This document shows, piece by piece, positions 1 to 64,000 of a stretch of DNA of 64,000 nucleotides (positions are counted from its first letter, which is position 1; each line of letters starts with the position of its first letter). The DNA comes from Acetobacterium woodii DSM 1030 (GTDB lineage Bacteria > Bacillota > Clostridia > Eubacteriales > Eubacteriaceae). The position numbers were made by a program, and so were the translations under genes. The notes below the pieces were generated by a model. The model was not told the DNA's origin. It was given only the letters and a program-made list of their open reading frames with translations, and did not search any database. The DNA lies in NCBI RefSeq assembly GCF_000247605.1, contig NC_016894.1, forward strand, positions 1,178,001 through 1,242,000. Direction: 5' to 3'.

Positions 1-588
1 GACACATTTTTGTTCATCCCAAACGAGTTTTTTATTGACCATCGTCAGTGCTTTCGCACGACACCCCTTCAGACATTTTCCACAATCAACGCAGGCATCC
101 CAGTCGAATTGAACATAGGCCTGTCCGACCAGACCAATATCGTTGGTATTGGCTTTGGCGCAATTATTAGGGCAGCCGACAAAGGTGATTTTGGTTTTGG
201 AATGGAGATCCCGGCCAAAAAACTGGTCATGACAGAGTCCGCACAGTTTTTGAGTATCGTAAAGTCCATGTTGGCAAACGGTACCTTTGCAGGCTACCAA
301 TGGCCGGATTTTTTTACCGGTCCCGCCATGCGTCAACCCATTGGCATTAAGGGCCGATTTAACCGCTTCGATATCCTCGTAGTGAATCCAGGGAATTTCA
401 ATTGCCAGTCTGGTGGTTTCGCCTAAATAACCTCGGCCGAATTTTTCGGCGATCGTTGCTAAAGCTTGAAGTTCGGCAGAGGTGAAATTTCCGGCCCGGC
501 TCAAAACCCGGATGGAAAAATAACCGTCCTGCTGTTGTGCTAAAATGCCCTGGGCTTTTAATGCTGCTATTTCGTTTTGTGTGATCAC
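1..588 (-). CDS. siroheme/4Fe-4S nitrite-sulfite reductase-like protein with ferredoxin domain (partial, 3' end outside window)
   Basis: Reading the minus strand from a GTG at 588 gives 196 uninterrupted codons to the window edge. Residues about 20-90 look like the ferredoxin-like half-domain of nitrite/sulfite reductases. A Cys set follows: C100 and C105 (CKGTVC), then C139 and C143 (GCPNNC), the pattern that binds a 4Fe-4S cluster next to siroheme. A bacterial ferredoxin motif starts at C166 (CVDCGKCLKGC), with a further Cys at 195. The family includes small AsrC/Dsr-like reductases of anaerobes; the substrate (sulfite, nitrite or other) cannot be told. The start is uncertain because only a weak AGGT lies upstream. 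It is transcribed divergently from the ABC pair that follows. Confidence 0.8.
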   Translation of the reverse strand, partial: MITQNEIAALKAQGILAQQQDGYFSIRVLSRAGNFTSAELQALATIAEKFGRGYLGETTRLAIEIPWIHYEDIEAVKSALNANGLTHGGTGKKIRPLVACKGTVCQHGLYDTQKLCGLCHDQFFGRDLHSKTKITFVGCPNNCAKANTNDIGLVGQAYVQFDWDACVDCGKCLKGCRAKALTMVNKKLVWDEQKCV

Positions 589-797
589 GAGATTACCTGC
601 TTTCGTATAATGGGTATGAGAAAATGGTTAAGAATAGGTATGGTTATTGAAGTAATAACGACCAAATTTTTTAGAATACCCAATTAAGTATTTTATATAT
701 TGTATGCTTTGTTTCTAAAAACAATATTAAATTTTATCCGCAAATAAAGCAAGATTGTGTTAAAATAAACTAAACTTTAGAGAAAAAGGAGTAGCGA

Positions 798-1520
798 ATG
801 TTAAAAATTGAACAGGTGTCGAAAACTTATGGAGATAAAAATGAAAAAGCAGTTGATAATATAAGCTTTGAGGTGCATCCCGGTGAAATATTTGGTTTTG
901 TGGGGCCAAATGGAGCCGGAAAAACAACGACGATTAAAATGATTGTCAACCTCCTGGCCCCGAATACGGGAAAAATAATCATCAATGGAATTGACAATCA
1001 GGAAAATATCCTGGAAGCAAAAAAGCAGTTTAGTTATGTACCGGATAATCCGGAATTATTTGAAAAAATTAAGGGTATTGAATATCTTAAATTTATTGCG
1101 GATGTTTATCAAATTCCGACTGCGGACAGACAAGCTAACATTGAAAAGTTTTTGGATATTTTTGAAATAAAAGATGCCGTCAATGACCCGATAGGATCTT
1201 ATTCTCATGGGATGAAGCAGAAATTGGCATTGGTTGGGGCACTGATCCATGATCCGCAAGTTTTTATTCTGGATGAACCAATGGTCGGTTTAGATCCCAA
1301 GGCTTCTTTTGAACTTAAAAAAATTATGAGAGAACATTGTGATCGCGGACGATCGGTGTTTTTTTCCACCCATGTTCTGGATGTTGCCGAGAAAATTTGC
1401 GACCGGATTGCGATTATTAAAAAAGGGAAGCTCATTGAAGTCGGAACAATGACAGAAATTCGCGAAAAAGCCGGCAGTCAGGAATCACTCGAAAATATTT
1501 TCCTAGAGTTAACAGAATAA
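798..1520 (+). CDS. ABC transporter ATP-binding protein
   Basis: A 240-residue ABC ATPase, with Walker A GPNGAGKTT at residues 36-44, a SHGMKQK signature and Walker B ILDEPMVGLDP. The short form with a C-terminal tail is typical of ABC-2 type exporters (CcmA/NatA group). An AAAAAGGAG ribosome site precedes the ATG. Its stop overlaps the next start (TAATG), so it is coupled to the permease at 1520 and almost certainly forms an exporter with it. The exported compound is not evident from sequence. Confidence 0.9.
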   Translation: MLKIEQVSKTYGDKNEKAVDNISFEVHPGEIFGFVGPNGAGKTTTIKMIVNLLAPNTGKIIINGIDNQENILEAKKQFSYVPDNPELFEKIKGIEYLKFIADVYQIPTADRQANIEKFLDIFEIKDAVNDPIGSYSHGMKQKLALVGALIHDPQVFILDEPMVGLDPKASFELKKIMREHCDRGRSVFFSTHVLDVAEKICDRIAIIKKGKLIEVGTMTEIREKAGSQESLENIFLELTE

Positions 1521-3199
1521 TGAAAGATATTATTAATTTAACGAAGTTATTTATCAATGAGTCGGTGGGGTTTTCGCAATTTTTCTATAATCGCAAATAT
1601 AATAAAAAAGAGTTTTATAAACAGTTATTTACGATGATTATTGTTCCGGTGGCGTTAATTCCGGCATTTTTTATGTACATCTCGCTGATGGTAGCCACTT
1701 ATATTGGTTTGGGGATGGTCAATCAGACATCGGTTTTTTTAAGTATCGGCTATATTATGGCAACCGTTCTGATTATCATTTTTGGGATAATGTATATTTT
1801 TTCTGAATTTTATTTTTCAAATAACATTGAAGAATTGATTCCATTACCGATTAGCCCCCGAAAATTGATTATCTCAAAGTTTTTTAGCATCATGGTATTT
1901 GAATATATCTTTACCGCTTTTATCTTTGTTCCGGTTTTGATTATTTATGGTGTTGGCGAAGGTATGGGATTTGTTTATGTTATTTTGTCTTTACTGGTGT
2001 TTTTAACGATCCCCGTGATTCCGTTGGCATTGTTGACCGCACTGATAATGCTTATTATGCAGTCAGCTTCAGTTAAAGGCCGCCAGGATGTATTGCGGAT
2101 TATTTTCGCTTTTTTAGGTATTGGTTTGATTTTTGGGGTGCAAATCTGGTTTTCAACGCAAATAGGCAGTGGTGATGCTGATTTTCAACAGGCCTTGAAT
2201 GTCATGCTCTCGAATAACGAAGGGTTTTTAAGTACGATTGGTTACTTTGTGCCCACCAGCTTTATCGTGGCCTGGGCGCTAAATCGAATTACTTTAATGT
2301 CCGTCGTGTGGGTTTTCGCATTGTGGGGCGTAGCAGTATTAGCCTGTACCATAATGGTTTTGATCGGCGAACGGGTTTATCTCAAGAGCATCGTCAGTGG
2401 AAAAGTTATGAAAAGGGGGAAACAATTAAACGGCGTTGAACGAAATAAAGCATTGGGCAAAAAAAGCCATGGGGCGATGGCAGTGTTTATGATGGATTTG
2501 CGAATTCTTTTAAGAACGCCAGTCTACTTCTTTAACAATTTCAGTGTTGTTTTTATTGCGCCAATTTGTATTATAATCACGTTTTCTTTTATCGAGATGA
2601 CGCCCGAAGATCTACAGGGGATACAGGTATTTTTTAACGAGATGCCGGTCGTGATTAACTTTTTATTGATTTCGTTTTTTATTTTTTTTGGCGGGACATC
2701 GGCGACTACCGCAACTACTTTTTCGCGCGAGGGTAAAGCCTCCTGGATGACACGCATTATCCCGGTAACCGCTAAAGATCAGATTATTGGACGAACTGGC
2801 GTGGCGCTCCTGACCCAAAGTCTGGGGATCATTTTTACGATTATGGCGGTTAAATTTGTATTTCCGTTAAGCTTATCAAGCTTGGTTCTGAGCGGCGTAT
2901 TGGGCATAATCGGATCGGTGCCGATTTTATTATTCGGTTTATTTATCGATATGAATCGTCCTAAACTTAATTGGGATAATCCGCAAAAAGCGATTAAAAA
3001 TAATATGAATGTGATCATTACGCTTTTTGTGGGGATGATTTATGCGGGTTTACTCATTGCAATTAGTGGTCTGGTGGGGTATTTTGTTAACCAACTGTTG
3101 GGATATTGTCTTTTTGTCTTGATCAGCTTAGCTTTGAGTTTTGCTTTTTATAAGTTAATAGACAATCGATTGGTGAGAGAATTACTGAATTTTGAATAG
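1520..3199 (+). CDS. ABC-2 type exporter, large permease subunit
   Basis: A 559-residue polytopic membrane protein. Hydrophobic segments run nearly end to end, grouped in an N-terminal half (about residues 35-260) and a C-terminal half (about 335-555), separated by a basic cytoplasmic loop near 295-315. It looks like the two-lobed exporter permeases that pair with a single ATPase subunit. Translation is coupled to the upstream ATPase by a one-base stop/start overlap. No substrate can be inferred. About 95 bases of A+T-rich DNA follow before the DUF255 gene. Confidence 0.8.
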   Translation: MKDIINLTKLFINESVGFSQFFYNRKYNKKEFYKQLFTMIIVPVALIPAFFMYISLMVATYIGLGMVNQTSVFLSIGYIMATVLIIIFGIMYIFSEFYFSNNIEELIPLPISPRKLIISKFFSIMVFEYIFTAFIFVPVLIIYGVGEGMGFVYVILSLLVFLTIPVIPLALLTALIMLIMQSASVKGRQDVLRIIFAFLGIGLIFGVQIWFSTQIGSGDADFQQALNVMLSNNEGFLSTIGYFVPTSFIVAWALNRITLMSVVWVFALWGVAVLACTIMVLIGERVYLKSIVSGKVMKRGKQLNGVERNKALGKKSHGAMAVFMMDLRILLRTPVYFFNNFSVVFIAPICIIITFSFIEMTPEDLQGIQVFFNEMPVVINFLLISFFIFFGGTSATTATTFSREGKASWMTRIIPVTAKDQIIGRTGVALLTQSLGIIFTIMAVKFVFPLSLSSLVLSGVLGIIGSVPILLFGLFIDMNRPKLNWDNPQKAIKNNMNVIITLFVGMIYAGLLIAISGLVGYFVNQLLGYCLFVLISLALSFAFYKLIDNRLVRELLNFE

Positions 3200-3322
3200 A
3201 AAATAAAGATTAAGTTAATAGTAGGCAATCATAATAGAAAGGCAGATTGGAATAACTGAATCATAAAACAAACAGTTGTTATTTTAAAAACACAAATGCA
3301 ATTAAAAAAAAAGGAGTTAAGC

Positions 3323-5383
3323 ATGGCACTCGACAATAAGCAAAAGAAATCAAATCGACTGGTGCATGAAATGAGTCCTTATCTGTTACAACATGCCTAC
3401 AATCCAGTCAATTGGTATCCCTGGTCGGATGAGGCATTTAATCTGGCCAAAAGACAGGATAAACCGATTTTCCTTTCGATCGGTTACAGTACTTGTCACT
3501 GGTGTCACGTAATGGAAAAAGAATCCTTTGAAGATGCCGAAGTGGCGGAATACCTGAATAAATATTTTATCAGTATCAAGGTTGACCGGGAAGAACGACC
3601 GGATATTGATCAAATTTATATGACTTTTTCGCAAGTCAGCACTGGGCAGGGGGGATGGCCGCTCAATGTTTTTTTAACGGCGGAGCGAAAGCCTTTTTAT
3701 GTCACAACTTATTTGCCAAAACGGTCACGTTACGGCCATCCCGGATTAATGGATGTATTAGTGGGAATTGAAGGTCAGTGGCGTCAAAATAATGAAGAGA
3801 TTATTTATTCAGCTGATAAGATGACCAGTCTTTTAAATGATTTGGAGATTCGCAAGGATGAAAATAAATTAAAACGGACCATCTTTTTTGATGCCTACGA
3901 TTTTTTTGATGAAAGTTTTGATGATCGTTATGGCGGATTTGGGAAAGCCCCTAAATTTCCAACCCCACATCATTTGTTTTATCTGTTACGGTGTTACCAG
4001 GCTTTTAATCAGCCGGATGCCCTGGTAATGGTGGAGAAAACGCTAAAACAGATGTATCAGGGCGGCCTTTTTGATCACATTGGTTTTGGCTTTTCCAGAT
4101 ATTCGACGGACGAACAATGGCTGGTTCCGCATTTTGAAAAAATGTTGTACGACAATGCCCTGCTTGTGATGATCTATGCCGAAACCTATCAGGTGACAGG
4201 AAATCCGCTGTATAAAAAAATAGCCCAAAAAACGATAACCTATGTGAATCGGGATTTGCGGTCTGAAGAAGGTGGCTTTTTTTGTGCCGAAGATGCCGAT
4301 TCGGAAGGTGAAGAAGGGCGATTTTACGTCTGGTCGATGGAGAAGGTCGAAAAAATATTAGGTAAAAAGCGGGCAGCGGTATTTTTTAAGTTTTATCCCA
4401 TGACTGCCAAAGGAAATTTTGACGGGAAAAACATTCCCAACATGATTCCCGTTGATCTTGATCTTATTGAGGCCAATCCCGAGCTGGAAAAAGTGCTGGA
4501 TGAAATGAAAGCAGATCTTTTTAATCAACGTGAAAAACGGATTCATCCCCATAAAGATGATAAAATTTTGACCGCCTGGAATGGTCTGATGATCACTGCG
4601 CTGGCAATGGCAGGACGGATTTTTGATCAGCCGGAGTATCTCATTCAAGCCGAAGAAACGATGGCCTTCATTGAAAATAAAATGACCAGACGAAACGGTC
4701 GTCTTTATGCGCGGTATCGTTTGGGTGAAGCTAAAATATTAGCTTATCTGGATGATTATGCCAGCGTGATTTGGGGGTATCTGGAATTATATCAAGCAAC
4801 CTTTAAAACCGAATATCTGGAAAAGGCGATTCTCCGGGCAGTCGATATGATAAATATTTTTGGGGACGATTTTGGCATGTCCGGCTTTTTTCAGTATGGC
4901 AACGATGCCGAAAAATTAATTGCCCGACCTAAGGAAATTTATGATAATGCGCAACCATCAGGAAATGCACTGGCGGCTTGTTGTTTGCTCAAGTTGGGAA
5001 AAATAACCGGAGAACAAAAATATATCGATATTGTCAATGGGATGTTTGCTTATTTTGCCGGAAATCTGAATCAGGCCCCAATGGCCAGTACGATGATGTT
5101 ATGTGCAAAATTGTTTCATGAGCAACCAACGACCGAGGTTGTTTTTGCGGGTTACGAAAAAGATCCCACGATTCGGGCAATGAATCAGCGCTTAAATAAA
5201 TTGTTTTTGCCCTTTTCAGTGGTGCTGTTTAATAAAAGTGAAAAAGATTTAAAAACAATTAATGCCTTTGCCGTGAATCAGCAAATGATTCATGGACAAC
5301 CCACCGCCTATGTCTGCAAAAACTATCGGTGCGAAGAACCGGTCAACGATCTGGAGTCCTTTCTTAAAATTATTGAAGAGTGA
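3323..5383 (+). CDS. DUF255 thioredoxin-fold protein (YyaL/spermatogenesis-associated 20 family)
   Basis: A 686-residue protein beginning MALDNKQKK. The start was set at 3323 because AAGGAG sits 7 bases upstream; an in-frame ATG at 3296 has no ribosome site. The N-terminal third is the DUF255 thioredoxin-like domain with a CHWC motif at residues 58-61 and the family-typical opening around [17 protein letters not shown]. The rest resembles an (alpha/alpha)6 barrel as in N-acylglucosamine 2-epimerase-like proteins. The family is widespread and poorly characterised; a redox or sugar-related role is only a guess. msrB lies about 60 bases downstream, which suggests a thiol/oxidative-damage context. 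Confidence 0.88.
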
Positions 5384-5444
5384 TTAGTCCTTTGTGAAAT
5401 GGGGTACGAAAATGATAAAGAACAGAAAGGTAGGAAAAAAGATC

Positions 5445-5888
5445 ATGAACTATCAGAAAAAAGATCAAAAAACTTTGTTAAAGACACTATCGCCGGAGCA
5501 ATATGCGGTGACCCAAAAAAATGCTACGGAACCACCTTTTCAAAATGAATATTATAACGAATATCGTAAGGGAATTTATGTTGACATTACTACCGGTGAA
5601 CCACTTTTTGCATCGACAGATAAATTTGAGTCGGGCTGCGGCTGGCCGAGTTTTTCAAAACCGATTGATCCCAAGTTAGTAAAGGAACTAAATGATTCGA
5701 CCTTGAGGATGTCCCGGACTGAGGTTCGGAGTGCAACTGGAGACGCTCATCTGGGGCATGTTTTTGATGATGGTCCGGCAGAACGCGGAGGCTTGCGATA
5801 TTGCATCAACAGTGCGGCGCTTAAGTTTATCCCCAAAGATGAAATGGCGGTTAACGGATATGAAGCGTATTTGCAATTGGTTGATTAG
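5445..5888 (+). CDS. msrB: peptide methionine-R-sulfoxide reductase
   Basis: A 147-residue MsrB domain that reduces methionine-R-sulfoxide in proteins. The catalytic Cys is C120 in RYCINSAAL and the probable resolving Cys is C65 in SGCGWPSF. The two CxxC pairs that bind structural zinc in many MsrBs are absent, so this is the zinc-free type. The start at 5445 (MNYQKK) was preferred over in-frame ATGs at 5394 and 5412 because purine-rich AAAGGTAGG lies upstream. It probably shares a transcript with the DUF255 gene. Confidence 0.9.
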
Positions 5889-6003
5889 ATCGTAAATTTA
5901 GGGGTATAAAATGATCAGGCTATCTTTTGTAATATATGGAATCGGGTTTGAAAAACGGCAATTGATAATAATAAGATAAGTAATTAAAAAAAGGAGAAAA
6001 CAC

Positions 6004-6489
6004 GTGAATAGTTTAGAATTTGCAATTAATATGGAACTTGATGGGCAAAAGTATTATTTGGAACAAGCTGAAAATAATAAAGACAATAGCTTAAAAACCG
6101 TGTTTCTGTTGCTGGCTAAAGATGAAGGTTGTCATGCTGACATGATAAAGAAAGAGTTAGCCGAAACAAGCTATGAATTAATTGATAATAAAATTTTAGC
6201 GGAAACAAATAATGTTTTTAAAGGCGTAGGCGATTTTAAAAATAGATTCAAGGAAATTCCAAATCAGATTGATGTCTATCGCATGGCGCTAAAACGAGAA
6301 CAAGAAAGCATTGATTTATATAAAAAATTCTTAAATGATGCGGTTGATGAAAGCAGCAAAAAACTTTTTGGTTTTTTGGTTAAACAAGAAGAAAATCATT
6401 ACCGAATTTTTGATAACCTCATTACTTTGATTGAACGTCCGGAAGAATGGGTGGAAGATGCGGAGTTTGGAACACGAGAAGAATATTAA
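6004..6489 (+). CDS. ferritin-like/rubrerythrin-type diiron protein
   Basis: A 161-residue all-helical protein starting at a GTG with AAGGAG seven bases upstream. Glu and Glu-x-x-His motifs are spaced as in the ferritin/rubrerythrin four-helix bundle: an N-terminal NMELDGQKYY helix, DEGCHADM, KREQESIDLY and QEENHYRIFDN. There is no C-terminal rubredoxin Cys4 site, so it is not a full rubrerythrin. A role in peroxide detoxification or iron handling is inferred from the fold only. Confidence 0.8.
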   Translation: MNSLEFAINMELDGQKYYLEQAENNKDNSLKTVFLLLAKDEGCHADMIKKELAETSYELIDNKILAETNNVFKGVGDFKNRFKEIPNQIDVYRMALKREQESIDLYKKFLNDAVDESSKKLFGFLVKQEENHYRIFDNLITLIERPEEWVEDAEFGTREEY

Positions 6490-6547
6490 TCGAATCGGAT
6501 AACGATAAGATTGTTTTAGATTTTATACGAAGATACATAAAAAATAC

Positions 6548-6576
6548 GTGACAAAACTCGATATATTTGATATAGT
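6548..6576 (+). promoter_or_regulatory. vegetative promoter upstream of cobalamin riboswitch 1
   Basis: GTGACA (6548-6553) and TATAGT (6571-6576) are separated by 17 bases. The expected start near 6583 is about 25 bases before the riboswitch fold. This is the only good promoter seen in the interval before cbiJ. Confidence 0.6.
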
Positions 6577-6607
6577 ACATTAGGACAAAAAATTAATATT
6601 TATTATA

Positions 6608-6805
6608 AAACAGGTGTCGGTAGTAATCAAATGGATTACAAGCCGGTGAAAAGGGAAGTTGGGTGAAAGTCCCACGCGGTCCCGCCGCTGTAAGAGAAGA
6701 GTTCCTCTAAGAATGCCACCATAATTGGGAAGGCAGGAGAGAACGTTGACGCTTGAGCCAGAAGACCTGCCTGCTTTAATAACTCAAACTCTACGAGAGA
6801 TAGAG
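6608..6805 (+). promoter_or_regulatory. cobalamin (adenosylcobalamin-type) riboswitch 1
   Basis: It carries the hallmark blocks of the B12 riboswitch in order: AAACAGGTG (P1 region), AAAGGGAA, GGGTGAAAGTCCCACGCGGT, CCCGCCGCTGTAA, GCCACC and the B12-box segment TTGACGCTTGAGCCAGAAG, then CCTGCCTG. It precedes cbiJ and the cobalt transporter genes. Family knowledge says high cobalamin turns such operons off. A terminator follows directly (6834-6867), so control is probably transcriptional. Confidence 0.95.
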
Positions 6806-6833
6806 GAGGTTTATTTTTGCGGGCTTTTTGCGA

Positions 6834-6867
6834 CCTCACTATCTTTTTAGAATAGCGAGGTTTTTTT
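6834..6867 (+). terminator. intrinsic terminator, expression platform of riboswitch 1
   Basis: CCTCACTAT (6834-6842) pairs with ATAGCGAGG (6852-6860) with one G-U pair, and a run of seven T follows. It lies between the riboswitch and cbiJ, as expected for ligand-controlled termination. Confidence 0.85.
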
Positions 6868-6900
6868 ATATAAATTAATGAGACGGGATGAAGGTGAAAA

Positions 6901-7683
6901 ATGTCAAAAGTATTGGTGCTTGCAGGAACAACGGATGCAAAAACAGTAATTGAAAGATTATTTAAAAAGAATTATGAGCTGGCGGTATCAGTAACGACGC
7001 GGATGGGAAGCGGCATGCTGGACGAATTTCATAATTTGAATATTTATCAGGGCAAAATGAACAAAGAACAGATTACTCATTTACTGCAAACAATAAATCC
7101 TATTTGCTTAATTGATGCCTCTAATCCTTTTTCCTCAGAAATAAGCCGAAATGCTATCAACGTTTGTAGATTTGAAGCCGTTCCCTATATCCGGTTTGAG
7201 CGGGAACGGTTAAACTACGCGGATGATCCCGATATTACCATCGTTAAAAATTATGGTGAAGCGTGTGATGCTTTGATGAATTGTGAAGGGAATATCCTGC
7301 TTACTTTAGGGAGTAATAAAATCGAAACCTTCAAAAGAATTCCTGACTATGCGCAGCGGATCTATTTACGGGTATTGCCCGATTGGAAGGTTTTAAGCAA
7401 GCTCGAAAATCTGGGTTTTAATTGTAAAAACATCATCGCCATTAAAGGCCCCTATAATGAAAACTTAAACATTGAATTGTTTAAATACTGTCAGGCATCG
7501 GTATTGGTGACAAAAGAAAGTGGTAATATGGGTGGTGTGGTGGATAAGATCAATGCCGCCAAAAAGCTGGGGATGAAGATTATCCTAGTTGATCGAATGG
7601 AAGAGAACTGCAGTAACAAATACAATTCGGTTGAAGAACTGCTAAAGTGTGTCGAGCGGATTGATAAAGGTCGACAGAATTAA
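6901..7683 (+). CDS. cbiJ: cobalt-precorrin-6A reductase
   Basis: A 260-residue protein with an N-terminal LVLAGTTDAK nucleotide-binding start, the NPFSSEIS segment and a C-terminal TKESGNMGG block, all typical of CbiJ/CobK. It reduces cobalt-precorrin-6A to 6B in the anaerobic corrin pathway. It is the first gene after riboswitch 1 and is followed by cobalt uptake genes, so enzyme and metal supply are co-regulated. The other corrin-ring genes are not in this window apart from cbiC at 33.9 kb. Confidence 0.9.
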   Translation: MSKVLVLAGTTDAKTVIERLFKKNYELAVSVTTRMGSGMLDEFHNLNIYQGKMNKEQITHLLQTINPICLIDASNPFSSEISRNAINVCRFEAVPYIRFERERLNYADDPDITIVKNYGEACDALMNCEGNILLTLGSNKIETFKRIPDYAQRIYLRVLPDWKVLSKLENLGFNCKNIIAIKGPYNENLNIELFKYCQASVLVTKESGNMGGVVDKINAAKKLGMKIILVDRMEENCSNKYNSVEELLKCVERIDKGRQN

Positions 7684-7726
7684 TGATTGAAAATATCAAA
7701 CAAGCATCGGAAGGTAAGGGGATTAT

Positions 7727-8611
7727 ATGGAAAACAGTTTAAATGAACCGCGTAGCTTTATTCAAAGTGCCAAAAGTGTCGAGTATCAAGCGAACCGACA
7801 TCAAAAAAATCATCACCATAAAATTGGACATAAACACGGGGAAGGATCATCGATTGATTTTTATGCCTATGCATCAAAAATCAGATCATGGAATCCCACG
7901 TTTAAAGTAGTTTTTTCATTTGTGACATTATTGCTTTGTGTGGGGTTGAATAATCCGCTGGTGTCCGTCGCCGTTATCATCGGGATGGCTTATCTAACCG
8001 TTATAAAAGGGGGGCTGCCACTACGGGCATACATTTCGGTGTTGTTGATTCCGATTACCTTTATCATTCTTGGAACCGTTGCCATCGGGATTGACTTTTC
8101 AAGTCAACCATTAGGCCAATTTAATCTTTTTCTTGGTTTTGGTTATGTTTTTACGTCGGTTGACAAACTCCAACAAATGGTGTTTTTAATGCTAAAGGTG
8201 TTTGGGGCGATCAGTGCCATGATCATGATGACTTTATCGACACCGTCTTCAGAAATCATCGGGGTACTCCGAAAAGCACATGTGCCCAAGTTGATTATTG
8301 AATTGATGAATCTGATCTATCGGTATATTTTTATTTTGATGGATGTTTTTAATAACATGAGAAATTCGGCTGATTCCCGGCAGGGCTACTGCGATTTTAA
8401 AACATCCTGTTATACCTTTGGCAGTGTCGCCAGTAATATGCTGGTGGTTTCATTAAAAAAGGCCAATGCCTATTATACCGCCATGGAAGCCAGAGGGTAT
8501 GAAGGCGATCTCGTTTTTTTGGAAGACGAAAAAAAGATCCAGGTGAGCCATCTGATCATTGGTGCAACCTTTATAATTTTTCTGATTCTGCTTGGGATTA
8601 TGACGTATTAG
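7727..8611 (+). CDS. cbiQ: cobalt ECF transporter transmembrane component CbiQ
   Basis: A 294-residue membrane protein of the ECF T-component family, with about five to six hydrophobic segments between residues 60 and 290. It has the two Ala-Arg-containing coupling motifs: NSADSRQGY and TAMEARGYEGD. The N-terminus carries a His-rich stretch (NHHHKIGHKHGE, residues about 28-39) that could bind Co or Ni. The ORF starts after a GGGG-containing ribosome site and sits 12 bases before cbiO. Confidence 0.92.
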   Translation: MENSLNEPRSFIQSAKSVEYQANRHQKNHHHKIGHKHGEGSSIDFYAYASKIRSWNPTFKVVFSFVTLLLCVGLNNPLVSVAVIIGMAYLTVIKGGLPLRAYISVLLIPITFIILGTVAIGIDFSSQPLGQFNLFLGFGYVFTSVDKLQQMVFLMLKVFGAISAMIMMTLSTPSSEIIGVLRKAHVPKLIIELMNLIYRYIFILMDVFNNMRNSADSRQGYCDFKTSCYTFGSVASNMLVVSLKKANAYYTAMEARGYEGDLVFLEDEKKIQVSHLIIGATFIIFLILLGIMTY

Positions 8612-8623
8612 AAGGGAAAGATT

Positions 8624-9463
8624 ATGAACGAACCAATACTTAAGGTCAGCAACCTCCATTACAGTTATGGAAATGGCAATCCGGCCCTGGATGGTGTCAG
8701 TGTCGATATTTATAAAGGCGAGAAAATCGCCGTCATCGGGTCTAATGGCTCCGGAAAATCGACTTTTTTTCTCAATGCCAATGGCGTGCTAAAGGCTGAT
8801 CATGGTGAGATTAGTTATCAGGGGACCGTTATTAATAAAAAAAATATCAAAGAGTTACGAAAAAATATCGGGATTGTATTTCAGGATGCTGACAATCAGA
8901 TTATTGCTTCGACCGTGATGGCGGAAGTGGGATTTGGGCCGATGAATTTAAAATTACCTAAAGATGAGGTTATTCGGCGGGTTGATGAGGCCCTGACCTA
9001 TATGAATATTTTGGATTTTAAAGATCGTCCGCCTCATTATTTGAGTGGCGGCGAAAAAAAACGAGTGACCATAGCTGATATTATTGCGATGAAATCAGAG
9101 GTTATTATCTTTGATGAACCAACAGCAGCTCTGGACCCGCTGAACGCGCAGATGCTGGAAGAAGTTCTGGTCAAGCTGGGTGAAGAGGGGAAGACCATGC
9201 TAATCTCGACCCACGATGTTGATTTTGCATATCGTTGGGCAGAACGGGCGATTGTTTTTGATCAAGGGAAAATTATTGCCGATGGAACACCATTGGAGAT
9301 TTTTAAACGTCCCGAAATTCTGGAACAGGCAAATCTGAAACGACCGGCAATGCTGGATGTATATGAAATGTTGGTGGAGAATAAAATGATAACGGATACG
9401 AATGAATACCCCACCAGTCCGCAGGATTTGAAAATTTTACTGGAACAACAGTTTAAACACTAA
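8624..9463 (+). CDS. cbiO: cobalt ECF transporter ATPase CbiO
   Basis: A 279-residue ABC ATPase. Walker A is GSNGSGKST, the signature is LSGGEKKRV and Walker B is VIIFDEPTAALDP, followed by the His switch STHDVDF. The C-terminal extension after residue 230 is usual in ECF ATPases. It energises CbiMNQ cobalt uptake. A 132-base gap follows before cbiM; it contains a weak ATTAAG/CTTAAT inverted repeat but no clear promoter or terminator. Confidence 0.92.
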   Translation: MNEPILKVSNLHYSYGNGNPALDGVSVDIYKGEKIAVIGSNGSGKSTFFLNANGVLKADHGEISYQGTVINKKNIKELRKNIGIVFQDADNQIIASTVMAEVGFGPMNLKLPKDEVIRRVDEALTYMNILDFKDRPPHYLSGGEKKRVTIADIIAMKSEVIIFDEPTAALDPLNAQMLEEVLVKLGEEGKTMLISTHDVDFAYRWAERAIVFDQGKIIADGTPLEIFKRPEILEQANLKRPAMLDVYEMLVENKMITDTNEYPTSPQDLKILLEQQFKH

Positions 9464-9595
9464 AAATGATAATTAGACTTTGAAATAAAAATATAATAAC
9501 ATCAATATAAATGATTAAGATGATTTGCAAGATTTGATATGAGCGCTCAAGAATTAAGCAAATCCTTAATATATAGCTAAAAAAGAGGAGGAACT

Positions 9596-10360
9596 ATGAA
9601 CAGAAGTTTAAACATCAGAGAAAAAAGATTTGTTGCGATTGCAGCAGCAATTGCATTGGTCTTTGGATTCACGCCGGTGGCTAACGCTATGCACATTATG
9701 GAAGGTTATCTTCCTGTTGGTTTTTGTATTGCCTGGGGGGTGATCTGTGTTCCCTTTTTGATTGCCGGTTATATGTCAATCAAAAAAACACTCAAGGAAA
9801 ATCCCAAAACCATTACCTTGCTGGCGATGGCAGGAGCCTATGTTTTTGTATTATCATCTTTAAAAATACCCTCAGTTACCGGTAGTTGTTCACATATGAC
9901 CGGAACTGGTTTGGGAGCGATTCTTTTTGGACCGACAGCAGTTAGTATTTTAGGAATTATCGTATTGCTTTTTCAGGCTATTTTACTTGCTCATGGCGGG
10001 TTGACAACACTGGGAGCCAATACTTTTTCAATGGCAATTGCCGGCCCATTTGTTACTTACGGCATTTATATTTTAAGTAAAAAAGGTAAAATTAACCGAC
10101 ATGTGGGTGTTTTTTTAGCGGCGGCGATCGGAGACTTATTCACTTATTGTGTAACCGCATTTCAGCTGGCAGCAGCCTATCCCTCAGAGAGTGGTGGAAT
10201 TGGAGTCTCGATGATTAAATTCCTGGCGGTATTTGCACCGACTCAGGTTCCTTTGGCGATCATTGAAGGGATTCTAACCGTGGTAATCATTATTGGACTT
10301 GAAACTTATGCACAACCGGAGCTGAATGATCTGGGATATATTACCGGAGGTACAAAATAA
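9596..10360 (+). CDS. cbiM: cobalt ECF transporter S component CbiM
   Basis: A 254-residue membrane protein. After a signal-like N-terminus comes AMHIMEGYLP, the conserved MHI-EGYLP segment whose His and mature N-terminus bind Co2+. Further family blocks are GSCSHMTGTGLGA and GGLTTLGANTFSM. GAGGAGG precedes the ATG. The stop overlaps the next ATG (AATAATG), consistent with CbiM-CbiN complex formation. Confidence 0.95.
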   Translation: MNRSLNIREKRFVAIAAAIALVFGFTPVANAMHIMEGYLPVGFCIAWGVICVPFLIAGYMSIKKTLKENPKTITLLAMAGAYVFVLSSLKIPSVTGSCSHMTGTGLGAILFGPTAVSILGIIVLLFQAILLAHGGLTTLGANTFSMAIAGPFVTYGIYILSKKGKINRHVGVFLAAAIGDLFTYCVTAFQLAAAYPSESGGIGVSMIKFLAVFAPTQVPLAIIEGILTVVIIIGLETYAQPELNDLGYITGGTK

Positions 10361-10701
10361 TGACAACTACAAAAAAAACAGTGATTGGTCTTTTGATATT
10401 GGTAGTATTAATTGCCGCAGTGCCGCTATTTATGTTACAGGGTGCAGAATTTGGCGGTTCAGATGATGCGGGAAGCGCTGTTGTTTCCGAGATTACCGGG
10501 ACAGAATATGTGCCATGGTTTACCCCTGTTTTAGAAACCGCGATTAACGGAGAATTACCAGGTGAAATTGAGAGTTTGTTTTTCTGTGTTCAAACCGGTA
10601 TCGGAGTGGGCATTATTGCTTTTGTGATGGGACGATTTGTCGAACGTAAAAAAAAGGAAGACGGTCCCAAAAACCAAAAAAATCAGAAAAAAGTTAAATA
10701 A
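10360..10701 (+). CDS. cbiN: cobalt transport protein CbiN
   Basis: A 113-residue protein with an N-terminal and a C-terminal membrane helix around an extracytoplasmic loop that contains GAEFGGSDD and WFTPV, the CbiN pattern. CbiN assists metal loading of CbiM. The C-terminal tail is very Lys-rich. It is the last gene of the cobalt operon; riboswitch 2 begins only about 46 bases after its stop. Confidence 0.93.
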   Translation: MTTTKKTVIGLLILVVLIAAVPLFMLQGAEFGGSDDAGSAVVSEITGTEYVPWFTPVLETAINGELPGEIESLFFCVQTGIGVGIIAFVMGRFVERKKKEDGPKNQKNQKKVK

Positions 10702-10747
10702 ATTTTTTATAACTGTGATTAAATGAAATAATAATTAAATAATTATT

Positions 10748-10945
10748 AAAACAGGTGTCGATTGTAATCCGTAGTATTACGAATCGCTTAAAAGGGAAGA
10801 TGGGTGAAAATCCCACGCGGTCCCGCCGCTGTAAGAGAAGAGTTCCTCCAGGGATGCCACTGTAGTGATATGGGAAGGTTGGAGGTAATGTTGACGCTTG
10901 AGCCAGAAGACCTGCCTGTTATGCAAAACTCTGCGAGAGACAGAA
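10748..10945 (+). promoter_or_regulatory. cobalamin riboswitch 2
   Basis: It is nearly the same as riboswitch 1 in the core: AAACAGGTGTCG, AAAAGGGAAGATGGGTGAAA, CCCACGCGGT, CCCGCCGCTGTAAGAGAAG, GATGCCACTG and TTGACGCTTGAGCCAGAAG. The peripheral loops differ. It lies in a short gap after cbiN with no convincing promoter of its own, so it may work on read-through RNA from the cbi operon. It controls the BtuCD-like importer and the island downstream. Confidence 0.95.
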
Positions 10946-10974
10946 AAAGGTTTTATTTGCGTGCCATTTTACGG

Positions 10975-11011
10975 GCCCATTGTCTTTAGTTGAGACAATG
11001 GGCTTTTTTTT
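10975..11011 (+). terminator. intrinsic terminator, expression platform of riboswitch 2
   Basis: GCCCATTGTCT (10975-10985) pairs perfectly with AGACAATGGGC (10993-11003), then eight T. This is a strong terminator placed to act under riboswitch control. Confidence 0.92.
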
Positions 11012-11160
11012 ATAGTGTGAAATAATAAAATATTGGCTGACATTTGTGATTGAGAGATCAGGTCAATTGTTAAAATAATAAAACTGAGTAAAAGAGGAGA
11101 AATTAGAAAATATTGATAGGCAATAGCACTGTCAATATAAATATAAATGGAGGTTTCATA

Positions 11161-11202
11161 ATGATAAAAAAAGCGGCAAAAATTATGAATCAGAGGTGGT
11201 AA
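11161..11202 (+). CDS. possible 13-codon leader peptide coupled to the corrinoid permease
   Basis: GGAGG lies seven bases before an ATG at 11161 that opens MIKKAAKIMNQRW and ends at a TAA sharing its last base with the permease ATG (TAATG). The strong ribosome site and exact overlap suggest translational coupling. It could also be a decayed remnant or chance. No family can be assigned to so short a peptide. Confidence 0.4.
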   Translation: MIKKAAKIMNQRW

Positions 11203-12236
11203 TGGAAAGTATTAAAAACAGAAAAGCGCGACAAATCAGTATTTTGGTCTTAATTCTGGGGGCTATTGTGGTGATCTCGGTCTACAGTATCAGCGTCGGT
11301 TCCATCAATATCAGTATCCCGGATATTTTATCGATTTTGTCGGGAAAAGCAGTGGCCGATGATACTTTTGGCCCGATTATTATGAACATTCGCCTGCCCA
11401 GAACCTTGGCGACCATCATGGGGGGCGCCTGTCTGGCACTTTCCGGTTTGTTGCTGCAGATTTTTTTTAAAAATCCCATCGTAGAGCCCTATATTTTAGG
11501 GATCTCATCCGGGGCGACCTTGTTTGTGGGCCTGGTATTATTGGGTGGATTCTCATTTGGGCTGAAGTCTTTGCCACCGATGGGATTGTTTACTGGCGCC
11601 TTTCTGGGGGCCATGCTGGTGATGGTGGTGGTGGTTTTTGCAGCTCAAAAAGTCAAAAATATCACGACGCTTTTAATTATTGGGATGATGGCGGGGTTTA
11701 TTTGCAATGCCTTTACCAGTATCCTTACGGCTTTTGCTGACAAAGAACAGCTGCATGGTTTTGTGATGTGGTCGATGGGGAGCTTTTCGGGTTTTTCCTG
11801 GCCGCAGGTCCAGTTTTTATATGGCATCGGTTGTCCGATGATAATCCTTGCCTTTATTTTGAGTAAACCACTCAATGCCATGCTTTTTGGTGAAAATTAT
11901 GCGATCTCGATGGGATTAAGCATGAAAAAATTCCGGGTAATTGTGATCCTTATTGCCAGTGTTTTAACGGCAACGATCACGGCCTTTGCCGGGCCAATTT
12001 CGTTTGTTGGCCTGGCCGTTCCGCATATGGTGCGAATTACCTTGGGGACTTCTGATAACCGTATTCTGATTCCCGGGGTGATCTTAGCCGGAGCCCTGAT
12101 GACTGGGGTCTGTGATCTGATTGCACGGATGATTCTTTCCCCCGTTGAACTGCCATTAGGGGTGATTACAGCCTTAATCGGGGCACCGATTGTTGTTTAT
12201 TTACTAGTCCATAAAACGAAAGGAAATGAGCTATGA
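11202..12236 (+). CDS. FecCD/BtuC-type ABC permease (cobalamin/corrinoid importer)
   Basis: A 344-residue permease of the BtuC/FecCD family with about ten membrane helices. Family blocks include MNIRLPRTLATIMGGACLALSG, GAPIVVYL near the end, and FAGPISFVGLAVPHMVR, which contacts the ATPase. The ATG at 11202 was chosen over an upstream GTG at 11196 because GAGG is well placed. Its position behind a B12 riboswitch and beside CbiZ indicates a corrinoid substrate. It overlaps the ATPase gene by ATGA. Confidence 0.9.
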   Translation: MESIKNRKARQISILVLILGAIVVISVYSISVGSINISIPDILSILSGKAVADDTFGPIIMNIRLPRTLATIMGGACLALSGLLLQIFFKNPIVEPYILGISSGATLFVGLVLLGGFSFGLKSLPPMGLFTGAFLGAMLVMVVVVFAAQKVKNITTLLIIGMMAGFICNAFTSILTAFADKEQLHGFVMWSMGSFSGFSWPQVQFLYGIGCPMIILAFILSKPLNAMLFGENYAISMGLSMKKFRVIVILIASVLTATITAFAGPISFVGLAVPHMVRITLGTSDNRILIPGVILAGALMTGVCDLIARMILSPVELPLGVITALIGAPIVVYLLVHKTKGNEL

Positions 12237-13444
12237 AACCAGTAATCTTTACTGCAAATTTGAACGTTGGTTATGATAAAAAGGTAGTTGTTGAACAAGT
12301 CAACATTTGTGCAAATCGGGGGGAGCTGATTTGTTTATTAGGTCCTAATGGATCAGGAAAATCAACTATTTTGCGGACCTTGACGGGATTACAGCCACCA
12401 GTAACCGGGCGGGTAGAAATCAATGGCATGGATATCGCGACCATCAAAAAAGCAGAGTTAGCTAAAAAAATGGCCATTGTTCTGACTGAACAGGTATCGT
12501 TAGGACTACTGACCGTTTTTGAAATTGCTTCGATGGGTCGATATCCGCACACTAATTTTCTGGGGAAATTATCAAAAGAGGATGAAAGCATCGTCGATGA
12601 GGCCCTTGACCTGGTCGATGCTGGCACTTTGAAAAATCGCTATTACTTCGAACTCAGCGATGGCGAAAAACAAAAGGTCATGATTGCCCGGGCTCTGGTT
12701 CAGGAACCGGAACTGATTGTCCTGGACGAACCCACCAGTCATCTGGATGTTCGGCATAAGGTTGAAGTCATCAGCATTTTAAGAAAGCTCTGCCTGGAAA
12801 AAGGAATCACCGTGGTCTTATCGCTTCATGATATTGATATAGCCATTAAAGGCTGTCAAAAAATTTTGTTAATAGAAAAGGGTAAGGTCAAAGCCCAGGG
12901 AACACCGGAGGAGATTATTAAAACCGGTACGATTCAGAATCTCTATTCAATTGAGGGGGCTAACTATAATGAACTGCTGGGGTGTTTGGAATTCTGTTCC
13001 CCGGTATTACCGGAAGTTTTTATTACCGGTGGCAATGGTACTGGAACCGGTGTGTATCGGGCGGTATCACGGGCTGGTTTTGGGATGTGCTGTGGGGTAC
13101 TGCATAGTAATGACATTGATTTACATGTAGCCAAAGCGCTCAATTGTGATGTCATTGAAGAAGACTCTTTCAGCCGGATCAGTGAAAAGCATTATGCCGA
13201 TGCCGCGGCTAAAATGGCTAAAATGCATTATGTTATTGATACGGGTTTCCCGGTGGGAAAAACGAATGAGCACAATCTGGATTTAATCATTGATGCGCTT
13301 AAAATGGGAAAAACCGTTTTTAGTTTAACGGCTCAAAGTGAATTAAAAGGACGATTCGGGGACTGGTCTGAAAAAATCAAATGCTGTAAAAATCCGGCGG
13401 AGATTCTTAAGATCATTCCACCGCAAACGGGAAGCGGGTGTTGA
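12233..13444 (+). CDS. BtuD/FecE-type ABC ATPase with C-terminal extra domain
   Basis: A 403-residue protein. Residues 1 to about 245 form an ABC ATPase (Walker A GPNGSGKST, signature LSDGEKQKV, Walker B IVLDEPTSHLD, His switch SLHDIDI). About 150 further residues follow, starting near GGNGTGTGVYRAVSRAG and containing GMCCGVLHSNDID and IDTGFPVGKTNEHN. This tail is not part of a normal importer ATPase and looks like a small Rossmann-like domain of unknown role. Its place directly before CbiZ suggests a corrinoid-sensing or processing role, which is inference. Confidence 0.88.
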   Translation: MKPVIFTANLNVGYDKKVVVEQVNICANRGELICLLGPNGSGKSTILRTLTGLQPPVTGRVEINGMDIATIKKAELAKKMAIVLTEQVSLGLLTVFEIASMGRYPHTNFLGKLSKEDESIVDEALDLVDAGTLKNRYYFELSDGEKQKVMIARALVQEPELIVLDEPTSHLDVRHKVEVISILRKLCLEKGITVVLSLHDIDIAIKGCQKILLIEKGKVKAQGTPEEIIKTGTIQNLYSIEGANYNELLGCLEFCSPVLPEVFITGGNGTGTGVYRAVSRAGFGMCCGVLHSNDIDLHVAKALNCDVIEEDSFSRISEKHYADAAAKMAKMHYVIDTGFPVGKTNEHNLDLIIDALKMGKTVFSLTAQSELKGRFGDWSEKIKCCKNPAEILKIIPPQTGSGC

Positions 13445-13446
13445 AG

Positions 13447-14604
13447 ATGATGTTGGGGGTAACGGCAACCGGAGATCCGATCCATCGCTATCACCGCTGT
13501 CTGGTGGTACCCTTTGCCGGACCGCGAAAGGTGATCAGCACTGCTATGGAGCACGGCGGCTATCAGGAAAATTTAACTGCGGTATTCAATCAGGATGTCA
13601 ACCCTGGGCCGGGCCGATTGTGTGAACACATGGAACCCGGCCAGCAGGAAAAAATGCAGACTTTTATCCGGGAGGAGTTGGGGTTAGATCCGGACACAGT
13701 GGCTCGGATGGCGACCATTGTGGCCATGGAAAGTGCGGCCATTAAAAGCGAAACCTATGATATTCTGACCGTGACGGCCATTACCACGGCCAGTCTGGAA
13801 GTCAATGGTGGTCGCATTGGTGAAAAAGCGACCAGCTATGAAAAAAATGGCGAATATGTCAATTTAAGACCGGGAACGATTAATAGTATGGTCTTTGTCA
13901 GTGGCAATATGACACCGGGTTGCATGGCTCGGGCTATGGTGACAGCGACAGAGGCTAAAACGGCCGCCTGTCAAGAACTGATGGCTGGCAGCCTTTACTC
14001 AACCGGCATCGCTACCGGATCAGGGACTGATAACTTGATGATTATTTGTGATAGCGAGTCGACGAACCAACTGACCTATGCTGGCAAGCATGGTAAGCTG
14101 GGAGAACTGATCGGGCGATTGGTCCGGGATACGGTCAAAGAATCCCTTAACGCGCATATGGCCTTAAACCCGCTTACTCAACATCGAATCTTAGCGCGAA
14201 TGAAACGTTATGGGGTTACTGAGGGAACTTTTTTCAAAAAATTTAATGAACTTAGTCAAGAAGGTCAACGCCACTTTCCCGAATGGATCGACCGTCTTCA
14301 TCGCTTGGATCAGGAGGATGAGCTGGTAACCTGGACTTCCCTCTATGTGCATCTGCTGGATCAGCTGGGCTGGGGTTTATTGTCTGGCGTGGAAGCCATT
14401 AATAGCGGCGCAATCATTCTTAAGCAGATTGCCAAAGGGCAGGCTGTTAATCGTGAACAATCGATCAAAGCGCATGAATCCGCGGAAGTAGTGATTCAAA
14501 AAATGGTAAATTCTTTTGTGACGACCCTTTCTGAAATGGTCATGGCAAAAGAAATAAATTTTAACTCAGAAGGAGAAAAGAGTAGTAATGAAAAGACAGT
14601 TTAA
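13447..14604 (+). CDS. cbiZ: adenosylcobinamide amidohydrolase CbiZ, copy 1
   Basis: A 385-residue CbiZ-family protein with conserved blocks EHGGYQE, FNQDVNPGPG, AITTASLEVNGGR, ATEAKTAACQELM and GIATGSGTDN. CbiZ cleaves the aminopropanol side chain of adenosylcobinamide or pseudo-B12, allowing remodelling of salvaged corrinoids. The start at 13447 aligns with copy 2; a GTG at 13438 and TTG at 13441 are also in frame. It lies among importer genes, as in other salvage loci. It overlaps the next gene by 17 bases. Confidence 0.9.
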   Translation: MMLGVTATGDPIHRYHRCLVVPFAGPRKVISTAMEHGGYQENLTAVFNQDVNPGPGRLCEHMEPGQQEKMQTFIREELGLDPDTVARMATIVAMESAAIKSETYDILTVTAITTASLEVNGGRIGEKATSYEKNGEYVNLRPGTINSMVFVSGNMTPGCMARAMVTATEAKTAACQELMAGSLYSTGIATGSGTDNLMIICDSESTNQLTYAGKHGKLGELIGRLVRDTVKESLNAHMALNPLTQHRILARMKRYGVTEGTFFKKFNELSQEGQRHFPEWIDRLHRLDQEDELVTWTSLYVHLLDQLGWGLLSGVEAINSGAIILKQIAKGQAVNREQSIKAHESAEVVIQKMVNSFVTTLSEMVMAKEINFNSEGEKSSNEKTV

Positions 14605-15760
14605 ACGGTTAGCGGTGATTGCAATCACGGCAGTTATAGTAATGACAACAATGGCAGGACTGACGGGTTGTCAGTCGAGTGACAAGAGTTACAAAAGCGA
14701 GGATGGGAATACCATTAAATTGCAGTATGCTAAGAATTTTAACATCGAATATCTGGATAACAATAACAAGATTGTTACCGATGGTGAAGGCAAACAGATG
14801 TTGTTGCTGCAAAAAGGTCAAGAAGCACCAGCCGAATACAAGGATCTGCCGGCAATTACCATTCCCATTGATGATGCCATCTACACCAGTACCACTCAGG
14901 TTGGCTTTTTACGGGCTTTTGATGACGAAACCCTGTTTGACAGTATCGTCGGCGTTCGGATGAAGGCCGAAGACTGGGATTTTGATGCGATGAAAAACCG
15001 AATGTTAGAGGGCAAGATCAAGGATATCGGTTCCAATTCAGCTACCAGCAGCAGCTATGATTATGAAATCATTCAGTCATTAAATCCCAAAATTGTCTTT
15101 ACCGCAACGGGGATGGGTAGCGAACAGCAGAAATTGATGGAGATGCTGACCCAGAATAATATTCCCTATCTTTATGATTCATCCAGTACCGAAGCGGATT
15201 ATCGGGGAACCATGGAATGGATGAAATTCTATTCGGCTTTTTATAATCTGGAAAAAGAAGCCACTGAGTATTATGATAAGGCCATGAAACGCATCGATGA
15301 AATGAAAGCTAAGGTAGAAAATACTGAAAAACCTAAAGTGGCCTGGGCGATTATTTCATCCGGTAAAATTTATGTTCAGAATGCCGGGTCGAAAGCTGCG
15401 CAAATGGTTCGTGATGCCGGCGGTGAATACCTTTTTGATGATATTGGGGTTGGCAAAGACAGTGTCTCTGTTTTAACTCCGGAAGAGTTTTACAGTCGGG
15501 TTTCCAAGGCTGATTATTATATTAACTCTGGGATGCCAAAGTATGGGCCAGATATTAAATCGATTACCGATCAGGTGCCGGTAGTAGCGGATCTGCCGAT
15601 TTATAGCAGTGGTAATGTCTGGCAGATTACGGATAATTTCTGGTCGACTTATCATACCATCGATCAGAAATACCTGGATTTGGCGGCGATTTTCCATCCT
15701 GAGCTGTACCCGGATTATGAGGTCACGCAGTTTGTTAATATGCCGGCCGTAGCTAAGTAA
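14588..15760 (+). CDS. corrinoid/iron-complex ABC substrate-binding lipoprotein (BtuF/FecB-like)
   Basis: A 390-residue protein with a lipoprotein signal peptide: basic MKRQFKR, hydrophobic core, lipobox LTGC with Cys near residue 28. Two periplasmic-binding lobes follow, with AWAIISSGKIYVQNAG and YINSGMPKYGPD in the second lobe. AAGGAG lies upstream inside the end of cbiZ. It supplies ligand to the permease/ATPase pair at 11.2-13.4 kb; a corrinoid ligand is inferred from context. Confidence 0.88.
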   Translation: MKRQFKRLAVIAITAVIVMTTMAGLTGCQSSDKSYKSEDGNTIKLQYAKNFNIEYLDNNNKIVTDGEGKQMLLLQKGQEAPAEYKDLPAITIPIDDAIYTSTTQVGFLRAFDDETLFDSIVGVRMKAEDWDFDAMKNRMLEGKIKDIGSNSATSSSYDYEIIQSLNPKIVFTATGMGSEQQKLMEMLTQNNIPYLYDSSSTEADYRGTMEWMKFYSAFYNLEKEATEYYDKAMKRIDEMKAKVENTEKPKVAWAIISSGKIYVQNAGSKAAQMVRDAGGEYLFDDIGVGKDSVSVLTPEEFYSRVSKADYYINSGMPKYGPDIKSITDQVPVVADLPIYSSGNVWQITDNFWSTYHTIDQKYLDLAAIFHPELYPDYEVTQFVNMPAVAK

Positions 15761-15762
15761 GG

Positions 15763-18700
15763 GTGAAACTGATGCTTAATCTGATAATTATTATGACCAG
15801 CATGGAGCCTTTCCTGACTTTCAGGGAAGCACTGGTCAATTTAGATAAACAATATCCGGAGAAATTTAGGGTGACGTTGTTTAATACAACTGAACTGGAA
15901 AACACAGAAGTTTACAGCCAATGCATTGAGGCATCTGAACAGGCTGATTTCATCTTTATGAACATTCATGGTTCGCTATCTTTTTTTAAACCTTTTTATG
16001 CTTATTTTAATCAGTTTAAAAAGAAAAAACCTTTTTTTATTAATACCACCATTGAAGAAGAGGTCGGTGAGGTTTTCCCGGATTGTAGCATTATGCCGGA
16101 GGACTTCCGGACGATTTATAAATATTTTAAATCGACCAGCGTGGGAAATTTTGAAAATCTGATTAAGTGGATTGCAAATCAATTTGCTGGCGGCAGCTAT
16201 CCGATTGATCCGCCGCTTTTGCCGAAATGGAGCGGGATTTATGATCCGGATTGTGATACAGGCGACGAGGCGGCTTATCTTGATATAATCAAAAAAAACG
16301 ACAAGTTCACCATTGGGATCATCATCAATGTGTTGCTTTTGCAAAAAGATAATCTGGCCCATATCGATGCCCTGATACGCGAGATTAGAGATCAGGGTCT
16401 CAATCCCCTATGCGTCTATTCCGACATGCTGCCGGATCTCGATTTGGGGTGCGAAGGAATCCGCAATGTGCTGGAGCGCTGTATGATTCAGGACGGACAA
16501 GTGATTGTTGATGCCATCATTAATACGACAGCCTTCAGTCTGACGATTCTGTCCGATCCGGGGGATGGTTCAAAGCCCAAAGATACCAGTATTTTCGAAT
16601 TATTTAAGGTGCCGGTTTTGCAATCGATGACGACCCTGCAGTCTTTTGCCGAATGGGATGAGTCGGTACGGGGTCTTGATCCGCTGTCACTCAGTTTTTG
16701 TGTGTTTCAGCCGGAGTTTGACGGTCAGGTGATTGCTTATCCTTTTGCTACCACCGAGAATGAGGATACTCCCCTTGGTTCGAAGCGGGTTTCTAAACCG
16801 ATTGCTGAACGGGTTAACCGGATTGTCACCCTGGCGCATAATTGGGCCAGATTACGGCATCAAGATAATGCCCAAAAGAAGGTGGCCATTATTCTTCATA
16901 ATAATCCGCCCCGAAATGATAACATCGGCGGCGCCGCCGGACTGGATACGCCAGTTTCGGTTTATCAGATGATAAATGCTTTGGAGGAGCGAGGGATCTT
17001 TACCGCCTATCATTTTGAGGATGGTAAAGAAATTATCGACCGTATTACCAGTGGATTGACGAATGATGGTCGCTGGTCTTCGCCGGAAACGATGCTTGAA
17101 AAAAGCATCGATACGGTTAAAAAAGAACAGTATCAGCAGTGGTTTGATCAGTTTATTCCCCGGATTCAGGAAAATCTGGTGAAATATTGGGATCAGCCAG
17201 TGGGGGACTTTATGGCGGTGGAGAATCAGTTGCTGGTTCCCGGGATTCTAAATGGTAATGTTTTTATCGGACTGCAGCCGCCGCGCGCTTTTGAAGATAA
17301 GGCTGAAGAAATGTACCACAGCACCGATATCCCCTGTCCCCATCAGTACATTGGGGTTTACAATTGGGTTGAGAAAATATTTGAGGCGGATGTGATTATT
17401 CACGTCGGTACCCATGGCACCATCGAATGGCTGCCTGGTAAAGAGGTGGGGCTGTCCAAAAATTGTTACAGCGATATCTGCATTGGCACCATCCCCCATC
17501 TCTATTCCTATATTATTAATGCTCCTGGTGAGGGCACTCAGGCCAAGCGGCGGACCTATGCTACCCTTTTAGATTATATGGTGCCATCGATGTTTGAAGC
17601 CGGCGTTTATGATGAACTGGCGGAGATGGATGAGCTGATGAAACAGTATTATCATATTCAAAGTGCCGATCCCAAAAAGCTGCCGATTATTCAGCAGGAA
17701 ATCAAGGAATTGGCCATCAAGATGAATCTGCATGACGATATTGGCATTACCACTGAACAAATGGAAACGGATATTGATGGCTGTATTCATGAATTTCATT
17801 CATGGGTGACAAACGTTCAAGCTTGCGATATTTATGATGGCTTTCACATTTTTGGCATGGTTCCAAAAGGTGATAAATTCAGGAACATGCTGAAAATGCT
17901 GGTCAGAAACCGTAATGGGAACATCCCATCATTGCGGGATGGGGTTTGTGATCTGCTGGGGCGGGATCATGAAGCCTTACTGGCTGAACCGGATAAAGCT
18001 ACCGATGATGGCAAATCTTATGGGATTTTGTTGGCCGAAGCCGATGAACTCGGACGGGCTATTTTTCTGGAACTGGAGCAGAACGATTACGATCCGGAGT
18101 CAGTCGCTGCGATTATCGAAAAATTTAAAATAAGTAATACAAATTCTACGAAACGATTAAGCGTGACGCTGGAGTATGTTTGTACATTTGTCAGACCTCG
18201 GGTGTTGCGAATTACCGATGAGATGGATCATTTTATCGATGGCATCCAGGGGAAATTCATCCCCCCGGGACCCTCCGGCGCACCGACGCGAGGAAATGCC
18301 GGAATTCTGCCTACCGGTAGAAATTTTTATTCCGTTGATCCGGGTGCGATGCCATCCCGGCCCTCCTGGGAAATCGGGCAGGTACTTGGTAATCAGTTAA
18401 TGGAACGTTATCAGAAAGACGAGGGCAAGTATCCGGAAAGTGTCTCAATGCTGGTCTATGCTACCGAATCGATGCGAACCTATGGCGATGATATTTCCGA
18501 AACCTTTTATCTGTTGGGAACCCGGCCGGTCTGGCTGGGGAATACCGACCGGGTGATTGGGGTTGAAGCGATTCCTCTTAACGAACTGGGACGACCCCGA
18601 ATCGATGTGACGCTACGGATCACCGGTCTGTTTCGGGATGCCTTTCCTAATCTGATCGAACGGGTTGAAGACGCCGTGAATCTGGTCGCCGCCCTCGATG

Positions 18701-19521
18701 AACCGGATGAGATGAACTATATCCGTAAGCATGTCAGAGAAGAGGTGGCCGAACTGGTTAGTCAGGGTATTTCCCTGGAACAGGCCGAGCGCCAGTCGCT
18801 GTTGCGGGTTTTCGGTGATCCACCGGGAGCTTATGGGGCCGGAACCAAAAATGTCGTTGAAAGCCAAAAGTGGAATGACGTCACCGATTTAGGAACTGTC
18901 TACACCACCTGGGGCTGTCATGCCTATGGCAAGGATGTCCACGGTGAAAAAATGCCGGAGGTCTTTACCCGACGTTTCAGCAAGATTAATGTCGCCGTGA
19001 AGAACGAATCCACCCGGGAAGTGGATATGCTCGACAGCGACGATTTCTATAATTATTTTGGCGGCATGGTGGCCGCCATTACCACCCATAGTGGTTCCCA
19101 GAAACCGGCCTATGTGCCCAGTACCTCGGACACCGATCATATCGAAACCCTGAGTCTTCATGAAGAAGCCTCGCGGGTCATGCGGACCCGGGTTAATAAT
19201 CCCAAATGGATTGAGGGTTTGAAAAACCATGGTTATCGAGGGGCCAAACAAATTTCGGCGATGGTTGATATTACCTTTGGCTGGGATGCCACCACCAATG
19301 TCATTGATGACTGGATGTATGATGCCATTGCCAATCGTTATGCTTTCGATCAAGAAACCACGGACTGGATGAAAGAAGTCAATCCCTGGGCCTTGCAGAA
19401 CGTGGCCGAGCGGTTATTGGAAGCGAATCAGCGGGGTATGTGGAATGCTTCCGAAGAAAGTGTAAAGAAGCTGAAAAAAATCTACCTCGAAATGGAAGGT
19501 AATCTGGAGTCACTTGGTTAA
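15763..19521 (+). CDS. cobN: CobN/BchH-type chelatase large subunit, copy 1
   Basis: A 1252-residue protein of the CobN/magnesium-chelatase H family, full length for CobN. Conserved blocks are LSDPGDGS, NNPPRNDNIGGAAGLDTP, HVGTHGTIEWLPGK (His 547 and His 551), SGAPTRGNAGILPTGRNFY, LGRPRIDVTLRITGLFRD and GDPPGAYGAG. The family binds a tetrapyrrole and inserts a metal with AAA+ partners, here probably the ChlD- and ChlI-like proteins that follow. The GTG start is 3 bases after the lipoprotein gene; ATG 15772 is an alternative. Cobalt/corrin as substrate is likely from the neighbours but not proved. Confidence 0.9.
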   Translation: MKLMLNLIIIMTSMEPFLTFREALVNLDKQYPEKFRVTLFNTTELENTEVYSQCIEASEQADFIFMNIHGSLSFFKPFYAYFNQFKKKKPFFINTTIEEEVGEVFPDCSIMPEDFRTIYKYFKSTSVGNFENLIKWIANQFAGGSYPIDPPLLPKWSGIYDPDCDTGDEAAYLDIIKKNDKFTIGIIINVLLLQKDNLAHIDALIREIRDQGLNPLCVYSDMLPDLDLGCEGIRNVLERCMIQDGQVIVDAIINTTAFSLTILSDPGDGSKPKDTSIFELFKVPVLQSMTTLQSFAEWDESVRGLDPLSLSFCVFQPEFDGQVIAYPFATTENEDTPLGSKRVSKPIAERVNRIVTLAHNWARLRHQDNAQKKVAIILHNNPPRNDNIGGAAGLDTPVSVYQMINALEERGIFTAYHFEDGKEIIDRITSGLTNDGRWSSPETMLEKSIDTVKKEQYQQWFDQFIPRIQENLVKYWDQPVGDFMAVENQLLVPGILNGNVFIGLQPPRAFEDKAEEMYHSTDIPCPHQYIGVYNWVEKIFEADVIIHVGTHGTIEWLPGKEVGLSKNCYSDICIGTIPHLYSYIINAPGEGTQAKRRTYATLLDYMVPSMFEAGVYDELAEMDELMKQYYHIQSADPKKLPIIQQEIKELAIKMNLHDDIGITTEQMETDIDGCIHEFHSWVTNVQACDIYDGFHIFGMVPKGDKFRNMLKMLVRNRNGNIPSLRDGVCDLLGRDHEALLAEPDKATDDGKSYGILLAEADELGRAIFLELEQNDYDPESVAAIIEKFKISNTNSTKRLSVTLEYVCTFVRPRVLRITDEMDHFIDGIQGKFIPPGPSGAPTRGNAGILPTGRNFYSVDPGAMPSRPSWEIGQVLGNQLMERYQKDEGKYPESVSMLVYATESMRTYGDDISETFYLLGTRPVWLGNTDRVIGVEAIPLNELGRPRIDVTLRITGLFRDAFPNLIERVEDAVNLVAALDEPDEMNYIRKHVREEVAELVSQGISLEQAERQSLLRVFGDPPGAYGAGTKNVVESQKWNDVTDLGTVYTTWGCHAYGKDVHGEKMPEVFTRRFSKINVAVKNESTREVDMLDSDDFYNYFGGMVAAITTHSGSQKPAYVPSTSDTDHIETLSLHEEASRVMRTRVNNPKWIEGLKNHGYRGAKQISAMVDITFGWDATTNVIDDWMYDAIANRYAFDQETTDWMKEVNPWALQNVAERLLEANQRGMWNASEESVKKLKKIYLEMEGNLESLG

Positions 19522-19536
19522 GAGGAGTCGAAAATA

Positions 19537-21495
19537 ATGAATAATACAGTTTTTCCATTTGTGGCCATTGTTGGTCAGGAGGAAATAAAAAATGCCTTAA
19601 TATGGAATGTGGTCAACCCTGAAATTGGGGGCGTGTTGATCAGTGGTGAAAAAGGAACGGCAAAATCATCGTTGGCCAGAGGGGTCTGCAAATTGACCGC
19701 TGATACCGAACTGGTTGAACTGCCGCTGAATACGACCGAAGATCGCCTGCTTGGTAACATCGATTTCGAACATGCCATCAAATTTGGAGAACGGCGTTTT
19801 GAAGCCGGGATTCTTAAAAAAGCCGATGGCAATTTATTATATGTCGATGAGGTTAATCTTTTGAGTGATCATCTGGTTAAATCACTGCTGGAAGCGGCGT
19901 CATCCGGTGAAAACATTATCGAAAGAGAAGGCATGTCCTATCGACATGCCGCAAATTTTGTTTTGGTTGGTAGTATGAATCCAGAAGAGGGCGGGTTGCG
20001 GCCGCAGTTTCTGGATCGGTTCGGTTTGTATGTTGAAGTAAAGGGGGAGGCTGATACCCGGGTTCGGGCTGAAATTGTCCGGCGACGGATCGACTATGAA
20101 CGGAATCCGCTTGCTTTTGAACAAAAATGGCAGGATCAGATTGTTGAACTGAGTAATCGGATTGAACGGGCCAGAGAGGATTTGAGTAAGGTTGTCGTGT
20201 CGGATAATGCCATGCAGCTGGCCGCCTCGGTGGTGAATGAAGCCAATTGTGCCGGTCATCGGGCGGAACTGGTGATCATCGAAACGGCCAAAGCGATTGC
20301 GGCTATGGATTCCCGAAAAATGTTGAACATCAATGATATTAAAGAAGCAGCTAAATATGCCCTGCCGCACCGGATTCGGGAAAATAATGATCAGCCGGAA
20401 GCTTCGCCACCGCCACCAGAATCAGAAGAAGAACAAGAAGAACAAGAAGAACAAGAAGAACAAGAAGAACAAGAACAGGAACAAAACGAATCTGGTAATG
20501 AATCGGAAGAACCGCAAGACAGATCGGAACAGACTAATGATCAGGCCGATGAACCGGAAGAAAACCCGGAACCGGAGTCGGATTCTGAAATGCCGGAAGA
20601 TCCCGCAAATGATCAAACTGAGCCGGATGATGACTTTTTTCAGTGCGGAGAAGAAACCTTGGATTCGCCAGAGCAGATCTTTCAAATTGCTCGGTGGATG
20701 TCTGAAACGGATAAAGGTACCATTTCAAAAGGAAGCGGGAAACGCAGCCTGATGGTAACCTCATCGCTCCAGGGACGATATGTTAGAAATCGTTGTCCGG
20801 TCAAAGGAGACATCAAGGATATCGCCATTGATGCGACGCTTCGAACCGCCGCACCTTATCAACGGTATCGCGAAAAAAATGGCATGGCCATTGCGATTAA
20901 TCAATCGGATATCCGGGTCAAGATCCGCGAAAAAAGAACGGGGAATACCATTATTTTTGTGGTCGATGCCAGTGGTTCCATGGGCGCTAACAAAAGGATG
21001 AAGGCTGTTAAAGGAGCCGTTATCTCGATGCTTAACGATGCCTATCAGAAGCGGGATAAGGTGGGGATGATCGTTTTTAAAAATCATTCCGCTGAATTGG
21101 TTTTGGGAGTCACCCGCAGTGTCGAACTGGCAGAAAAGAAACTGACAGCCTTGCCAACCGGCGGTAGAACACCTCTGGCAGCTGGTCTTGACATGGCCTT
21201 TGAAGTGGTGAAAGCTGGGAAAATTAAGGACAAGGATATGTTACCGGTGATTGTGCTGATTTCCGATGGTCGGGCAACCTATAGTGATCGCGGCAAAGAT
21301 GCCTTTGAAGAAGCGATGAAAGCGGCCGGTCGAATTCGGGCTGAAAAGATCAAAACCATTGTGATTGATACCGATCAGAATTTTATAAAACTTAATCTGG
21401 CTGAAAAACTGGCCGTTCAGATGAATGCCGACCGTTATCAGATTGAAGAACTTCAGGCCAATAGTCTGATGACTGCCGTAGCATTATCGCTATAA
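19537..21495 (+). CDS. ChlD/BchD-like chelatase subunit (AAA+ plus VWA)
   Basis: A 652-residue protein. The N-terminal AAA+ module has Walker A GEKGTAKS at 37-44, LYVDEVNLL and GSMNPEEGGLRPQFLDRFG. A linker of Glu/Gln/Pro-rich sequence (about residues 285-365) includes a simple EEQ repeat. The C-terminal VWA domain has a MIDAS DASGS at 477-481. This is the D-subunit layout of Mg/Co chelatases, which bridges the ATPase and CobN. Walker A is intact here, unlike many BchD proteins. Spacing to CobN1 is 15 bases. Confidence 0.9.
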   Translation: MNNTVFPFVAIVGQEEIKNALIWNVVNPEIGGVLISGEKGTAKSSLARGVCKLTADTELVELPLNTTEDRLLGNIDFEHAIKFGERRFEAGILKKADGNLLYVDEVNLLSDHLVKSLLEAASSGENIIEREGMSYRHAANFVLVGSMNPEEGGLRPQFLDRFGLYVEVKGEADTRVRAEIVRRRIDYERNPLAFEQKWQDQIVELSNRIERAREDLSKVVVSDNAMQLAASVVNEANCAGHRAELVIIETAKAIAAMDSRKMLNINDIKEAAKYALPHRIRENNDQPEASPPPPESEEEQEEQEEQEEQEEQEQEQNESGNESEEPQDRSEQTNDQADEPEENPEPESDSEMPEDPANDQTEPDDDFFQCGEETLDSPEQIFQIARWMSETDKGTISKGSGKRSLMVTSSLQGRYVRNRCPVKGDIKDIAIDATLRTAAPYQRYREKNGMAIAINQSDIRVKIREKRTGNTIIFVVDASGSMGANKRMKAVKGAVISMLNDAYQKRDKVGMIVFKNHSAELVLGVTRSVELAEKKLTALPTGGRTPLAAGLDMAFEVVKAGKIKDKDMLPVIVLISDGRATYSDRGKDAFEEAMKAAGRIRAEKIKTIVIDTDQNFIKLNLAEKLAVQMNADRYQIEELQANSLMTAVALSL

Positions 21496-21537
21496 TGAGA
21501 TTTTGTACAAAATAATAAAATAAGAGAAGGAAAAGTA

Positions 21538-22572
21538 ATGAAAAAAAACATCAAAATTTACCCATTTACTGCTATTGTTGGACAGGAAAAAATGAAACTG
21601 GCATTGATTCTCAATGTCATCAATCCTTCATTGGGTGGGGTATTGATCCGCGGCGAAAAGGGAACCGCCAAATCAACGGCCGTGCGAGCCCTGGCAGATC
21701 TGCTGCCGGAACGGAACCAGATCGAAGCTTGCAAGTTTTCATGTGATCCATTAAATAAGGATCAGGCTTGTGCCGAATGTCTTGAAAAAATAAAAACTAA
21801 AAAAATCAATACCATTCAAGCAAAAATGAAGGTCATTGACCTGCCTGTGAGTGCGACTGAGGATCGCGTTGTCGGAACACTTGATATCGAACATGCAATT
21901 AAAAAAGGCGAAAAACGTTTTGAACCGGGCATCCTTGCTCAGGCGAATCGGAATATTCTTTACGTTGATGAAGTGAATTTGTTGGACGATCACGTGGTTG
22001 ATATTCTATTGGATTCCGCGGCCATGGGGGTCAATACCATTGAACGGGAAGGCATTTCATTTACGCATCCGGCTAAGTTTACCCTGGTTGGTACGATGAA
22101 TCCTGAGGAAGGGGATTTACGGCCTCAACTTCTGGATCGGTTTGGATTAGTGGTAGATGTTATCGGCGAAGGCGATATTAGTCAGCGAGTTGAAGTCATC
22201 AAAAGACGGTTGGATTTTGAAAAAGAATCTGATTCTTTTCATCAGGAATTTAATCAGGAACAGACAACATTGGCGGATACGATTCTAAAAGCCATTGAGT
22301 TTCTACCAGATGTGACTTTTGATGAGCAGTTACTCGAAATTATCGCAAAAATATCAACGGCCCTTGGGGTAGATGGTCACCGGGCTGATATTGTCATGAT
22401 GAAGACCGCGATGACGATTGCTGCCTATCATGGTCGAGCCGAAGTGACCAAAGAAGATGTCAAAGAGGCTGCTGGTTATGTACTGCCGCATCGGATGCGC
22501 AAACGGCCTTTTGACGATTCCCAATTCAATCGCGGCAGTATTGAAGAAATTGTCAATGAATTGGTCGGCTAG
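21538..22572 (+). CDS. ChlI/BchI-like chelatase ATPase
   Basis: A 344-residue AAA+ ATPase. Walker A is GEKGTAKST; the family-specific [31 protein letters not shown] and [19 protein letters not shown] follow. A Cys-containing insertion (CKFSCD, CAEC, near residues 62-80) is usual in chelatase I subunits. It drives metal insertion together with ChlD- and CobN-type subunits. Its own start is preceded by GAGAAGGAA. Only one I subunit is present for three CobN proteins. Confidence 0.92.
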
Positions 22573-22580
22573 GAAGTGAA

Positions 22581-23600
22581 ATGATAGCTAAGCAGCGCAT
22601 TTTGATTGTTTTATGGACAACCGGTCGATGTAATTTATCCTGTAAATATTGTTATGCCGGATTAACTGATCAAACAAAAGACATGGAATTTGAAACCGCA
22701 ACCCGAATGTTGGATCAGTTTTCGGATTACGCGATGAAAGTCCAGTTCGCCGGAGGAGAACCGTTGCTGAACTATGTTTTGATCTGCCGGATTTATGAGT
22801 ACGTCAAAACGCAAAAGTATGATGTATCCTTTCAGATGCAGACCAATGGTACTTGTATTACTCCTGAAATTGCGGCCGGAATTAAACGGATGAAAATAGC
22901 TCTGGGAGTCAGTCTAGACGGCCCACCGGATACAAATGAGTATTTACGGGGAAATACCAAAGACGTTATTGCCGGAATTCAATGCCTGGTTGATGAGGAT
23001 ATTAAAATTAACTTGAACAGTGTGGTTACTAGTTATAACGTTGAGAAATTGCCGAAGTTGGTCAATTTTGCCTTCTATCTGGGTAATGTGGCGGGGATTG
23101 GATTGGATCTGCTCCGGGAGACTGGGCGTGCCAGAGCTTATCCTGGTGTGATTAAAAAGGCTACCCCGGAACAGCTGAAGACTGCGTTGATCGGAATGGT
23201 TGAAGCGTCACGGGAATTATATGAACTCACGGGCAAAAAAATTGTCATTCGGGAAATTCAGGAAGCCAAACAGCGGCTTGCGAAATCATCATGCAGTAAG
23301 GCGTACTGCTATGCGTCTTGTGGTTTATCCTATGTTATTCTTCCCAATGGCGATGCTTATCCCTGTGGATCATTGATTGACAATCCGGATTATTATATGG
23401 GAAATGTTATCGATCAGTCGTTAAAAAGCATTGCCATTACCAAAGCTGAGCCAGCATATTGTCAGATCTGTACTTATCATGCGGTTTGTCCCGGGGGCTG
23501 TCCGTCACGGTTGATTATCAATGCCAGCGAGCCGGATTGCGTTTCTTTGGACTGCGTACTCAAAAAAACGGCGTTTGAGATTGCCAGTGGTAGGTATTAA
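22581..23600 (+). CDS. radical SAM/SPASM domain protein
   Basis: A 339-residue enzyme. The radical SAM cluster motif is C17-x3-C21-x2-C24 (CNLSCKYC), followed by FAGGEPLLN. The C-terminal SPASM region has many Cys, including CSKAYCYASCG, GDAYPCGS and CQICTYHAVCPGGC, able to hold one or two auxiliary 4Fe-4S clusters. It is 8 bases from the chelatase ATPase. SPASM relatives such as NirJ, AhbC and AhbD act on tetrapyrroles, while others mature peptides. A tetrapyrrole role here is inference from position. Confidence 0.88.
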   Translation: MIAKQRILIVLWTTGRCNLSCKYCYAGLTDQTKDMEFETATRMLDQFSDYAMKVQFAGGEPLLNYVLICRIYEYVKTQKYDVSFQMQTNGTCITPEIAAGIKRMKIALGVSLDGPPDTNEYLRGNTKDVIAGIQCLVDEDIKINLNSVVTSYNVEKLPKLVNFAFYLGNVAGIGLDLLRETGRARAYPGVIKKATPEQLKTALIGMVEASRELYELTGKKIVIREIQEAKQRLAKSSCSKAYCYASCGLSYVILPNGDAYPCGSLIDNPDYYMGNVIDQSLKSIAITKAEPAYCQICTYHAVCPGGCPSRLIINASEPDCVSLDCVLKKTAFEIASGRY

Positions 23601-23717
23601 AATTCGCAATTATTTGTTTGAAAATATTTTGTCGGATTGGTATTATAAATAAAATTTTAAGAAGGAATCCGAATCCTGGTTGGATTGGAATCGGTATTAT
23701 AAATGGAGGAAAAGGCG
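23601..23717 (+). promoter_or_regulatory. gap before cbiZ copy 2 with a direct repeat
   Basis: GGTATTATAAAT occurs at 23639-23650 and again at 23693-23704, each after a GGATTGG- or GGAATC-type stretch. The second copy ends inside the region of the cbiZ2 ribosome site. It could be two promoter -10 regions or a duplicated operator. No strong terminator was seen, so read-through from the radical SAM gene is possible. Confidence 0.35.
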
Positions 23718-24809
23718 ATGCTGTTACATACACTACCAACAGGAGAGCATGTTTTTCGTTATCAGAAAAGCATTGTGATCCCTTTTAAAGGAAAAAGACA
23801 TGTTTTATCAACGGCTTATTTAAATGGTGGGTATCAGGAAGATTTAAAAACGGTTTTTAATCATGACGTTAATCCCGGGGCGGGAATGGCCTGTAGTTTA
23901 CGGGCCGATACGTATCAGGAACATATGAAATTGATTACTGAAGAAATTGGGCTGGACCCGGAGACAACAGCCGGAATTACGACCGCTGCTTCCATGGAAA
24001 ATGTTTCGATTAAGACTGCGGAATTTAGAGAGCTAAAAGTGACGGCCATCGTAACCGGTGGTATTGAAGTCAATGGCGGAAGAGTTGGAGATCCGACAAT
24101 CTGGCATGAAATTGATAATAAGACACAACAGATTAAAGAAGGAACCATAAACATTATACTTTACATTAATGGTAATTTACCACCAGAAACGATGACACGA
24201 AGCCTGGTAACCTGTACGGAAGCCAAAACGGCAGCGATCCAGGAGCTGATGATCGGAAGTCAGTATTCAAGAGGATTAGCAACCGGTTCGGGAACGGATG
24301 GCACGATCATTGTTGGCAATCCGGAATCTCAATACACGTATCGATTTGCCGGAAAACACAGTAAACTTGGGGAGCTGATTGGACTGGCGGTAAAATCGGC
24401 AGTTAAAGAAGCACTGTATCTGCAAACGGGAGTTAATCCGGAGCAGCAGTTTAGTGTATTGCGAAGACTACAACGATTTGGAATCAATCAGGAGATAATA
24501 TGGGGGGCGTATCAACAGAAATATGCGTTGAACAAACCAGAATTTGTCTGTCGTTTAGAAGAAATCGATAAGATTCCCGAATTAGTACTGCTCACTTCGC
24601 TTTACGCCCATTTAATGGATCAGCTGGACTGGGATTTATTGGCTCCGGATCAGGTTATTCAGGAAGGCGTGGTTATCTTGAAGCGAATGTTGAATCAGGA
24701 CGAAATTGATATCTCGGTAGGGATAGCCGGTGTGTCAAAAGATGAAGCGATTCAAATGATGACAGAGCAGATGGTTGCCGGCCTGGTGGAATTGGTGAAG
24801 GGAAAATAA
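23718..24809 (+). CDS. cbiZ: adenosylcobinamide amidohydrolase CbiZ, copy 2
   Basis: A 363-residue paralogue of the protein at 13447. Shared blocks are NGGYQEDL, FNHDVNPGAG, AIVTGGIEVNGGR, CTEAKTAAIQELM and LATGSGTDG. The start at 23718 has GGAGG 8 bases upstream; ATG 23703 overlaps that site and is unlikely. It sits 2 bases before CobN copy 2, repeating the CbiZ-plus-CobN pairing of the first half of the island. Two CbiZ forms may act on different corrinoids. Confidence 0.9.
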   Translation: MLLHTLPTGEHVFRYQKSIVIPFKGKRHVLSTAYLNGGYQEDLKTVFNHDVNPGAGMACSLRADTYQEHMKLITEEIGLDPETTAGITTAASMENVSIKTAEFRELKVTAIVTGGIEVNGGRVGDPTIWHEIDNKTQQIKEGTINIILYINGNLPPETMTRSLVTCTEAKTAAIQELMIGSQYSRGLATGSGTDGTIIVGNPESQYTYRFAGKHSKLGELIGLAVKSAVKEALYLQTGVNPEQQFSVLRRLQRFGINQEIIWGAYQQKYALNKPEFVCRLEEIDKIPELVLLTSLYAHLMDQLDWDLLAPDQVIQEGVVILKRMLNQDEIDISVGIAGVSKDEAIQMMTEQMVAGLVELVKGK

Positions 24810-24811
24810 TA

Positions 24812-27800
24812 ATGTATCGAATTGTTTTTATCTGTTCACCAATGGATTACAGCTATCATATAAAGGATGCGGCACAGCAATTGAAAAAAGAAACAGCGGC
24901 TATTTCAGTTGAATTTTTGGATAGCAGTAGCATCGATTGTTTAGCAGATCAACAGCAGCTGGCGATGGAAAAGCTGGAAAAGGCTGATTTTATTTTTGTT
25001 TTTATGCATGGTGGTCTGACTCAATTTAAATCGTATACGACGATAATGGAGACCTTTGAAAATAAAAAACGATTTTTCATCTGGTCGGGTTATGATGAAG
25101 AAAACCGGCTGGCATTAAAAAAATCTGGCATTTCATCGATGGAATATGAAGCGATTCAGCGCTATGTGATGGATCATTGCACCTTTAATGCGATCAATCT
25201 GCTGAAATACTTAGGTGTCTATTATGGAAATTTGGAACTTGAATACCTGGCGCCGGGTCATGCCCAGTGGGAGGGAATTTATTACCCGGGGCAAGAACTA
25301 AGGATTGAGGAAGCGCTGCAGGAAGCGAAAGAAAGTGGCAAACCGGTGATCGGTATTCTGCTTTATAGCCGCTTGATGCAGGAAAATAATCTCGAACACA
25401 TTGCCGCATTGATTGCCGAGATTGAAAAGCAGGGGGCTTATCCATTGGCTGTCTATTCGGCATCAGCACCGGATCTGACTATCGGATGCCGGGGTTTTCA
25501 CTGGGTTGTGGATCATGTGTTTACAACCGATGGCAAGCGGAATGTCGATGCCATTATCAATACCATGAGTCATTCCCAGAGTATTCTCTCAGATCCGGGA
25601 GATGGTTCGCAGACGGTTGAAAAAAGTATTTACGAAACCATCGATGTCCCGGTGATTAAGGGACTCAGTACCTATCAGAGCTATGAAGACTGGCAGGAGA
25701 ATCTGCGCGGGATTGATAATATGTCTTTTCCCGGAAGTGTTTATTATCCCGAGTTTGACGGACAGATCATCAGTTTTACCTTTGCATACGCTACGATCAT
25801 TCGGGATGACATCGGTGAGAAAACAATCAATCAGCCGATTCCCGATCGGGTAGCAAGTCTTTGTGAACTGGCCATTAACTGGGCGATGTTGTCACACAAG
25901 GATAATAAGGACAAAAAAGTTGCCATTCTCTTTCATAATATGCCACCGCGAAATGATATGATTGGTTGTGCTTTTGGACTGGATACACCGCAAAGCGTGT
26001 TTGATATGGTCAAGGCACTCAAAGAAAATGGGATCACAACGGCCTATGATTTTGAAAACGGGGATGAAATCATCCAGAATATTATTGACGGGGTCAGCAA
26101 TGATACCCGGTGGTTGTCGGCAGAACAGGCGATTGAGCGAAGTATTGCGATTATTGAAAAAAACGAATACGACAACTGGTTTAATCGCTTGGATGAAAAA
26201 AGCCGTCTGCAAATGATCCGTGACTGGGGAGAGCCCCCGGGAGACAATATGGTGCATCAGGGCAGAATGCCGGTACCGGGTATTCTTAACGGGAATATTT
26301 TTATTGGACTGCAACCGGCCAGAGGTTATGAAGATAAAGCCGATGAGGTCTATCACAGTACGGATATTGTGCCACCGCATCAGTACATTGCCTTTTATAA
26401 ATGGATCAAGTATGGGTTTCAGGCTGATGTGATTGTTCATGTAGGCACTCACGGGACGCTGGAATGGCTGCCGGGAAAAGAAATCGGCTTATCAGCTGGG
26501 TGTTATCCTGATATTGCCATTTCCAATATTCCCCATCTTTATCCTTACAGTATCACGGTTGAAGGGGAAGGCATTCAGGCGAAAAGGCGCTCCTATGCAG
26601 TGATCCTTGATCATTTGATTCCATCATTAACCTTAAGTGGCTCTTATGATGAAATGGAAGAACTGGATGACCTGATTAAACAGTATTATCGGGCGAGAAG
26701 TACTGATGCTGGCAAGATGAGTTTTGTTCAGGAAAATATTGAGCAAATTGTCATTGGCAGCGACTATTTAAAAGATTTGAATCTGACCGTTGAAGTCATG
26801 CAATCGGATTTTTCGGGATTTGTTGAAAAGTTACATACCTGGGTTGAAGAAATCAAGAATACCTTGATTAAAGATGGGCTTCATATTTTTGGCAGGGCAC
26901 CGATTGAAGAAAAGCGTCACCAGTTGGTTTGTGCGTTGTTGCGTTTGTCCAATGGGAAGGTACCGTCATTAACCCAGGCCACCTGTCGGGCCAAAGGTTA
27001 TGATTATGAGGTCCTTAAAAACGAACCGCAGGCAGTTGATCAACAGGGAATCACCAATTTGATGAAATTCAATGAAATTGAAGCGATTAGCCGGAAGCTG
27101 GTGATGGATTATTTCAGCAATCAGCTGGAACCGACTTTTGTTCTGGAAAAAGCGAGCGACTATTTTGAAACAGCGGAATGGTCTGATCTTGAGGATCTGG
27201 TGACGGTATTCCAATTCATCGAAAATACGGTTGTGCCAAAACTGGATGCAACGACTGATGAGATGAAATATCTGGTAAATGGGGTGGATGGAAAATTCGT
27301 TCCGCCTGGGGGTTCGGGCGCACCGACAAGGGGACGGGTCAGTATTTTACCGACCGGCCGGAATTTTTATGCCATTGATCCCTCAGCAGTACCGACCCGA
27401 GCCGCCTGGGAAGTCGGCAAGCAGCTGGGACAGAAAATGATTGACCGCTATGTTAAGGATGAAAACAAATTTCCGGAAACAATGGTCATTGTTGTTTATG
27501 CTGGCGAAACCATGAAAACATCCGGGGATGATATTGCCGAGATTTATTACCTATTGGGCGTTAAACCCCAATGGTTGGAAAATTCGGACAAGGTGATTGG
27601 ACTGGAAGTGATTCCGAGGGAAGAATTGGGTCGGCCACGGGTTGATGTAACGTTGCGAATTTCCGGTCTGTTTAGGGATACCTTCCCGAATCTGATTGAA
27701 TCGGTCGAAGCGGCGGTTAATATGGTGGCCTGTCTGGATGAAGCGGATGAGGACAATTTTATTAAACGGAATTTTCAAAATGAAGTGCGGGAACTGATTA

Positions 27801-28579
27801 AAAACGGGGCCAGTCTTGAAGGTGCTCAGGAAGAAGCCGGGATGCGAATTTTCAGTGATCCGCCAGGAACCTATGGAGCCGGTGTCACCCAGTTGATTAA
27901 CAGTAAAAACTGGGAGAGCTATACCGATCTGGGTAATATTTATACCTTTTGGGGCGGTCACGCTTATGGTAAAAATGTGCATGGGAAACGGGTGACTGAA
28001 GTGTTTGCCAGGCGTCTATCGATGGCTCAGATTACGGTCAAAAACGAATCATCGATGGAAATTGATATGCTGGAAAGTGATGATTTCTATAATTATCATG
28101 GCGGATTGATTGCCGCGGTACGGACCGCATCGGGTGAAAAACCGCATTCTTATTGTGGGGATACCAGTGATCCATCCCGGGTGGGTTTAAATAACGTCAA
28201 AGAGCAGACCGCTAAAATTATGCGTGCCCGGATTTTAAATCCTAAATGGTTTGACGGTTTGAAAGAACATGGTTATAAGGGTGCCCAGGAGATCTCGGGA
28301 ATGGTTGATTTCGTTTTTGGCTGGGATGCCACCTCCGATATTGTTGAAGATTGGATGTATGAAAAAATCAGCGAAAATTTTCTCTTTAACGATGAGCGAC
28401 GGAAATGGATAAAACAAGTCAATCCCTGGGCTATTCAAAATATGACCGAGCGTCTGCTGGAAGCCGCACAACGGGGCATGTGGGAAGCCAAAGCCGAAAG
28501 TCTGGAAAAGCTTCGTGCGATGTATATGGAGATTGAGGGTGACATTGAAGGATTCAGCGAATTGGAAAGGGGTAAATAA
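24812..28579 (+). CDS. cobN: CobN/BchH-type chelatase large subunit, copy 2
   Basis: A 1255-residue full-length CobN-family protein. It keeps all landmarks of copy 1: LSDPGDGS, NMPPRNDMIGCAFGLDTP, HVGTHGTLEWLPGK (His 543 and His 547), SGAPTRGRVSILPTGRNFY and SDPPGTYGAG. The two copies are clearly paralogous but differ throughout, so the duplication is old. Probable partners are the single ChlD and ChlI upstream. It may handle another tetrapyrrole or metal than copy 1; the sequence does not decide this. Confidence 0.9.
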   Translation: MYRIVFICSPMDYSYHIKDAAQQLKKETAAISVEFLDSSSIDCLADQQQLAMEKLEKADFIFVFMHGGLTQFKSYTTIMETFENKKRFFIWSGYDEENRLALKKSGISSMEYEAIQRYVMDHCTFNAINLLKYLGVYYGNLELEYLAPGHAQWEGIYYPGQELRIEEALQEAKESGKPVIGILLYSRLMQENNLEHIAALIAEIEKQGAYPLAVYSASAPDLTIGCRGFHWVVDHVFTTDGKRNVDAIINTMSHSQSILSDPGDGSQTVEKSIYETIDVPVIKGLSTYQSYEDWQENLRGIDNMSFPGSVYYPEFDGQIISFTFAYATIIRDDIGEKTINQPIPDRVASLCELAINWAMLSHKDNKDKKVAILFHNMPPRNDMIGCAFGLDTPQSVFDMVKALKENGITTAYDFENGDEIIQNIIDGVSNDTRWLSAEQAIERSIAIIEKNEYDNWFNRLDEKSRLQMIRDWGEPPGDNMVHQGRMPVPGILNGNIFIGLQPARGYEDKADEVYHSTDIVPPHQYIAFYKWIKYGFQADVIVHVGTHGTLEWLPGKEIGLSAGCYPDIAISNIPHLYPYSITVEGEGIQAKRRSYAVILDHLIPSLTLSGSYDEMEELDDLIKQYYRARSTDAGKMSFVQENIEQIVIGSDYLKDLNLTVEVMQSDFSGFVEKLHTWVEEIKNTLIKDGLHIFGRAPIEEKRHQLVCALLRLSNGKVPSLTQATCRAKGYDYEVLKNEPQAVDQQGITNLMKFNEIEAISRKLVMDYFSNQLEPTFVLEKASDYFETAEWSDLEDLVTVFQFIENTVVPKLDATTDEMKYLVNGVDGKFVPPGGSGAPTRGRVSILPTGRNFYAIDPSAVPTRAAWEVGKQLGQKMIDRYVKDENKFPETMVIVVYAGETMKTSGDDIAEIYYLLGVKPQWLENSDKVIGLEVIPREELGRPRVDVTLRISGLFRDTFPNLIESVEAAVNMVACLDEADEDNFIKRNFQNEVRELIKNGASLEGAQEEAGMRIFSDPPGTYGAGVTQLINSKNWESYTDLGNIYTFWGGHAYGKNVHGKRVTEVFARRLSMAQITVKNESSMEIDMLESDDFYNYHGGLIAAVRTASGEKPHSYCGDTSDPSRVGLNNVKEQTAKIMRARILNPKWFDGLKEHGYKGAQEISGMVDFVFGWDATSDIVEDWMYEKISENFLFNDERRKWIKQVNPWAIQNMTERLLEAAQRGMWEAKAESLEKLRAMYMEIEGDIEGFSELERGK

Positions 28580-28617
28580 TTGATTCAATAATACGAATAA
28601 AGTTCTAAACAAAAGGT

Positions 28618-28644
28618 GGCCGGAACAGAAATTTTGTTTCGGCC
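28618..28644 (+). other. hairpin between CobN2 and the ABC exporter
   Basis: GGCCGGAACA (28618-28627) pairs with TGTTTCGGCC (28635-28644) with one mismatch. No T run follows, so it is not a standard terminator; it may stabilise RNA or partly attenuate. Confidence 0.4.
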
Positions 28645-28671
28645 TGGAGTGATTGAGGAGGAAGGGAAAAA

Positions 28672-29514
28672 ATGCTGGAAATTAAAAATTTGACTAAAGA
28701 GTATAAAACTATTACAGCGGTGGATCATCTTGATTTAACCATCAAAGATGGCGAGTTTTTTGGTTTGCTGGGGCCCAATGGTGCCGGAAAAACGACGACG
28801 GTTCGCATGATCAGTACCATCACGCCTAAAACGTCGGGAGAAATCGTGATTGACGGAGAAAGTATTGATCGAAATTTAACGGCGATTAAAGCAAAAATTG
28901 GCGTGGTGCCGCAGCAGAATAATCTGGAAAATGAGACGTCCGCCTGGGAAAATCTGGAAGTACATGGCATCTTATATGGCATTAACAAGGAAAAGCGACG
29001 TAAGAAGATTGAAGAGTTATTTGAATTTACCGGCTTGACCGAGCGCAAAGATGATCTGGTTAAAACCTATTCCGGTGGGATGAAGCGTAAACTGATGATT
29101 GCCAGAGCATTACTTCATGAACCGGAGATTTTGCTGTTGGATGAGCCGACCGTCGGGTTGGATGCATCAGCCCGACGAAAAATGTGGGATCTGTTAAAAC
29201 GACTGAAGTCAAATGGTTTAACGGTGTTGCTGACTACCCATTATATTGAAGAAGCAGAGGTTTTATGTGATCGGGTTGGATTGATTAATAAAGGCCAACT
29301 GTTAAAATTGGATACCCCCTGGAATCTGATCGAAGAAGTTGGTAAGGTAACCGTTGAATACTTTAAAGACGGAGAAACCCAGGAAGAATTTTTCAGATCC
29401 CGGGAAGAAGCCAATGTTTATGCTGGTGAACTAGAAGGGAATGTGCGCATCCGGCCGTCGAATCTGGAAGATGTCTTTTTGAAATTTACGAACAGAAGGG
29501 TGGAGGAAGCATAA
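28672..29514 (+). CDS. ABC exporter ATPase, DrrA-like
   Basis: A 280-residue ABC ATPase of the drug-resistance/ABC-2 group. Walker A is GPNGAGKTTT, the signature is YSGGMKRKL and Walker B is LLLLDEPTVGLDASAR. The C-terminal region ends with NLEDVFLKFTNR, the DrrA-type tail. GAGGAGG precedes the ATG. It overlaps the permease gene by one base (TAATG). The position between two CobN genes suggests export or efflux of a corrinoid or porphyrin-like compound, which is only inference. Confidence 0.9.
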   Translation: MLEIKNLTKEYKTITAVDHLDLTIKDGEFFGLLGPNGAGKTTTVRMISTITPKTSGEIVIDGESIDRNLTAIKAKIGVVPQQNNLENETSAWENLEVHGILYGINKEKRRKKIEELFEFTGLTERKDDLVKTYSGGMKRKLMIARALLHEPEILLLDEPTVGLDASARRKMWDLLKRLKSNGLTVLLTTHYIEEAEVLCDRVGLINKGQLLKLDTPWNLIEEVGKVTVEYFKDGETQEEFFRSREEANVYAGELEGNVRIRPSNLEDVFLKFTNRRVEEA

Positions 29515-30248
29515 TGAATGGATTATATGGCATTTTATGGCAGGAATTTATTGTCTTTAAACGAAAATTCTGGGCCACAACGATTGGTTTTTTAGTTTCG
29601 CCCATCTTATATCTGGTCGCATTTGGCTGGGGCCTTGGAAGTGGTATGGAGATCAATGGGGTATCTTATATGGCGTATATCATACCGGGGATTATCGCGA
29701 TGAATACCATGATGACAAGCTTTAATAATACCGCCAATTCAATTAACATTTCGCGCATCTTTTATAAGACCTTTGAATATTACGTGATCTCACCGATTAA
29801 TATGACCGTTTATGCATTAGGGAAAATAATTGCCGGGGCCTGTTATGGTATTTATTCCGGACTTTTGATTACGGTGATTGTTTCGATTTTTACATCTGAC
29901 CTGATCATTACGCCTTATTTTATTTTTATTGCGTTGTTGAACTGTTTTGTTTTTTCGGCGCTGGGCTTTTTAATTGGCTTGCTGATTAATTCTCATGCCG
30001 ATATGTCGAAATTTATGAGTTTTGTGATTACGCCGATGTCCTTTTTATGCGGAACCTTTTTCCCGATTGACAAAATGCCGGAAATCCTGCGCTGGTTTAT
30101 ATACCTATTGCCGTTGACCCATACCAATATCGCATTGCGGACAACCGGGGAAACACCTGAAAGTATGATGTTGCATGCGGCGGTGTTAATGCTTTATCTG
30201 ATCGTGATATTTATCGTCAGCATTCGTTTGTGTAAAAATGTTGAATAA
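29514..30248 (+). CDS. ABC-2 type permease, DrrB-like
   Basis: A 244-residue membrane protein with about six hydrophobic segments and the ABC-2 features RKFWATTIGFLVSPILYL and FFPIDKMPEILRWFIYLLPLTH. It pairs with the ATPase immediately upstream. A 171-bp mobile element was inserted at its 3' end: the last codons and stop lie within the left copy of the 12-bp target duplication (30238-30249), so the coding frame was preserved. Confidence 0.88.
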   Translation: MNGLYGILWQEFIVFKRKFWATTIGFLVSPILYLVAFGWGLGSGMEINGVSYMAYIIPGIIAMNTMMTSFNNTANSINISRIFYKTFEYYVISPINMTVYALGKIIAGACYGIYSGLLITVIVSIFTSDLIITPYFIFIALLNCFVFSALGFLIGLLINSHADMSKFMSFVITPMSFLCGTFFPIDKMPEILRWFIYLLPLTHTNIALRTTGETPESMMLHAAVLMLYLIVIFIVSIRLCKNVE

Positions 30249-30249
30249 A

Positions 30250-30420
30250 TTGGTAATGGTGAAATAAAAAAACATCGAACAATGGTTGCTTTGGGTGCAG
30301 TTTCCACAAACAATTTCGTAACGTGTAGGCGAACAGTTCATCGAACTGTCCGCCGTACCGTGTAGAAATTGTTTCGTGCGAAACTGGGACTAAAGTTCAC
30401 GGCATTTTCGCAATTACCTA
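30250..30420 (+). mobile_element. 171-bp palindromic MITE-like element, copy 1
   Basis: One of four copies of exactly 171 bp. The right end is TTTTCGCAATTACCTA; the left end is diverged (TTGGTAATGGTGAAAT). The middle is a long imperfect inverted repeat around GGCGAACAGTTC/GAACTGTCCGCC. Flanks are ATGTTGAATAAA (30238-30249) and ATGTTGAATAGA (30421-30432), an 11/12 direct repeat read as a target-site duplication. No coding capacity. Confidence 0.85.
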
Positions 30421-30445
30421 ATGTTGAATAGAAAGTAGGAGGGAT

Positions 30446-33400
30446 ATGAATCAGACGGATAAGGCAAGAGGATTTTTTGAGTCAGTAGATAAAAAAGAAG
30501 GTAAAGGGGCCGGTAAATCCGCTGAACTTTGCTTAAATGGGATCTTTCATCCTGATAGTGAGGCGGTTTTTCAAACATTGGAAGCCTATCAAAAGTGGTA
30601 TAGTCGTTTCGATCAATCTGAAATGCTGGTGGGGATTTTAACGCATCATGATAATTGGCGCAAGAAAAGAATTGAGGTCGAGGACGCCCTGATTCGGGAA
30701 CTGGAAAGACAGGGAGTCGGGGTGATTCCGGTTTTTAGCTATTCCACAACCGAAGAAGAAAAGGGAACTAAAAGTTTTAAAAACGTTATCCGCGATTATT
30801 TTTCCAGCGATGGAAAACTCAAAATTGACGGGCTCATTAATTTTCAAATGCAGGCAGCAACAGGAAACAGTCAATTCGGGGATTTATTTTCCCAAAGTGT
30901 GGCCGTTTTTAAAGAGATGAATATACCTATTTTTCGACCGGTCGTCAGTCGGCTTCAGAACCAGACTGAATGGGAAGCCAATATGGCAGGTCTTGCCGCC
31001 GAGATATCTTGGTCATTTACGACCAGTGAAATGATGGGAATGATTGAACCGATTATTATTGGAACCCGAAAAGAGGTGGATGATTTACTCAGGATAACCC
31101 CTATTCCCGAGCGGATTCAGCGGTTTGTGGCCAGAATAATCAGACGAATTGAATTAAAGAAGGTTAAAATAGCGGATAAAAAAATTGCCTTGATGCTCCA
31201 CTGTTCCCCTTGTGCAGGTGTTGAAGCAACGTTAGGAGCGGGAGTCGGACTGGACGTTTTTGAAAGTGTAGTGCGAATTTTAAAAACCATGAAAGAGCAG
31301 GGATATAAGGTTTTAAATATTCCGGATGATGGAGCGGCACTGAAAAAAATGATGCTGGATAACAAAGCTTATCAGGATTTTCGCTGGACAACGGTGGAAG
31401 ATATTGTAGCGGCGGGCGGAGATCTTTATCGGATGCCTATGGAAGGCAAGGGTGGCTACCATCAATTTTACCAGAAGCTGGAGCCGTTTCTGAGAGAACA
31501 GCTGGAAAAGAGCTGGGGAGTTCCCCCCGGAGAAGGGATGGTTTATCAGCAACAGCTTATTATAACCGGGCTTGATTTTGGAAACGTTCTGGTGATGATT
31601 CAGCCAAAAAGGGGCTGTTATGGGTCAAAATGTACCGGTGAAGTTTGTAAAATCCTCCACGATCCATCATGTCCGCCACCGCATCAGTATCTGGCAACCT
31701 ATCGCTATATTGATGAAATTTTTAAGGCCCAGGCCGTTGTCCATGTGGGTACGGGTGGGAGTCTTGAACATTTGCCGGGAAAAACCAATGCACTGTCGAG
31801 GTTTTGCTGGCCGGATGTGGTTATTGGTGATCTGCCTAATTTTTATTGCTATAATGCTGGAATAGGTGTCGAAGGAATGGGTGTTAAACGTCGAAATTAT
31901 GCGGTTGTGCTAGATTATCTGCCCAGCTGTCTCAATACCGATTACACCCGAATTGAATTGATCAATGAGTTGGGAAACTATTTAGAGGCGCTCGAGATGC
32001 GAAGTCCACAGGTAAAGGTGATCCAGGAGAGCATTCAGAACCAGCTCGATCAAAGGCCAGAATACCTAAAAATCATTCAGCAGGAAGCGGATTTTGTAGC
32101 GGGCATTCGAAAACTTAAGAATTACCTGACGCAATCGATTGTTCAATCCTTTGAACAGGAAAACCATATTTGGGGAGAAGTCCCTCAATTAAATCAGCAG
32201 GTATCCTATATCAAAGAATCTATCGATGGGACAAGTTTGTATGCTGCGCTGATTAAAAAGGACTGTCAAGATGAGTACCGCTATCATTCGGAAATGCTGT
32301 TACGGATTACCGACGTCCTCAATCATAGTGAAGAAGAAAAAGAATCTCACGCAAATTCAGATGTTGGCATGATACCATCTATTCAGGAAGCGGCTGTTTT
32401 AGATAATGAGATTTGTCAGAATAGAAGCAGTTTGTTAACGGTTGAAAATGAAACAAAGGCATTGATGAAAGCTCTAATGGGCGATTATATGGAACCGGGA
32501 CTTTCTGGTTCACCCCGGGATGGACTTAATCGGATTATGCCAACCGGCCGCAATTTTTATTTAATGGATACTCAAAAGGTACCAACCAGAGCAGCCTATG
32601 CTATTGGCGTGGAAATGGCAGAAAAATTAATTCGACAACATGAAAAAGACACCGGATTTTTTCCGGAAAAAGTTGCGATGAATATGATTTCTACCGATAT
32701 TTCGATGACCAAGGGGGAACAGCTTTCTCAAGTGCTGGCATTACTAGGAGTTAAACCGGTCTGGAGTGAATCGGGTATCGTGATGGATATTGAAACGATG
32801 CCATTGGAAGAATTGAGGCGCCCCAGAATCGATGTGATTATCCGAATTTCTGGGGTCTTAAGAGATTCATATCCGGATTTGATCGCCATGATGGATCGGG
32901 CGGTGCAAATGGTAGCAAGTTTACATGAGTCGGAAATGCAGAACTTTATTCGTCGCAACACCCAAAAAACCATTTCAGAATTACAATCAGAAACAGAAAT
33001 TTCTCAATCAGATGCGTTTAGACGAGCTTCAATGCGTATCTTTGGGGACAAGCCGGGAACCTATGGCTCCGGGGTGGATCTGGCGTTAAAAGCTAGTGCC
33101 TGGGAGTCGGAAGATGAGTTAGCCAAGATTTTTACATCTTTTTCAGGATATGCCTATGGGGACGGTTTAAGCGGAACGGTTTCTTATCAGGAATTTGTAG
33201 AAAACGTAAAACTGGCTGAGGTTGTGCTTGAAACCTCGGTGAGCAATCGTTATGATCTTTTGTCATCCGGCTATTCAGCATCGGTTATCGGTGGATTTAA
33301 CATGGTGAAAAATCAGTTTTCAGAAAAGGGACTTAAGCAATATCATGGCACATCCAACCATCAAGAAAAAATTGTTGTTTCCAGTTTGGAAGATGAAATT

Positions 33401-33871
33401 AATCGGATTATGGAGCAGACTGTTTTTAATCCGCTTTGGAATCGTTCGGTGATGAACAAAGGGTATCAGGGTGCTGCCGAGATTATGAGAAAGACGCAAA
33501 CCCTGTTTAGCTGGAAATGCACCACCAAAAATATTGATGATAAAGCGGTTGATGAAATGGTGCAAACTTATTTGGGTGATCTGGAAATGGTACGTTGGCT
33601 GAGTCAAGAAAATGGTTTTGCGATTGAAGAAATGGCACGGCGGTTTTTGGAACTACAGCAGCGAAAAAAATGGAATCCTAGTCCGGAAGCATTAAAAATT
33701 CTGAAAAATATATATGTCAAGATCGAAGGGGATATGGAAGAACTGATGGAAAAATCAAGTGGGGAGTATCAGGGTGGGGCTGTCGAAATCGTTCGTCATA
33801 TGGAGGTGGCAGATTGGTACAAAACCATTAAGGAAGTGGATGCCATATTTAATTCAGAGCGAAAAGGGTAG
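30446..33871 (+). CDS. divergent CobN-like protein, copy 3
   Basis: A 1141-residue CobN-family protein, about 110 residues shorter at the N-terminus than copies 1 and 2. LPTGRNFY becomes MPTGRNFY and the RRPRIDVIIRISGVLRDSYPD block is kept. Other key blocks changed: HVGTHGT is HVGTGGS (residues 433-439, His to Gly at 437), EWLPG is EHLPG, and SGAPTRG is SGSPRDG. A Cys-rich loop, C391-x4-C396-x4-C401-x7-C409, replaces the EDKAEEMYHSTDI segment just before it. It may be a non-catalytic or re-purposed paralogue. AGGAGG precedes the ATG, and cbiC follows. Confidence 0.85.
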   Translation: MNQTDKARGFFESVDKKEGKGAGKSAELCLNGIFHPDSEAVFQTLEAYQKWYSRFDQSEMLVGILTHHDNWRKKRIEVEDALIRELERQGVGVIPVFSYSTTEEEKGTKSFKNVIRDYFSSDGKLKIDGLINFQMQAATGNSQFGDLFSQSVAVFKEMNIPIFRPVVSRLQNQTEWEANMAGLAAEISWSFTTSEMMGMIEPIIIGTRKEVDDLLRITPIPERIQRFVARIIRRIELKKVKIADKKIALMLHCSPCAGVEATLGAGVGLDVFESVVRILKTMKEQGYKVLNIPDDGAALKKMMLDNKAYQDFRWTTVEDIVAAGGDLYRMPMEGKGGYHQFYQKLEPFLREQLEKSWGVPPGEGMVYQQQLIITGLDFGNVLVMIQPKRGCYGSKCTGEVCKILHDPSCPPPHQYLATYRYIDEIFKAQAVVHVGTGGSLEHLPGKTNALSRFCWPDVVIGDLPNFYCYNAGIGVEGMGVKRRNYAVVLDYLPSCLNTDYTRIELINELGNYLEALEMRSPQVKVIQESIQNQLDQRPEYLKIIQQEADFVAGIRKLKNYLTQSIVQSFEQENHIWGEVPQLNQQVSYIKESIDGTSLYAALIKKDCQDEYRYHSEMLLRITDVLNHSEEEKESHANSDVGMIPSIQEAAVLDNEICQNRSSLLTVENETKALMKALMGDYMEPGLSGSPRDGLNRIMPTGRNFYLMDTQKVPTRAAYAIGVEMAEKLIRQHEKDTGFFPEKVAMNMISTDISMTKGEQLSQVLALLGVKPVWSESGIVMDIETMPLEELRRPRIDVIIRISGVLRDSYPDLIAMMDRAVQMVASLHESEMQNFIRRNTQKTISELQSETEISQSDAFRRASMRIFGDKPGTYGSGVDLALKASAWESEDELAKIFTSFSGYAYGDGLSGTVSYQEFVENVKLAEVVLETSVSNRYDLLSSGYSASVIGGFNMVKNQFSEKGLKQYHGTSNHQEKIVVSSLEDEINRIMEQTVFNPLWNRSVMNKGYQGAAEIMRKTQTLFSWKCTTKNIDDKAVDEMVQTYLGDLEMVRWLSQENGFAIEEMARRFLELQQRKKWNPSPEALKILKNIYVKIEGDMEELMEKSSGEYQGGAVEIVRHMEVADWYKTIKEVDAIFNSERKG

Positions 33872-33944
33872 CGCATGGATATGGCTAAAAAGAAAATTTC
33901 TAGCAGCGATAGGACTAAAAATAAAAAATAGAAAGAGAGAAAGT

Positions 33945-34574
33945 ATGGAATTTATAAACAATCCCAGAGAAATTGAAGAGCGTAGTTTTGAGATTATCAC
34001 AGAAGAGTTAGGGGATAAAGTCTTTCCAGAAAACATCGCGCCGATTGTCAAACGAATCATTCACACCACAGCAGATTTTGAATATGCAGATTTGTTGGAA
34101 TTTATGAACAATGGTTATGAATGTGGAATGGAAGCGCTTAAAATGGGAAAAAAGATATATGCCGATACCCGGATGATTCAGTCTGGTGTCAATAAAAAAG
34201 CGCTGGCTGATCATGGCATTGAAATCGTTAATTATAGCCATGATCCCGAGGTAGCCGAAGAAGCCAAAAAGAGAGGGGTAACCCGATCCACTGTGGCCAT
34301 GGAAAAAGCTTTGAATGACGAAACTATCGGGATTTATGCCATTGGCAATGCGCCTACCGCTTTGTATACACTGATCAAAAAGGTTAAAGCAGGGGAATCA
34401 AAACCGGATTTGATTATTGGTGCACCGATTGGTTTTGTCGGAGCCGCTCAATCAAAAGAAGAATTGGATGGGATCGATTGTCCCAGTATTCGGATCAATG
34501 GAAGAAAAGGCGGCAGTCCGGTGGTAGCCGCCATTATTAATGCCATGTTATATCAACTGGGCAGGGAATGGTAA
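33945..34574 (+). CDS. cbiC: cobalt-precorrin-8 methylmutase
   Basis: A 209-residue CbiC/CobH protein that moves the methyl group from C-11 to C-12 to form cobyrinate. The catalytic His is H40 in RIIHTTADFEY, and other blocks are MIQSGVNK, AIGNAPTALY and GAPIGFVGAAQSKE. The start at 33945 follows GAAAGAGAGAAAG; the open frame extends upstream into the end of CobN3 but without family similarity. It anchors the right end of the island to corrin biosynthesis. Confidence 0.93.
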   Translation: MEFINNPREIEERSFEIITEELGDKVFPENIAPIVKRIIHTTADFEYADLLEFMNNGYECGMEALKMGKKIYADTRMIQSGVNKKALADHGIEIVNYSHDPEVAEEAKKRGVTRSTVAMEKALNDETIGIYAIGNAPTALYTLIKKVKAGESKPDLIIGAPIGFVGAAQSKEELDGIDCPSIRINGRKGGSPVVAAIINAMLYQLGREW

Positions 34575-34846
34575 AAACTTGGAAATGCCAGCAACTAAAG
34601 CCGGAAAGATATGGTTATTCCAGCCGGATTGGTTCCAATCAATTGATAAATTGGATTAGACGGTGTTTTTTACCGGTAATCAGCAGAACCCGCTTAATCG
34701 GACATCCATTGAGCGGGTCTCTTACTGTTTGAAAGAAGGCCGACTATTCGATTATCAGTCCGATAGACGCCAAGGATTCGGGAGCGCATTCAAATATTGA
34801 ACGAGAAGATGATGCTTGTTAAAAGCATTTATTCAGTGATACCAAC
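34575..34846. other. gap between cbiC and the mod operon
   Basis: No gene was found. A hairpin ACCCGCTTAAT (34688-34698) / ATTGAGCGGGT (34708-34718) with one G-T pair is the main structure. It is followed by CTCTTACTGTTT, too poor in T for a confident terminator, but it may end the cbiC transcript. The stretch before it (34590-34670) holds short CCGG-bounded repeats with no recognised riboswitch. Confidence 0.5.
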
Positions 34847-34876
34847 TTGACATCAGACTACCATTTATTATATAAT
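34847..34876 (+). promoter_or_regulatory. vegetative promoter of the molybdate-type operon
   Basis: A consensus TTGACA (34847-34852) and TATAAT (34871-34876) are separated by 18 bases, about 65 bases before the modA-like start. Both hexamers are perfect, so the basal promoter should be strong unless repressed. Confidence 0.85.
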
Positions 34877-34941
34877 TCGAAACAGATTAAAACATTACTA
34901 AACACAACGAAAATAAACTAAGTAAGGAAAGAGGAGAAAAG

Positions 34942-35736
34942 ATGAAAAAGACAAAAAAATGGTTGGTAGCATTGATTGGAATTGGGATCATCCTCAGTTT
35001 GGTGACGGGATGCGGCAGTAATACGGGAAAAACCGATGCCGCAAAGGTTCAAGAAAAAAGTCTCAATGGTCAAAAGCTGTTTATTTATTGTGGTGCTGGA
35101 ATGACAAAACCTTTTGGCGAAATAGTCGATGCCTTTAAAGAAGAAACAGGCTGCGAGATGGAAGTTGTTTATGCAAACGCCGCTCAGAGTCAAAATCAGA
35201 TCAAAACAACAGAAGAAGGCGATTTATTTATTGCCGGTTCGGCGGATGAGTTAAAACCGGTTCAGGATTATGTCACGGCAAGTAAAGATTTGGCTAAACA
35301 TATTCCGGTTTTAGCGGTGAAAAGTGGTAACCCGTTAGGTATTTTGGGATTAAATGATTTAACCAAAGATGGTGTGGAAGTTGTGTTAGGTGATGCCGAA
35401 GCGACACCAATTGGCAAAATTGCGAATAAAGCCTTAACTGACTTAGGAATTTTAGATAAAGTTGATGTAATTGCCAGAGGCGCAACAGCACCGGAAATAT
35501 TTAATGCCCTTGCGGTAGATGAATGTGATGCAATCATTGTCTGGAAAGAAAATGTAACCGGAAATAGTGCTGAGATTGTTAAAACAACCGACCTCGATGC
35601 CTATGTCAAAACGATTCCTGCAGCGAGCTTAAAAAATAGTGCCAATCCAGAAGCGTTAAATGCATTTTTAGCATTTTTAGATACCGATAAAGCAAAAACA
35701 ATTTGGGAAAATTACGGATACGAAGTGCTTAATTAA
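34942..35736 (+). CDS. modA: molybdate/tungstate-type ABC substrate-binding lipoprotein (ModA-like)
   Basis: A 264-residue lipoprotein: signal MKKTKKW, hydrophobic core and lipobox VTGC. The ModA-like fold is seen in LFIYCGAGMTKPFGEIVDAF, DLFIAGSADE, VVLGDAEATPIGKIANKAL and ECDAIIVWKEN. It binds an oxyanion, most likely molybdate or tungstate, outside the membrane. GAGGAG precedes the ATG. It heads an operon with permease, ATPase, HMA protein and ModD; the ModD gene supports Mo or W. Confidence 0.85.
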   Translation: MKKTKKWLVALIGIGIILSLVTGCGSNTGKTDAAKVQEKSLNGQKLFIYCGAGMTKPFGEIVDAFKEETGCEMEVVYANAAQSQNQIKTTEEGDLFIAGSADELKPVQDYVTASKDLAKHIPVLAVKSGNPLGILGLNDLTKDGVEVVLGDAEATPIGKIANKALTDLGILDKVDVIARGATAPEIFNALAVDECDAIIVWKENVTGNSAEIVKTTDLDAYVKTIPAASLKNSANPEALNAFLAFLDTDKAKTIWENYGYEVLN

Positions 35737-35744
35737 TTTTTATT

Positions 35745-36569
35745 ATGAAAAATAAATTCTCGATAGTTGACTTATTTGAACTTTTTACCGTTTTTATTAC
35801 GATTCTTGTTATTGCCTTTACTACGACGGTAATATTAGCGATCTTGATATATGGGTTTCCTTTTTTGGGGGCCGCATTTTATTCAGAAGAAGTACGATTT
35901 TCATTAAAGTTAAGTTTGTATACGGCCAGCATTTCAACGATGATTTGTATTTTTTTGGCGATCCCGACAGCCTATACTTTGACACGGACAGCTTTTCCGT
36001 TTAAAAAAATCGTTCAGATCATCCTGGAAATGCCATTATCGATGCCATATTTAGTTTTGGGGCTGAGTCTTTTAATAATTTTTTCGTCGGATTTTGGCAA
36101 GATGCTAAAAGAGTTGGGCTTTAAAGTTGTTTTTGATAAAAATGGAATCATTATGGCTCAAACAGTTGTTAATCTGCCTTATGTTATCCGCTTTATTCGG
36201 ACCGCCTTTGCAGAAGTCGATCAACGATTGGAATTTATCGCCGGGTGTTTAGGGGCATCAAAATGGGAGCGATTTATCACGATTACCTTACCGTTGTCCA
36301 AAAATGCCATTATTACGATGATCATTTTGACCTGGTCAAGAGCCCTGGGAGAATTTGGGGCGACACTGATGTTGGTTGGCGCCACGCGAATGAAAACGGA
36401 AACGTTGACGACATCAGTTTATTTAAACTTGGCGACCGGTGATATGGGGGCTTCAATGGCTTCGGCGAGTATTATTTTATTTGTTTCATTTGTAGCATTG
36501 TTTATCACAAGTTGGATCGGTCGTAAAAATAAACAAGAAAGCCGGATGAAGGATGTGAATATATGGTAA
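35745..36569 (+). CDS. modB: molybdate/tungstate-type ABC permease (ModB-like)
   Basis: A 274-residue permease with about six membrane helices and the binding-protein-dependent EAA loop CLGASKWERFITITLPLSKNA, followed by RALGEFGATLMLVGAT as in ModB/CysT proteins. It lies 8 bases after the binding protein gene, with a weak ribosome site, and its end overlaps the ATPase start by 7 bases. Confidence 0.88.
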   Translation: MKNKFSIVDLFELFTVFITILVIAFTTTVILAILIYGFPFLGAAFYSEEVRFSLKLSLYTASISTMICIFLAIPTAYTLTRTAFPFKKIVQIILEMPLSMPYLVLGLSLLIIFSSDFGKMLKELGFKVVFDKNGIIMAQTVVNLPYVIRFIRTAFAEVDQRLEFIAGCLGASKWERFITITLPLSKNAIITMIILTWSRALGEFGATLMLVGATRMKTETLTTSVYLNLATGDMGASMASASIILFVSFVALFITSWIGRKNKQESRMKDVNIW

Positions 36570-37300
36570 AGTTGATGGTCGAAATTAATGATTATTCGAT
36601 CCAGTTAGGCGAATTTAAGCTTAATAAGATCAATTTAAGTATCGGTGAACAAGAAATCTTTGCGGTTTTAGGAAAGACCGGATCTGGAAAAACGGTTTTG
36701 CTTGAATCAGTAGCGGGATTTTATAAAAATTTTACAGGTGAGTTGAATGTCTTTGGAAAACGAGTGATTGATGTGCCTTTAGAAAAAAGAGAAATTGGTT
36801 TTGTTTATCAGGACTTTGGTTTGTTTCCCCATATGACCGTTTATGATAATATCACTTATGGTTTAAAAATAAGAAAAAAAGATAGTCATTACAAACAAAA
36901 AAAAGCCGATAAAATGGCCGAAATATTATCGATTGGACATATTCTGAATCAATATCCGGGCACCTTAAGTGGGGGCGAACGACAACGAACGGCACTTGCC
37001 CGGGCATTGATTCTGGACCCGAAACTGTTGCTGATGGATGAACCATTTTCATCCTTAGATCCGGCAACGAAGGAAATCATGTATACCCAAATTAAAAAAA
37101 TACATGAAATTTTCGGATGTACGATTTTATTTGTGACCCATGATTTTAATGAGGCACAAAGAATGGCCGATCGGATTGGAATCATGGTTAATGGCGAATT
37201 ACGCGGTATTCGTACGAGTGAAAATTTATTTGAACGCTGCCAGGATCAAGAAGTTGACCATTTTTTGCGGGGCCGGCAGGAAAGGAGCATGATAGGATGA
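36563..37300 (+). CDS. modC: molybdate/tungstate-type ABC ATPase (ModC-like)
   Basis: A 245-residue ABC ATPase. Walker A is GKTGSGKTV, the Q-loop region is FVYQDFGLFPHMTVYDN, the signature is LSGGERQRTALARAL and Walker B is LLLMDEPFSSLDP, with the His switch FVTHDFNEA. It lacks the C-terminal molybdate-binding TOBE domain of longer ModC proteins, so activity is probably not sensed here. It overlaps the next gene by ATGA. Confidence 0.88.
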   Translation: MVKLMVEINDYSIQLGEFKLNKINLSIGEQEIFAVLGKTGSGKTVLLESVAGFYKNFTGELNVFGKRVIDVPLEKREIGFVYQDFGLFPHMTVYDNITYGLKIRKKDSHYKQKKADKMAEILSIGHILNQYPGTLSGGERQRTALARALILDPKLLLMDEPFSSLDPATKEIMYTQIKKIHEIFGCTILFVTHDFNEAQRMADRIGIMVNGELRGIRTSENLFERCQDQEVDHFLRGRQERSMIG

Positions 37301-37515
37301 AAGATGTTTTTTTAAAAGTTGACGGTATTATGTGTGGAAAATGTGTTAAGAAGGTAACTGAAACACTGATGGGTCACCAAGGAATCGAAACCGTTAGCAT
37401 CAGTGAAGATTTTAAAGAAGTAAGCGTAAAAATAGACGAAAATAAAATTGATGTTTTGCAAATTGGTAATATTATTGAAAAAATTGAGGATAAATCATTT
37501 AAAATAATAAATTAA
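37297..37515 (+). CDS. small heavy-metal-associated (HMA) domain protein
   Basis: A 72-residue single HMA ferredoxin-like fold, with the metal site MCGKC (C13 and C16), close to the GMxCxxC of copper chaperones and CopA domains. It is translationally coupled to the ModC-like gene and lies 18 bases before the ModD start. A copper or soft-metal chaperone inside a molybdate operon is unusual; Cu-Mo antagonism or a Cu-Mo cofactor would be possible reasons. Confidence 0.85.
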   Translation: MKDVFLKVDGIMCGKCVKKVTETLMGHQGIETVSISEDFKEVSVKIDENKIDVLQIGNIIEKIEDKSFKIIN

Positions 37516-37533
37516 AGGTTGAGGAGAAACAGT

Positions 37534-38370
37534 GTGTTTATAACGATAAGTGAAATTGATCGGCTAATTAATGAAGATGTTCCTTATATTGATTTGACCA
37601 GCTGGTCTTTGGGGATAAAAGAACAATCAGGAAAAATTACCTATTTCACCAGGGAAGATGCCGTTGTTTGTGGAACGGAAGAAGTCAGGATGGTATTTGA
37701 GCGCTTAAATATTGAAATCGACCAGATGATTCCATCGGGGCAGCTGGTGCGTGCTGGCTCTGAATTGATAACTGGAAAGGGCCGCGCCGAAGATTTGCAT
37801 CGGGTCTGGAAAGTTGGGCAAAACATTATTGACAGCTGCTCAGGAATTGCGACAAAGACTAAAAAAATGGTTGATGTTATGAAGGTTGTTGACCCACATA
37901 TGGTAATATTAACAACGCGTAAGGGCTTTCCCGGAACTAAAAAATTGGCGACGAAAGCAATTATGGCGGGTGGTGCGATGCCGCACCGTTTGGGATTATC
38001 CGAAACAATTGTTATTTTTAAACAACATATGAATTTTATTGGTGGATTTGAGGGCTTGTTAGAAAAATTGCCTGAGTTAAGAAAAGAAAGCTGTGAAAAG
38101 AAAATAATCGTCGAAGCAACAGCACTTGAACAGGCCGTTGCACTTTGCCGGGCCGGGGCAGATGGGGTACAATTTGATAAACTCGGTGTTGCCGAACTAA
38201 GTGAAGCGGTTATGACGTTAAGAAAAGAATTCCCGAATTGTGTGTTATTGGCAGCCGGTGGAATCAATGAAACAAATATTGCTACTTATGCTAAAACGAA
38301 GGTGAATGGAATCATAACGACAAGTTTGTACAATGCTAAACCGATTGATATTGGTGTTAAAATGCAATAA
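37534..38370 (+). CDS. modD: ModD, molybdenum transport-associated phosphoribosyltransferase-like protein
   Basis: A 278-residue protein of the ModD family, related to quinolinate phosphoribosyltransferase (NadC). Blocks include GKGRAEDLHRVWKVGQNI, TTRKGFPGTKKLATKAIMAGG, HRLGLSETI and AGADGVQFDKLG. The GTG start at 37534 was chosen because GAGGAG is 7 bases upstream; a TTG at 37519 overlaps the ribosome site. Its precise reaction is not known, but it is a recurrent partner of Mo ABC transporters. Confidence 0.88.
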   Translation: MFITISEIDRLINEDVPYIDLTSWSLGIKEQSGKITYFTREDAVVCGTEEVRMVFERLNIEIDQMIPSGQLVRAGSELITGKGRAEDLHRVWKVGQNIIDSCSGIATKTKKMVDVMKVVDPHMVILTTRKGFPGTKKLATKAIMAGGAMPHRLGLSETIVIFKQHMNFIGGFEGLLEKLPELRKESCEKKIIVEATALEQAVALCRAGADGVQFDKLGVAELSEAVMTLRKEFPNCVLLAAGGINETNIATYAKTKVNGIITTSLYNAKPIDIGVKMQ

Positions 38371-38385
38371 AAAAGTACAGTTAGA

Positions 38386-38419
38386 AGACAAGACGAAACA
38401 TTGAGCTTGTCTTTTTTTT
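38386..38419 (+). terminator. intrinsic terminator after modD
   Basis: AGACAAG (38386-38392) and CTTGTCT (38406-38412) form a stem, followed by a run of T. It closes the molybdate-type operon. Confidence 0.85.
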
Positions 38420-38551
38420 GTTGCTTTAAGCTGATCGTGATTCGTAGAACAAATAAAGGCGTTGAAATCAATCAATTATGGTTATTTTGCCAGGTGCGTT
38501 TATTCCTGAAAAACAGAGGTATACAGATAAAAACGAATAAAGGAGTCACAA

Positions 38552-39154
38552 ATGAAAAAAGTTGGAAACGGGAATAAAATGACTAAAGCATATATAAAAC
38601 CACCTGCCAAAATACCGCTATTTTTTAAAATTGGATTATATATCGCCAAAAAAGAAACCGGTAAGGATTTATTGCCGGCTCGCCTTTTAACGTGGTATCC
38701 AAGGGCGGCAATGGGATCTGGGGTTTTAGAGATGATGACGGCAAAAGGCGAAAATCCTGCGGAAACAAGATTACTTAATCTGGTTCGATTGCAAGCGTCA
38801 CTTATTTGTGCGTGTTCATTTTGTATTGATATGAATGCTGAAGGCATTAGCAAAAATGGGATTACTCCAGAGGAATTGGCTGTACTGCAAGGTAAACGGC
38901 CAATCAAATCGGTTTTGAGCTTTAACTTGCGCGAATTATTAGCTTTGGAGTATGCGGTTATTTTATCAAGTACGCCGCCTCGATTCACAAAGCGATTTAT
39001 CAAAAATCTAACGGAAACATTCTCAGAAAAAGAAATTGTCATGTTGGCAAGCACGATTGCCAGTGTCAATTATTGGGCCAGACTGAACCAGGGACTGGGA
39101 ATACCGCCAGCCGGATTTAGCAAACAATGCCTAATATTCAGTCAACCAAGCTAA
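38552..39154 (+). CDS. carboxymuconolactone decarboxylase/AhpD-like protein
   Basis: A 200-residue helical protein of the CMD/AhpD superfamily. The redox motif C-x2-C is in CSFCIDMN, preceded by RLQASLICAC, and the second half holds FTKRFIKNLTETFSEKEIVMLASTIASVNYWAR. Members are peroxidase-linked or of unknown function. AAAGGAGTC precedes the ATG. It stands alone between the mod terminator and a 171-bp element. Confidence 0.82.
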   Translation: MKKVGNGNKMTKAYIKPPAKIPLFFKIGLYIAKKETGKDLLPARLLTWYPRAAMGSGVLEMMTAKGENPAETRLLNLVRLQASLICACSFCIDMNAEGISKNGITPEELAVLQGKRPIKSVLSFNLRELLALEYAVILSSTPPRFTKRFIKNLTETFSEKEIVMLASTIASVNYWARLNQGLGIPPAGFSKQCLIFSQPS

Positions 39155-39208
39155 TGGCAAACACCGCTATTTTTAAGAAACGAATTCCTTTCAATAATTA
39201 AGAAAAGA

Positions 39209-39379
39209 TAGATAATTGCGAAATTAAAAAACATCGAACAAGGGTTGCTTTGGGTGCAGTTTTCACAAACAATTTTGTAACGTGTAGGCGAACAGTTCAT
39301 CGAACTGTCCGCCGTACCGTGTAGAAATTGTTTCGTGCGAAACTGGGCTCAAAGCTCACGGCATTTTCACAATTGCCTA
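39209..39379 (+). mobile_element. 171-bp palindromic MITE-like element, copy 2
   Basis: Ends are TAGATAATTGCGAAA and TTTTCACAATTGCCTA. It is flanked by perfect 12-bp direct repeats ATTAAGAAAAGA at 39197-39208 and 39380-39391. It has the same orientation as copies 1 and 4. The right flank lies only about 6 bases before the -35 of the arsR promoter. Confidence 0.92.
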
Positions 39380-39397
39380 ATTAAGAAAAGAAAATGC

Positions 39398-39425
39398 TTG
39401 ACATATTATCATGTTATAATATAAT
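39398..39425 (+). promoter_or_regulatory. promoter of arsR-type operon
   Basis: TTGACA (39398-39403) and TATAAT (39420-39425) are separated by 16 bases; a second TATAAT overlaps at 39415-39420. The A+T-rich near-palindromic sequence across the spacer and -10 (TATTATCATGTTATAATATAA region) is a likely operator for the regulator it drives. Confidence 0.8.
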
Positions 39426-39466
39426 AGTATTGTGATTAACTTAACATAGTTGATTGGAGAATTTAT

Positions 39467-39757
39467 ATGGAAATGAAACCAAAAGATTGTGATGAACAAG
39501 CTGAGATTTTAAAAATTCTCGGAAATCCGATTAGGCTTTGTATTGTCAGTGGCCTGATGAAAAAGGGTAGTTGCAATGTAACCTATATGGAAGAATGTTT
39601 GAATGTTTCGCAGTCATCGATTTCCCAACACTTATCTAAATTAAAAAGTGCTGGGATAGTTAAAGGCTATCGCACGGGAAGCGAAATTTATTATGAAGTG
39701 ATATCTAAAAGTGCTAAAAAAGTTATTAATGCAATATTTGAGGAGGAAGAACAGTGA
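39467..39757 (+). CDS. ArsR-family transcriptional regulator
   Basis: A 96-residue winged-helix repressor with LKILGNPIRLCIVSGLM, the recognition helix region VSQSSISQHLSKLKSAG and wing YRTGSEIYYEV. Cysteines are at residues 8, 25, 36 and 44. Relatives beside CoA-disulfide/persulfide reductases sense reactive sulfur through Cys pairs, so a sulfur sensor is likely, though metals are possible. Its stop overlaps the next start (GTGA). Confidence 0.88.
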   Translation: MEMKPKDCDEQAEILKILGNPIRLCIVSGLMKKGSCNVTYMEECLNVSQSSISQHLSKLKSAGIVKGYRTGSEIYYEVISKSAKKVINAIFEEEEQ

Positions 39758-42255
39758 AGAAAATTTTGATTGTTGGAGGCGTCGCCGGTGGTGCGACTGC
39801 TGCTGCACGGTTACGTCGTTTGAGTGAGGAAGACGAAATAATTTTGTTTGAACGGGATGAATATATCTCTTTTGCAAATTGCGGGTTGCCTTATTACATT
39901 GGAAATGTGATCAAGGATCGTCAAAAGTTATTGGTGCAAACGGTGGAAGGAATGTCAAAGCGTTTTAACTTAGATATCCGGAATTTTAGTGAAGTAATTG
40001 GGATTGATCCGGTTAATAAAACCGTCGAAGTAAAAAATCATCAAACCGGAGAAACTTATTCTGAAACCTATGATAAACTCATCTTATCACCTGGAGCCAA
40101 ACCGATTGCCCCGCCAATTACCGGATTAGCAGAGGCCAAAAATGTTTTAACAATGAGAAATATTCCCGATACCGATAAAATTAAAGCGGTGGTTGATAGC
40201 GGCACTGTCAGACGGGCAGTGGTTATCGGCGGGGGCTTTATCGGGGTTGAAATGGCTGAAAACCTTCAGGAATTAGGCGTTAATGTTACCTTAGTCGAAA
40301 AAATGAACCAGATTTTAAAACCTCTGGATTTTGAAATGGCGCAACTCGTTCATCAGGAAATTAACGCTAATTGTGTCAACCTTATTTTAGAAGATGGGGT
40401 CGATCATTTCCAAAAACAGGGATCAGAAGTGGTTCTTGAAAGTGGGAAAGTTTTAGAAGCGGATCTCGTCATTTTGGCAATCGGTGTTATTCCAGAAAAC
40501 GGACTAGCCAAGAAAGCCAATCTAAAATGTGGACCACGGGGTCATATTGTGACAACAAAAGATTATCAAGTCTTAAATGCTGAAAATGATACCGTTTATC
40601 CAGATATTTTTGCGATTGGCGACGTTGTTGAAGTGATTGATTTTGTTACCAAAGAACAAACCGCGGTTCCGTTGGCATGGCCAGCGAATCGTCAGGGACG
40701 TTTGGTTGCTGATTATATTAATGGTAAAACCATCAAGAATTTGGGAATCCAGGGAACGGCAGTAGCAAAGGTTTTTAATAAAACGATTGCGTCAACCGGT
40801 AATAATGCCAGCCAACTGGATATGAAAAAAATCAAATATCAAGTTGTCGTTGCACATCGGGCAAATCATGCCGGATATTATCCGAACTCAACCAATATTG
40901 CCTTAAAACTGCTTTATGATCCCCAAACATTAAAAATTTTTGGGGCCCAGGCTGTTGGCCAAGACGGCACCGAAAAACGGATTGATGTGATTGCGTCGGC
41001 AATGAAAATGGGGGCAACGGTTTTAGATTTGCAAGATTTTGAACTTTCTTATGCACCACCATTTTCATCAGCAAAAGATCCGGTGAATATCTTGGGTTAT
41101 ATCGCTGAAAATATTGAAGATGGCATTTACAAAACCGTTCAATGGAATGAAATTGACGAAATTGTTGCCAAAGGAGGATTTTTACTCGATGTTCGGACGC
41201 CGGTCGAGGCTAGCGCTGGAGCGATTAAAGGCGCGGTGAATATCGAATTGGATACATTAAGAGAACGGATTGGTGAAATAACCGTTTCGAAAGACGATCC
41301 TATCTATGTAACCTGTCAGGTTGGACAACGGGCCTACCTTGCTATTTGTATCCTGAAAGGCCACGGATTTAAAAATATCTATAATTTAGCCGGTGGGTAT
41401 AGTACTTATAAAACAGCGCATTATAAGTTAGCGGAACCTGATTTTACAGTCGGTGAATGTGTGCCTAAAAAAGATGATTCGGTTGATGAAGATATTGACC
41501 AGGGCGGTGTCGGCAAAGCCGTAATCAAAAAAAAAGTTGATGTAACAGGGCTCCAATGTCCAGGGCCGTTAATGGCGACCTATGATGCCATCCAAAATGT
41601 TGAATCCGGTGATCTGGTTCAAATTACGGCAACAGATTTTGGTTTTGTCAGTGATATTAAAAACTGGTGTGAAACCAATGGCCATACCTTAATCTCTCAG
41701 GAAACGGAAGGAAAAAGTTATATCAGTGTGATTAAAAAAGGTGATTCAGGCGAAAATTGTAGCCTGATGCCAGCTGTTTCGACACAGAAAAATGCTACGC
41801 TGGTCGTTTTTAGCGGGGAATTAGATAAGGTTTTGGCATCCATGATTATCGCTCAGGGGGCCGCTGCCCAGGGGAAAAATGTGACCTTGTTTTTCACCTT
41901 CTGGGGATTGAACGCCCTCAGAAAAAGAGATGGAAAAGGACATAATAAAACCTTTATTGAAAAGATGTTTGGTGCAATGATGCCAAAAGGTGCAGCACGA
42001 TTACCACTTTCAATGATGAACATGTTGGGCGCTGGCCCGGCAATGATTAAAGGGATCATGAAAAAGAAACACGTTGATGATCTTGATACGATGATTAAAA
42101 AAGCTCAAAAAGCTGGGGTTCGCTTTATTGCCTGTACCATGAGCATGGATCTGATGGGAATTAAAGAAGAAGAACTCATTGATGGAATTGAATATGCTGG
42201 GGTAGGAACTTATATTGCCAGCAATGAAAATGCGGGAACAACTTTATTTGTGTAA
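39754..42255 (+). CDS. CoA-disulfide/polysulfide reductase fused to rhodanese, TusA and DsrE-like domains
   Basis: An 833-residue protein, GTG start. Domains in order: a pyridine nucleotide-disulfide oxidoreductase (FAD motif IVGGVAGGATAAARL at 5-19, FANCGLPYYIG redox Cys, GGGFIGVEMAE for NAD(P)H) to about 445; a rhodanese at about 460-550 (CQVGQRAY active loop); a TusA/SirA domain with CPGPL near 605; and a DsrE/DsrE2-like domain from about 680 with FFTFWGLNALRK. It probably reduces CoA or protein persulfides and relays sulfane sulfur. It is coupled to arsR. Confidence 0.9.
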   Translation: MKKILIVGGVAGGATAAARLRRLSEEDEIILFERDEYISFANCGLPYYIGNVIKDRQKLLVQTVEGMSKRFNLDIRNFSEVIGIDPVNKTVEVKNHQTGETYSETYDKLILSPGAKPIAPPITGLAEAKNVLTMRNIPDTDKIKAVVDSGTVRRAVVIGGGFIGVEMAENLQELGVNVTLVEKMNQILKPLDFEMAQLVHQEINANCVNLILEDGVDHFQKQGSEVVLESGKVLEADLVILAIGVIPENGLAKKANLKCGPRGHIVTTKDYQVLNAENDTVYPDIFAIGDVVEVIDFVTKEQTAVPLAWPANRQGRLVADYINGKTIKNLGIQGTAVAKVFNKTIASTGNNASQLDMKKIKYQVVVAHRANHAGYYPNSTNIALKLLYDPQTLKIFGAQAVGQDGTEKRIDVIASAMKMGATVLDLQDFELSYAPPFSSAKDPVNILGYIAENIEDGIYKTVQWNEIDEIVAKGGFLLDVRTPVEASAGAIKGAVNIELDTLRERIGEITVSKDDPIYVTCQVGQRAYLAICILKGHGFKNIYNLAGGYSTYKTAHYKLAEPDFTVGECVPKKDDSVDEDIDQGGVGKAVIKKKVDVTGLQCPGPLMATYDAIQNVESGDLVQITATDFGFVSDIKNWCETNGHTLISQETEGKSYISVIKKGDSGENCSLMPAVSTQKNATLVVFSGELDKVLASMIIAQGAAAQGKNVTLFFTFWGLNALRKRDGKGHNKTFIEKMFGAMMPKGAARLPLSMMNMLGAGPAMIKGIMKKKHVDDLDTMIKKAQKAGVRFIACTMSMDLMGIKEEELIDGIEYAGVGTYIASNENAGTTLFV

Positions 42256-42328
42256 TTTATTAAGCAAAGTCATTGACGTTTAAGCGACGTATAAAAAAAA
42301 CGACACTGATTTTACCAAAAGAATTAAA

Positions 42329-42366
42329 CAGGAGCGATCAGATTTCATCAGGCGCTCCTGTTTTTT
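42329..42366 (+). terminator. intrinsic terminator after the CoA-disulfide reductase fusion
   Basis: CAGGAGCG (42329-42336) pairs with CGCTCCTG (42353-42360), followed by six T. It ends the arsR operon, just before a 171-bp element. Confidence 0.9.
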
Positions 42367-42397
42367 GCGGAAAAGGAATCTTTGCTGAAAATTTTTA

Positions 42398-42568
42398 TAG
42401 GCAATTGCGAAAATGCCATGAACTTTGGGTGCAGTTTCTCACGAAACAATTTCTACACTGTACAGCGGACAGTTCGATGAACTGTTCGCCTACACGTTAC
42501 AAAATTGTTTGTGGAAACTGCACCCAAAGCAACCGTTGTTCGATATTTTTCAATTTTACAATTACCTA
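42398..42568 (-). mobile_element. 171-bp palindromic MITE-like element, copy 3 (inverted)
   Basis: The same 171-bp element in opposite orientation: TAGGCAATTGCGAAAAT at the left, CAATTACCTA at the right, and the TTTGGGTGCAG / CTGCACCCAAAGCAACC arms reversed. Perfect 11-bp direct repeats GAAAATTTTTA flank it (42387-42397 and 42569-42579). It sits between a terminator and a promoter, so it disrupts no gene. Confidence 0.92.
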
Positions 42569-42619
42569 GAAAATTTTTAAGTTGAAAGGACCTTATTTTA
42601 GGCAGTGTTTATTTAGTTA

Positions 42620-42647
42620 TTGACATATGATATTTATGTATTATAAT
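42620..42647 (+). promoter_or_regulatory. promoter of the NifX-like gene, with a DUF134-type half-site
   Basis: TTGACA (42620-42625) and TATAAT (42642-42647) are 16 bases apart. The surrounding TTATTGACATATG (42617-42629) matches 13 bases of the inverted repeat at the DUF134 regulator promoter, suggesting shared control. A hairpin TCAAATTG/CAATTTGA lies in the leader (42709-42740). Confidence 0.75.
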
Positions 42648-42780
42648 ATTTTTATTGATACTGAGATCAATAAAAATATAAAATAATAGGTATCAAACGC
42701 GATACGTGTCAAATTGAGTTGAAAACTCACCACAATTTGATAATCGGCTGGGATATCTAAAATTAATGGAGGAAATTTTT

Positions 42781-43137
42781 ATGAAAATTGCATTACCGAC
42801 ACGTCAAAATATAATTGATGAACATTTTGGTCATTGTGAATATTATACAATATTTACGGTTGATGATACCAATAAAGAAATTATTGGTCAGGAAACATTG
42901 GCATCACCGGCAGGTTGTGGCTGTAAATCAAATATCGCCCAAACGCTTTCACAAATGGGGGTAAAAGTTTTACTTGCCGGAAACATGGGTGATGGTGCCG
43001 TGAATGTCTTAAACAGATCTGGGATTGAAGTTTTACGCGGTTGTTCAGGCGATGTTAAATCAGTGATGTTAAACTGGCTGGCAGGCTCAGTGATTGACTC
43101 CGGCGAAATATGCCATGAACATGATGGTTGTCATTAA
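42781..43137 (+). CDS. NifX/NifB-type iron-molybdenum cluster-binding protein
   Basis: A 118-residue protein of the dinitrogenase iron-molybdenum cofactor family (NifX, NafY, orange-protein fold). The start at 42781 has GGAGG upstream. Blocks are DEHFGHCEYYTIF, CGCKSNIAQTLSQMGVKVLLAGNMGDGAVNVL split over the middle, and a His/Cys C-terminus CHEHDGCH. There are no nitrogenase genes here, so it is probably an Fe-S or Mo cluster carrier for another pathway. Confidence 0.88.
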   Translation: MKIALPTRQNIIDEHFGHCEYYTIFTVDDTNKEIIGQETLASPAGCGCKSNIAQTLSQMGVKVLLAGNMGDGAVNVLNRSGIEVLRGCSGDVKSVMLNWLAGSVIDSGEICHEHDGCH

Positions 43138-43458
43138 TAAATTTAAAAAAGTCAAAAATTAATTATGGAATAATTAAAGTAAAGGTTAGAACGATTGATG
43201 AGTATAACTAGCAAATCGATTTGCCATTAATACAAAAAATAAATTTGATGATTTAAGCTGATTTCTGGAGGATAAGAGATCAGCTTTTTTATCCATTTTT
43301 TAATAAATTATATACTTTTAGTTCATATTGATAGCTATGAAAAAAGTACCAAACATAATCAGTGCGCAAAAGTACTTAAATTTGTGTGATTTATAGTTTA
43401 AATGAGCTCAGGTAAGCAAAATAGATCTAAGTATTCTAAAATAATGGAGAAGTTTAAA
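43138..43458. other. gap before the C_GCAxxG_C_C gene
   Basis: Besides the terminator at 43255-43290, it holds a perfect 14-bp palindrome, GCAAATCGATTTGC, at 43211-43224. No promoter with good spacing was found and no small gene is convincing. Confidence 0.5.
43255..43290 (+). terminator. intrinsic terminator after the NifX-like gene
   Basis: AAGCTGAT (43255-43262) pairs with ATCAGCTT (43279-43286), followed by T residues. Confidence 0.85.
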
Positions 43459-43980
43459 ATGAAACCTAACTTAGATAGTGAAGAAACACGAAGTGGAAAA
43501 ATAAACGTTTTGTTAGCCGATGATATAAAAAAAACGCAGCCGGAAATGGCGATGGCTTTGTTCAGAAAAGGTTATAATTGTGCGCAGTCAGTTTTTCTTG
43601 CCTTTTGCGATCAGTGCGGCATGGAATTCGAAACCGCGACCAGATTGAGTTCGTCATTTGGAGCAGGAATGGGACGCCTTCGTGAAGTATGCGGTGGCGT
43701 AACCGGGATGTTTATGGTAGTGGGGTTACTTTATGGTTATTATGATCCAGACGATCAGACAAAAAAAACTGAACATTATCAACGGATTCAATATCTTGCC
43801 AGTCAATTTGAAGAAAAAAATCATTCCATCATTTGTAGTGAACTGCTAGGGCTTGAAAAAGGAAAAGATAGCCCTGTTCCAGAGTTGCGGACTGAAGCTT
43901 ATTATAAAAATCGTCCCTGTGAAGCTTTAATCGGAAGCGCAGCAGAAATTCTGAGAAATTATATCAAGGAGCAAAAATAA
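43459..43980 (+). CDS. C_GCAxxG_C_C family redox protein
   Basis: A 173-residue protein with the family pattern: YNCAQSVFLAFCDQCG, then SSFGAGMGRLREVCGGVTG, and a later CSELLG and RPCEAL. These spaced cysteines, with the Gly-rich helix, define the C_GCAxxG_C_C family of likely metal- or redox-active proteins. All key positions are Cys, not selenocysteine. The start at 43459 has GGAGAAG upstream; ATGs at 43402 and 43444 are in frame alternatives. Its role is unknown; it lies among Fe-S/Mo cluster genes. Confidence 0.85.
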   Translation: MKPNLDSEETRSGKINVLLADDIKKTQPEMAMALFRKGYNCAQSVFLAFCDQCGMEFETATRLSSSFGAGMGRLREVCGGVTGMFMVVGLLYGYYDPDDQTKKTEHYQRIQYLASQFEEKNHSIICSELLGLEKGKDSPVPELRTEAYYKNRPCEALIGSAAEILRNYIKEQK

Positions 43981-44000
43981 AAAATATAATGAATAAAATA

Positions 44001-44061
44001 ATTATTGACATATGTTTTTAAAGGGGTATAATAAAAAGTGTTAAAGACATATGTCAATAAT
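44001..44061 (+). promoter_or_regulatory. promoter with perfect 15-bp inverted repeat, likely autoregulatory operator
   Basis: ATTATTGACATATGT (44001-44015) and ACATATGTCAATAAT (44047-44061) are perfect inverted repeats. They bracket TTGACA (44005-44010) and TATAAT (44027-44032), spaced 16. The right arm lies about 8-22 bases after the expected start. The core GACATATGTC is itself palindromic. The DUF134 regulator encoded 17 bases downstream is the obvious candidate to bind it. Confidence 0.85.
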
Positions 44062-44078
44062 GAAAGGGAGTTACACAT

Positions 44079-44435
44079 ATGCCAAGACCTGTAAAATGGA
44101 AAAAAGTCTGTTGTTTGCCGGAAACAAATTTATTTGGACCGCTTAATGCCAAAAATTTGGAAGATAACATTATTACCATGTCGGTTGAAGAATACGAAAG
44201 CATCCGTTTGATTGATTTGGAGGGAATGCTTCAAGAAGAATGTGCTGAAAGCATGAATGTAGCTCGGACGACGGTTCAGCGGATTTATAATGATGCCCGA
44301 AAAAAATTAGCAGATGCATTAGTTAATGGCTATGTTTTAAAAATTGAAGGCGGAAATTATAAATTATGTGAAGAAGGACAAGAAACAATAGGTTGTGGCA
44401 GATGCCGTAAAGGAAGGTTTAAAGAAGCACGATAA
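44079..44435 (+). CDS. DUF134-family DNA-binding protein
   Basis: A 118-residue protein of the DUF134 family. It starts [11 protein letters not shown], typical of the family, and has a sigma-70 region-4-like helix-turn-helix: [19 protein letters not shown], then [20 protein letters not shown]. Cys at 11 and 12 and the C-terminal CGRCRKG could bind an Fe-S cluster or metal. The family is usually next to NifX-like and MinD genes. The flanking inverted repeat suggests it controls itself. Confidence 0.9.
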
Positions 44436-44471
44436 ATTTCGAGTAAAAACAGGAAGTTAAAGGAGAAAGCT

Positions 44472-44840
44472 ATGAAAATTGCAATACCAGCTGATGAAAA
44501 AATTCTAAATAGTGACGTATGCATGTCTTTTGGACGGGCTCCATATTTTTATCTGTATGAAACTGTTACTAAAATGGGCGATTTCATTGAAAATGGAGCA
44601 GCAACAAGCCCTGGCGGGGCAGGTGTTAAAGCGGCTCAGATTGTTGTTGACAATCATGCGGATATTTTAATAACGCCACGTTGTGGAGAAAATGCGGCAG
44701 AAGTTTTTAAAAACACTCAATTAAAAATTTACAAAAGTGCCGTTGGCTCGATTGCTGATAATCTGGAGGCCTATCATAATAATGAACTAAGCGAATTAGA
44801 ACAGTTTCATGCCGGTTTCCATGGTGTTGGGGGAAATTAA
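44472..44840 (+). CDS. NifX/NifB-type cluster-binding protein
   Basis: A 122-residue orange-protein/NifX fold. It opens MKIAIPADEK, with SFGRAPYFYLYE replacing the usual His-containing GHFGH loop, and TSPGGAGVKAAQIVVDNHADILITP in the middle. AAAGGAG precedes the ATG. It is in an operon with the DUF134 gene upstream and the MinD-type ATPases downstream. Confidence 0.87.
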   Translation: MKIAIPADEKILNSDVCMSFGRAPYFYLYETVTKMGDFIENGAATSPGGAGVKAAQIVVDNHADILITPRCGENAAEVFKNTQLKIYKSAVGSIADNLEAYHNNELSELEQFHAGFHGVGGN

Positions 44841-45146
44841 ATGTTAAAGAGTGAATTAATTAATGGCGTTTCTCAAGGAACATTAGGGATTATTTCCCGA
44901 AAAATTGGCGATAAAAAATTGGCTGAGCAAATTCTTCAAAATAATTTTACTGCGGTAGGATTATGTCAGGGAGATGTTGTCAGCATTTTGATCGCAAGTG
45001 ACATTGCTGAAAAAACCTCAAGTGTAGTAGTGAGTGAAGTGAACGGGATCTGCCCTCAGCATATCATTTGCCTGGCAATTTTTGGCGATGTAACATCCGT
45101 AGAAGCATCCTTGGCAGCCATCGAAAGTAGGTTGAATACAAAGTGA
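44841..45146 (+). CDS. small protein with possible BMC-like domain
   Basis: A 101-residue protein placed directly after the NifX-like stop. The N-terminal half (GVSQGTLGIISRKIGDKKLAEQIL) and the C-terminal half (CPQHIICLAIFGDVTSVEASL) recall bacterial microcompartment shell domains, where a GDV-x-AV-x-A stretch is typical. No shell operon is nearby, so either it is an isolated relative with another use or the likeness is superficial. It overlaps the next gene by GTGA. Confidence 0.6.
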   Translation: MLKSELINGVSQGTLGIISRKIGDKKLAEQILQNNFTAVGLCQGDVVSILIASDIAEKTSSVVVSEVNGICPQHIICLAIFGDVTSVEASLAAIESRLNTK

Positions 45147-46000
45147 AATACGCAGTGCTCAGCGGAAAAGGCGGAACTGGAAAAACGTTAGTTTCCGTGA
45201 ATTTAGCAGCGGTCGCGAAAAATCCTATTTATGTTGATTGTGACGTGGAAGAGCCAAATGGACACTTGTTTTTTAAACCCCGCGGCATAAAAAACGAAGC
45301 AGTAACGGTTAAAATCCCTGTCGTTGATGAAGATCTTTGCTTGGGGTGCCGGAAATGCGTCGATTTTTGTAAATTTAACGCCCTGGCTTCAGTCATTGAT
45401 AAGTTGATTGTTTTTGAAGAAGTTTGTCACGCTTGCGGCGGTTGTATGCTCTTATGTCCGAATAATGCTTTAACCGAACGAGATAAGGTTATCGGAGAAA
45501 TTACGAGTGGCGATTCGGAAACGGTTAAAGTGATTTCCGGGATATTAAATACCGGCGAAACATCGGGAATACCGATTATTAAAAAATTACTGGCTAAGAT
45601 CGTTAATGAAAAAGCAACCGTCGTGATTGATTGTCCACCGGGTAGCGCCTGTATTGTAATGGAAAGTATTCGCGATGCTGATTATTGTATTTTAGTCGCA
45701 GAACCAACGGTTTTTGGTTTGCATAATCTTAAGATGGTTTATGAGTTAGTCAAACTTTTTAACAAACCACATGGTGTTGTTATTAACAAAGCTTTAAAAA
45801 ACAATCATTTAATTAACGACTTTTGTTGTGAAAATGAAATAACGGTGTTAACTGAAATACCATTTGATAGCGAATTAGGACAACTTAATTCAAATGGCGA
45901 GATTGCCGCGAGAAAAAGCGCCGCATACCATGACTTATTTTCAACATTATTGCAGACCGTTGTTAAGGAGGTGGAACATGAAACAGTTGCTCATTCTTAG
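45143..46000 (+). CDS. MinD-superfamily ATPase with inserted ferredoxin domain, 1
   Basis: A 285-residue P-loop ATPase with a GTG start. The deviant Walker A is SGKGGTGKT and CDVEEPNGHLF follows. Two 4Fe-4S motifs are inserted at about residues 65-115: CLGCRKCVDFC and CHACGGCMLLC. The switch DCPPGSAC is further on. Such paired MinD-ferredoxin proteins accompany orange-protein and NifX-like genes and are thought to assemble or transfer metal clusters. The second paralogue overlaps its end by 23 bases. Confidence 0.9.
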   Translation: MKYAVLSGKGGTGKTLVSVNLAAVAKNPIYVDCDVEEPNGHLFFKPRGIKNEAVTVKIPVVDEDLCLGCRKCVDFCKFNALASVIDKLIVFEEVCHACGGCMLLCPNNALTERDKVIGEITSGDSETVKVISGILNTGETSGIPIIKKLLAKIVNEKATVVIDCPPGSACIVMESIRDADYCILVAEPTVFGLHNLKMVYELVKLFNKPHGVVINKALKNNHLINDFCCENEITVLTEIPFDSELGQLNSNGEIAARKSAAYHDLFSTLLQTVVKEVEHETVAHS

Positions 46001-46844
46001 CGGAAAAGGCGGAACCGGTAAAACAACGGTAGCCAGTGCATTTATAAAATTGGCTCAGGCTAAAGCTTATGCTGATTGCGATGTCGATGCGCCTAACTTG
46101 CAGTTAGTTTTAGAACAATCCGGACAACCGGAAAGTAACGACTTTTTCGGAATGCCAAAGGCCGAGATTAATACGATGCTTTGTGCAAAATGTGATCGTT
46201 GCCGGGAACACTGTCGATTTGACGCGGTGTCAGTGATCGATGATGTTTATTCGATTGATCCTTTTGCCTGTGAAGGGTGTGGCGTTTGCGAGATCGTTTG
46301 TCCGGTACGAGCGATTACATTAAAACCCCTTGTTTCAGGTGAATTGGTTCTTTATAAGAGTGAAACGGTTGTTTTTTCCACGGCACAACTTAAAATGGGC
46401 AGTGGTACATCCGGAATGCTGGTCACCGAAGTAAAAAAGGAAATGAAAGCGGTTGATGTCGGGGCTGATTTGGCTATTATTGATGGATCGCCGGGAATTG
46501 GCTGTCCAGTGATTGCGTCCATAAGTGGCGTGGATATGGTGCTAATTGTTGCAGAACCATCGGTTTCGGGAATCAGCGATATGGAACGAATTATCAAAAC
46601 AGCTAAAATTTTTCATGCCAAAATTGCGGTTTGTGTCAATAAATACGATACAAATTTGGAAAAAACCCGAGCGATTAGGGATTATTGCCAACAACACGAA
46701 ATTCCCTATATAGGAGAAATTCCGTATGATGAAAAAGTGGTTAAAACGGTTAATGAAGGACTGACAATTGTCGATGTTTTTTGTGACGCTGGCAGCGCTG
46801 TTCAGGAAGTTTTTAACCGAACCATGAAAGAGATGAATCCGTAA
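45978..46844 (+). CDS. MinD-superfamily ATPase with inserted ferredoxin domain, 2
   Basis: A 288-residue paralogue of the preceding gene. The start at 45978 follows AAGGAGG; the frame remains open farther upstream inside the first ATPase but without homology. Walker A is SGKGGTGKTT, with CDVDAPNLQLVL, ferredoxin motifs CAKCDRCREHC and CEGCGVCEIVC, and DGSPGIGC. It probably works as a heterodimer with the first ATPase, given the translational coupling. Confidence 0.92.
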   Translation: MKQLLILSGKGGTGKTTVASAFIKLAQAKAYADCDVDAPNLQLVLEQSGQPESNDFFGMPKAEINTMLCAKCDRCREHCRFDAVSVIDDVYSIDPFACEGCGVCEIVCPVRAITLKPLVSGELVLYKSETVVFSTAQLKMGSGTSGMLVTEVKKEMKAVDVGADLAIIDGSPGIGCPVIASISGVDMVLIVAEPSVSGISDMERIIKTAKIFHAKIAVCVNKYDTNLEKTRAIRDYCQQHEIPYIGEIPYDEKVVKTVNEGLTIVDVFCDAGSAVQEVFNRTMKEMNP

Positions 46845-46908
46845 CGATCTTGAGGCGACATTAAATTAAAACCAAGCCTGAAGGTGTTTCGAGATAAAGT
46901 AAAATGAC

Positions 46909-47077
46909 AAAATAATTGCGAACGTATCGCGGACGTTGGAGCTTAGTAGCTTAAATCAGGTTTAACACAATATGGAATGCAGAGTTTAAACTGTTTGTCA
47001 AAAGGTGATAAAATTGCTTGTAAGGTACTAAATAAACAATAGTTAGCGGTTTAAATTAGATGTTTCGCAATTAACTA
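46909..47077 (+). mobile_element. possible 169-bp diverged relative of the 171-bp element
   Basis: The ends AATAATTGCGAA and TTTCGCAATTAACTA match those of the 171-bp element and the length is nearly the same, but the interior is unrelated by eye and shows little palindromic structure. Flanks AAAGTAAAATGA (46896-46907) and AAAGCAAAATAG (47078-47089) match at 9 of the first 10 positions, like a decayed target duplication. Confidence 0.5.
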
Positions 47078-47104
47078 AAAGCAAAATAGAAGAGGAGAAT
47101 TTGA

Positions 47105-48310
47105 ATGAGTGAAAATTGTAATGAATCCTGTGGTTCCTGCGGTGAAGAGTGTGCAGACCGAAAGGTGGATTTTTCAGAAAAACCCCATGAGTTAAGTAAG
47201 ATTAAAAAAGTGATTGGCGTTGTCAGTGGTAAAGGTGGGGTTGGAAAATCCATGGTAACATCGTTGTTAGCCGTTACCATGAAGCGAAAGGGCTATAACA
47301 CAGCGATTCTTGATGCCGATATTACGGGACCTTCCATTCCGAAAGCCTTTGGTATTAATGAAAAAGCGCGATCAACGGAATTAGGATTATTTCCAATATC
47401 CAGCAAAACCGGTATTGAAATTATGTCCATTAATTTATTATTGGAAAATGATACCGATCCGGTTGTCTGGCGGGGACCGATTATTGCGAATACGGTCAAA
47501 CAATTTTGGACCGATGTAATCTGGGGTGAGGTGGACTATATGTTTGTTGATATGCCGCCGGGGACCGGAGATGTGCCGTTAACGGTATTTCAATCGTTAC
47601 CGGTTGATGGCATTATTATTGTTACATCGCCACAGGAACTGGTTTCAATGATTGTTGCTAAAGCGGTAAATATGGCTAAAATGATGAAAATTCCAGTGCT
47701 GGGATTGGTTGAAAATATGTCTTATTTTGAATGTCCGGATTGTCATAAAAAACATAATTTGTTTGGCGACAGCCACATTGAAGAAGTAGCTAAACAACAT
47801 GGGATTGAGATGGTGGCAAAAATGCCGATTGACACATCGCTTGCCGGAGCCTGTGATAAAGGATTGATTGAATTGTTTGATAACACTTGGTTAGATAAGA
47901 TTGCCGAAACTTTAGAAAGCGATGAAGAAGTAAGCGTAAAAGGAGAAAATAAAATGAAAATAGCAGTAGCAAGTGATAATGGAATGGTTTCTGGTCATTT
48001 TGGACATTGTGAAAGTTTTGTGATTTATGATACCATAGATGGAAAAATTGTTTCCAGCGAAGCAGTGCCAAACCCCGGTCATAAACCGGGATTTTTACCA
48101 GTATTTTTAAATGATCAAGGCGTCAATGTGATTATTTCCGGCGGCATGGGCGGTGGTGCGGTTGATATTTTCAATGAAAAAAATATCGAAGTGATTACCG
48201 GCGCCAGTGGAAAAGCTGAAGATTTAGTAAAAAGTTATCTTCAGGGAGAATTAAAAACAACCGGATCAGTTTGCCACGAACATCAACATCATGATGAGTG
48301 TGGTGAATAA
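47105..48310 (+). CDS. Mrp/NBP35-type Fe-S carrier ATPase fused to a NifX-like domain
   Basis: A 401-residue fusion. The N-terminus has Cys clusters CNESCGSCGEEC. The Mrp ATPase spans about 35-275: Walker A SGKGGVGKSMVT, MPPGTGDVPLT and the C-terminal CPDC metal-binding pair. Residues 284-401 form a NifX/orange-protein domain: MKIAVASDNGMVSGHFGHCE and a His-rich tail HEHQHHDECGE. Mrp proteins carry Fe-S clusters. The domain junction contains AGGAG (47941-47945) and an in-frame ATG at 47954, so the NifX part could also be made separately. Confidence 0.92.
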   Translation: MSENCNESCGSCGEECADRKVDFSEKPHELSKIKKVIGVVSGKGGVGKSMVTSLLAVTMKRKGYNTAILDADITGPSIPKAFGINEKARSTELGLFPISSKTGIEIMSINLLLENDTDPVVWRGPIIANTVKQFWTDVIWGEVDYMFVDMPPGTGDVPLTVFQSLPVDGIIIVTSPQELVSMIVAKAVNMAKMMKIPVLGLVENMSYFECPDCHKKHNLFGDSHIEEVAKQHGIEMVAKMPIDTSLAGACDKGLIELFDNTWLDKIAETLESDEEVSVKGENKMKIAVASDNGMVSGHFGHCESFVIYDTIDGKIVSSEAVPNPGHKPGFLPVFLNDQGVNVIISGGMGGGAVDIFNEKNIEVITGASGKAEDLVKSYLQGELKTTGSVCHEHQHHDECGE

Positions 48311-48377
48311 GCTTAAGAAAATTTTCTTAAGTGCGATTCGATAAAGCAAGTTTAAACTTTTATGTAATGAAATAAAA

Positions 48378-48431
48378 TAACATCCAGTGGTGAAATTTGA
48401 TATTGACTACTGGATGTTAATATGTTAGAAT
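48378..48431 (+). promoter_or_regulatory. promoter of the FmdE operon with 11-bp inverted repeat over the -35
   Basis: TTGACT (48403-48408) and TAGAAT (48426-48431) are 17 bases apart. TAACATCCAGT (48378-48388) and ACTGGATGTTA (48409-48419) are perfect inverted repeats flanking and abutting the -35 box. No T run follows, so it is more likely an operator than an upstream terminator. Confidence 0.7.
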
Positions 48432-48432
48432 A

Positions 48433-48450
48433 ATACTTGTATATACAAGG
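48433..48450 (+). promoter_or_regulatory. 18-bp operator-like motif, site A
   Basis: ATACTTGTATATACAAGG, containing the perfect palindrome CTTGTATATACAAG, covers the expected transcription start. It aligns without gaps to sites B (56997-57014, cooC) and C (61272-61289, acsD). Confidence 0.7.
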
Positions 48451-48556
48451 TGTCTTGGTGTCATGCTTGAAGCATGGCAGGCATTTATGAAAAATGTTTT
48501 GATCCGGCAGTTTGTAGATATTTAAATTTAAAATTGAATCAATAAACAGGTGTCTG

Positions 48557-48588
48557 AAGACTCACTTTTGTGGGTCTTTTATTTTTTT
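48557..48588 (+). terminator. intrinsic terminator in the 5' leader of the FmdE gene
   Basis: AAGACTCAC (48557-48565) pairs with GTGGGTCTT (48570-48578), followed by a T-rich run. It lies after the promoter and 22 bases before the gene, so it should act as an attenuator on the roughly 150-nt leader. Confidence 0.85.
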
Positions 48589-48609
48589 GAAAATTAAGGA
48601 GAAAACAAA

Positions 48610-49134
48610 ATGGATGAAAAACGGTGGGAAAATGCGGTAGCCTTTCACGGACATCATTGTCCGGGATTGGCGATTGGGGTTCGTGCTTCAGAGGAAGCGA
48701 TTAAAGCGTTGAATATTGGCTTTTCTGAGGACGAAGATGTTGTATGTATCACCGAAAATGATGCCTGCGGGGTTGATGGCGTGCAGGTTATTCTTGGTTG
48801 CAGTGTCGGGAAAGGAAACCTCATTTTTAGAAATCGCGGAAAACAGGCATTTTCTTTTTTTAATCGAAACACCGGGGAAAAGCTCCGACTGGTCTTGAAA
48901 GCGTTACCGGAAATGGGACGTGACGAAATGGAAGCGTATATCTTAACCGAGCCGGATGCCAATAAAATTTTTGAGTTTAAAACACCGGATTATGAGTTGC
49001 CGGAACGGGCCCGGATTTTTCAAAGTGTGATTTGCGAGGTCTGTGGTGAAAAAACAGCGGAACCGATGATTAGACTGGAGAATGGTAAAAAGGTTTGTAT
49101 AGATTGTTCGAATCCATATTCGCGAGGATTTTAA
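48610..49134 (+). CDS. FmdE/FwdE-like protein with zinc ribbon
   Basis: A 174-residue protein of the FmdE family. The N-terminal domain has FHGHHCPGLAIG (Cys 17) and ENDACGVDGVQVILGC. The C-terminal zinc ribbon has CEVCGEKTAEP and CIDC. Despite the name (formylmethanofuran dehydrogenase E), these proteins occur widely in anaerobes near Mo/W genes and their function is not settled. AAGGAG precedes the ATG. The leader contains a terminator, so expression is probably ligand- or factor-controlled. Confidence 0.9.
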   Translation: MDEKRWENAVAFHGHHCPGLAIGVRASEEAIKALNIGFSEDEDVVCITENDACGVDGVQVILGCSVGKGNLIFRNRGKQAFSFFNRNTGEKLRLVLKALPEMGRDEMEAYILTEPDANKIFEFKTPDYELPERARIFQSVICEVCGEKTAEPMIRLENGKKVCIDCSNPYSRGF

Positions 49135-49203
49135 AATGGATAACATTATATTGAAGTTAACGAGGACAAAGAAAAAACGAATATAAGATGAAGAGGTAAT
49201 CAA

Positions 49204-50016
49204 TTGAAGCTAGAAGAAATTAAAAAAAAGTGGGATTATCAGGAAAGAGATATGCATGCAAGTGTTGAAATGTGGGATTCGATGGCCCAACAGTTTTCTG
49301 AATTTGAGCTGCCGACAACAGAAAATAGCTTTCTTATGAAAATGATCGCCGAAAAAAATTTGATTAATCAAACCAGTACAGTGTTGGATGTGGGATGCGG
49401 TGCCGGGAAATTCGCTTTTGCTTTGGCTAACGATTGCCAACAGATAATTGGTTTGGATTTGTCTCCGAAGATGATTGAAAAAGCCGCAGAAAAGAAAAAT
49501 CAACTTGGAACAAAAAATGTTGATTTTTTTGTAAACGATTGGCATGCATCAGATCTTAAGCAATTAGATTATCAAGGTAAATTTGATTTGGTTATTGCAA
49601 ATATGACACCAGCGGTCAGAAACGCCCAAACGTTTCTAAAACTTAATGAAGCCAGTAAGGGTTATTGTGTTTTAACAAAACCGACTAAACGCGTTGATCC
49701 TGTTTCGGATACGATTCGGAAAATGCTCGGAATTGAACAGAAAAAAGAATCATCGGATATGGAGATTTTATATGCATTTGAAATATTGTGGTTGCAGGGA
49801 AAGCTCCCGGAAATCCATTATGAAGCCCAGGTTTGGGATATGAAAAAACCGATTGATGCGGCCTATAAACTTTATGCTAATCGGATGAAATCGTACCGTG
49901 AATTAACCACTGCTGAAGAAAATAAAATTAGTGACTATCTCGTTGCTATTTCAGAAGAAGGTTATGTTGAAGAAAAGGTCGAGACCACTATTACCACTAT
50001 CTGTTGGAAAGTATAA
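49204..50016 (+). CDS. class I SAM-dependent methyltransferase
   Basis: A 270-residue enzyme starting at TTG with GAGGT 7 bases upstream. SAM-binding motif I is VLDVGCGAGKFAFALA, followed by IGLDLSPKMIEKA and FDLVIANMTPAV. The substrate is unknown. The gene lies between the FmdE-like gene and a metal-chelate importer; it may modify a metallophore or cofactor taken up by that importer, which is inference. Confidence 0.88.
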   Translation: MKLEEIKKKWDYQERDMHASVEMWDSMAQQFSEFELPTTENSFLMKMIAEKNLINQTSTVLDVGCGAGKFAFALANDCQQIIGLDLSPKMIEKAAEKKNQLGTKNVDFFVNDWHASDLKQLDYQGKFDLVIANMTPAVRNAQTFLKLNEASKGYCVLTKPTKRVDPVSDTIRKMLGIEQKKESSDMEILYAFEILWLQGKLPEIHYEAQVWDMKKPIDAAYKLYANRMKSYRELTTAEENKISDYLVAISEEGYVEEKVETTITTICWKV

Positions 50017-50107
50017 AAAAGTGTGCTTGAAAAACATTGATAATGGTGAAATACGAAAAAATAAAACAAAAAGAGGTTGTCAATTTAACAAAAAATAGGA
50101 GCATGAA

Positions 50108-51196
50108 ATGAAAAAAATTTTCGCTGTATTATTGAGTTTAATAATGGTTGTAACTTTTGGAGCCTGCAGTAATGCTAATGCAGGAAGTAATGAAAGTAAA
50201 GCGACCACAAAAGTTGTGACGGATAGTCTTGGCCGGCAAGTGGAAGTACCAACCGAAATAAAAAGTGTCGGTTCGCTTGGCGTGATGCGTTTGTTGACCT
50301 ACATGGATGCAGTTGATCTGGTGACTGGGGCGACAAATATGGATAATGTTCAGGAATTAACGAGAGCTTATACACTCGTTAATCCGAATTATGCCAATTT
50401 GGCAGTAATTGGTCAAGGTGGCGCCGGTGGCATTGTTCCTTTCGAAGAGGAGATTATCAAATTGGCACCGGATGTGATCTTTGTGGTAGCGGATTATACC
50501 CAGGCTGATGAATTGTCGGCGAAAACGGGGATTCCCGTGGTGGCAGTCAAAAATCCCGGACTCTTTGATGGCACGATGAGTGCTTCAATTGATATTATCG
50601 GAGCAGTATTAGGGAAAGAAGACCGGGCCAAAGAAGTCAATGGTTTTATGGATGCGGCGCAAAAAGATTTGAACGATCGAACGAAAGATATTGCCGAAGC
50701 AAGTAAACCGACTGTTTATAATGGGGGACTAAATTTTAAAGGCAAACATGGATTTGATGGTACCAGTGCAAAATACGGTCCGTTTTTGGCAATCAATGCC
50801 AATAATGTGGTTGATCAAACCGGACAAAACGGTGCCTTTACAATTGATTTAGAACAGGTATTGGCCTGGAATCCGGATATTATCTTCCTGAATCCGGAAA
50901 ATATGGATCTGGTTAATGAACAATACACTCAAAATCCGGACTTTTTCAACGCTCTTGATGCGGTAAAAAATAATAAGGTATACACCCAATTGGCTTATAA
51001 TAATAATTATACCAACATCGAAATTGCCTTGGCTGATGCTTATTATGCCGGGACAGTTATTTATCCAGAACAGTTTAAAGATATTGATGCTGGTAAAAAA
51101 GCCGATGAAATTTTTAAATTCTTATTGGGTGAAGAATTGTATTCCAAATATGTCGCAGCAGGGCAAGGGTTTGGACCGCTGACAATCGGGCAATAA
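50108..51196 (+). CDS. iron-complex/metallophore ABC substrate-binding lipoprotein
   Basis: A 362-residue lipoprotein with lipobox FGAC (Cys about 20). The FecB/BtuF-type lobes show VTDSLGRQVEVPTEIKSV at the start, LAPDVIFVVADYTQADEL, and LEQVLAWNPDIIFLNPENM. Length and motifs fit siderophore, haem or corrinoid binding proteins. It differs from the binding protein at 14.6 kb. Its ligand is unknown; the FmdE neighbour hints at a Mo/W or other metal complex. Confidence 0.88.
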   Translation: MKKIFAVLLSLIMVVTFGACSNANAGSNESKATTKVVTDSLGRQVEVPTEIKSVGSLGVMRLLTYMDAVDLVTGATNMDNVQELTRAYTLVNPNYANLAVIGQGGAGGIVPFEEEIIKLAPDVIFVVADYTQADELSAKTGIPVVAVKNPGLFDGTMSASIDIIGAVLGKEDRAKEVNGFMDAAQKDLNDRTKDIAEASKPTVYNGGLNFKGKHGFDGTSAKYGPFLAINANNVVDQTGQNGAFTIDLEQVLAWNPDIIFLNPENMDLVNEQYTQNPDFFNALDAVKNNKVYTQLAYNNNYTNIEIALADAYYAGTVIYPEQFKDIDAGKKADEIFKFLLGEELYSKYVAAGQGFGPLTIGQ

Positions 51197-51200
51197 AAAA

Positions 51201-52283
51201 ATGGACAACATAAAAAAGACAGCGTGCGGAGGCAATTACGATCAATATGTCCACCGCAAGATTCTGATCATCGTTGGGTTGGCAATAATGACATTAGTCA
51301 CTGCTCTTTTTGCGATCTCGGCCGGCTCTGCTGATATCCCCGTCAGTGAAGTGCTGAAGGCACTTTTGGGTATGAGTACCGCCAAAAATGTGATGGTTAC
51401 GGTTAATATTCGCTTACCACGAATTTTGATGGCGATCGTCTCCGGGGTAGGTTTAGCCGCTTCCGGTTGTGTCATGCAAAGCATTCTAAAAAACCCTCTG
51501 GCGTCATCATCAACACTGGGAATTTCGCAGGGGGCCTCATTTGGAGCGGCTATTGCGATTACTTATCTGGGCGGCGGAACGGTTATGGGGAATACTGCCG
51601 ATGCGGTGACGGTAAGTAACCCTTATTTAACAAGTATGTGTGCATTTGCGGCTTCGCTGTTTGTAACGTTTGTCATCTTAGGGTTGTCAAAGGCGCGAAA
51701 AGCATCACCGGAAACAATGATTCTGGCTGGGGTCGCACTCAGTTCGCTTTTCGCTGGCGCGACAGCCTTACTTCAGTATTTTTCGTCGGATGTTCAAATG
51801 GCGGCAATTGTGTTTTGGACATTTGGCGATTTGGGCCGAGCCAGTATGAAAAATATTAATGTAGCCGCCATCATTACGGGAGCGGCGCTTATTTATTTCA
51901 TGTTTAATCGCTGGAATTATAATGCCCTGGAATGCGGTGAACATACAGCAACGGGTTTAGGTGTGAATGTTTCCCGGGTACGGTTAATCGGGATGAGTGT
52001 GGCCTCATTATCGGCAGCAACGATTGTTTCCTTTGTGGGGATTATTAATTTTATTGGATTGATCGCACCACATATCATGCGTCGCTTTGTGGGCAATGAT
52101 TATCGATTTTTATTGCCGGCGTCAGCTTTAATGGGAGCATTGATGTTGCTGATCAGCGATACCTTTGCACGATTGATTATTTCACCGGTTATCTTGCCAA
52201 TCGGGGCCATCACCTCTTTCCTTGGGGCTCCGTTATTCTTGTATCTGATATTTAAAGGAGTTGGTCATAATGCTGAAAATTGA
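51201..52283 (+). CDS. FecCD-type ABC permease
   Basis: A 360-residue permease of the BtuC/FecCD family with about ten helices. Family blocks are NIRLPRILMAIVSGVGLAASG, NPLASSSTLGISQGASFGA and VGIINFIGLIAPHIMRR. It follows the binding protein by 4 bases, and its end overlaps the ATPase by 14 bases. Confidence 0.9.
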   Translation: MDNIKKTACGGNYDQYVHRKILIIVGLAIMTLVTALFAISAGSADIPVSEVLKALLGMSTAKNVMVTVNIRLPRILMAIVSGVGLAASGCVMQSILKNPLASSSTLGISQGASFGAAIAITYLGGGTVMGNTADAVTVSNPYLTSMCAFAASLFVTFVILGLSKARKASPETMILAGVALSSLFAGATALLQYFSSDVQMAAIVFWTFGDLGRASMKNINVAAIITGAALIYFMFNRWNYNALECGEHTATGLGVNVSRVRLIGMSVASLSAATIVSFVGIINFIGLIAPHIMRRFVGNDYRFLLPASALMGALMLLISDTFARLIISPVILPIGAITSFLGAPLFLYLIFKGVGHNAEN

Positions 52284-53025
52284 TGCGTTGGAATTTGGTT
52301 ATCGGTCGAATCGAAAGATCTTAGATGATATTAAATTTGATGTTTCCAATGGCGAATGTGTGGCGATTTTAGGGAACAATGGGGCTGGAAAAAGTACCAT
52401 GTTGAAATGCTTAAACAAAATTATATCACCGCAAAAAGGCAGTGTCGTTGTGAATGAGGTGGATATTCTAAAACTGAATCGTTTAGACATTGCCAAAAAT
52501 ACCGCTTATGTCGCGCAGAAAAGTGAAGGCAGCCGAATTACCGTTTATGATGCGATTTTGTTAGGTAGAAAACCTTATATTAAGTTAGCCCCCAAAAAAG
52601 AAGATTATGATATTGTTGAAAAAATCATCGAAAGTTTATCACTGGAGAAATTTTCGCTACGGTATATTGATGAACTAAGCGGTGGAGAATTACAAAAAGT
52701 AATGATTGCCCGAGCTTTAGCGCAGGAACCAAAGGTGTTGCTTTTGGATGAACCAACGAGCTGCCTCGATCTGAAAAACCAATTGGAAGTGTTAAAACTG
52801 ATTCAGGATATTACCAAGGAAAAAGAAATTGCCGTTGTGATTGTGATTCATGACTTGAATTTGGCCTTAAGGTATTGTGATCGGTTTTTATTTCTTAAGG
52901 ACAATGAAATCTTTTGTTACGGCGGGATGGATGTGATGACATCGGAAAACATTGGAGCTGTTTATCAAGTGCCCGTTACAGTACAATCTTATCAAAATCA
53001 AAAGGTTGTTATCCCGTTAACTTGA
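52270..53025 (+). CDS. FecE-type ABC ATPase
   Basis: A 251-residue ABC ATPase. Walker A is GNNGAGKST, the signature is LSGGELQKVMIARAL and Walker B is LLLDEPTSCLDL, with VIVIHDLNLALRYCD. The ATG at 52270 has AAAGGAG upstream; the TTG at 52261 is less likely. No C-terminal extension is present, in contrast to the ATPase at 12.2 kb. Confidence 0.9.
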   Translation: MLKIDALEFGYRSNRKILDDIKFDVSNGECVAILGNNGAGKSTMLKCLNKIISPQKGSVVVNEVDILKLNRLDIAKNTAYVAQKSEGSRITVYDAILLGRKPYIKLAPKKEDYDIVEKIIESLSLEKFSLRYIDELSGGELQKVMIARALAQEPKVLLLDEPTSCLDLKNQLEVLKLIQDITKEKEIAVVIVIHDLNLALRYCDRFLFLKDNEIFCYGGMDVMTSENIGAVYQVPVTVQSYQNQKVVIPLT

Positions 53026-53041
53026 AGGATATAAATAAAAA

Positions 53042-53075
53042 AAACGCTGGTTTGCTTTGTTGCACCAGCGTTTTT
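53042..53075 (+). terminator. intrinsic terminator after the FecBCD-type operon
   Basis: AAACGCTGGT (53042-53051) pairs with ACCAGCGTTT (53064-53073), followed by further T. Confidence 0.9.
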
Positions 53076-53158
53076 CTGATTGTCATAATCAAGAGAATAA
53101 GATTGTTAAGCGGCCCGAAGTCTGATAAAATAAGAAAAAAACTTTAGGGGGTGGGGCG

Positions 53159-54502
53159 ATGTCGGCTTTTAAGAATACTGCTCCGATTATCTGGTTACTT
53201 ATTTCAATCGCCGTATTTATTGGCGGGATGATCATGTTATTGGATATTAAACTGGCCTGGGACATAATCATCACGGGAATATCGATTATGTTGATTATCA
53301 TTGGAGTTATGTATTTAGTAGCTATTTTTTTGCCGAAAAACGAAAGTAAGTTTAAGGTCTTGGGAATCGGTTTACTTTGTATCATCGGAGGAATTTTCAC
53401 CTACGTATATCCGCAATTTTTAAAAGGGCCATTCAGTTTTGCAATCGGAATGTTAGGCGTGATTATTGGCTTATTTATCTTTTTGAGTAGTTTGAAATTA
53501 AAACATGACGGTGCGCCGTGGGTGAGTACACTGTTGATTGCCCTTATTTATATCGGATTAGGAATCGATATGGCTTTTTTTGCCACAAAAGGTCGGATTT
53601 TCGGGATTGTTTTTGGCGTTTACCTGATTTTTTTTGCGTTGAATATTTTTGGCGATGCTTTGGTCAGCTTGATGAAACACAATCATGGGGCCCAAAAAGC
53701 CAAAAAGCATATCCGGGTAACCTTACCCTTGGTTGTGGCCGCTTTTTTGCCGATGCGGATGTTAAAAAAAGTAAATCAATTGGTTGCCGAAGAACCGGAT
53801 GCATTATTGCTGCTTGCGGATCATTCGGTGGAACAAACGACTGATATGGAAATTTTTATCCATACCAGCGCAGGTTTAATCCCCGGGATGGGACATGTTG
53901 ATGTTTTGTTGGGGGAACAGGTATACAGTTATGGGAATTATGATAATTCGACCTGGAAACTGGGGGGCTTTTTAGCTGATGGCGTTTTGGTTGAAATGCC
54001 CAAAGATGCGCATATTCAACAAGCTTTAAAGGTCGAAAAGAAAATATTGATGGGGTATGGTTTATCACTGACACCTGAACAAAAAAAGGGAGTTCATGCT
54101 AAACTCGATCAGTTATTGGCTGAAGTTGTTGTTTGGGAGCCATTAGCAGAACAGGCGGATAAAGGTAAAATTGCCGGTAACCCAACGGATTATGTTGACG
54201 CTTCCAGTCAACTGTATAATGATGCCGGAGCGCGTTTTTACAAGTTCCAACAAGGCAATGAATTTAAGACCTATTATGCCTTGGGTACCAACTGCGTTAA
54301 ATTAGTGGATACCATTGTCGGTAAAACCGGGATTGATTTGATTAAGATAAATGGGATTATTACACCCGGTGCCTATTTAGATTATTTAGATCGGCTTTAT
54401 GACCGAGGCGATTCAATTGTGGTATCGCGAACGTTGTATCAGGATATTGAAAATAACCTGGAAACCGATCAATTGCCAACCCCGGCATCGAAGCCAATTT
54501 GA
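53159..54502 (+). CDS. membrane protein, DUF308/HdeD-like N-terminus with soluble C-terminal domain
   Basis: A 447-residue protein. About six hydrophobic helices lie within residues 8-170, arranged like DUF308 (HdeD) proteins. The soluble remainder starts near RVTLPLVVAAFLPMR and contains FIHTSAGLIPGMGHVDVLLG, VYSYGNYDNSTW and ALGTNCVKLVDTIVGKTG. The conserved-looking His and Cys in that part recall papain-like or NlpC/DUF4105-type hydrolases, but this is not certain. Function unknown. GGGGGTGGGG precedes the ATG. Confidence 0.7.
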   Translation: MSAFKNTAPIIWLLISIAVFIGGMIMLLDIKLAWDIIITGISIMLIIIGVMYLVAIFLPKNESKFKVLGIGLLCIIGGIFTYVYPQFLKGPFSFAIGMLGVIIGLFIFLSSLKLKHDGAPWVSTLLIALIYIGLGIDMAFFATKGRIFGIVFGVYLIFFALNIFGDALVSLMKHNHGAQKAKKHIRVTLPLVVAAFLPMRMLKKVNQLVAEEPDALLLLADHSVEQTTDMEIFIHTSAGLIPGMGHVDVLLGEQVYSYGNYDNSTWKLGGFLADGVLVEMPKDAHIQQALKVEKKILMGYGLSLTPEQKKGVHAKLDQLLAEVVVWEPLAEQADKGKIAGNPTDYVDASSQLYNDAGARFYKFQQGNEFKTYYALGTNCVKLVDTIVGKTGIDLIKINGIITPGAYLDYLDRLYDRGDSIVVSRTLYQDIENNLETDQLPTPASKPI

Positions 54503-54545
54503 GAATTGTGGAAAATACATGGAGTAATCGTGGCAGGATAAAAAG

Positions 54546-55202
54546 CTATAAAAGCTTGAAATGATTATTTTTGTATTCGATCACCGCTTCTTTTTTAAGC
54601 TTTGAAAGAACCCGGGATAAAGCACTGCGATCAACACATAAAAAATCAGCTAATTCATTGCGGCTAAAGGGAATTTCGAATTCGAGATTGCCTTTTTTTT
54701 CGGCCTGAAGGGAAAGATACGAAAGGATTTTATCTTCAATGGTCCGTAATGACAGTAATTGATTTTTACTGCTGAGGAGAATGTTTTTTCGGGCCAGAAT
54801 TTTTAACAGGTTTTCGATCAGGTGATTATGAAAAATACAACTATTTGGGCAAGTGGTGATAATTCGATCGATGCCCAGAAATAGAATTGTGGCATTGGTT
54901 TTAGCAATAACCGTTACAGGGCTTTCAGGAATGCCGGCACTGGCAAAAGATTCGCCAAAAATATGGCTGGGATTTAATTCGGTTAAAATCGAACGGTTGC
55001 CATAAAAGTCTTCATGAATAATTTGGACTTCACCGGACAAGATGACGCCAACCGCAGTCACTGGTTGACCGGTAAGTAAAATGATCTCACCGCGAGCATA
55101 TTTTTTTTGATCACTGCCCAGGCATTCCAGCATGGCAGACAGATTTTCATTGATGCCTTCAAATAAAGTAACTTTTTTTAAAATTTCTAAATTATTATTC
55201 AT
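54546..55202 (-). CDS. Crp/Fnr-family transcriptional regulator
   Basis: A 218-residue regulator. The N-terminal cyclic-nucleotide-binding-like barrel (EIILLTGQPVTAVGVILSGEVQII) is followed by a C-terminal helix-turn-helix, FSRNELADFLCVDRSALSRVLSKL. The start at 55202 follows AAAGGA; the open frame reaches 55274 without a ribosome site. Cys pairs at TTCPNSC could hold a redox or metal signal, unlike a cAMP-binding Crp. It is divergent from a ferredoxin-like gene and has a palindrome in its own leader (55217-55230). Confidence 0.9.
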   Translation of the reverse strand: MNNNLEILKKVTLFEGINENLSAMLECLGSDQKKYARGEIILLTGQPVTAVGVILSGEVQIIHEDFYGNRSILTELNPSHIFGESFASAGIPESPVTVIAKTNATILFLGIDRIITTCPNSCIFHNHLIENLLKILARKNILLSSKNQLLSLRTIEDKILSYLSLQAEKKGNLEFEIPFSRNELADFLCVDRSALSRVLSKLKKEAVIEYKNNHFKLL

Positions 55203-55216
55203 TATTTTCCTTTGAT

Positions 55217-55230
55217 GTTGCATATGCAAC
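55217..55230. promoter_or_regulatory. perfect palindrome upstream of the Crp/Fnr gene
   Basis: GTTGCATATGCAAC is a perfect 14-bp palindrome 15 bases before the regulator start. It is a plausible autoregulatory site. On the other side of the gap, TGATATC occurs twice (55279-55285 and 55292-55298), 13 bases apart, before the divergent gene. Confidence 0.55.
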
Positions 55231-55312
55231 GGTAGTTTTGGGTAGATTATATTATGATTGAGACAAGAAATCAAGACATGATATCAAAATATGATATCGC
55301 AAGGAGGAAAAA

Positions 55313-56104
55313 ATGATCCGAAAAATAATTACCATAGATGAACAAAAATGCAACGGTTGTGGGCTTTGTGCCGAAGCTTGCCACGAAGGGGCCATTGGCA
55401 TGGTGAATGGGGTAGCGACGTTATTGCGCGATGATTATTGTGACGGACTGGGAGATTGTCTGCCAAGCTGTCCAACCGGAGCGATTACTTTTGTCGAGCG
55501 GGAAGCCGCCGCTTATGACGAGGCCGCGGTCCTCGCTAATGCCCAAAAGAAAGCCGCCAGCCAAGCGGATCACGGCAAAAAATCGGGCGGATGTCCCGGC
55601 AGTCAGGCAAAAACTATTGCTCGTGAAACCGTAACTGAGCAAGAGCCTTTGGCCTGTGGATGCCCCGGTTCATCATCCCAAACGATTGTCAGAGAAAATC
55701 CCAAAGGCGCAGAAGAACAGCCGGTAGCAGCACCCGAATCACAGCTAAGACAATGGCCGGTGCAAATTAAATTGGTGCCGGTAACGGCGCCTTACTTTAA
55801 CGGAGCACATCTGCTAATTGCTGCTGATTGCACAGCTTATGCCTTTGCTGACTTCCATGATCGTTTTATTAAAAATAAAATTACGCTGATTGGCTGTCCT
55901 AAACTGGACGCGATTAATTATGCCGAGAAGCTTACCGAAATCTTGAAACTAAATGAGATCAAAAGTATTACCGTGGTACGAATGGAAGTCCCCTGCTGCG
56001 GTGGAATTACTCAGGCCGTAACGACCGCACTTAAAGATTCCGGAAAAATGATTCCGTGGCAAGTCGTGACCATCAGTACCGATGGAAAAGTAATTGAAGA
56101 TTAA
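55313..56104 (+). CDS. 4Fe-4S ferredoxin-like protein with C-terminal CCGG domain
   Basis: A 263-residue protein. The N-terminus carries a ferredoxin motif CNGCGLCAEAC and a second cluster site CDGLGDCLPSC. The linker has two copies of a GCPGS-x3-TI-x-RE motif, with Cys (near residues 95 and 122). The C-terminal part has LIAADCTAYAF, LIGCPKLDA and VPCCGGITQAV, a Cys-rich arrangement seen in proteins beside Crp/Fnr regulators and hybrid-cluster enzymes. Its partner here is unknown. AAGGAGG precedes the ATG. Confidence 0.85.
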   Translation: MIRKIITIDEQKCNGCGLCAEACHEGAIGMVNGVATLLRDDYCDGLGDCLPSCPTGAITFVEREAAAYDEAAVLANAQKKAASQADHGKKSGGCPGSQAKTIARETVTEQEPLACGCPGSSSQTIVRENPKGAEEQPVAAPESQLRQWPVQIKLVPVTAPYFNGAHLLIAADCTAYAFADFHDRFIKNKITLIGCPKLDAINYAEKLTEILKLNEIKSITVVRMEVPCCGGITQAVTTALKDSGKMIPWQVVTISTDGKVIED

Positions 56105-56113
56105 TTGACTAAG

Positions 56114-56284
56114 TAGGCAATTGCGAAATTAAAAAATATCGAACAACGGTTGCTTTGGGTGCAGTTTCCACAAACGATTTCGTAACGTGTAGGCGAACAG
56201 TTCATCGAACTGTCCGCCGTACAGTGTAGAAATTGTTTGGTGCGAAACGGAGCCCAAAGCTCATGGCATTTTCGCAATTACCTA
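56114..56284 (+). mobile_element. 171-bp palindromic MITE-like element, copy 4
   Basis: Ends are TAGGCAATTGCGAAA and TTTTCGCAATTACCTA, same orientation as copies 1 and 2. Flanks TTAATTGACTAAG (56101-56113) and TTAATCGATAAAG (56285-56297) match at 10 of 13, an older or imperfect target duplication. The left flank overlaps the stop codon of the ferredoxin-like gene. Confidence 0.88.
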
Positions 56285-56314
56285 TTAATCGATAAAGATT
56301 GAGAGGTAGAAAAA

Positions 56315-56659
56315 ATGGGAAAAAATTATATTAAGAATATTGATCTCGCGGAAGTATTAACGATGGTAGATCTTGTTTTGTATCAGGACAAACAGATTGT
56401 CAGTAAAACATTAGTTCAGTCATCCGCTTTAAGTTTAACTTTATTTGCTTTTGATAAAGATGAAGAAATTAGCTCACACGCATCGGATGGCGATGCAATG
56501 ATTATTGCGCTTGATGGCGAAGGCGAAATTACCATTGCGGATGAAAAATTCGTTGTCAAAAAGGGCGAAACAATTGTGATGCCAGCCAATAAACCACATG
56601 CCGTTTATGCCCAAGAACCGTTTAAAATGTTGCTGATCGTTGTTTTTCCGCAGGAATAA
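56315..56659 (+). CDS. cupin-domain protein
   Basis: A 114-residue single cupin barrel. The first motif is ISSHASDGDAMIIALDGEGEI and the second is KKGETIVMPANKPHAVYA. Metal-binding His/Glu positions are only partly kept in motif 1. Small cupins of this type are often metal- or ligand-binding proteins of unknown substrate. GAGAGGTAG precedes the ATG. Confidence 0.85.
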   Translation: MGKNYIKNIDLAEVLTMVDLVLYQDKQIVSKTLVQSSALSLTLFAFDKDEEISSHASDGDAMIIALDGEGEITIADEKFVVKKGETIVMPANKPHAVYAQEPFKMLLIVVFPQE

Positions 56660-56728
56660 GAGCAAAATAAAATACCAGAAAAAAAACGATACCTAAAGTA
56701 AGAGCAAAAATTTGTGTTTTTAATATTC

Positions 56729-56768
56729 AGACATATCTCAAATTTAAATGAGGTATGTCTTTTTTTTG
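56729..56768 (+). terminator. intrinsic terminator after the cupin gene
   Basis: AGACATATCTCA (56729-56740) pairs with TGAGGTATGTCT (56749-56760), one mismatch, then eight T. The remaining 180 bases up to the cooC promoter show no gene. Confidence 0.9.
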
Positions 56769-56957
56769 ATGAGGGGGCGTCGAAGGGGCGTCGTTCAGTT
56801 AAGGAATAAAAATTGCTGAAAATCTTTTTTTTAAGATTTATCAGGAAGATTTTAAGCATAAAATTGCCGTCATTCCTATTGTTTCGTAAACCTTTACAAA
56901 AATTTGATTGTTTTTATAAAACTGGTCTTAATTTGAGCTTTAGACGATAAAGTTCTG

Positions 56958-56986
56958 TTGTAAAATCAGAATGATTATGATATGAT
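56958..56986 (+). promoter_or_regulatory. promoter of cooC
   Basis: TTGTAA (56958-56963) and TATGAT (56981-56986) are 17 bases apart, giving an expected start near 56993 and a leader of about 115 nt. Confidence 0.65.
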
Positions 56987-56996
56987 AGCCCTGTCG

Positions 56997-57014
56997 ATAC
57001 ATATATATACAAGT
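56997..57014 (+). promoter_or_regulatory. 18-bp operator-like motif, site B
   Basis: ATACATATATATACAAGT lies just after the expected start and is flanked by TGTCG and CGACA, which form an outer inverted repeat. It aligns with site A before the FmdE gene and site C before acsD. Confidence 0.7.
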
Positions 57015-57109
57015 CGACAAAATACGAATTTTTCCTGTTGAAAAGTCGGTGATAATAACATACACTGATTAAGAAATTCGACCGGGAAATGATAACGGAG
57101 GAAAATATT

Positions 57110-57895
57110 ATGGCTTTTAACATTGCAGTTGCTGGTAAGGGTGGGGTTGGTAAAACAAGTCTTACCGGTATGCTTATTGAATACTTAGTTGCTGAAGGCC
57201 TCGGGCCAATTTTGGCAGTAGATGCTGACGCGAATGCAAACCTTAATGAAGTGCTGGGGGAAGAAGTGGATCTTTCCATTGGTGAAATCAAAGAAGAAGT
57301 TAATCATGCGGAGATGAACGGGATACCATTATCGCCAGGCGTAACAAAAGCGGATTTTCTGCAATTACGACTTAATCAGGCGGTTGCCGAAGGAAATGGT
57401 TACGATCTTCTGGTTATGGGACGAAGCCAAGGTGCTGGTTGCTACTGTTATGTAAATGGCATCTTAAAAAATCAGTTGGATATTTTAGCCAAAAATTATC
57501 AATATATCATTGTTGATAACGAAGCCGGAATGGAACATTTAAGTCGCGGGACCTTAGGAAAAATTGATATGCTTATCTTAGTAAGTGACTGTTCACGTCG
57601 GGGGATTCAAGCGGTTGGCCGGATCAAAGAATTGGTTGCGGAACTTAACCTTAAAGTACCAGTGATTAAACTCATTGTTAACCGGGCCCCAGATGGTGTT
57701 TTAAATGAAGGAACAGCTGAAGAAATAAAAAAACAGGATTTGGATTTAATTGGAGTGGTGCCATTGGATCAAAATGTTTTTGAATTTGATGCTTATGGTA
57801 AACCATTAGTTCAATTACCAGCGGATTCACCGGCAAAAATGGCACTACGCGATATTGTTGATAAATTAGAAATCATTAAAAACAGTAAAAAATAA
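57110..57895 (+). CDS. cooC: CooC-type ATPase for CODH/ACS nickel maturation
   Basis: A 261-residue MinD-like ATPase. The deviant Walker A is GKGGVGKTS at 9-17, then DADANANLNEVLG. The metal-binding C-x-C pair is C111 and C113 (GAGCYCYVNG), and DNEAGMEHLSRG follows. CooC proteins use ATP for nickel insertion into carbon monoxide dehydrogenase or acetyl-CoA synthase. The start at 57110 has GGAGG; ATG 57089 lies before that site. It heads the acs region, 65 bases before acsV. Confidence 0.95.
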   Translation: MAFNIAVAGKGGVGKTSLTGMLIEYLVAEGLGPILAVDADANANLNEVLGEEVDLSIGEIKEEVNHAEMNGIPLSPGVTKADFLQLRLNQAVAEGNGYDLLVMGRSQGAGCYCYVNGILKNQLDILAKNYQYIIVDNEAGMEHLSRGTLGKIDMLILVSDCSRRGIQAVGRIKELVAELNLKVPVIKLIVNRAPDGVLNEGTAEEIKKQDLDLIGVVPLDQNVFEFDAYGKPLVQLPADSPAKMALRDIVDKLEIIKNSKK

Positions 57896-57960
57896 ACAAA
57901 ATTATGTGGACTGACACTCAGTTCTTTAAAAGGAAAATTGCGGAAAAGGGGAGATGTTAA

Positions 57961-59886
57961 ATGAATAAGGTACGATTCAAAATAAAAGGGAAACGGGCAG
58001 TTGAATTAGTTGCCAGAGATGATGAGAATTTACTGGAAGCGGCCAGACGAGCAGGTGTGATGATCGATTCGCCGTGTAGCGGAAATGCTACTTGTGGCAA
58101 ATGTAAAGTAAAGATTGAATCTGGCCATGTTAAAACAGAAAAAAACAGACATATTTCTGAAGATGAAGCAGCGCAAGGGATTGTTCTGGCATGTAATTCA
58201 ACAATTATCGATGATATTGAGGTAGACGTCCCCGATTTAGCATCTTCTTTTGTAAACGAAATGCAAATCACTGATCTATCAAACAATGAAAATAAGAATA
58301 TTAAATACGTTCGTAAGAAAATGATTAGAGAAGGCATGACTAATGCCAGTCGGCTTTGGTCAGAAATTATTCAGTTGCCTTGTCCCACGATTGAAGATAG
58401 CAGTGCGGATGAAGAACGGTTAAAGCTTTATTTTAAACACAATCTTGGTTATGAAGATATCGCTATCAGTTTAAATGTGATCAAAAAGTTGCCTGATGTG
58501 TTTCGAAAAAATGACTTTTTAATTGAAGTTGTTTATTTAAAACGCCGAGAAATAGCCGAAATATTGGATGTTAAACCGGCTAACGGTGAAAAAACGGTTT
58601 TATATGGAATTGCCCTGGATATCGGAACAACTTCGGTTTCAGCTTGTTTGGTTGACATGAATTCCAATGAAATTTTAACCAAAGCCTCGATGGGGAATGC
58701 TCAGGTTAAATATGGCGCTGATGTGATTAACCGGATTGTTTATTCCGAAAAACCAGGAGGACTGGAAAATCTTCGTCGAGCGATTGTTGATGAAAGTATC
58801 AACGGTCTAATTGAAAAAATGGTAAAAACGGTCGGAATCACCAAAGAAGACATCTACGAAGTTTGTGCGGCGGGAAACACCACCATGAACCATCTTTTAC
58901 TGGGTGTGAATCCGGATTATTTACGAAGAGAGCCTTTTATTCCGGCGATTAATGATATTCCGGAAATGAAATGCGCCGATTTAGGAATTCATGTTAATCC
59001 CGAAGGTAAAATTTATTTAGCGCCATCAGTGGCCAGCTATGTCGGTGGCGATATCACCGCCGGTTTATTTGCCGTACCGGTTTGGATGCGAGAAGACTTT
59101 ACGATGTTGGTGGATCTGGGCACCAATGGCGAAATTGTTTTTGGAAATAAAGATTTTTTAATGACATGTGCCTGTTCAGCCGGTCCGGCCTTTGAAGGCG
59201 GCGAAATCAGTTGTGGAACCCGGGCAGTACCGGGAGCCATTGAACAGGTCACGATTAATGATGGTGATCTAAGACCGTTTTATAAGACGATTGGATTGGA
59301 AAGTCCGGTGGGAATCTGTGGTTCCGGTATTATCGATTTAATTTGTGAAATGAAGCGGACGGGTATTATTGATGGCAAAGGTCGGATTGATCGTAGCTTG
59401 AATCATCCGCGGATTAAATTTGATGAGTATGGAATCGGACAGTATTACTTATATTCAAAAGAGTTGGACAATGGATCTAAGGATGTATATATCACAGAAA
59501 TTGACATCGATAGTTTTATTAAAGCAAAAGGGGCCGTTTTTTCAGCCATTTATACATTAATGGAGAGCTTGGATATGTCCATCGACATTTTGCAAAATGT
59601 TTATGTAGCTGGTGGGATCGGAACCAATTTGGATATTGAAAATGCCATTGCCTTGGGAATGTTACCAGACATACCGGTGGATAAATATTATTATATTGGC
59701 AATAGCTCCATGCAGGGATGTTACCTGGCCTTAACCCTCACTGAGGGAAAGGATAAAATTCGTGAAATTTCCCAAAATATGACTTATATGGAATTAAGCG
59801 TTTATCCAAGTTATATGGATGAATTTATATCCGCTTGCTTTATTCCACATACAAACATGAATTTGTTCCCTTCTCTGAAACAATAA
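57961..59886 (+). CDS. acsV: corrinoid protein reactivator (RACo), AcsV
   Basis: A 641-residue protein. The N-terminal 2Fe-2S ferredoxin domain binds its cluster by C39, C45, C48 and C78. A linker and middle domain follow, then a large ASKHA-fold ATPase domain with ALDIGTTSVSACLVD, AAGNTTMNHLLLG, VDLGTNGEI and VAGGIGTNLDIE. It reduces the inactive Co(II) corrinoid iron-sulfur protein (AcsCD) using ATP. GGGGAG precedes the ATG. Length and layout fit the family. Confidence 0.95.
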   Translation: MNKVRFKIKGKRAVELVARDDENLLEAARRAGVMIDSPCSGNATCGKCKVKIESGHVKTEKNRHISEDEAAQGIVLACNSTIIDDIEVDVPDLASSFVNEMQITDLSNNENKNIKYVRKKMIREGMTNASRLWSEIIQLPCPTIEDSSADEERLKLYFKHNLGYEDIAISLNVIKKLPDVFRKNDFLIEVVYLKRREIAEILDVKPANGEKTVLYGIALDIGTTSVSACLVDMNSNEILTKASMGNAQVKYGADVINRIVYSEKPGGLENLRRAIVDESINGLIEKMVKTVGITKEDIYEVCAAGNTTMNHLLLGVNPDYLRREPFIPAINDIPEMKCADLGIHVNPEGKIYLAPSVASYVGGDITAGLFAVPVWMREDFTMLVDLGTNGEIVFGNKDFLMTCACSAGPAFEGGEISCGTRAVPGAIEQVTINDGDLRPFYKTIGLESPVGICGSGIIDLICEMKRTGIIDGKGRIDRSLNHPRIKFDEYGIGQYYLYSKELDNGSKDVYITEIDIDSFIKAKGAVFSAIYTLMESLDMSIDILQNVYVAGGIGTNLDIENAIALGMLPDIPVDKYYYIGNSSMQGCYLALTLTEGKDKIREISQNMTYMELSVYPSYMDEFISACFIPHTNMNLFPSLKQ

Positions 59887-59901
59887 AATAGGAGATTATG
59901 A

Positions 59902-60549
59902 ATGGAAAATACATTACGGGATGAAACCGCGATTGAAGAAAAAAGAAAAGATAAAATACCCTACGAACATTATAAAGGTTTGTTAAAAAATTACGATGCT
60001 GAAACAATATCGCAAAATAGCACCTGTCCATTTAATGCCGAGACCAGTTCGTTTGTTGTCACCGTTATGGGGACTGATTATCGAGTTGCTTATCCGCAAG
60101 GTGATGTAACCGACATGGCAGGCGAAGATTTTGATAACTATAAACTTAAAACCATGATTTTACGCTATCTCATTAACGCCAAAGGGGTCAAAACAACGGG
60201 CGAAAATATTGCTTATCGTGATGTTTCCGGCGGAAATGTCTATTTTGCCTGTTTTGAGGGGCGCTGCTTGAAGCGTTTTGCATTTACCTTTAATTACAAC
60301 ATTGAAGGTTTGAAAAAAGCCATGACAATACTTAATGCCGAACCGCAAAAACCGGGTGATTTGTCCTGGCGTTTTGAAGTCATTAACAACATGTTTATGA
60401 CCGTCATTTTATGGCTTGGTGATGATGAATTTCCACCAGAAGCACAGATTTTATTTGACGCTAATTTTCCCAGTGCCTTTAGTGCCGAAGATATGGCAGT
60501 AATGGGGGATATTTTTATCCCGGCATTAAAAGAGCTGAGCAAAAAATGA
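59902..60549 (+). CDS. DUF3786 domain protein, 1
   Basis: A 215-residue DUF3786 protein. Landmarks are FDNYKLKTMILRYLINAKG, FEGRCLKRFA, PGDLSWRFEV and WLGDDEFPPEAQILFD. Members are encoded next to corrinoid-protein and AcsV genes in acetogens and methanogens; the function is unknown, with a helper role in corrinoid protein loading or activation possible. It lies 15 bases after acsV and overlaps the next gene by ATGA. Confidence 0.9.
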   Translation: MENTLRDETAIEEKRKDKIPYEHYKGLLKNYDAETISQNSTCPFNAETSSFVVTVMGTDYRVAYPQGDVTDMAGEDFDNYKLKTMILRYLINAKGVKTTGENIAYRDVSGGNVYFACFEGRCLKRFAFTFNYNIEGLKKAMTILNAEPQKPGDLSWRFEVINNMFMTVILWLGDDEFPPEAQILFDANFPSAFSAEDMAVMGDIFIPALKELSKK

Positions 60550-61205
60550 TGAAACAATCAAAAATACCAAATATCGATCCTCACTTTTCGGAAAGTAGTT
60601 ATGTTGTCAATCGCGAGCAGTTTAAGAATTATGATCCGGCGGCGATGAGCAAAAATGCCCAATGTAGTTATGATCCGAAAAGTGGAAAATTTGAAGTGAT
60701 GGTTTTAAACGAAATTTATTTTGTTGACTATCCCAGTGGTATTGTACTTGATGCTAAGGGTGAAGAATTTGATAATTATTCGGTTAAGATATTTATTCTC
60801 AGATATTTAATGAATGCAAATGCCCAAGCGAGTACGGAAGAATGGGTTAGTTTTAAAGAATTTCCGGATGGCCCACTATATTATTCGAATTTTCATGCGC
60901 GTTGTCTTCAAGTTTTTGCCCAAATTGGTAATCAAAAGCCCGAGGCCTTAAAAGATTATATGACCGCGCTTCATGCGCAGTCGCTAAAAAAAGGCGATCT
61001 GGCCTGGCGGTTTACGGTAACGCCGGGTTTGGAATTGATTTGGATTTTATGGTTTGGCGACGATGAGTTTGAAGCGGAAGGTCAAATTCTGTTTGATAAA
61101 AAAATAACGAATGTTTTTAATATTAAGGATTTAGCAATTTTAGGGGATGTTTTGATGATTTCCCTGAAAACCTTTACTGTCTCTTTAGACTCTGAAAAAA
61201 AATAG
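60546..61205 (+). CDS. DUF3786 domain protein, 2
   Basis: A 219-residue paralogue of the preceding protein, sharing FDNYSVKIFILRYLMNAN, HARCLQVFA, KGDLAWRF and WFGDDEFEAEGQILFD in the same order. The tandem, translationally coupled arrangement suggests a heterodimer. The catalytic-looking WxGDDEF block is kept in both. Function unknown. Confidence 0.9.
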   Translation: MMKQSKIPNIDPHFSESSYVVNREQFKNYDPAAMSKNAQCSYDPKSGKFEVMVLNEIYFVDYPSGIVLDAKGEEFDNYSVKIFILRYLMNANAQASTEEWVSFKEFPDGPLYYSNFHARCLQVFAQIGNQKPEALKDYMTALHAQSLKKGDLAWRFTVTPGLELIWILWFGDDEFEAEGQILFDKKITNVFNIKDLAILGDVLMISLKTFTVSLDSEKK

Positions 61206-61235
61206 GATAAATTTTAGAAAAATGCCGAAAATTAA

Positions 61236-61265
61236 TTGACAAACTTTTAACTAATAGTGTACAAT
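61236..61265 (+). promoter_or_regulatory. promoter of acsD
   Basis: TTGACA (61236-61241) and TACAAT (61260-61265) are 18 bases apart, about 120 bases before the acsD start. It gives the corrinoid-protein genes their own start site inside the larger cluster. Confidence 0.8.
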
Positions 61266-61271
61266 CTGTGT

Positions 61272-61289
61272 ATACTTATATATACAGGT
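61272..61289 (+). promoter_or_regulatory. 18-bp operator-like motif, site C
   Basis: ATACTTATATATACAGGT begins at the expected transcription start of acsD. It agrees with site A at 15 of 18 positions and with site B at 16 of 18. Confidence 0.7.
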
Positions 61290-61391
61290 AAGAAGCTGTA
61301 AGATATGTAATGGTTTTATTATGGTTTTAAAGTGATGTACTTTGAAATAAATATTTTGAAAAAAGGTAACAGGTTAGGAGGAAACAAAAAA

Positions 61392-62327
61392 ATGCCATAC
61401 AAAAAAGCAGAACAAAAATTTAGTGGCAAGATCAACACATGTGAGATAGGTGCTGGAGATGCAGCTATCACCATCGGTGGAGAAAACTCATTACCATTTT
61501 TAGGCAGTGAAGGATTTAAAACTGCAGTTGGTATTGCAATCACAGATTCCCCAGAAGATTGGGCAGAGTGCTTTGGAACAATTTACGGTGACGATCTTAA
61601 CAATCCAGCCGCATTTGCAAAAGCAGCAATTGAAAAATCAGGTGCTGATTTCTTGCTGTTAAAATTAGCAAGTGCAGATCCAAATGGAGCTAACAATGCT
61701 GTCGAAAACTGTGTTGCAACTGCTGTTGCAGTAGAAGCTGCCGTTAACGTGCCTTTAGTGATTGAAGGATGTAAAAACGCTGAAAAAGATGCTAAGTTAC
61801 TAGAAGAAGTAGCAAAAGCTCTTGAAGGAAAAAATGTTGTTTTATTCTCAGCTGTTGAAGACAATTACAAAACAATTGGTGCAGCTGGTGGAATGGCTTA
61901 TGGACAAAAAGTATCCGCAGAATCAGCAGTTGATATTAACCTTGCCAAACAATTAAACATCTTATTAACGCAATTAGGCGTTAAGAGTAAAGATATTGTT
62001 ATGGATGTTGGTTCAGCCGCTGTTGGTTACGGTTTTGAATATGTTGCTTCAACCATGGATCGTATTCGTTTAGCTGGCCTAGGTCAAAACGACGAAAGTT
62101 TACAGATGCCAATAGTAACAGATATTTCAAATGACGCCTGGGGTGTAAAAGAAGCTGTATTTACAGAAGCAGAAGCACCGGAATGGGGAAATTTAGAAGC
62201 TCGTGGTATTGGTATGGAAGTTTCTACAGCAGCAGCTTGTGTTGTTGGAGGATCAAATGCTATCATCGTTAGACATCCAGAATCTGTTAAAACTATTCAA
62301 GGTTTAGTTTCTGGAATCATAGGTTAG
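61392..62327 (+). CDS. acsD: corrinoid iron-sulfur protein, small subunit
   Basis: A 311-residue TIM-barrel protein of the CODH/ACS delta-subunit family. Landmarks are GAGDAAITIGGENSLPF, DFLLLKLASADPNGANN, VPLVIEGCKNAEKDA and MDVGSAAVGYGFEYVASTMD. With AcsC it forms the protein that carries methylcobalamin from AcsE to acetyl-CoA synthase. The ATG at 61392 has TAGGAGG upstream; the open frame extends to 61332 without a ribosome site. Codon use is more biased than in most neighbours, fitting high expression. Confidence 0.95.
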   Translation: MPYKKAEQKFSGKINTCEIGAGDAAITIGGENSLPFLGSEGFKTAVGIAITDSPEDWAECFGTIYGDDLNNPAAFAKAAIEKSGADFLLLKLASADPNGANNAVENCVATAVAVEAAVNVPLVIEGCKNAEKDAKLLEEVAKALEGKNVVLFSAVEDNYKTIGAAGGMAYGQKVSAESAVDINLAKQLNILLTQLGVKSKDIVMDVGSAAVGYGFEYVASTMDRIRLAGLGQNDESLQMPIVTDISNDAWGVKEAVFTEAEAPEWGNLEARGIGMEVSTAAACVVGGSNAIIVRHPESVKTIQGLVSGIIG

Positions 62328-62346
62328 GAAAGGAAGGCGAATACAA

Positions 62347-63687
62347 ATGGCAGTAAAAGGTTTAGATATTTTCAAACTCACTCCTAAGTCAAACTGTAAA
62401 GAGTGTGGTTTTCCAACATGTATGGCTTTCTCAATGAAGGCAGCTACTGGTGCTGTTGCCATCGAAAAATGTCCATATATTTCAGAAGAATCCAAAGAAG
62501 CGTTATCAGAAGCAACCGCTCCGCCAATGAAAACAATCAAAGTTGGTGCTGGCGATGCCGAAGCAACACTTGGTGGCGAAACGGTATTATTCAGACATGA
62601 AAAAACATTAGTACATAAAAACTTATTTGCCGTTGAATTATCAGATGCAATGAGCGATGCAGAAGTTGATGCAGCATGTGCTAAATTAGAAAAAATTAAC
62701 TATGACCGTATTGGCGAAATGATGTTTGTTGAAGTTGTCGGCGTTCGTTTTGCAGCTGATCAAGACAAATTTGTTGCATTGGTTAAAAAAGTAGCTGATT
62801 GTGGCAAAATTCCAATGATCATTACGGTTGATGCTGAAGTAGCAAAAGCAGCGGTTGCCGTTGCAGGTGCTAAAGCTATTATTATGGGAGCAACCAAAGA
62901 TAACACAGAAGCAATGGTTGAAGTAGCTAAAGCTGCTGATGCTGTTCTTGGTGTGACTGCAGATAGCATTGAAGCTTTACATGATCTTGTTGAAGCAATT
63001 GAAAAATTAGGTTATAAAAACCTGATCTTAAATGTTGGCGAAGCATCAATTAAAGAAGCATATGCAAATGCAATTGCTATCCGTACTTCAGCTATTAAAG
63101 GAAATGACCGTACTTTTGGTTATCCTTCAATTGTTTTCACAAACAAATTAGCTCCAGGAAATATCAATTTACAAATTGCTTTAGCTTCAGCATTTGTTCT
63201 TCGTTACGGTTCAATCATCGTACTTGAAGAAATGGACTTCAACGCAGCATTGCCACTGTTTGGTTTAAGACAAAACATCTTTACTGATCCTCAAAAACCA
63301 ATGCGAGTTGAACCTAAGGTTTATGAATTTAATAAACCAACAGGTACCGATCCAGTACTTGTAACAGTTGACTTCGCGTTGTCTTACTTCGTTGTAGCCG
63401 GCGAAATTGAACGATCCAAGGTTCCTGCTTACCTTGCTATCCCTGATGCGGGTGGTTATTCTGTTCTTACTGCCTGGGCTGCTGGTAAATTTGGTTCTAA
63501 TGTTATTGCTAACTTCATTAAAGAAAATAACGTCGCAGACTTAACAACATCACGTAAGTTAATCTTACCTGGTAAAGTTGCCGTTCTTCAAGGTGATTTA
63601 GCTGAATTACTACCTGAATGGGAAGTAGTTGTAGGACCTAACGAAGCAATGCAAATACCTAAGTTCTTAAGAGACCTGCAAGCTTAA
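62347..63687 (+). CDS. acsC: corrinoid iron-sulfur protein, large subunit
   Basis: A 446-residue protein. The N-terminal 4Fe-4S domain is bound by C17, C20, C25 and C42 (SNCKECGFPTC and KCPYI). A TIM barrel follows, then a C-terminal cobamide-binding domain from about 330 with PVLVTVDFALSYFVVAGEIE and AGGYSVLTAWAAGKF. The cluster passes electrons for reductive activation of cobalt. AGGAAGG lies before the ATG, 19 bases after acsD. Confidence 0.96.
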   Translation: MAVKGLDIFKLTPKSNCKECGFPTCMAFSMKAATGAVAIEKCPYISEESKEALSEATAPPMKTIKVGAGDAEATLGGETVLFRHEKTLVHKNLFAVELSDAMSDAEVDAACAKLEKINYDRIGEMMFVEVVGVRFAADQDKFVALVKKVADCGKIPMIITVDAEVAKAAVAVAGAKAIIMGATKDNTEAMVEVAKAADAVLGVTADSIEALHDLVEAIEKLGYKNLILNVGEASIKEAYANAIAIRTSAIKGNDRTFGYPSIVFTNKLAPGNINLQIALASAFVLRYGSIIVLEEMDFNAALPLFGLRQNIFTDPQKPMRVEPKVYEFNKPTGTDPVLVTVDFALSYFVVAGEIERSKVPAYLAIPDAGGYSVLTAWAAGKFGSNVIANFIKENNVADLTTSRKLILPGKVAVLQGDLAELLPEWEVVVGPNEAMQIPKFLRDLQA

Positions 63688-63695
63688 TATCAATC

Positions 63696-63721
63696 TGTGC
63701 TCGAGTTTAAACCCGAGCACA
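63696..63721 (+). other. hairpin between acsC and acsE
   Basis: TGTGCTCG (63696-63703) pairs with CGAGCACA (63714-63721) with a TTTAAA-containing loop. T residues follow only after a gap, so it may tune RNA stability or partial termination rather than end the transcript. Confidence 0.6.
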
Positions 63722-63756
63722 TCTAAAATATTTTTTCAATTTGAAAGGGGAACAAT

Positions 63757-64000
63757 ATGTCAAAATTCATGGTTATTGGTGAAAGAATTCACTGTATTTC
63801 TCCAGCAATTAGACAAGCATTCGCGGACAGAAATCCTGAACCAATTCTTTTAAGAGCAAAAGAGCAATTAGATGCTGGTGCAGATTATTTGGATTTAAAC
63901 ATCGGACCTGCTGAAAAAGGCGGCGAAGAGTTAATGCAATGGGGTGTAAAATTACTTCAGGAAAACTTTGATAATGTACCAATTGCACTCGATACCGCTA
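63757..64000 (+). CDS. acsE: methyltetrahydrofolate:corrinoid iron-sulfur protein methyltransferase (partial)
   Basis: The first 81 codons are in the window. The start MSKFMVIGERIHCISPAIRQ and the folate-barrel blocks LDAGADYLDLNIGPAEKG and VPIALDTA match AcsE/MetH pterin-binding domains. It transfers the methyl group from methyltetrahydrofolate to the AcsCD cobalt. GAAAGGGG precedes the ATG. It follows acsC by 69 bases and runs off the right edge. Confidence 0.95.
   Translation, partial: MSKFMVIGERIHCISPAIRQAFADRNPEPILLRAKEQLDAGADYLDLNIGPAEKGGEELMQWGVKLLQENFDNVPIALDTA

Follow-up and report, generated by a model that had tools for sequence, protein, structure and literature searches.

Fixed-distance insertion of a 171-bp MITE family upstream of Shine-Dalgarno-like motifs in Acetobacterium, and its likely parent insertion sequence

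The window analysed here is a stretch of 64,000 nucleotides (positions 1178001–1242000) of the 4,044,777-bp single-contig genome of Acetobacterium woodii DSM 1030, and four copies of a palindromic repeat are dispersed in it, each exactly 171 bp long as the initial annotation had reported. Copy 1 (30250–30420, + strand) is flanked by an ABC-2 permease gene (29514–30248) and a CobN-like gene (30446–33871); copy 2 (39209–39379, + strand) by a CMD-like gene (38552–39154) and a promoter-like site preceding an ArsR-type regulator gene (39467). Copy 3 (42398–42568) is inverted, on the − strand, and lies 3' of a pyridine-nucleotide-disulphide-oxidoreductase gene (39754–42255), while copy 4 (56114–56284, + strand) is flanked by a 4Fe-4S protein gene (55313–56104) and a cupin gene (56315). 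The copies had been described as free of ORFs, and indeed none of them contains an ORF reaching 80 aa; a 98-aa ORF at 42273–42569 enters copy 3 from outside. A profile search of the window recovered the four copies strongly, and its remaining matches were weak (best E 0.0024). Common ends had been attributed to the copies, but the left end of copy 1 reads TTGGTAATGGTGAAA, so the ends are not identical throughout.

Direct repeats flanking each copy had also been proposed, and they were confirmed. On the + strand, copy 1 has a 12-bp repeat with one mismatch (ATGTTGAATAAA at 30238–30249, ATGTTGAATAGA at 30421–30432), copy 2 a perfect 12-bp repeat (ATTAAGAAAAGA at 39197–39208 and 39380–39391), and copy 3 a perfect 11-bp repeat (GAAAATTTTTA at 42387–42397 and 42569–42579). 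The flanks of copy 4 are a decayed 13-mer with three mismatches (TTAATTGACTAAG at 56101–56113, TTAATCGATAAAG at 56285–56297), which falls below the score for a clear duplication. The intergenic position of the copies was correctly described but incompletely, since insertion also lies at a fixed distance from a Shine-Dalgarno-like motif, which was present at all four copies. Five bases beyond the duplication of copy 1 is GGAGG (30438–30442, + strand), the Shine-Dalgarno (SD) sequence of the ORF at 30446, and 17 nt beyond the end of copy 4 is AGAGG (56302–56306, + strand), the SD of the ORF at 56315. Copies 2 and 3 each have AAAGG five bases beyond the duplication (39187–39191, − strand, and 42585–42589, + strand, respectively), of which the former is not followed by the start codon of any 50-aa ORF and the latter has no 50-aa ORF behind it.

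The four-copy observation is confirmed, and the copies belong to a much larger family, as a search of the whole genome with the 171-bp sequence disclosed. This query gave 186 first-look candidates in A. woodii, 40 of which were scored and yielded 43 matches; a terminal 15-mer pattern matched 89 times in forward and 91 times in reverse orientation, and the reversed-pattern control not once. At least 77 copies were read with both ends, out of 92 profile hits in the stretches read (several being fragments of one copy), and this is a lower bound because the pattern places read came from 100 of the 180. Sixty-seven of the 77 are exactly 171 bp long; shorter forms, roughly 103 to 159 bp long, occur as well, as do mini forms of some 52–69 bp. 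The query matched 17 of 19 Acetobacterium genomes, against none of 48 genomes from elsewhere in the order.

Direct repeats likewise flank other genomic copies, 63 of the 77 by score and mostly 10–12 bp long, leaving 14 of the 77, window copy 4 included, with no scored repeat. Empty orthologous sites were found in relatives at two family sites outside the window, metA and lysA-dapL. At metA, a family member is present in A. woodii, G003 and G007, and the other 12 of the 15 loci compared are empty, with the same two genes separated by a short spacer or none. The 17 lysA-dapL loci comprise five with family members (A. woodii, G017, G001, G018 and G010), six empty ones, three that are not comparable, and three (G002, G011 and G016) that by eye carry a different palindromic element, so that one SD has been occupied by different elements across species. 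By eye, the G018 and G010 copies at this site hold a nested insert. The empty-site evidence comes from copies outside the window, those inside it having sites that are not cleanly comparable: at copy 2, four aligned relatives lack the element but retain the promoter region downstream, a comparison that is one-sided because synteny is lost upstream, and the flanks of copies 1 and 3 are by eye too divergent in relatives for comparison. The reading of the 171-bp repeats as a family of non-autonomous transposable elements (MITEs) is supported by their short length, the lack of an 80-aa ORF, the terminal inverted repeats, the duplications, a parent candidate with common ends and the empty sites.

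To describe the target, bases were counted outward from the duplication, so that five variable bases precede RRAGG starting at +6. A profile over 62 A. woodii sites had a purine at +6 in 61 of them and at +7 in all 62; A followed at +8 (61 sites), then G at +9 (59 sites) and +10 (45 sites), with no feature on the opposite side of the duplication. RRAG occurred at +6 in 59 of 63 sites and at any other offset in 0–5, save for the overlapping +3 register with 19. Without the duplication filter, RRAG was located 14–18 nt beyond an end in 74 of the 77 copies, compared with 7, 11 and 8 of 77 in control intervals shifted to 24–28, 34–38 and 44–48 nt. The sample from relatives consisted of 75 elements from ten other Acetobacterium genomes, with three hits skipped, and the motif was counted in the 34 with a clear duplication, the 41 without one being left out. 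It was present at +6 on exactly one side in 29 of the 34 and on neither side in five, namely L011 and L031 without the motif, L013 with TGAGG at the exact offset, and L339 and L316 with the SD displaced by one and three bases. The orientation of the MITE to the motif was random in A. woodii (31:30) and in the relatives (17:12).

A search for a full insertion sequence (IS) with the same ends disclosed an element of about 1.75 kb that is the likely parent. It was located with a pattern excluding the MITE ends, which exposed other ends in 14 of the 19 Acetobacterium genomes; in G013 these belong to a 1750-bp IS encoding a 485-aa DDE transposase. The IS end TAGGYAATTGCGAAA is common to the MITE, with 15 of 15 terminal bases identical at one end of the IS, and by eye no likeness was seen between the MITE and IS interiors beyond the terminal repeats. 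Intact IS copies number ten in G013, where one site holds three in tandem with an 11-bp repeat in common, and intact frames are also present in G003, G008, G014 and G016; A. woodii has decayed copies only, one frameshifted and one 5'-truncated. A search of A. woodii with PF01609 gave only two copies of a 536-aa transposase, which was rejected as the parent, as its ends mismatch and its flanks by eye have no SD at the fixed distance.

Each of the eight insertion sites read in G013 shows the arrangement duplication-N5-GGAGG at the transposase-upstream end. Beyond this genome, GTDB genomes provided 74 IS loci (Lachnospiraceae, Blautia, Dethiosulfatibacter, Halanaerobium and others, with a few in Acetobacterium), of which 61 were examined and 13 partial matches or fragments dropped. 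The transposase-upstream end was recognisable and had enough flank in 53 loci, 49 of which have RRRGG 14–19 nt beyond it; for the other end the count was 3 of 51. The IS therefore lies nearly always in one orientation to the SD, with the transposase divergent from the downstream gene. The four misses are L206 (TAAGG), L221 (TGAGG), L211 (flank masked as N) and L179, in which a perfect 12-bp duplication has no motif. The near-constant orientation of the IS contrasts with the random orientation of the MITE, of which a simple model gives no account; of the nine MITEs in which one end is of the IS-left type, only two have it turned towards the motif. Taken together, fixed-distance insertion upstream of the SD core appears to be a rule of this DDE transposon clade, a proposal strongly supported by the sites in both MITE and IS.

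Regarding its affiliation, the transposase seems, judged from its sequence, to be distantly IS1182-like with a YREK signature of the IS4 type, and it is likely the parent's. DUF772 (PF05598) scored over its cut-off and DDE_Tnp_1 below (17.9 versus 23 bits); these two domains make up the transposases of the IS1182 family. The best NCBIfam profile for the 485-aa protein was that of IS1182 (NF033551; IS1272), whose members have a single ORF alike, at 60.8 bits, which does not reach the equivalog cut-off of 270. IS1272 is described as replacing inverted-repeat targets and leaving no duplication (PMC5678879), whereas the present family makes duplications of mostly 10–12 bp and targets RRAGG. An IS4/IS231-type parent had been suggested by the initial annotation and is borne out only in part: the YREK signature and duplications of about 11 bp are IS4-like, but the profile match is to IS1182, far below the cut-off. 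With the IS4 family (IS231 and IS4 subgroups) the transposase shares Y(2)R(3)E(6)K, invariant in 36 transposase sequences (Y420, R423, E427 and K434), as well as duplications of about one helical turn (here mostly 10–13 bp) and a single ORF. The transposase fold is closest to Tn5 transposase; a search of PDB sequences with the transposase family profile gave no convincing match (best E 0.31). The published IS4 description gives a spacing of D(60–110)D(100–150)E (PMC2266710); we read D149 and D290 as the putative catalytic aspartates, and these are about 140 residues apart, outside the 60–110 range, with about 136 between D290 and E427. The ends of IS4-family members begin with CA or CT in the same source (PMC2266710), in contrast to TAGG here. 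Some elements of the IS4 subgroup are characterised there by a spectacular specificity in target arms (PMC2266710), and a motif like RRAGG may occur in such arms.

We consider it highly likely that the ~1.75-kb IS with the common terminal 15 bp supplies the DDE transposase that moves the MITE family in trans, and that the target is the RRAGG motif in DNA. The ends, the duplications, the motif and its fixed spacing are observed, as are empty sites for other copies of the family and an IS that has both the end and the targeting in common with it. Cuts staggered by roughly one helical turn would generate duplications of mostly 10–12 bp, and the transposition complex would read RRAGG, as GGAGG or AAAGG, five bases beyond the duplicated segment on one side. 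As RRAGG is the SD core, most insertions would come to lie some 16 bp 5' of a ribosome-binding site, breaking neither the SD nor the reading frame and giving the element a harmless, abundant place to land. We infer that the transposase itself contacts the motif and, from the common ends and target, that it mobilises the MITE; avoidance of harm may be the reason this specificity evolved.

Whether the DNA or its translation is the cue can be judged from the genes behind the motif. Of 59 sites with RRRG at +6, 48 are followed by a start codon whose ORF either reaches 50 aa or is still open where the stretch ends, and the other 11 have no such ORF behind the motif; at two of these 11 (445515 and 753875) a shorter frame follows a well-placed ATG, so that they may prove to be genes. 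In the window, 25 of 62 intergenic RRAGG motifs are SDs (Fisher p 6e-6 against the 48 of 59), a rough background from one 64-kb stretch with simple ORF calling. Real SDs exceed this motif-alone background, so something beyond RRAGG, or selection, also acts. Two G013 IS copies (L122 and L123) are located inside coding frames, at GGAGG, and joining their flanks with a single duplication restored uninterrupted frames of 625 and 291 codons. These intragenic insertions suggest that DNA sequence rather than translation is probably recognised.

The excess of gene-backed sites is what would be expected if insertion were unselective and purifying selection spared only the copies just upstream of SDs, and intragenic copies would be lost in the same way. 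Translation, however, demands no single exact spacing, yet RRAG is concentrated at +6 and is rarely elsewhere, and the motif is also found at the gene-less sites and the two intragenic IS insertions, which makes this the least probable of the readings weighed here. Enrichment of real SDs beyond the motif could instead reflect guidance by translation or transcription, in which the site is selected not through DNA contacts but by the ribosome, by an mRNA R-loop or by the anti-Shine-Dalgarno end of 16S rRNA, and an RRAGG-type motif is the complement of 16S rRNA. Against such guidance, which we hold to be highly improbable, GGAGG and AAAGG share an identical offset despite their different SD registers, and motif sites with no gene behind them and within coding frames are used; moreover, a DDE transposase with staggered duplications needs no RNA.

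The hairpin raises the further question of whether the element is a domesticated 5'-leader regulatory RNA controlling the genes behind it, and not a mobile parasite. The strong secondary structure noted by the initial annotation was reproduced: the RNA fold of copy 2 reached -64.4 kcal/mol (z -6.8), equalled by none of 200 shuffles, and the 171-bp sequence forms a strong hairpin on either strand. Across 30 copies, 97.9% of the cells in the stem are paired, and double changes occur in 12 of 36 pairs, a count as high in 0 of 500 shuffles; the hairpin structure is thus conserved. These compensatory changes, together with the gene starts behind most motifs, are what a regulatory RNA would lead one to expect. 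Covariation in a palindrome, however, can arise by DNA-level correction of the arms, and the palindrome may be kept by such processes; the two orientations occur in near-equal numbers, empty orthologous sites are frequent, many duplications are perfect, and no copy matched Rfam at the gathering threshold, at which the window gives only two cobalamin riboswitches. We therefore regard a regulatory origin as very unlikely. Strand-specific RNA selection is not claimed since its tests were mixed: G.U cells outnumber A.C cells in the inner hairpin, 164 to 53 (23 versus 14 pairs), the terminal repeats give 57 to 74, rare pair types are equal at 9 to 10, and in A. woodii these rare types lean the opposite way at 6 to 15 in a count that leaves out three divergent copies (65–70 mismatches to the consensus). 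It is a doubtful though conceivable extension that a clostridial transposon clade uses the SD as a universal safe-harbour target and that the Acetobacterium MITE has seeded an RNA-selected hairpin into dozens of 5' leaders as a shared post-transcriptional control element.

Target preference is weak in most insertion sequences, and the safe-site strategies described so far frequently concern one or few sites per genome. Tn7 inserts at attTn7, keeping a set spacing to a conserved sequence and so sparing the host gene. The present family resembles Tn7 in fixed-distance, gene-sparing insertion, and differs in having one short genome-wide motif and an IS with a single transposase gene and no separate targeting gene. 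Another likeness is MITEAba12, a short element described as having terminal repeats like those of its parent ISAba12, duplications, and a distribution over many genomes of one genus (PMC6382973); parent-like ends, duplications and genus-wide spread are shared with the 171-bp family. The MITEAba12 duplications are 9 bp long with no sequence trend identified in them (PMC6382973), in contrast to the strict motif outside the duplication here. Among the literature matches listed, with ISfinder outside the scope, there was no SD-targeting transposon and no description of the 171-bp repeat.

An ordinary-looking MITE has led to an unusual targeting rule, and both the mechanism and the purpose proposed for it are what we infer from sequence. 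The SD neighbourhood seems to offer safe landing places in plentiful supply: by reading the SD core, an element would gain a near-harmless target next to a great many genes, and this would account for the spread across the acetogen genus and Clostridia. Target choice by a simple one-gene IS becomes directly testable, and placement of cargo in 5' leaders is a possible use as a tool. Many Acetobacterium leaders carry a recent 171-nt hairpin, which is not to be taken for native regulation.

For mobile vectors, the 171-bp query gave no match among plasmids and phages, and P0001 gave no phage match. At two plasmid matches, H1 and H2, the gene table, which is incomplete, lists no transposase. Distant transposases (28–29% identity) on three plasmids adjoin SD-like sequence, with a different spacing and with duplications that are unclear in two, and are no more than a lead. 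An exact 17-base core is present in nine viral-contig stretches.

An alignment of the 75 copies of the 171-bp palindromic element taken from relatives revealed that G.U pairs exceed A.C pairs in the inner hairpin, whereas the terminal repeats display no such excess. Miniature derivatives of about 52–133 bp, in which the ends are kept and the stem is shorter, were also observed (this genome, L083, L091, L106, L110, L082, and L081). At loci L377 and L380, a second palindromic insert (AACAAGAAGAAAT...) lies within the 171-bp element, and the same nested insert is probably present at L018; it may explain those matches to the element that end near position 121. In the window, the profile search returned a weak match at 46913–47076 (E 0.0024, with high composition bias), which may be a decayed element or a chance match.

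Upstream of dapL in the relatives G002, G011, and G016 (L376, L381, and L385) is a palindromic element that differs from the 171-bp MITE, with a similar centre, GGGCGAACAGGTC-GACCTGTCCG; the two elements have taken the same ribosome-binding site before dapL.

Three copies of the IS, the likely parent, stand in tandem in G013 (L121, 2195–7466) at a single Shine-Dalgarno site, with an identical 11-bp duplication between copies. Distant relatives of the transposase (28–29% identity) occur on plasmids of Carboxydocella, Alicyclobacillus, and Thermoanaerobacterium (L413, L414, and L415), where a Shine-Dalgarno-like sequence adjoins the upstream end at a spacing unlike that of the IS. This genome also carries two nearly identical copies of an IS encoding a 536-aa DDE_Tnp_1 transposase (L039 and L040), whose ends are unrelated to those of the 171-bp element.

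The window also holds three large homologous ORFs (15763–19521, 24812–28579, and 30446–33871), the last of which matches CobN/Mg-chelatase, placed downstream of two cobalamin riboswitches (6595–6788 and 10736–10933).
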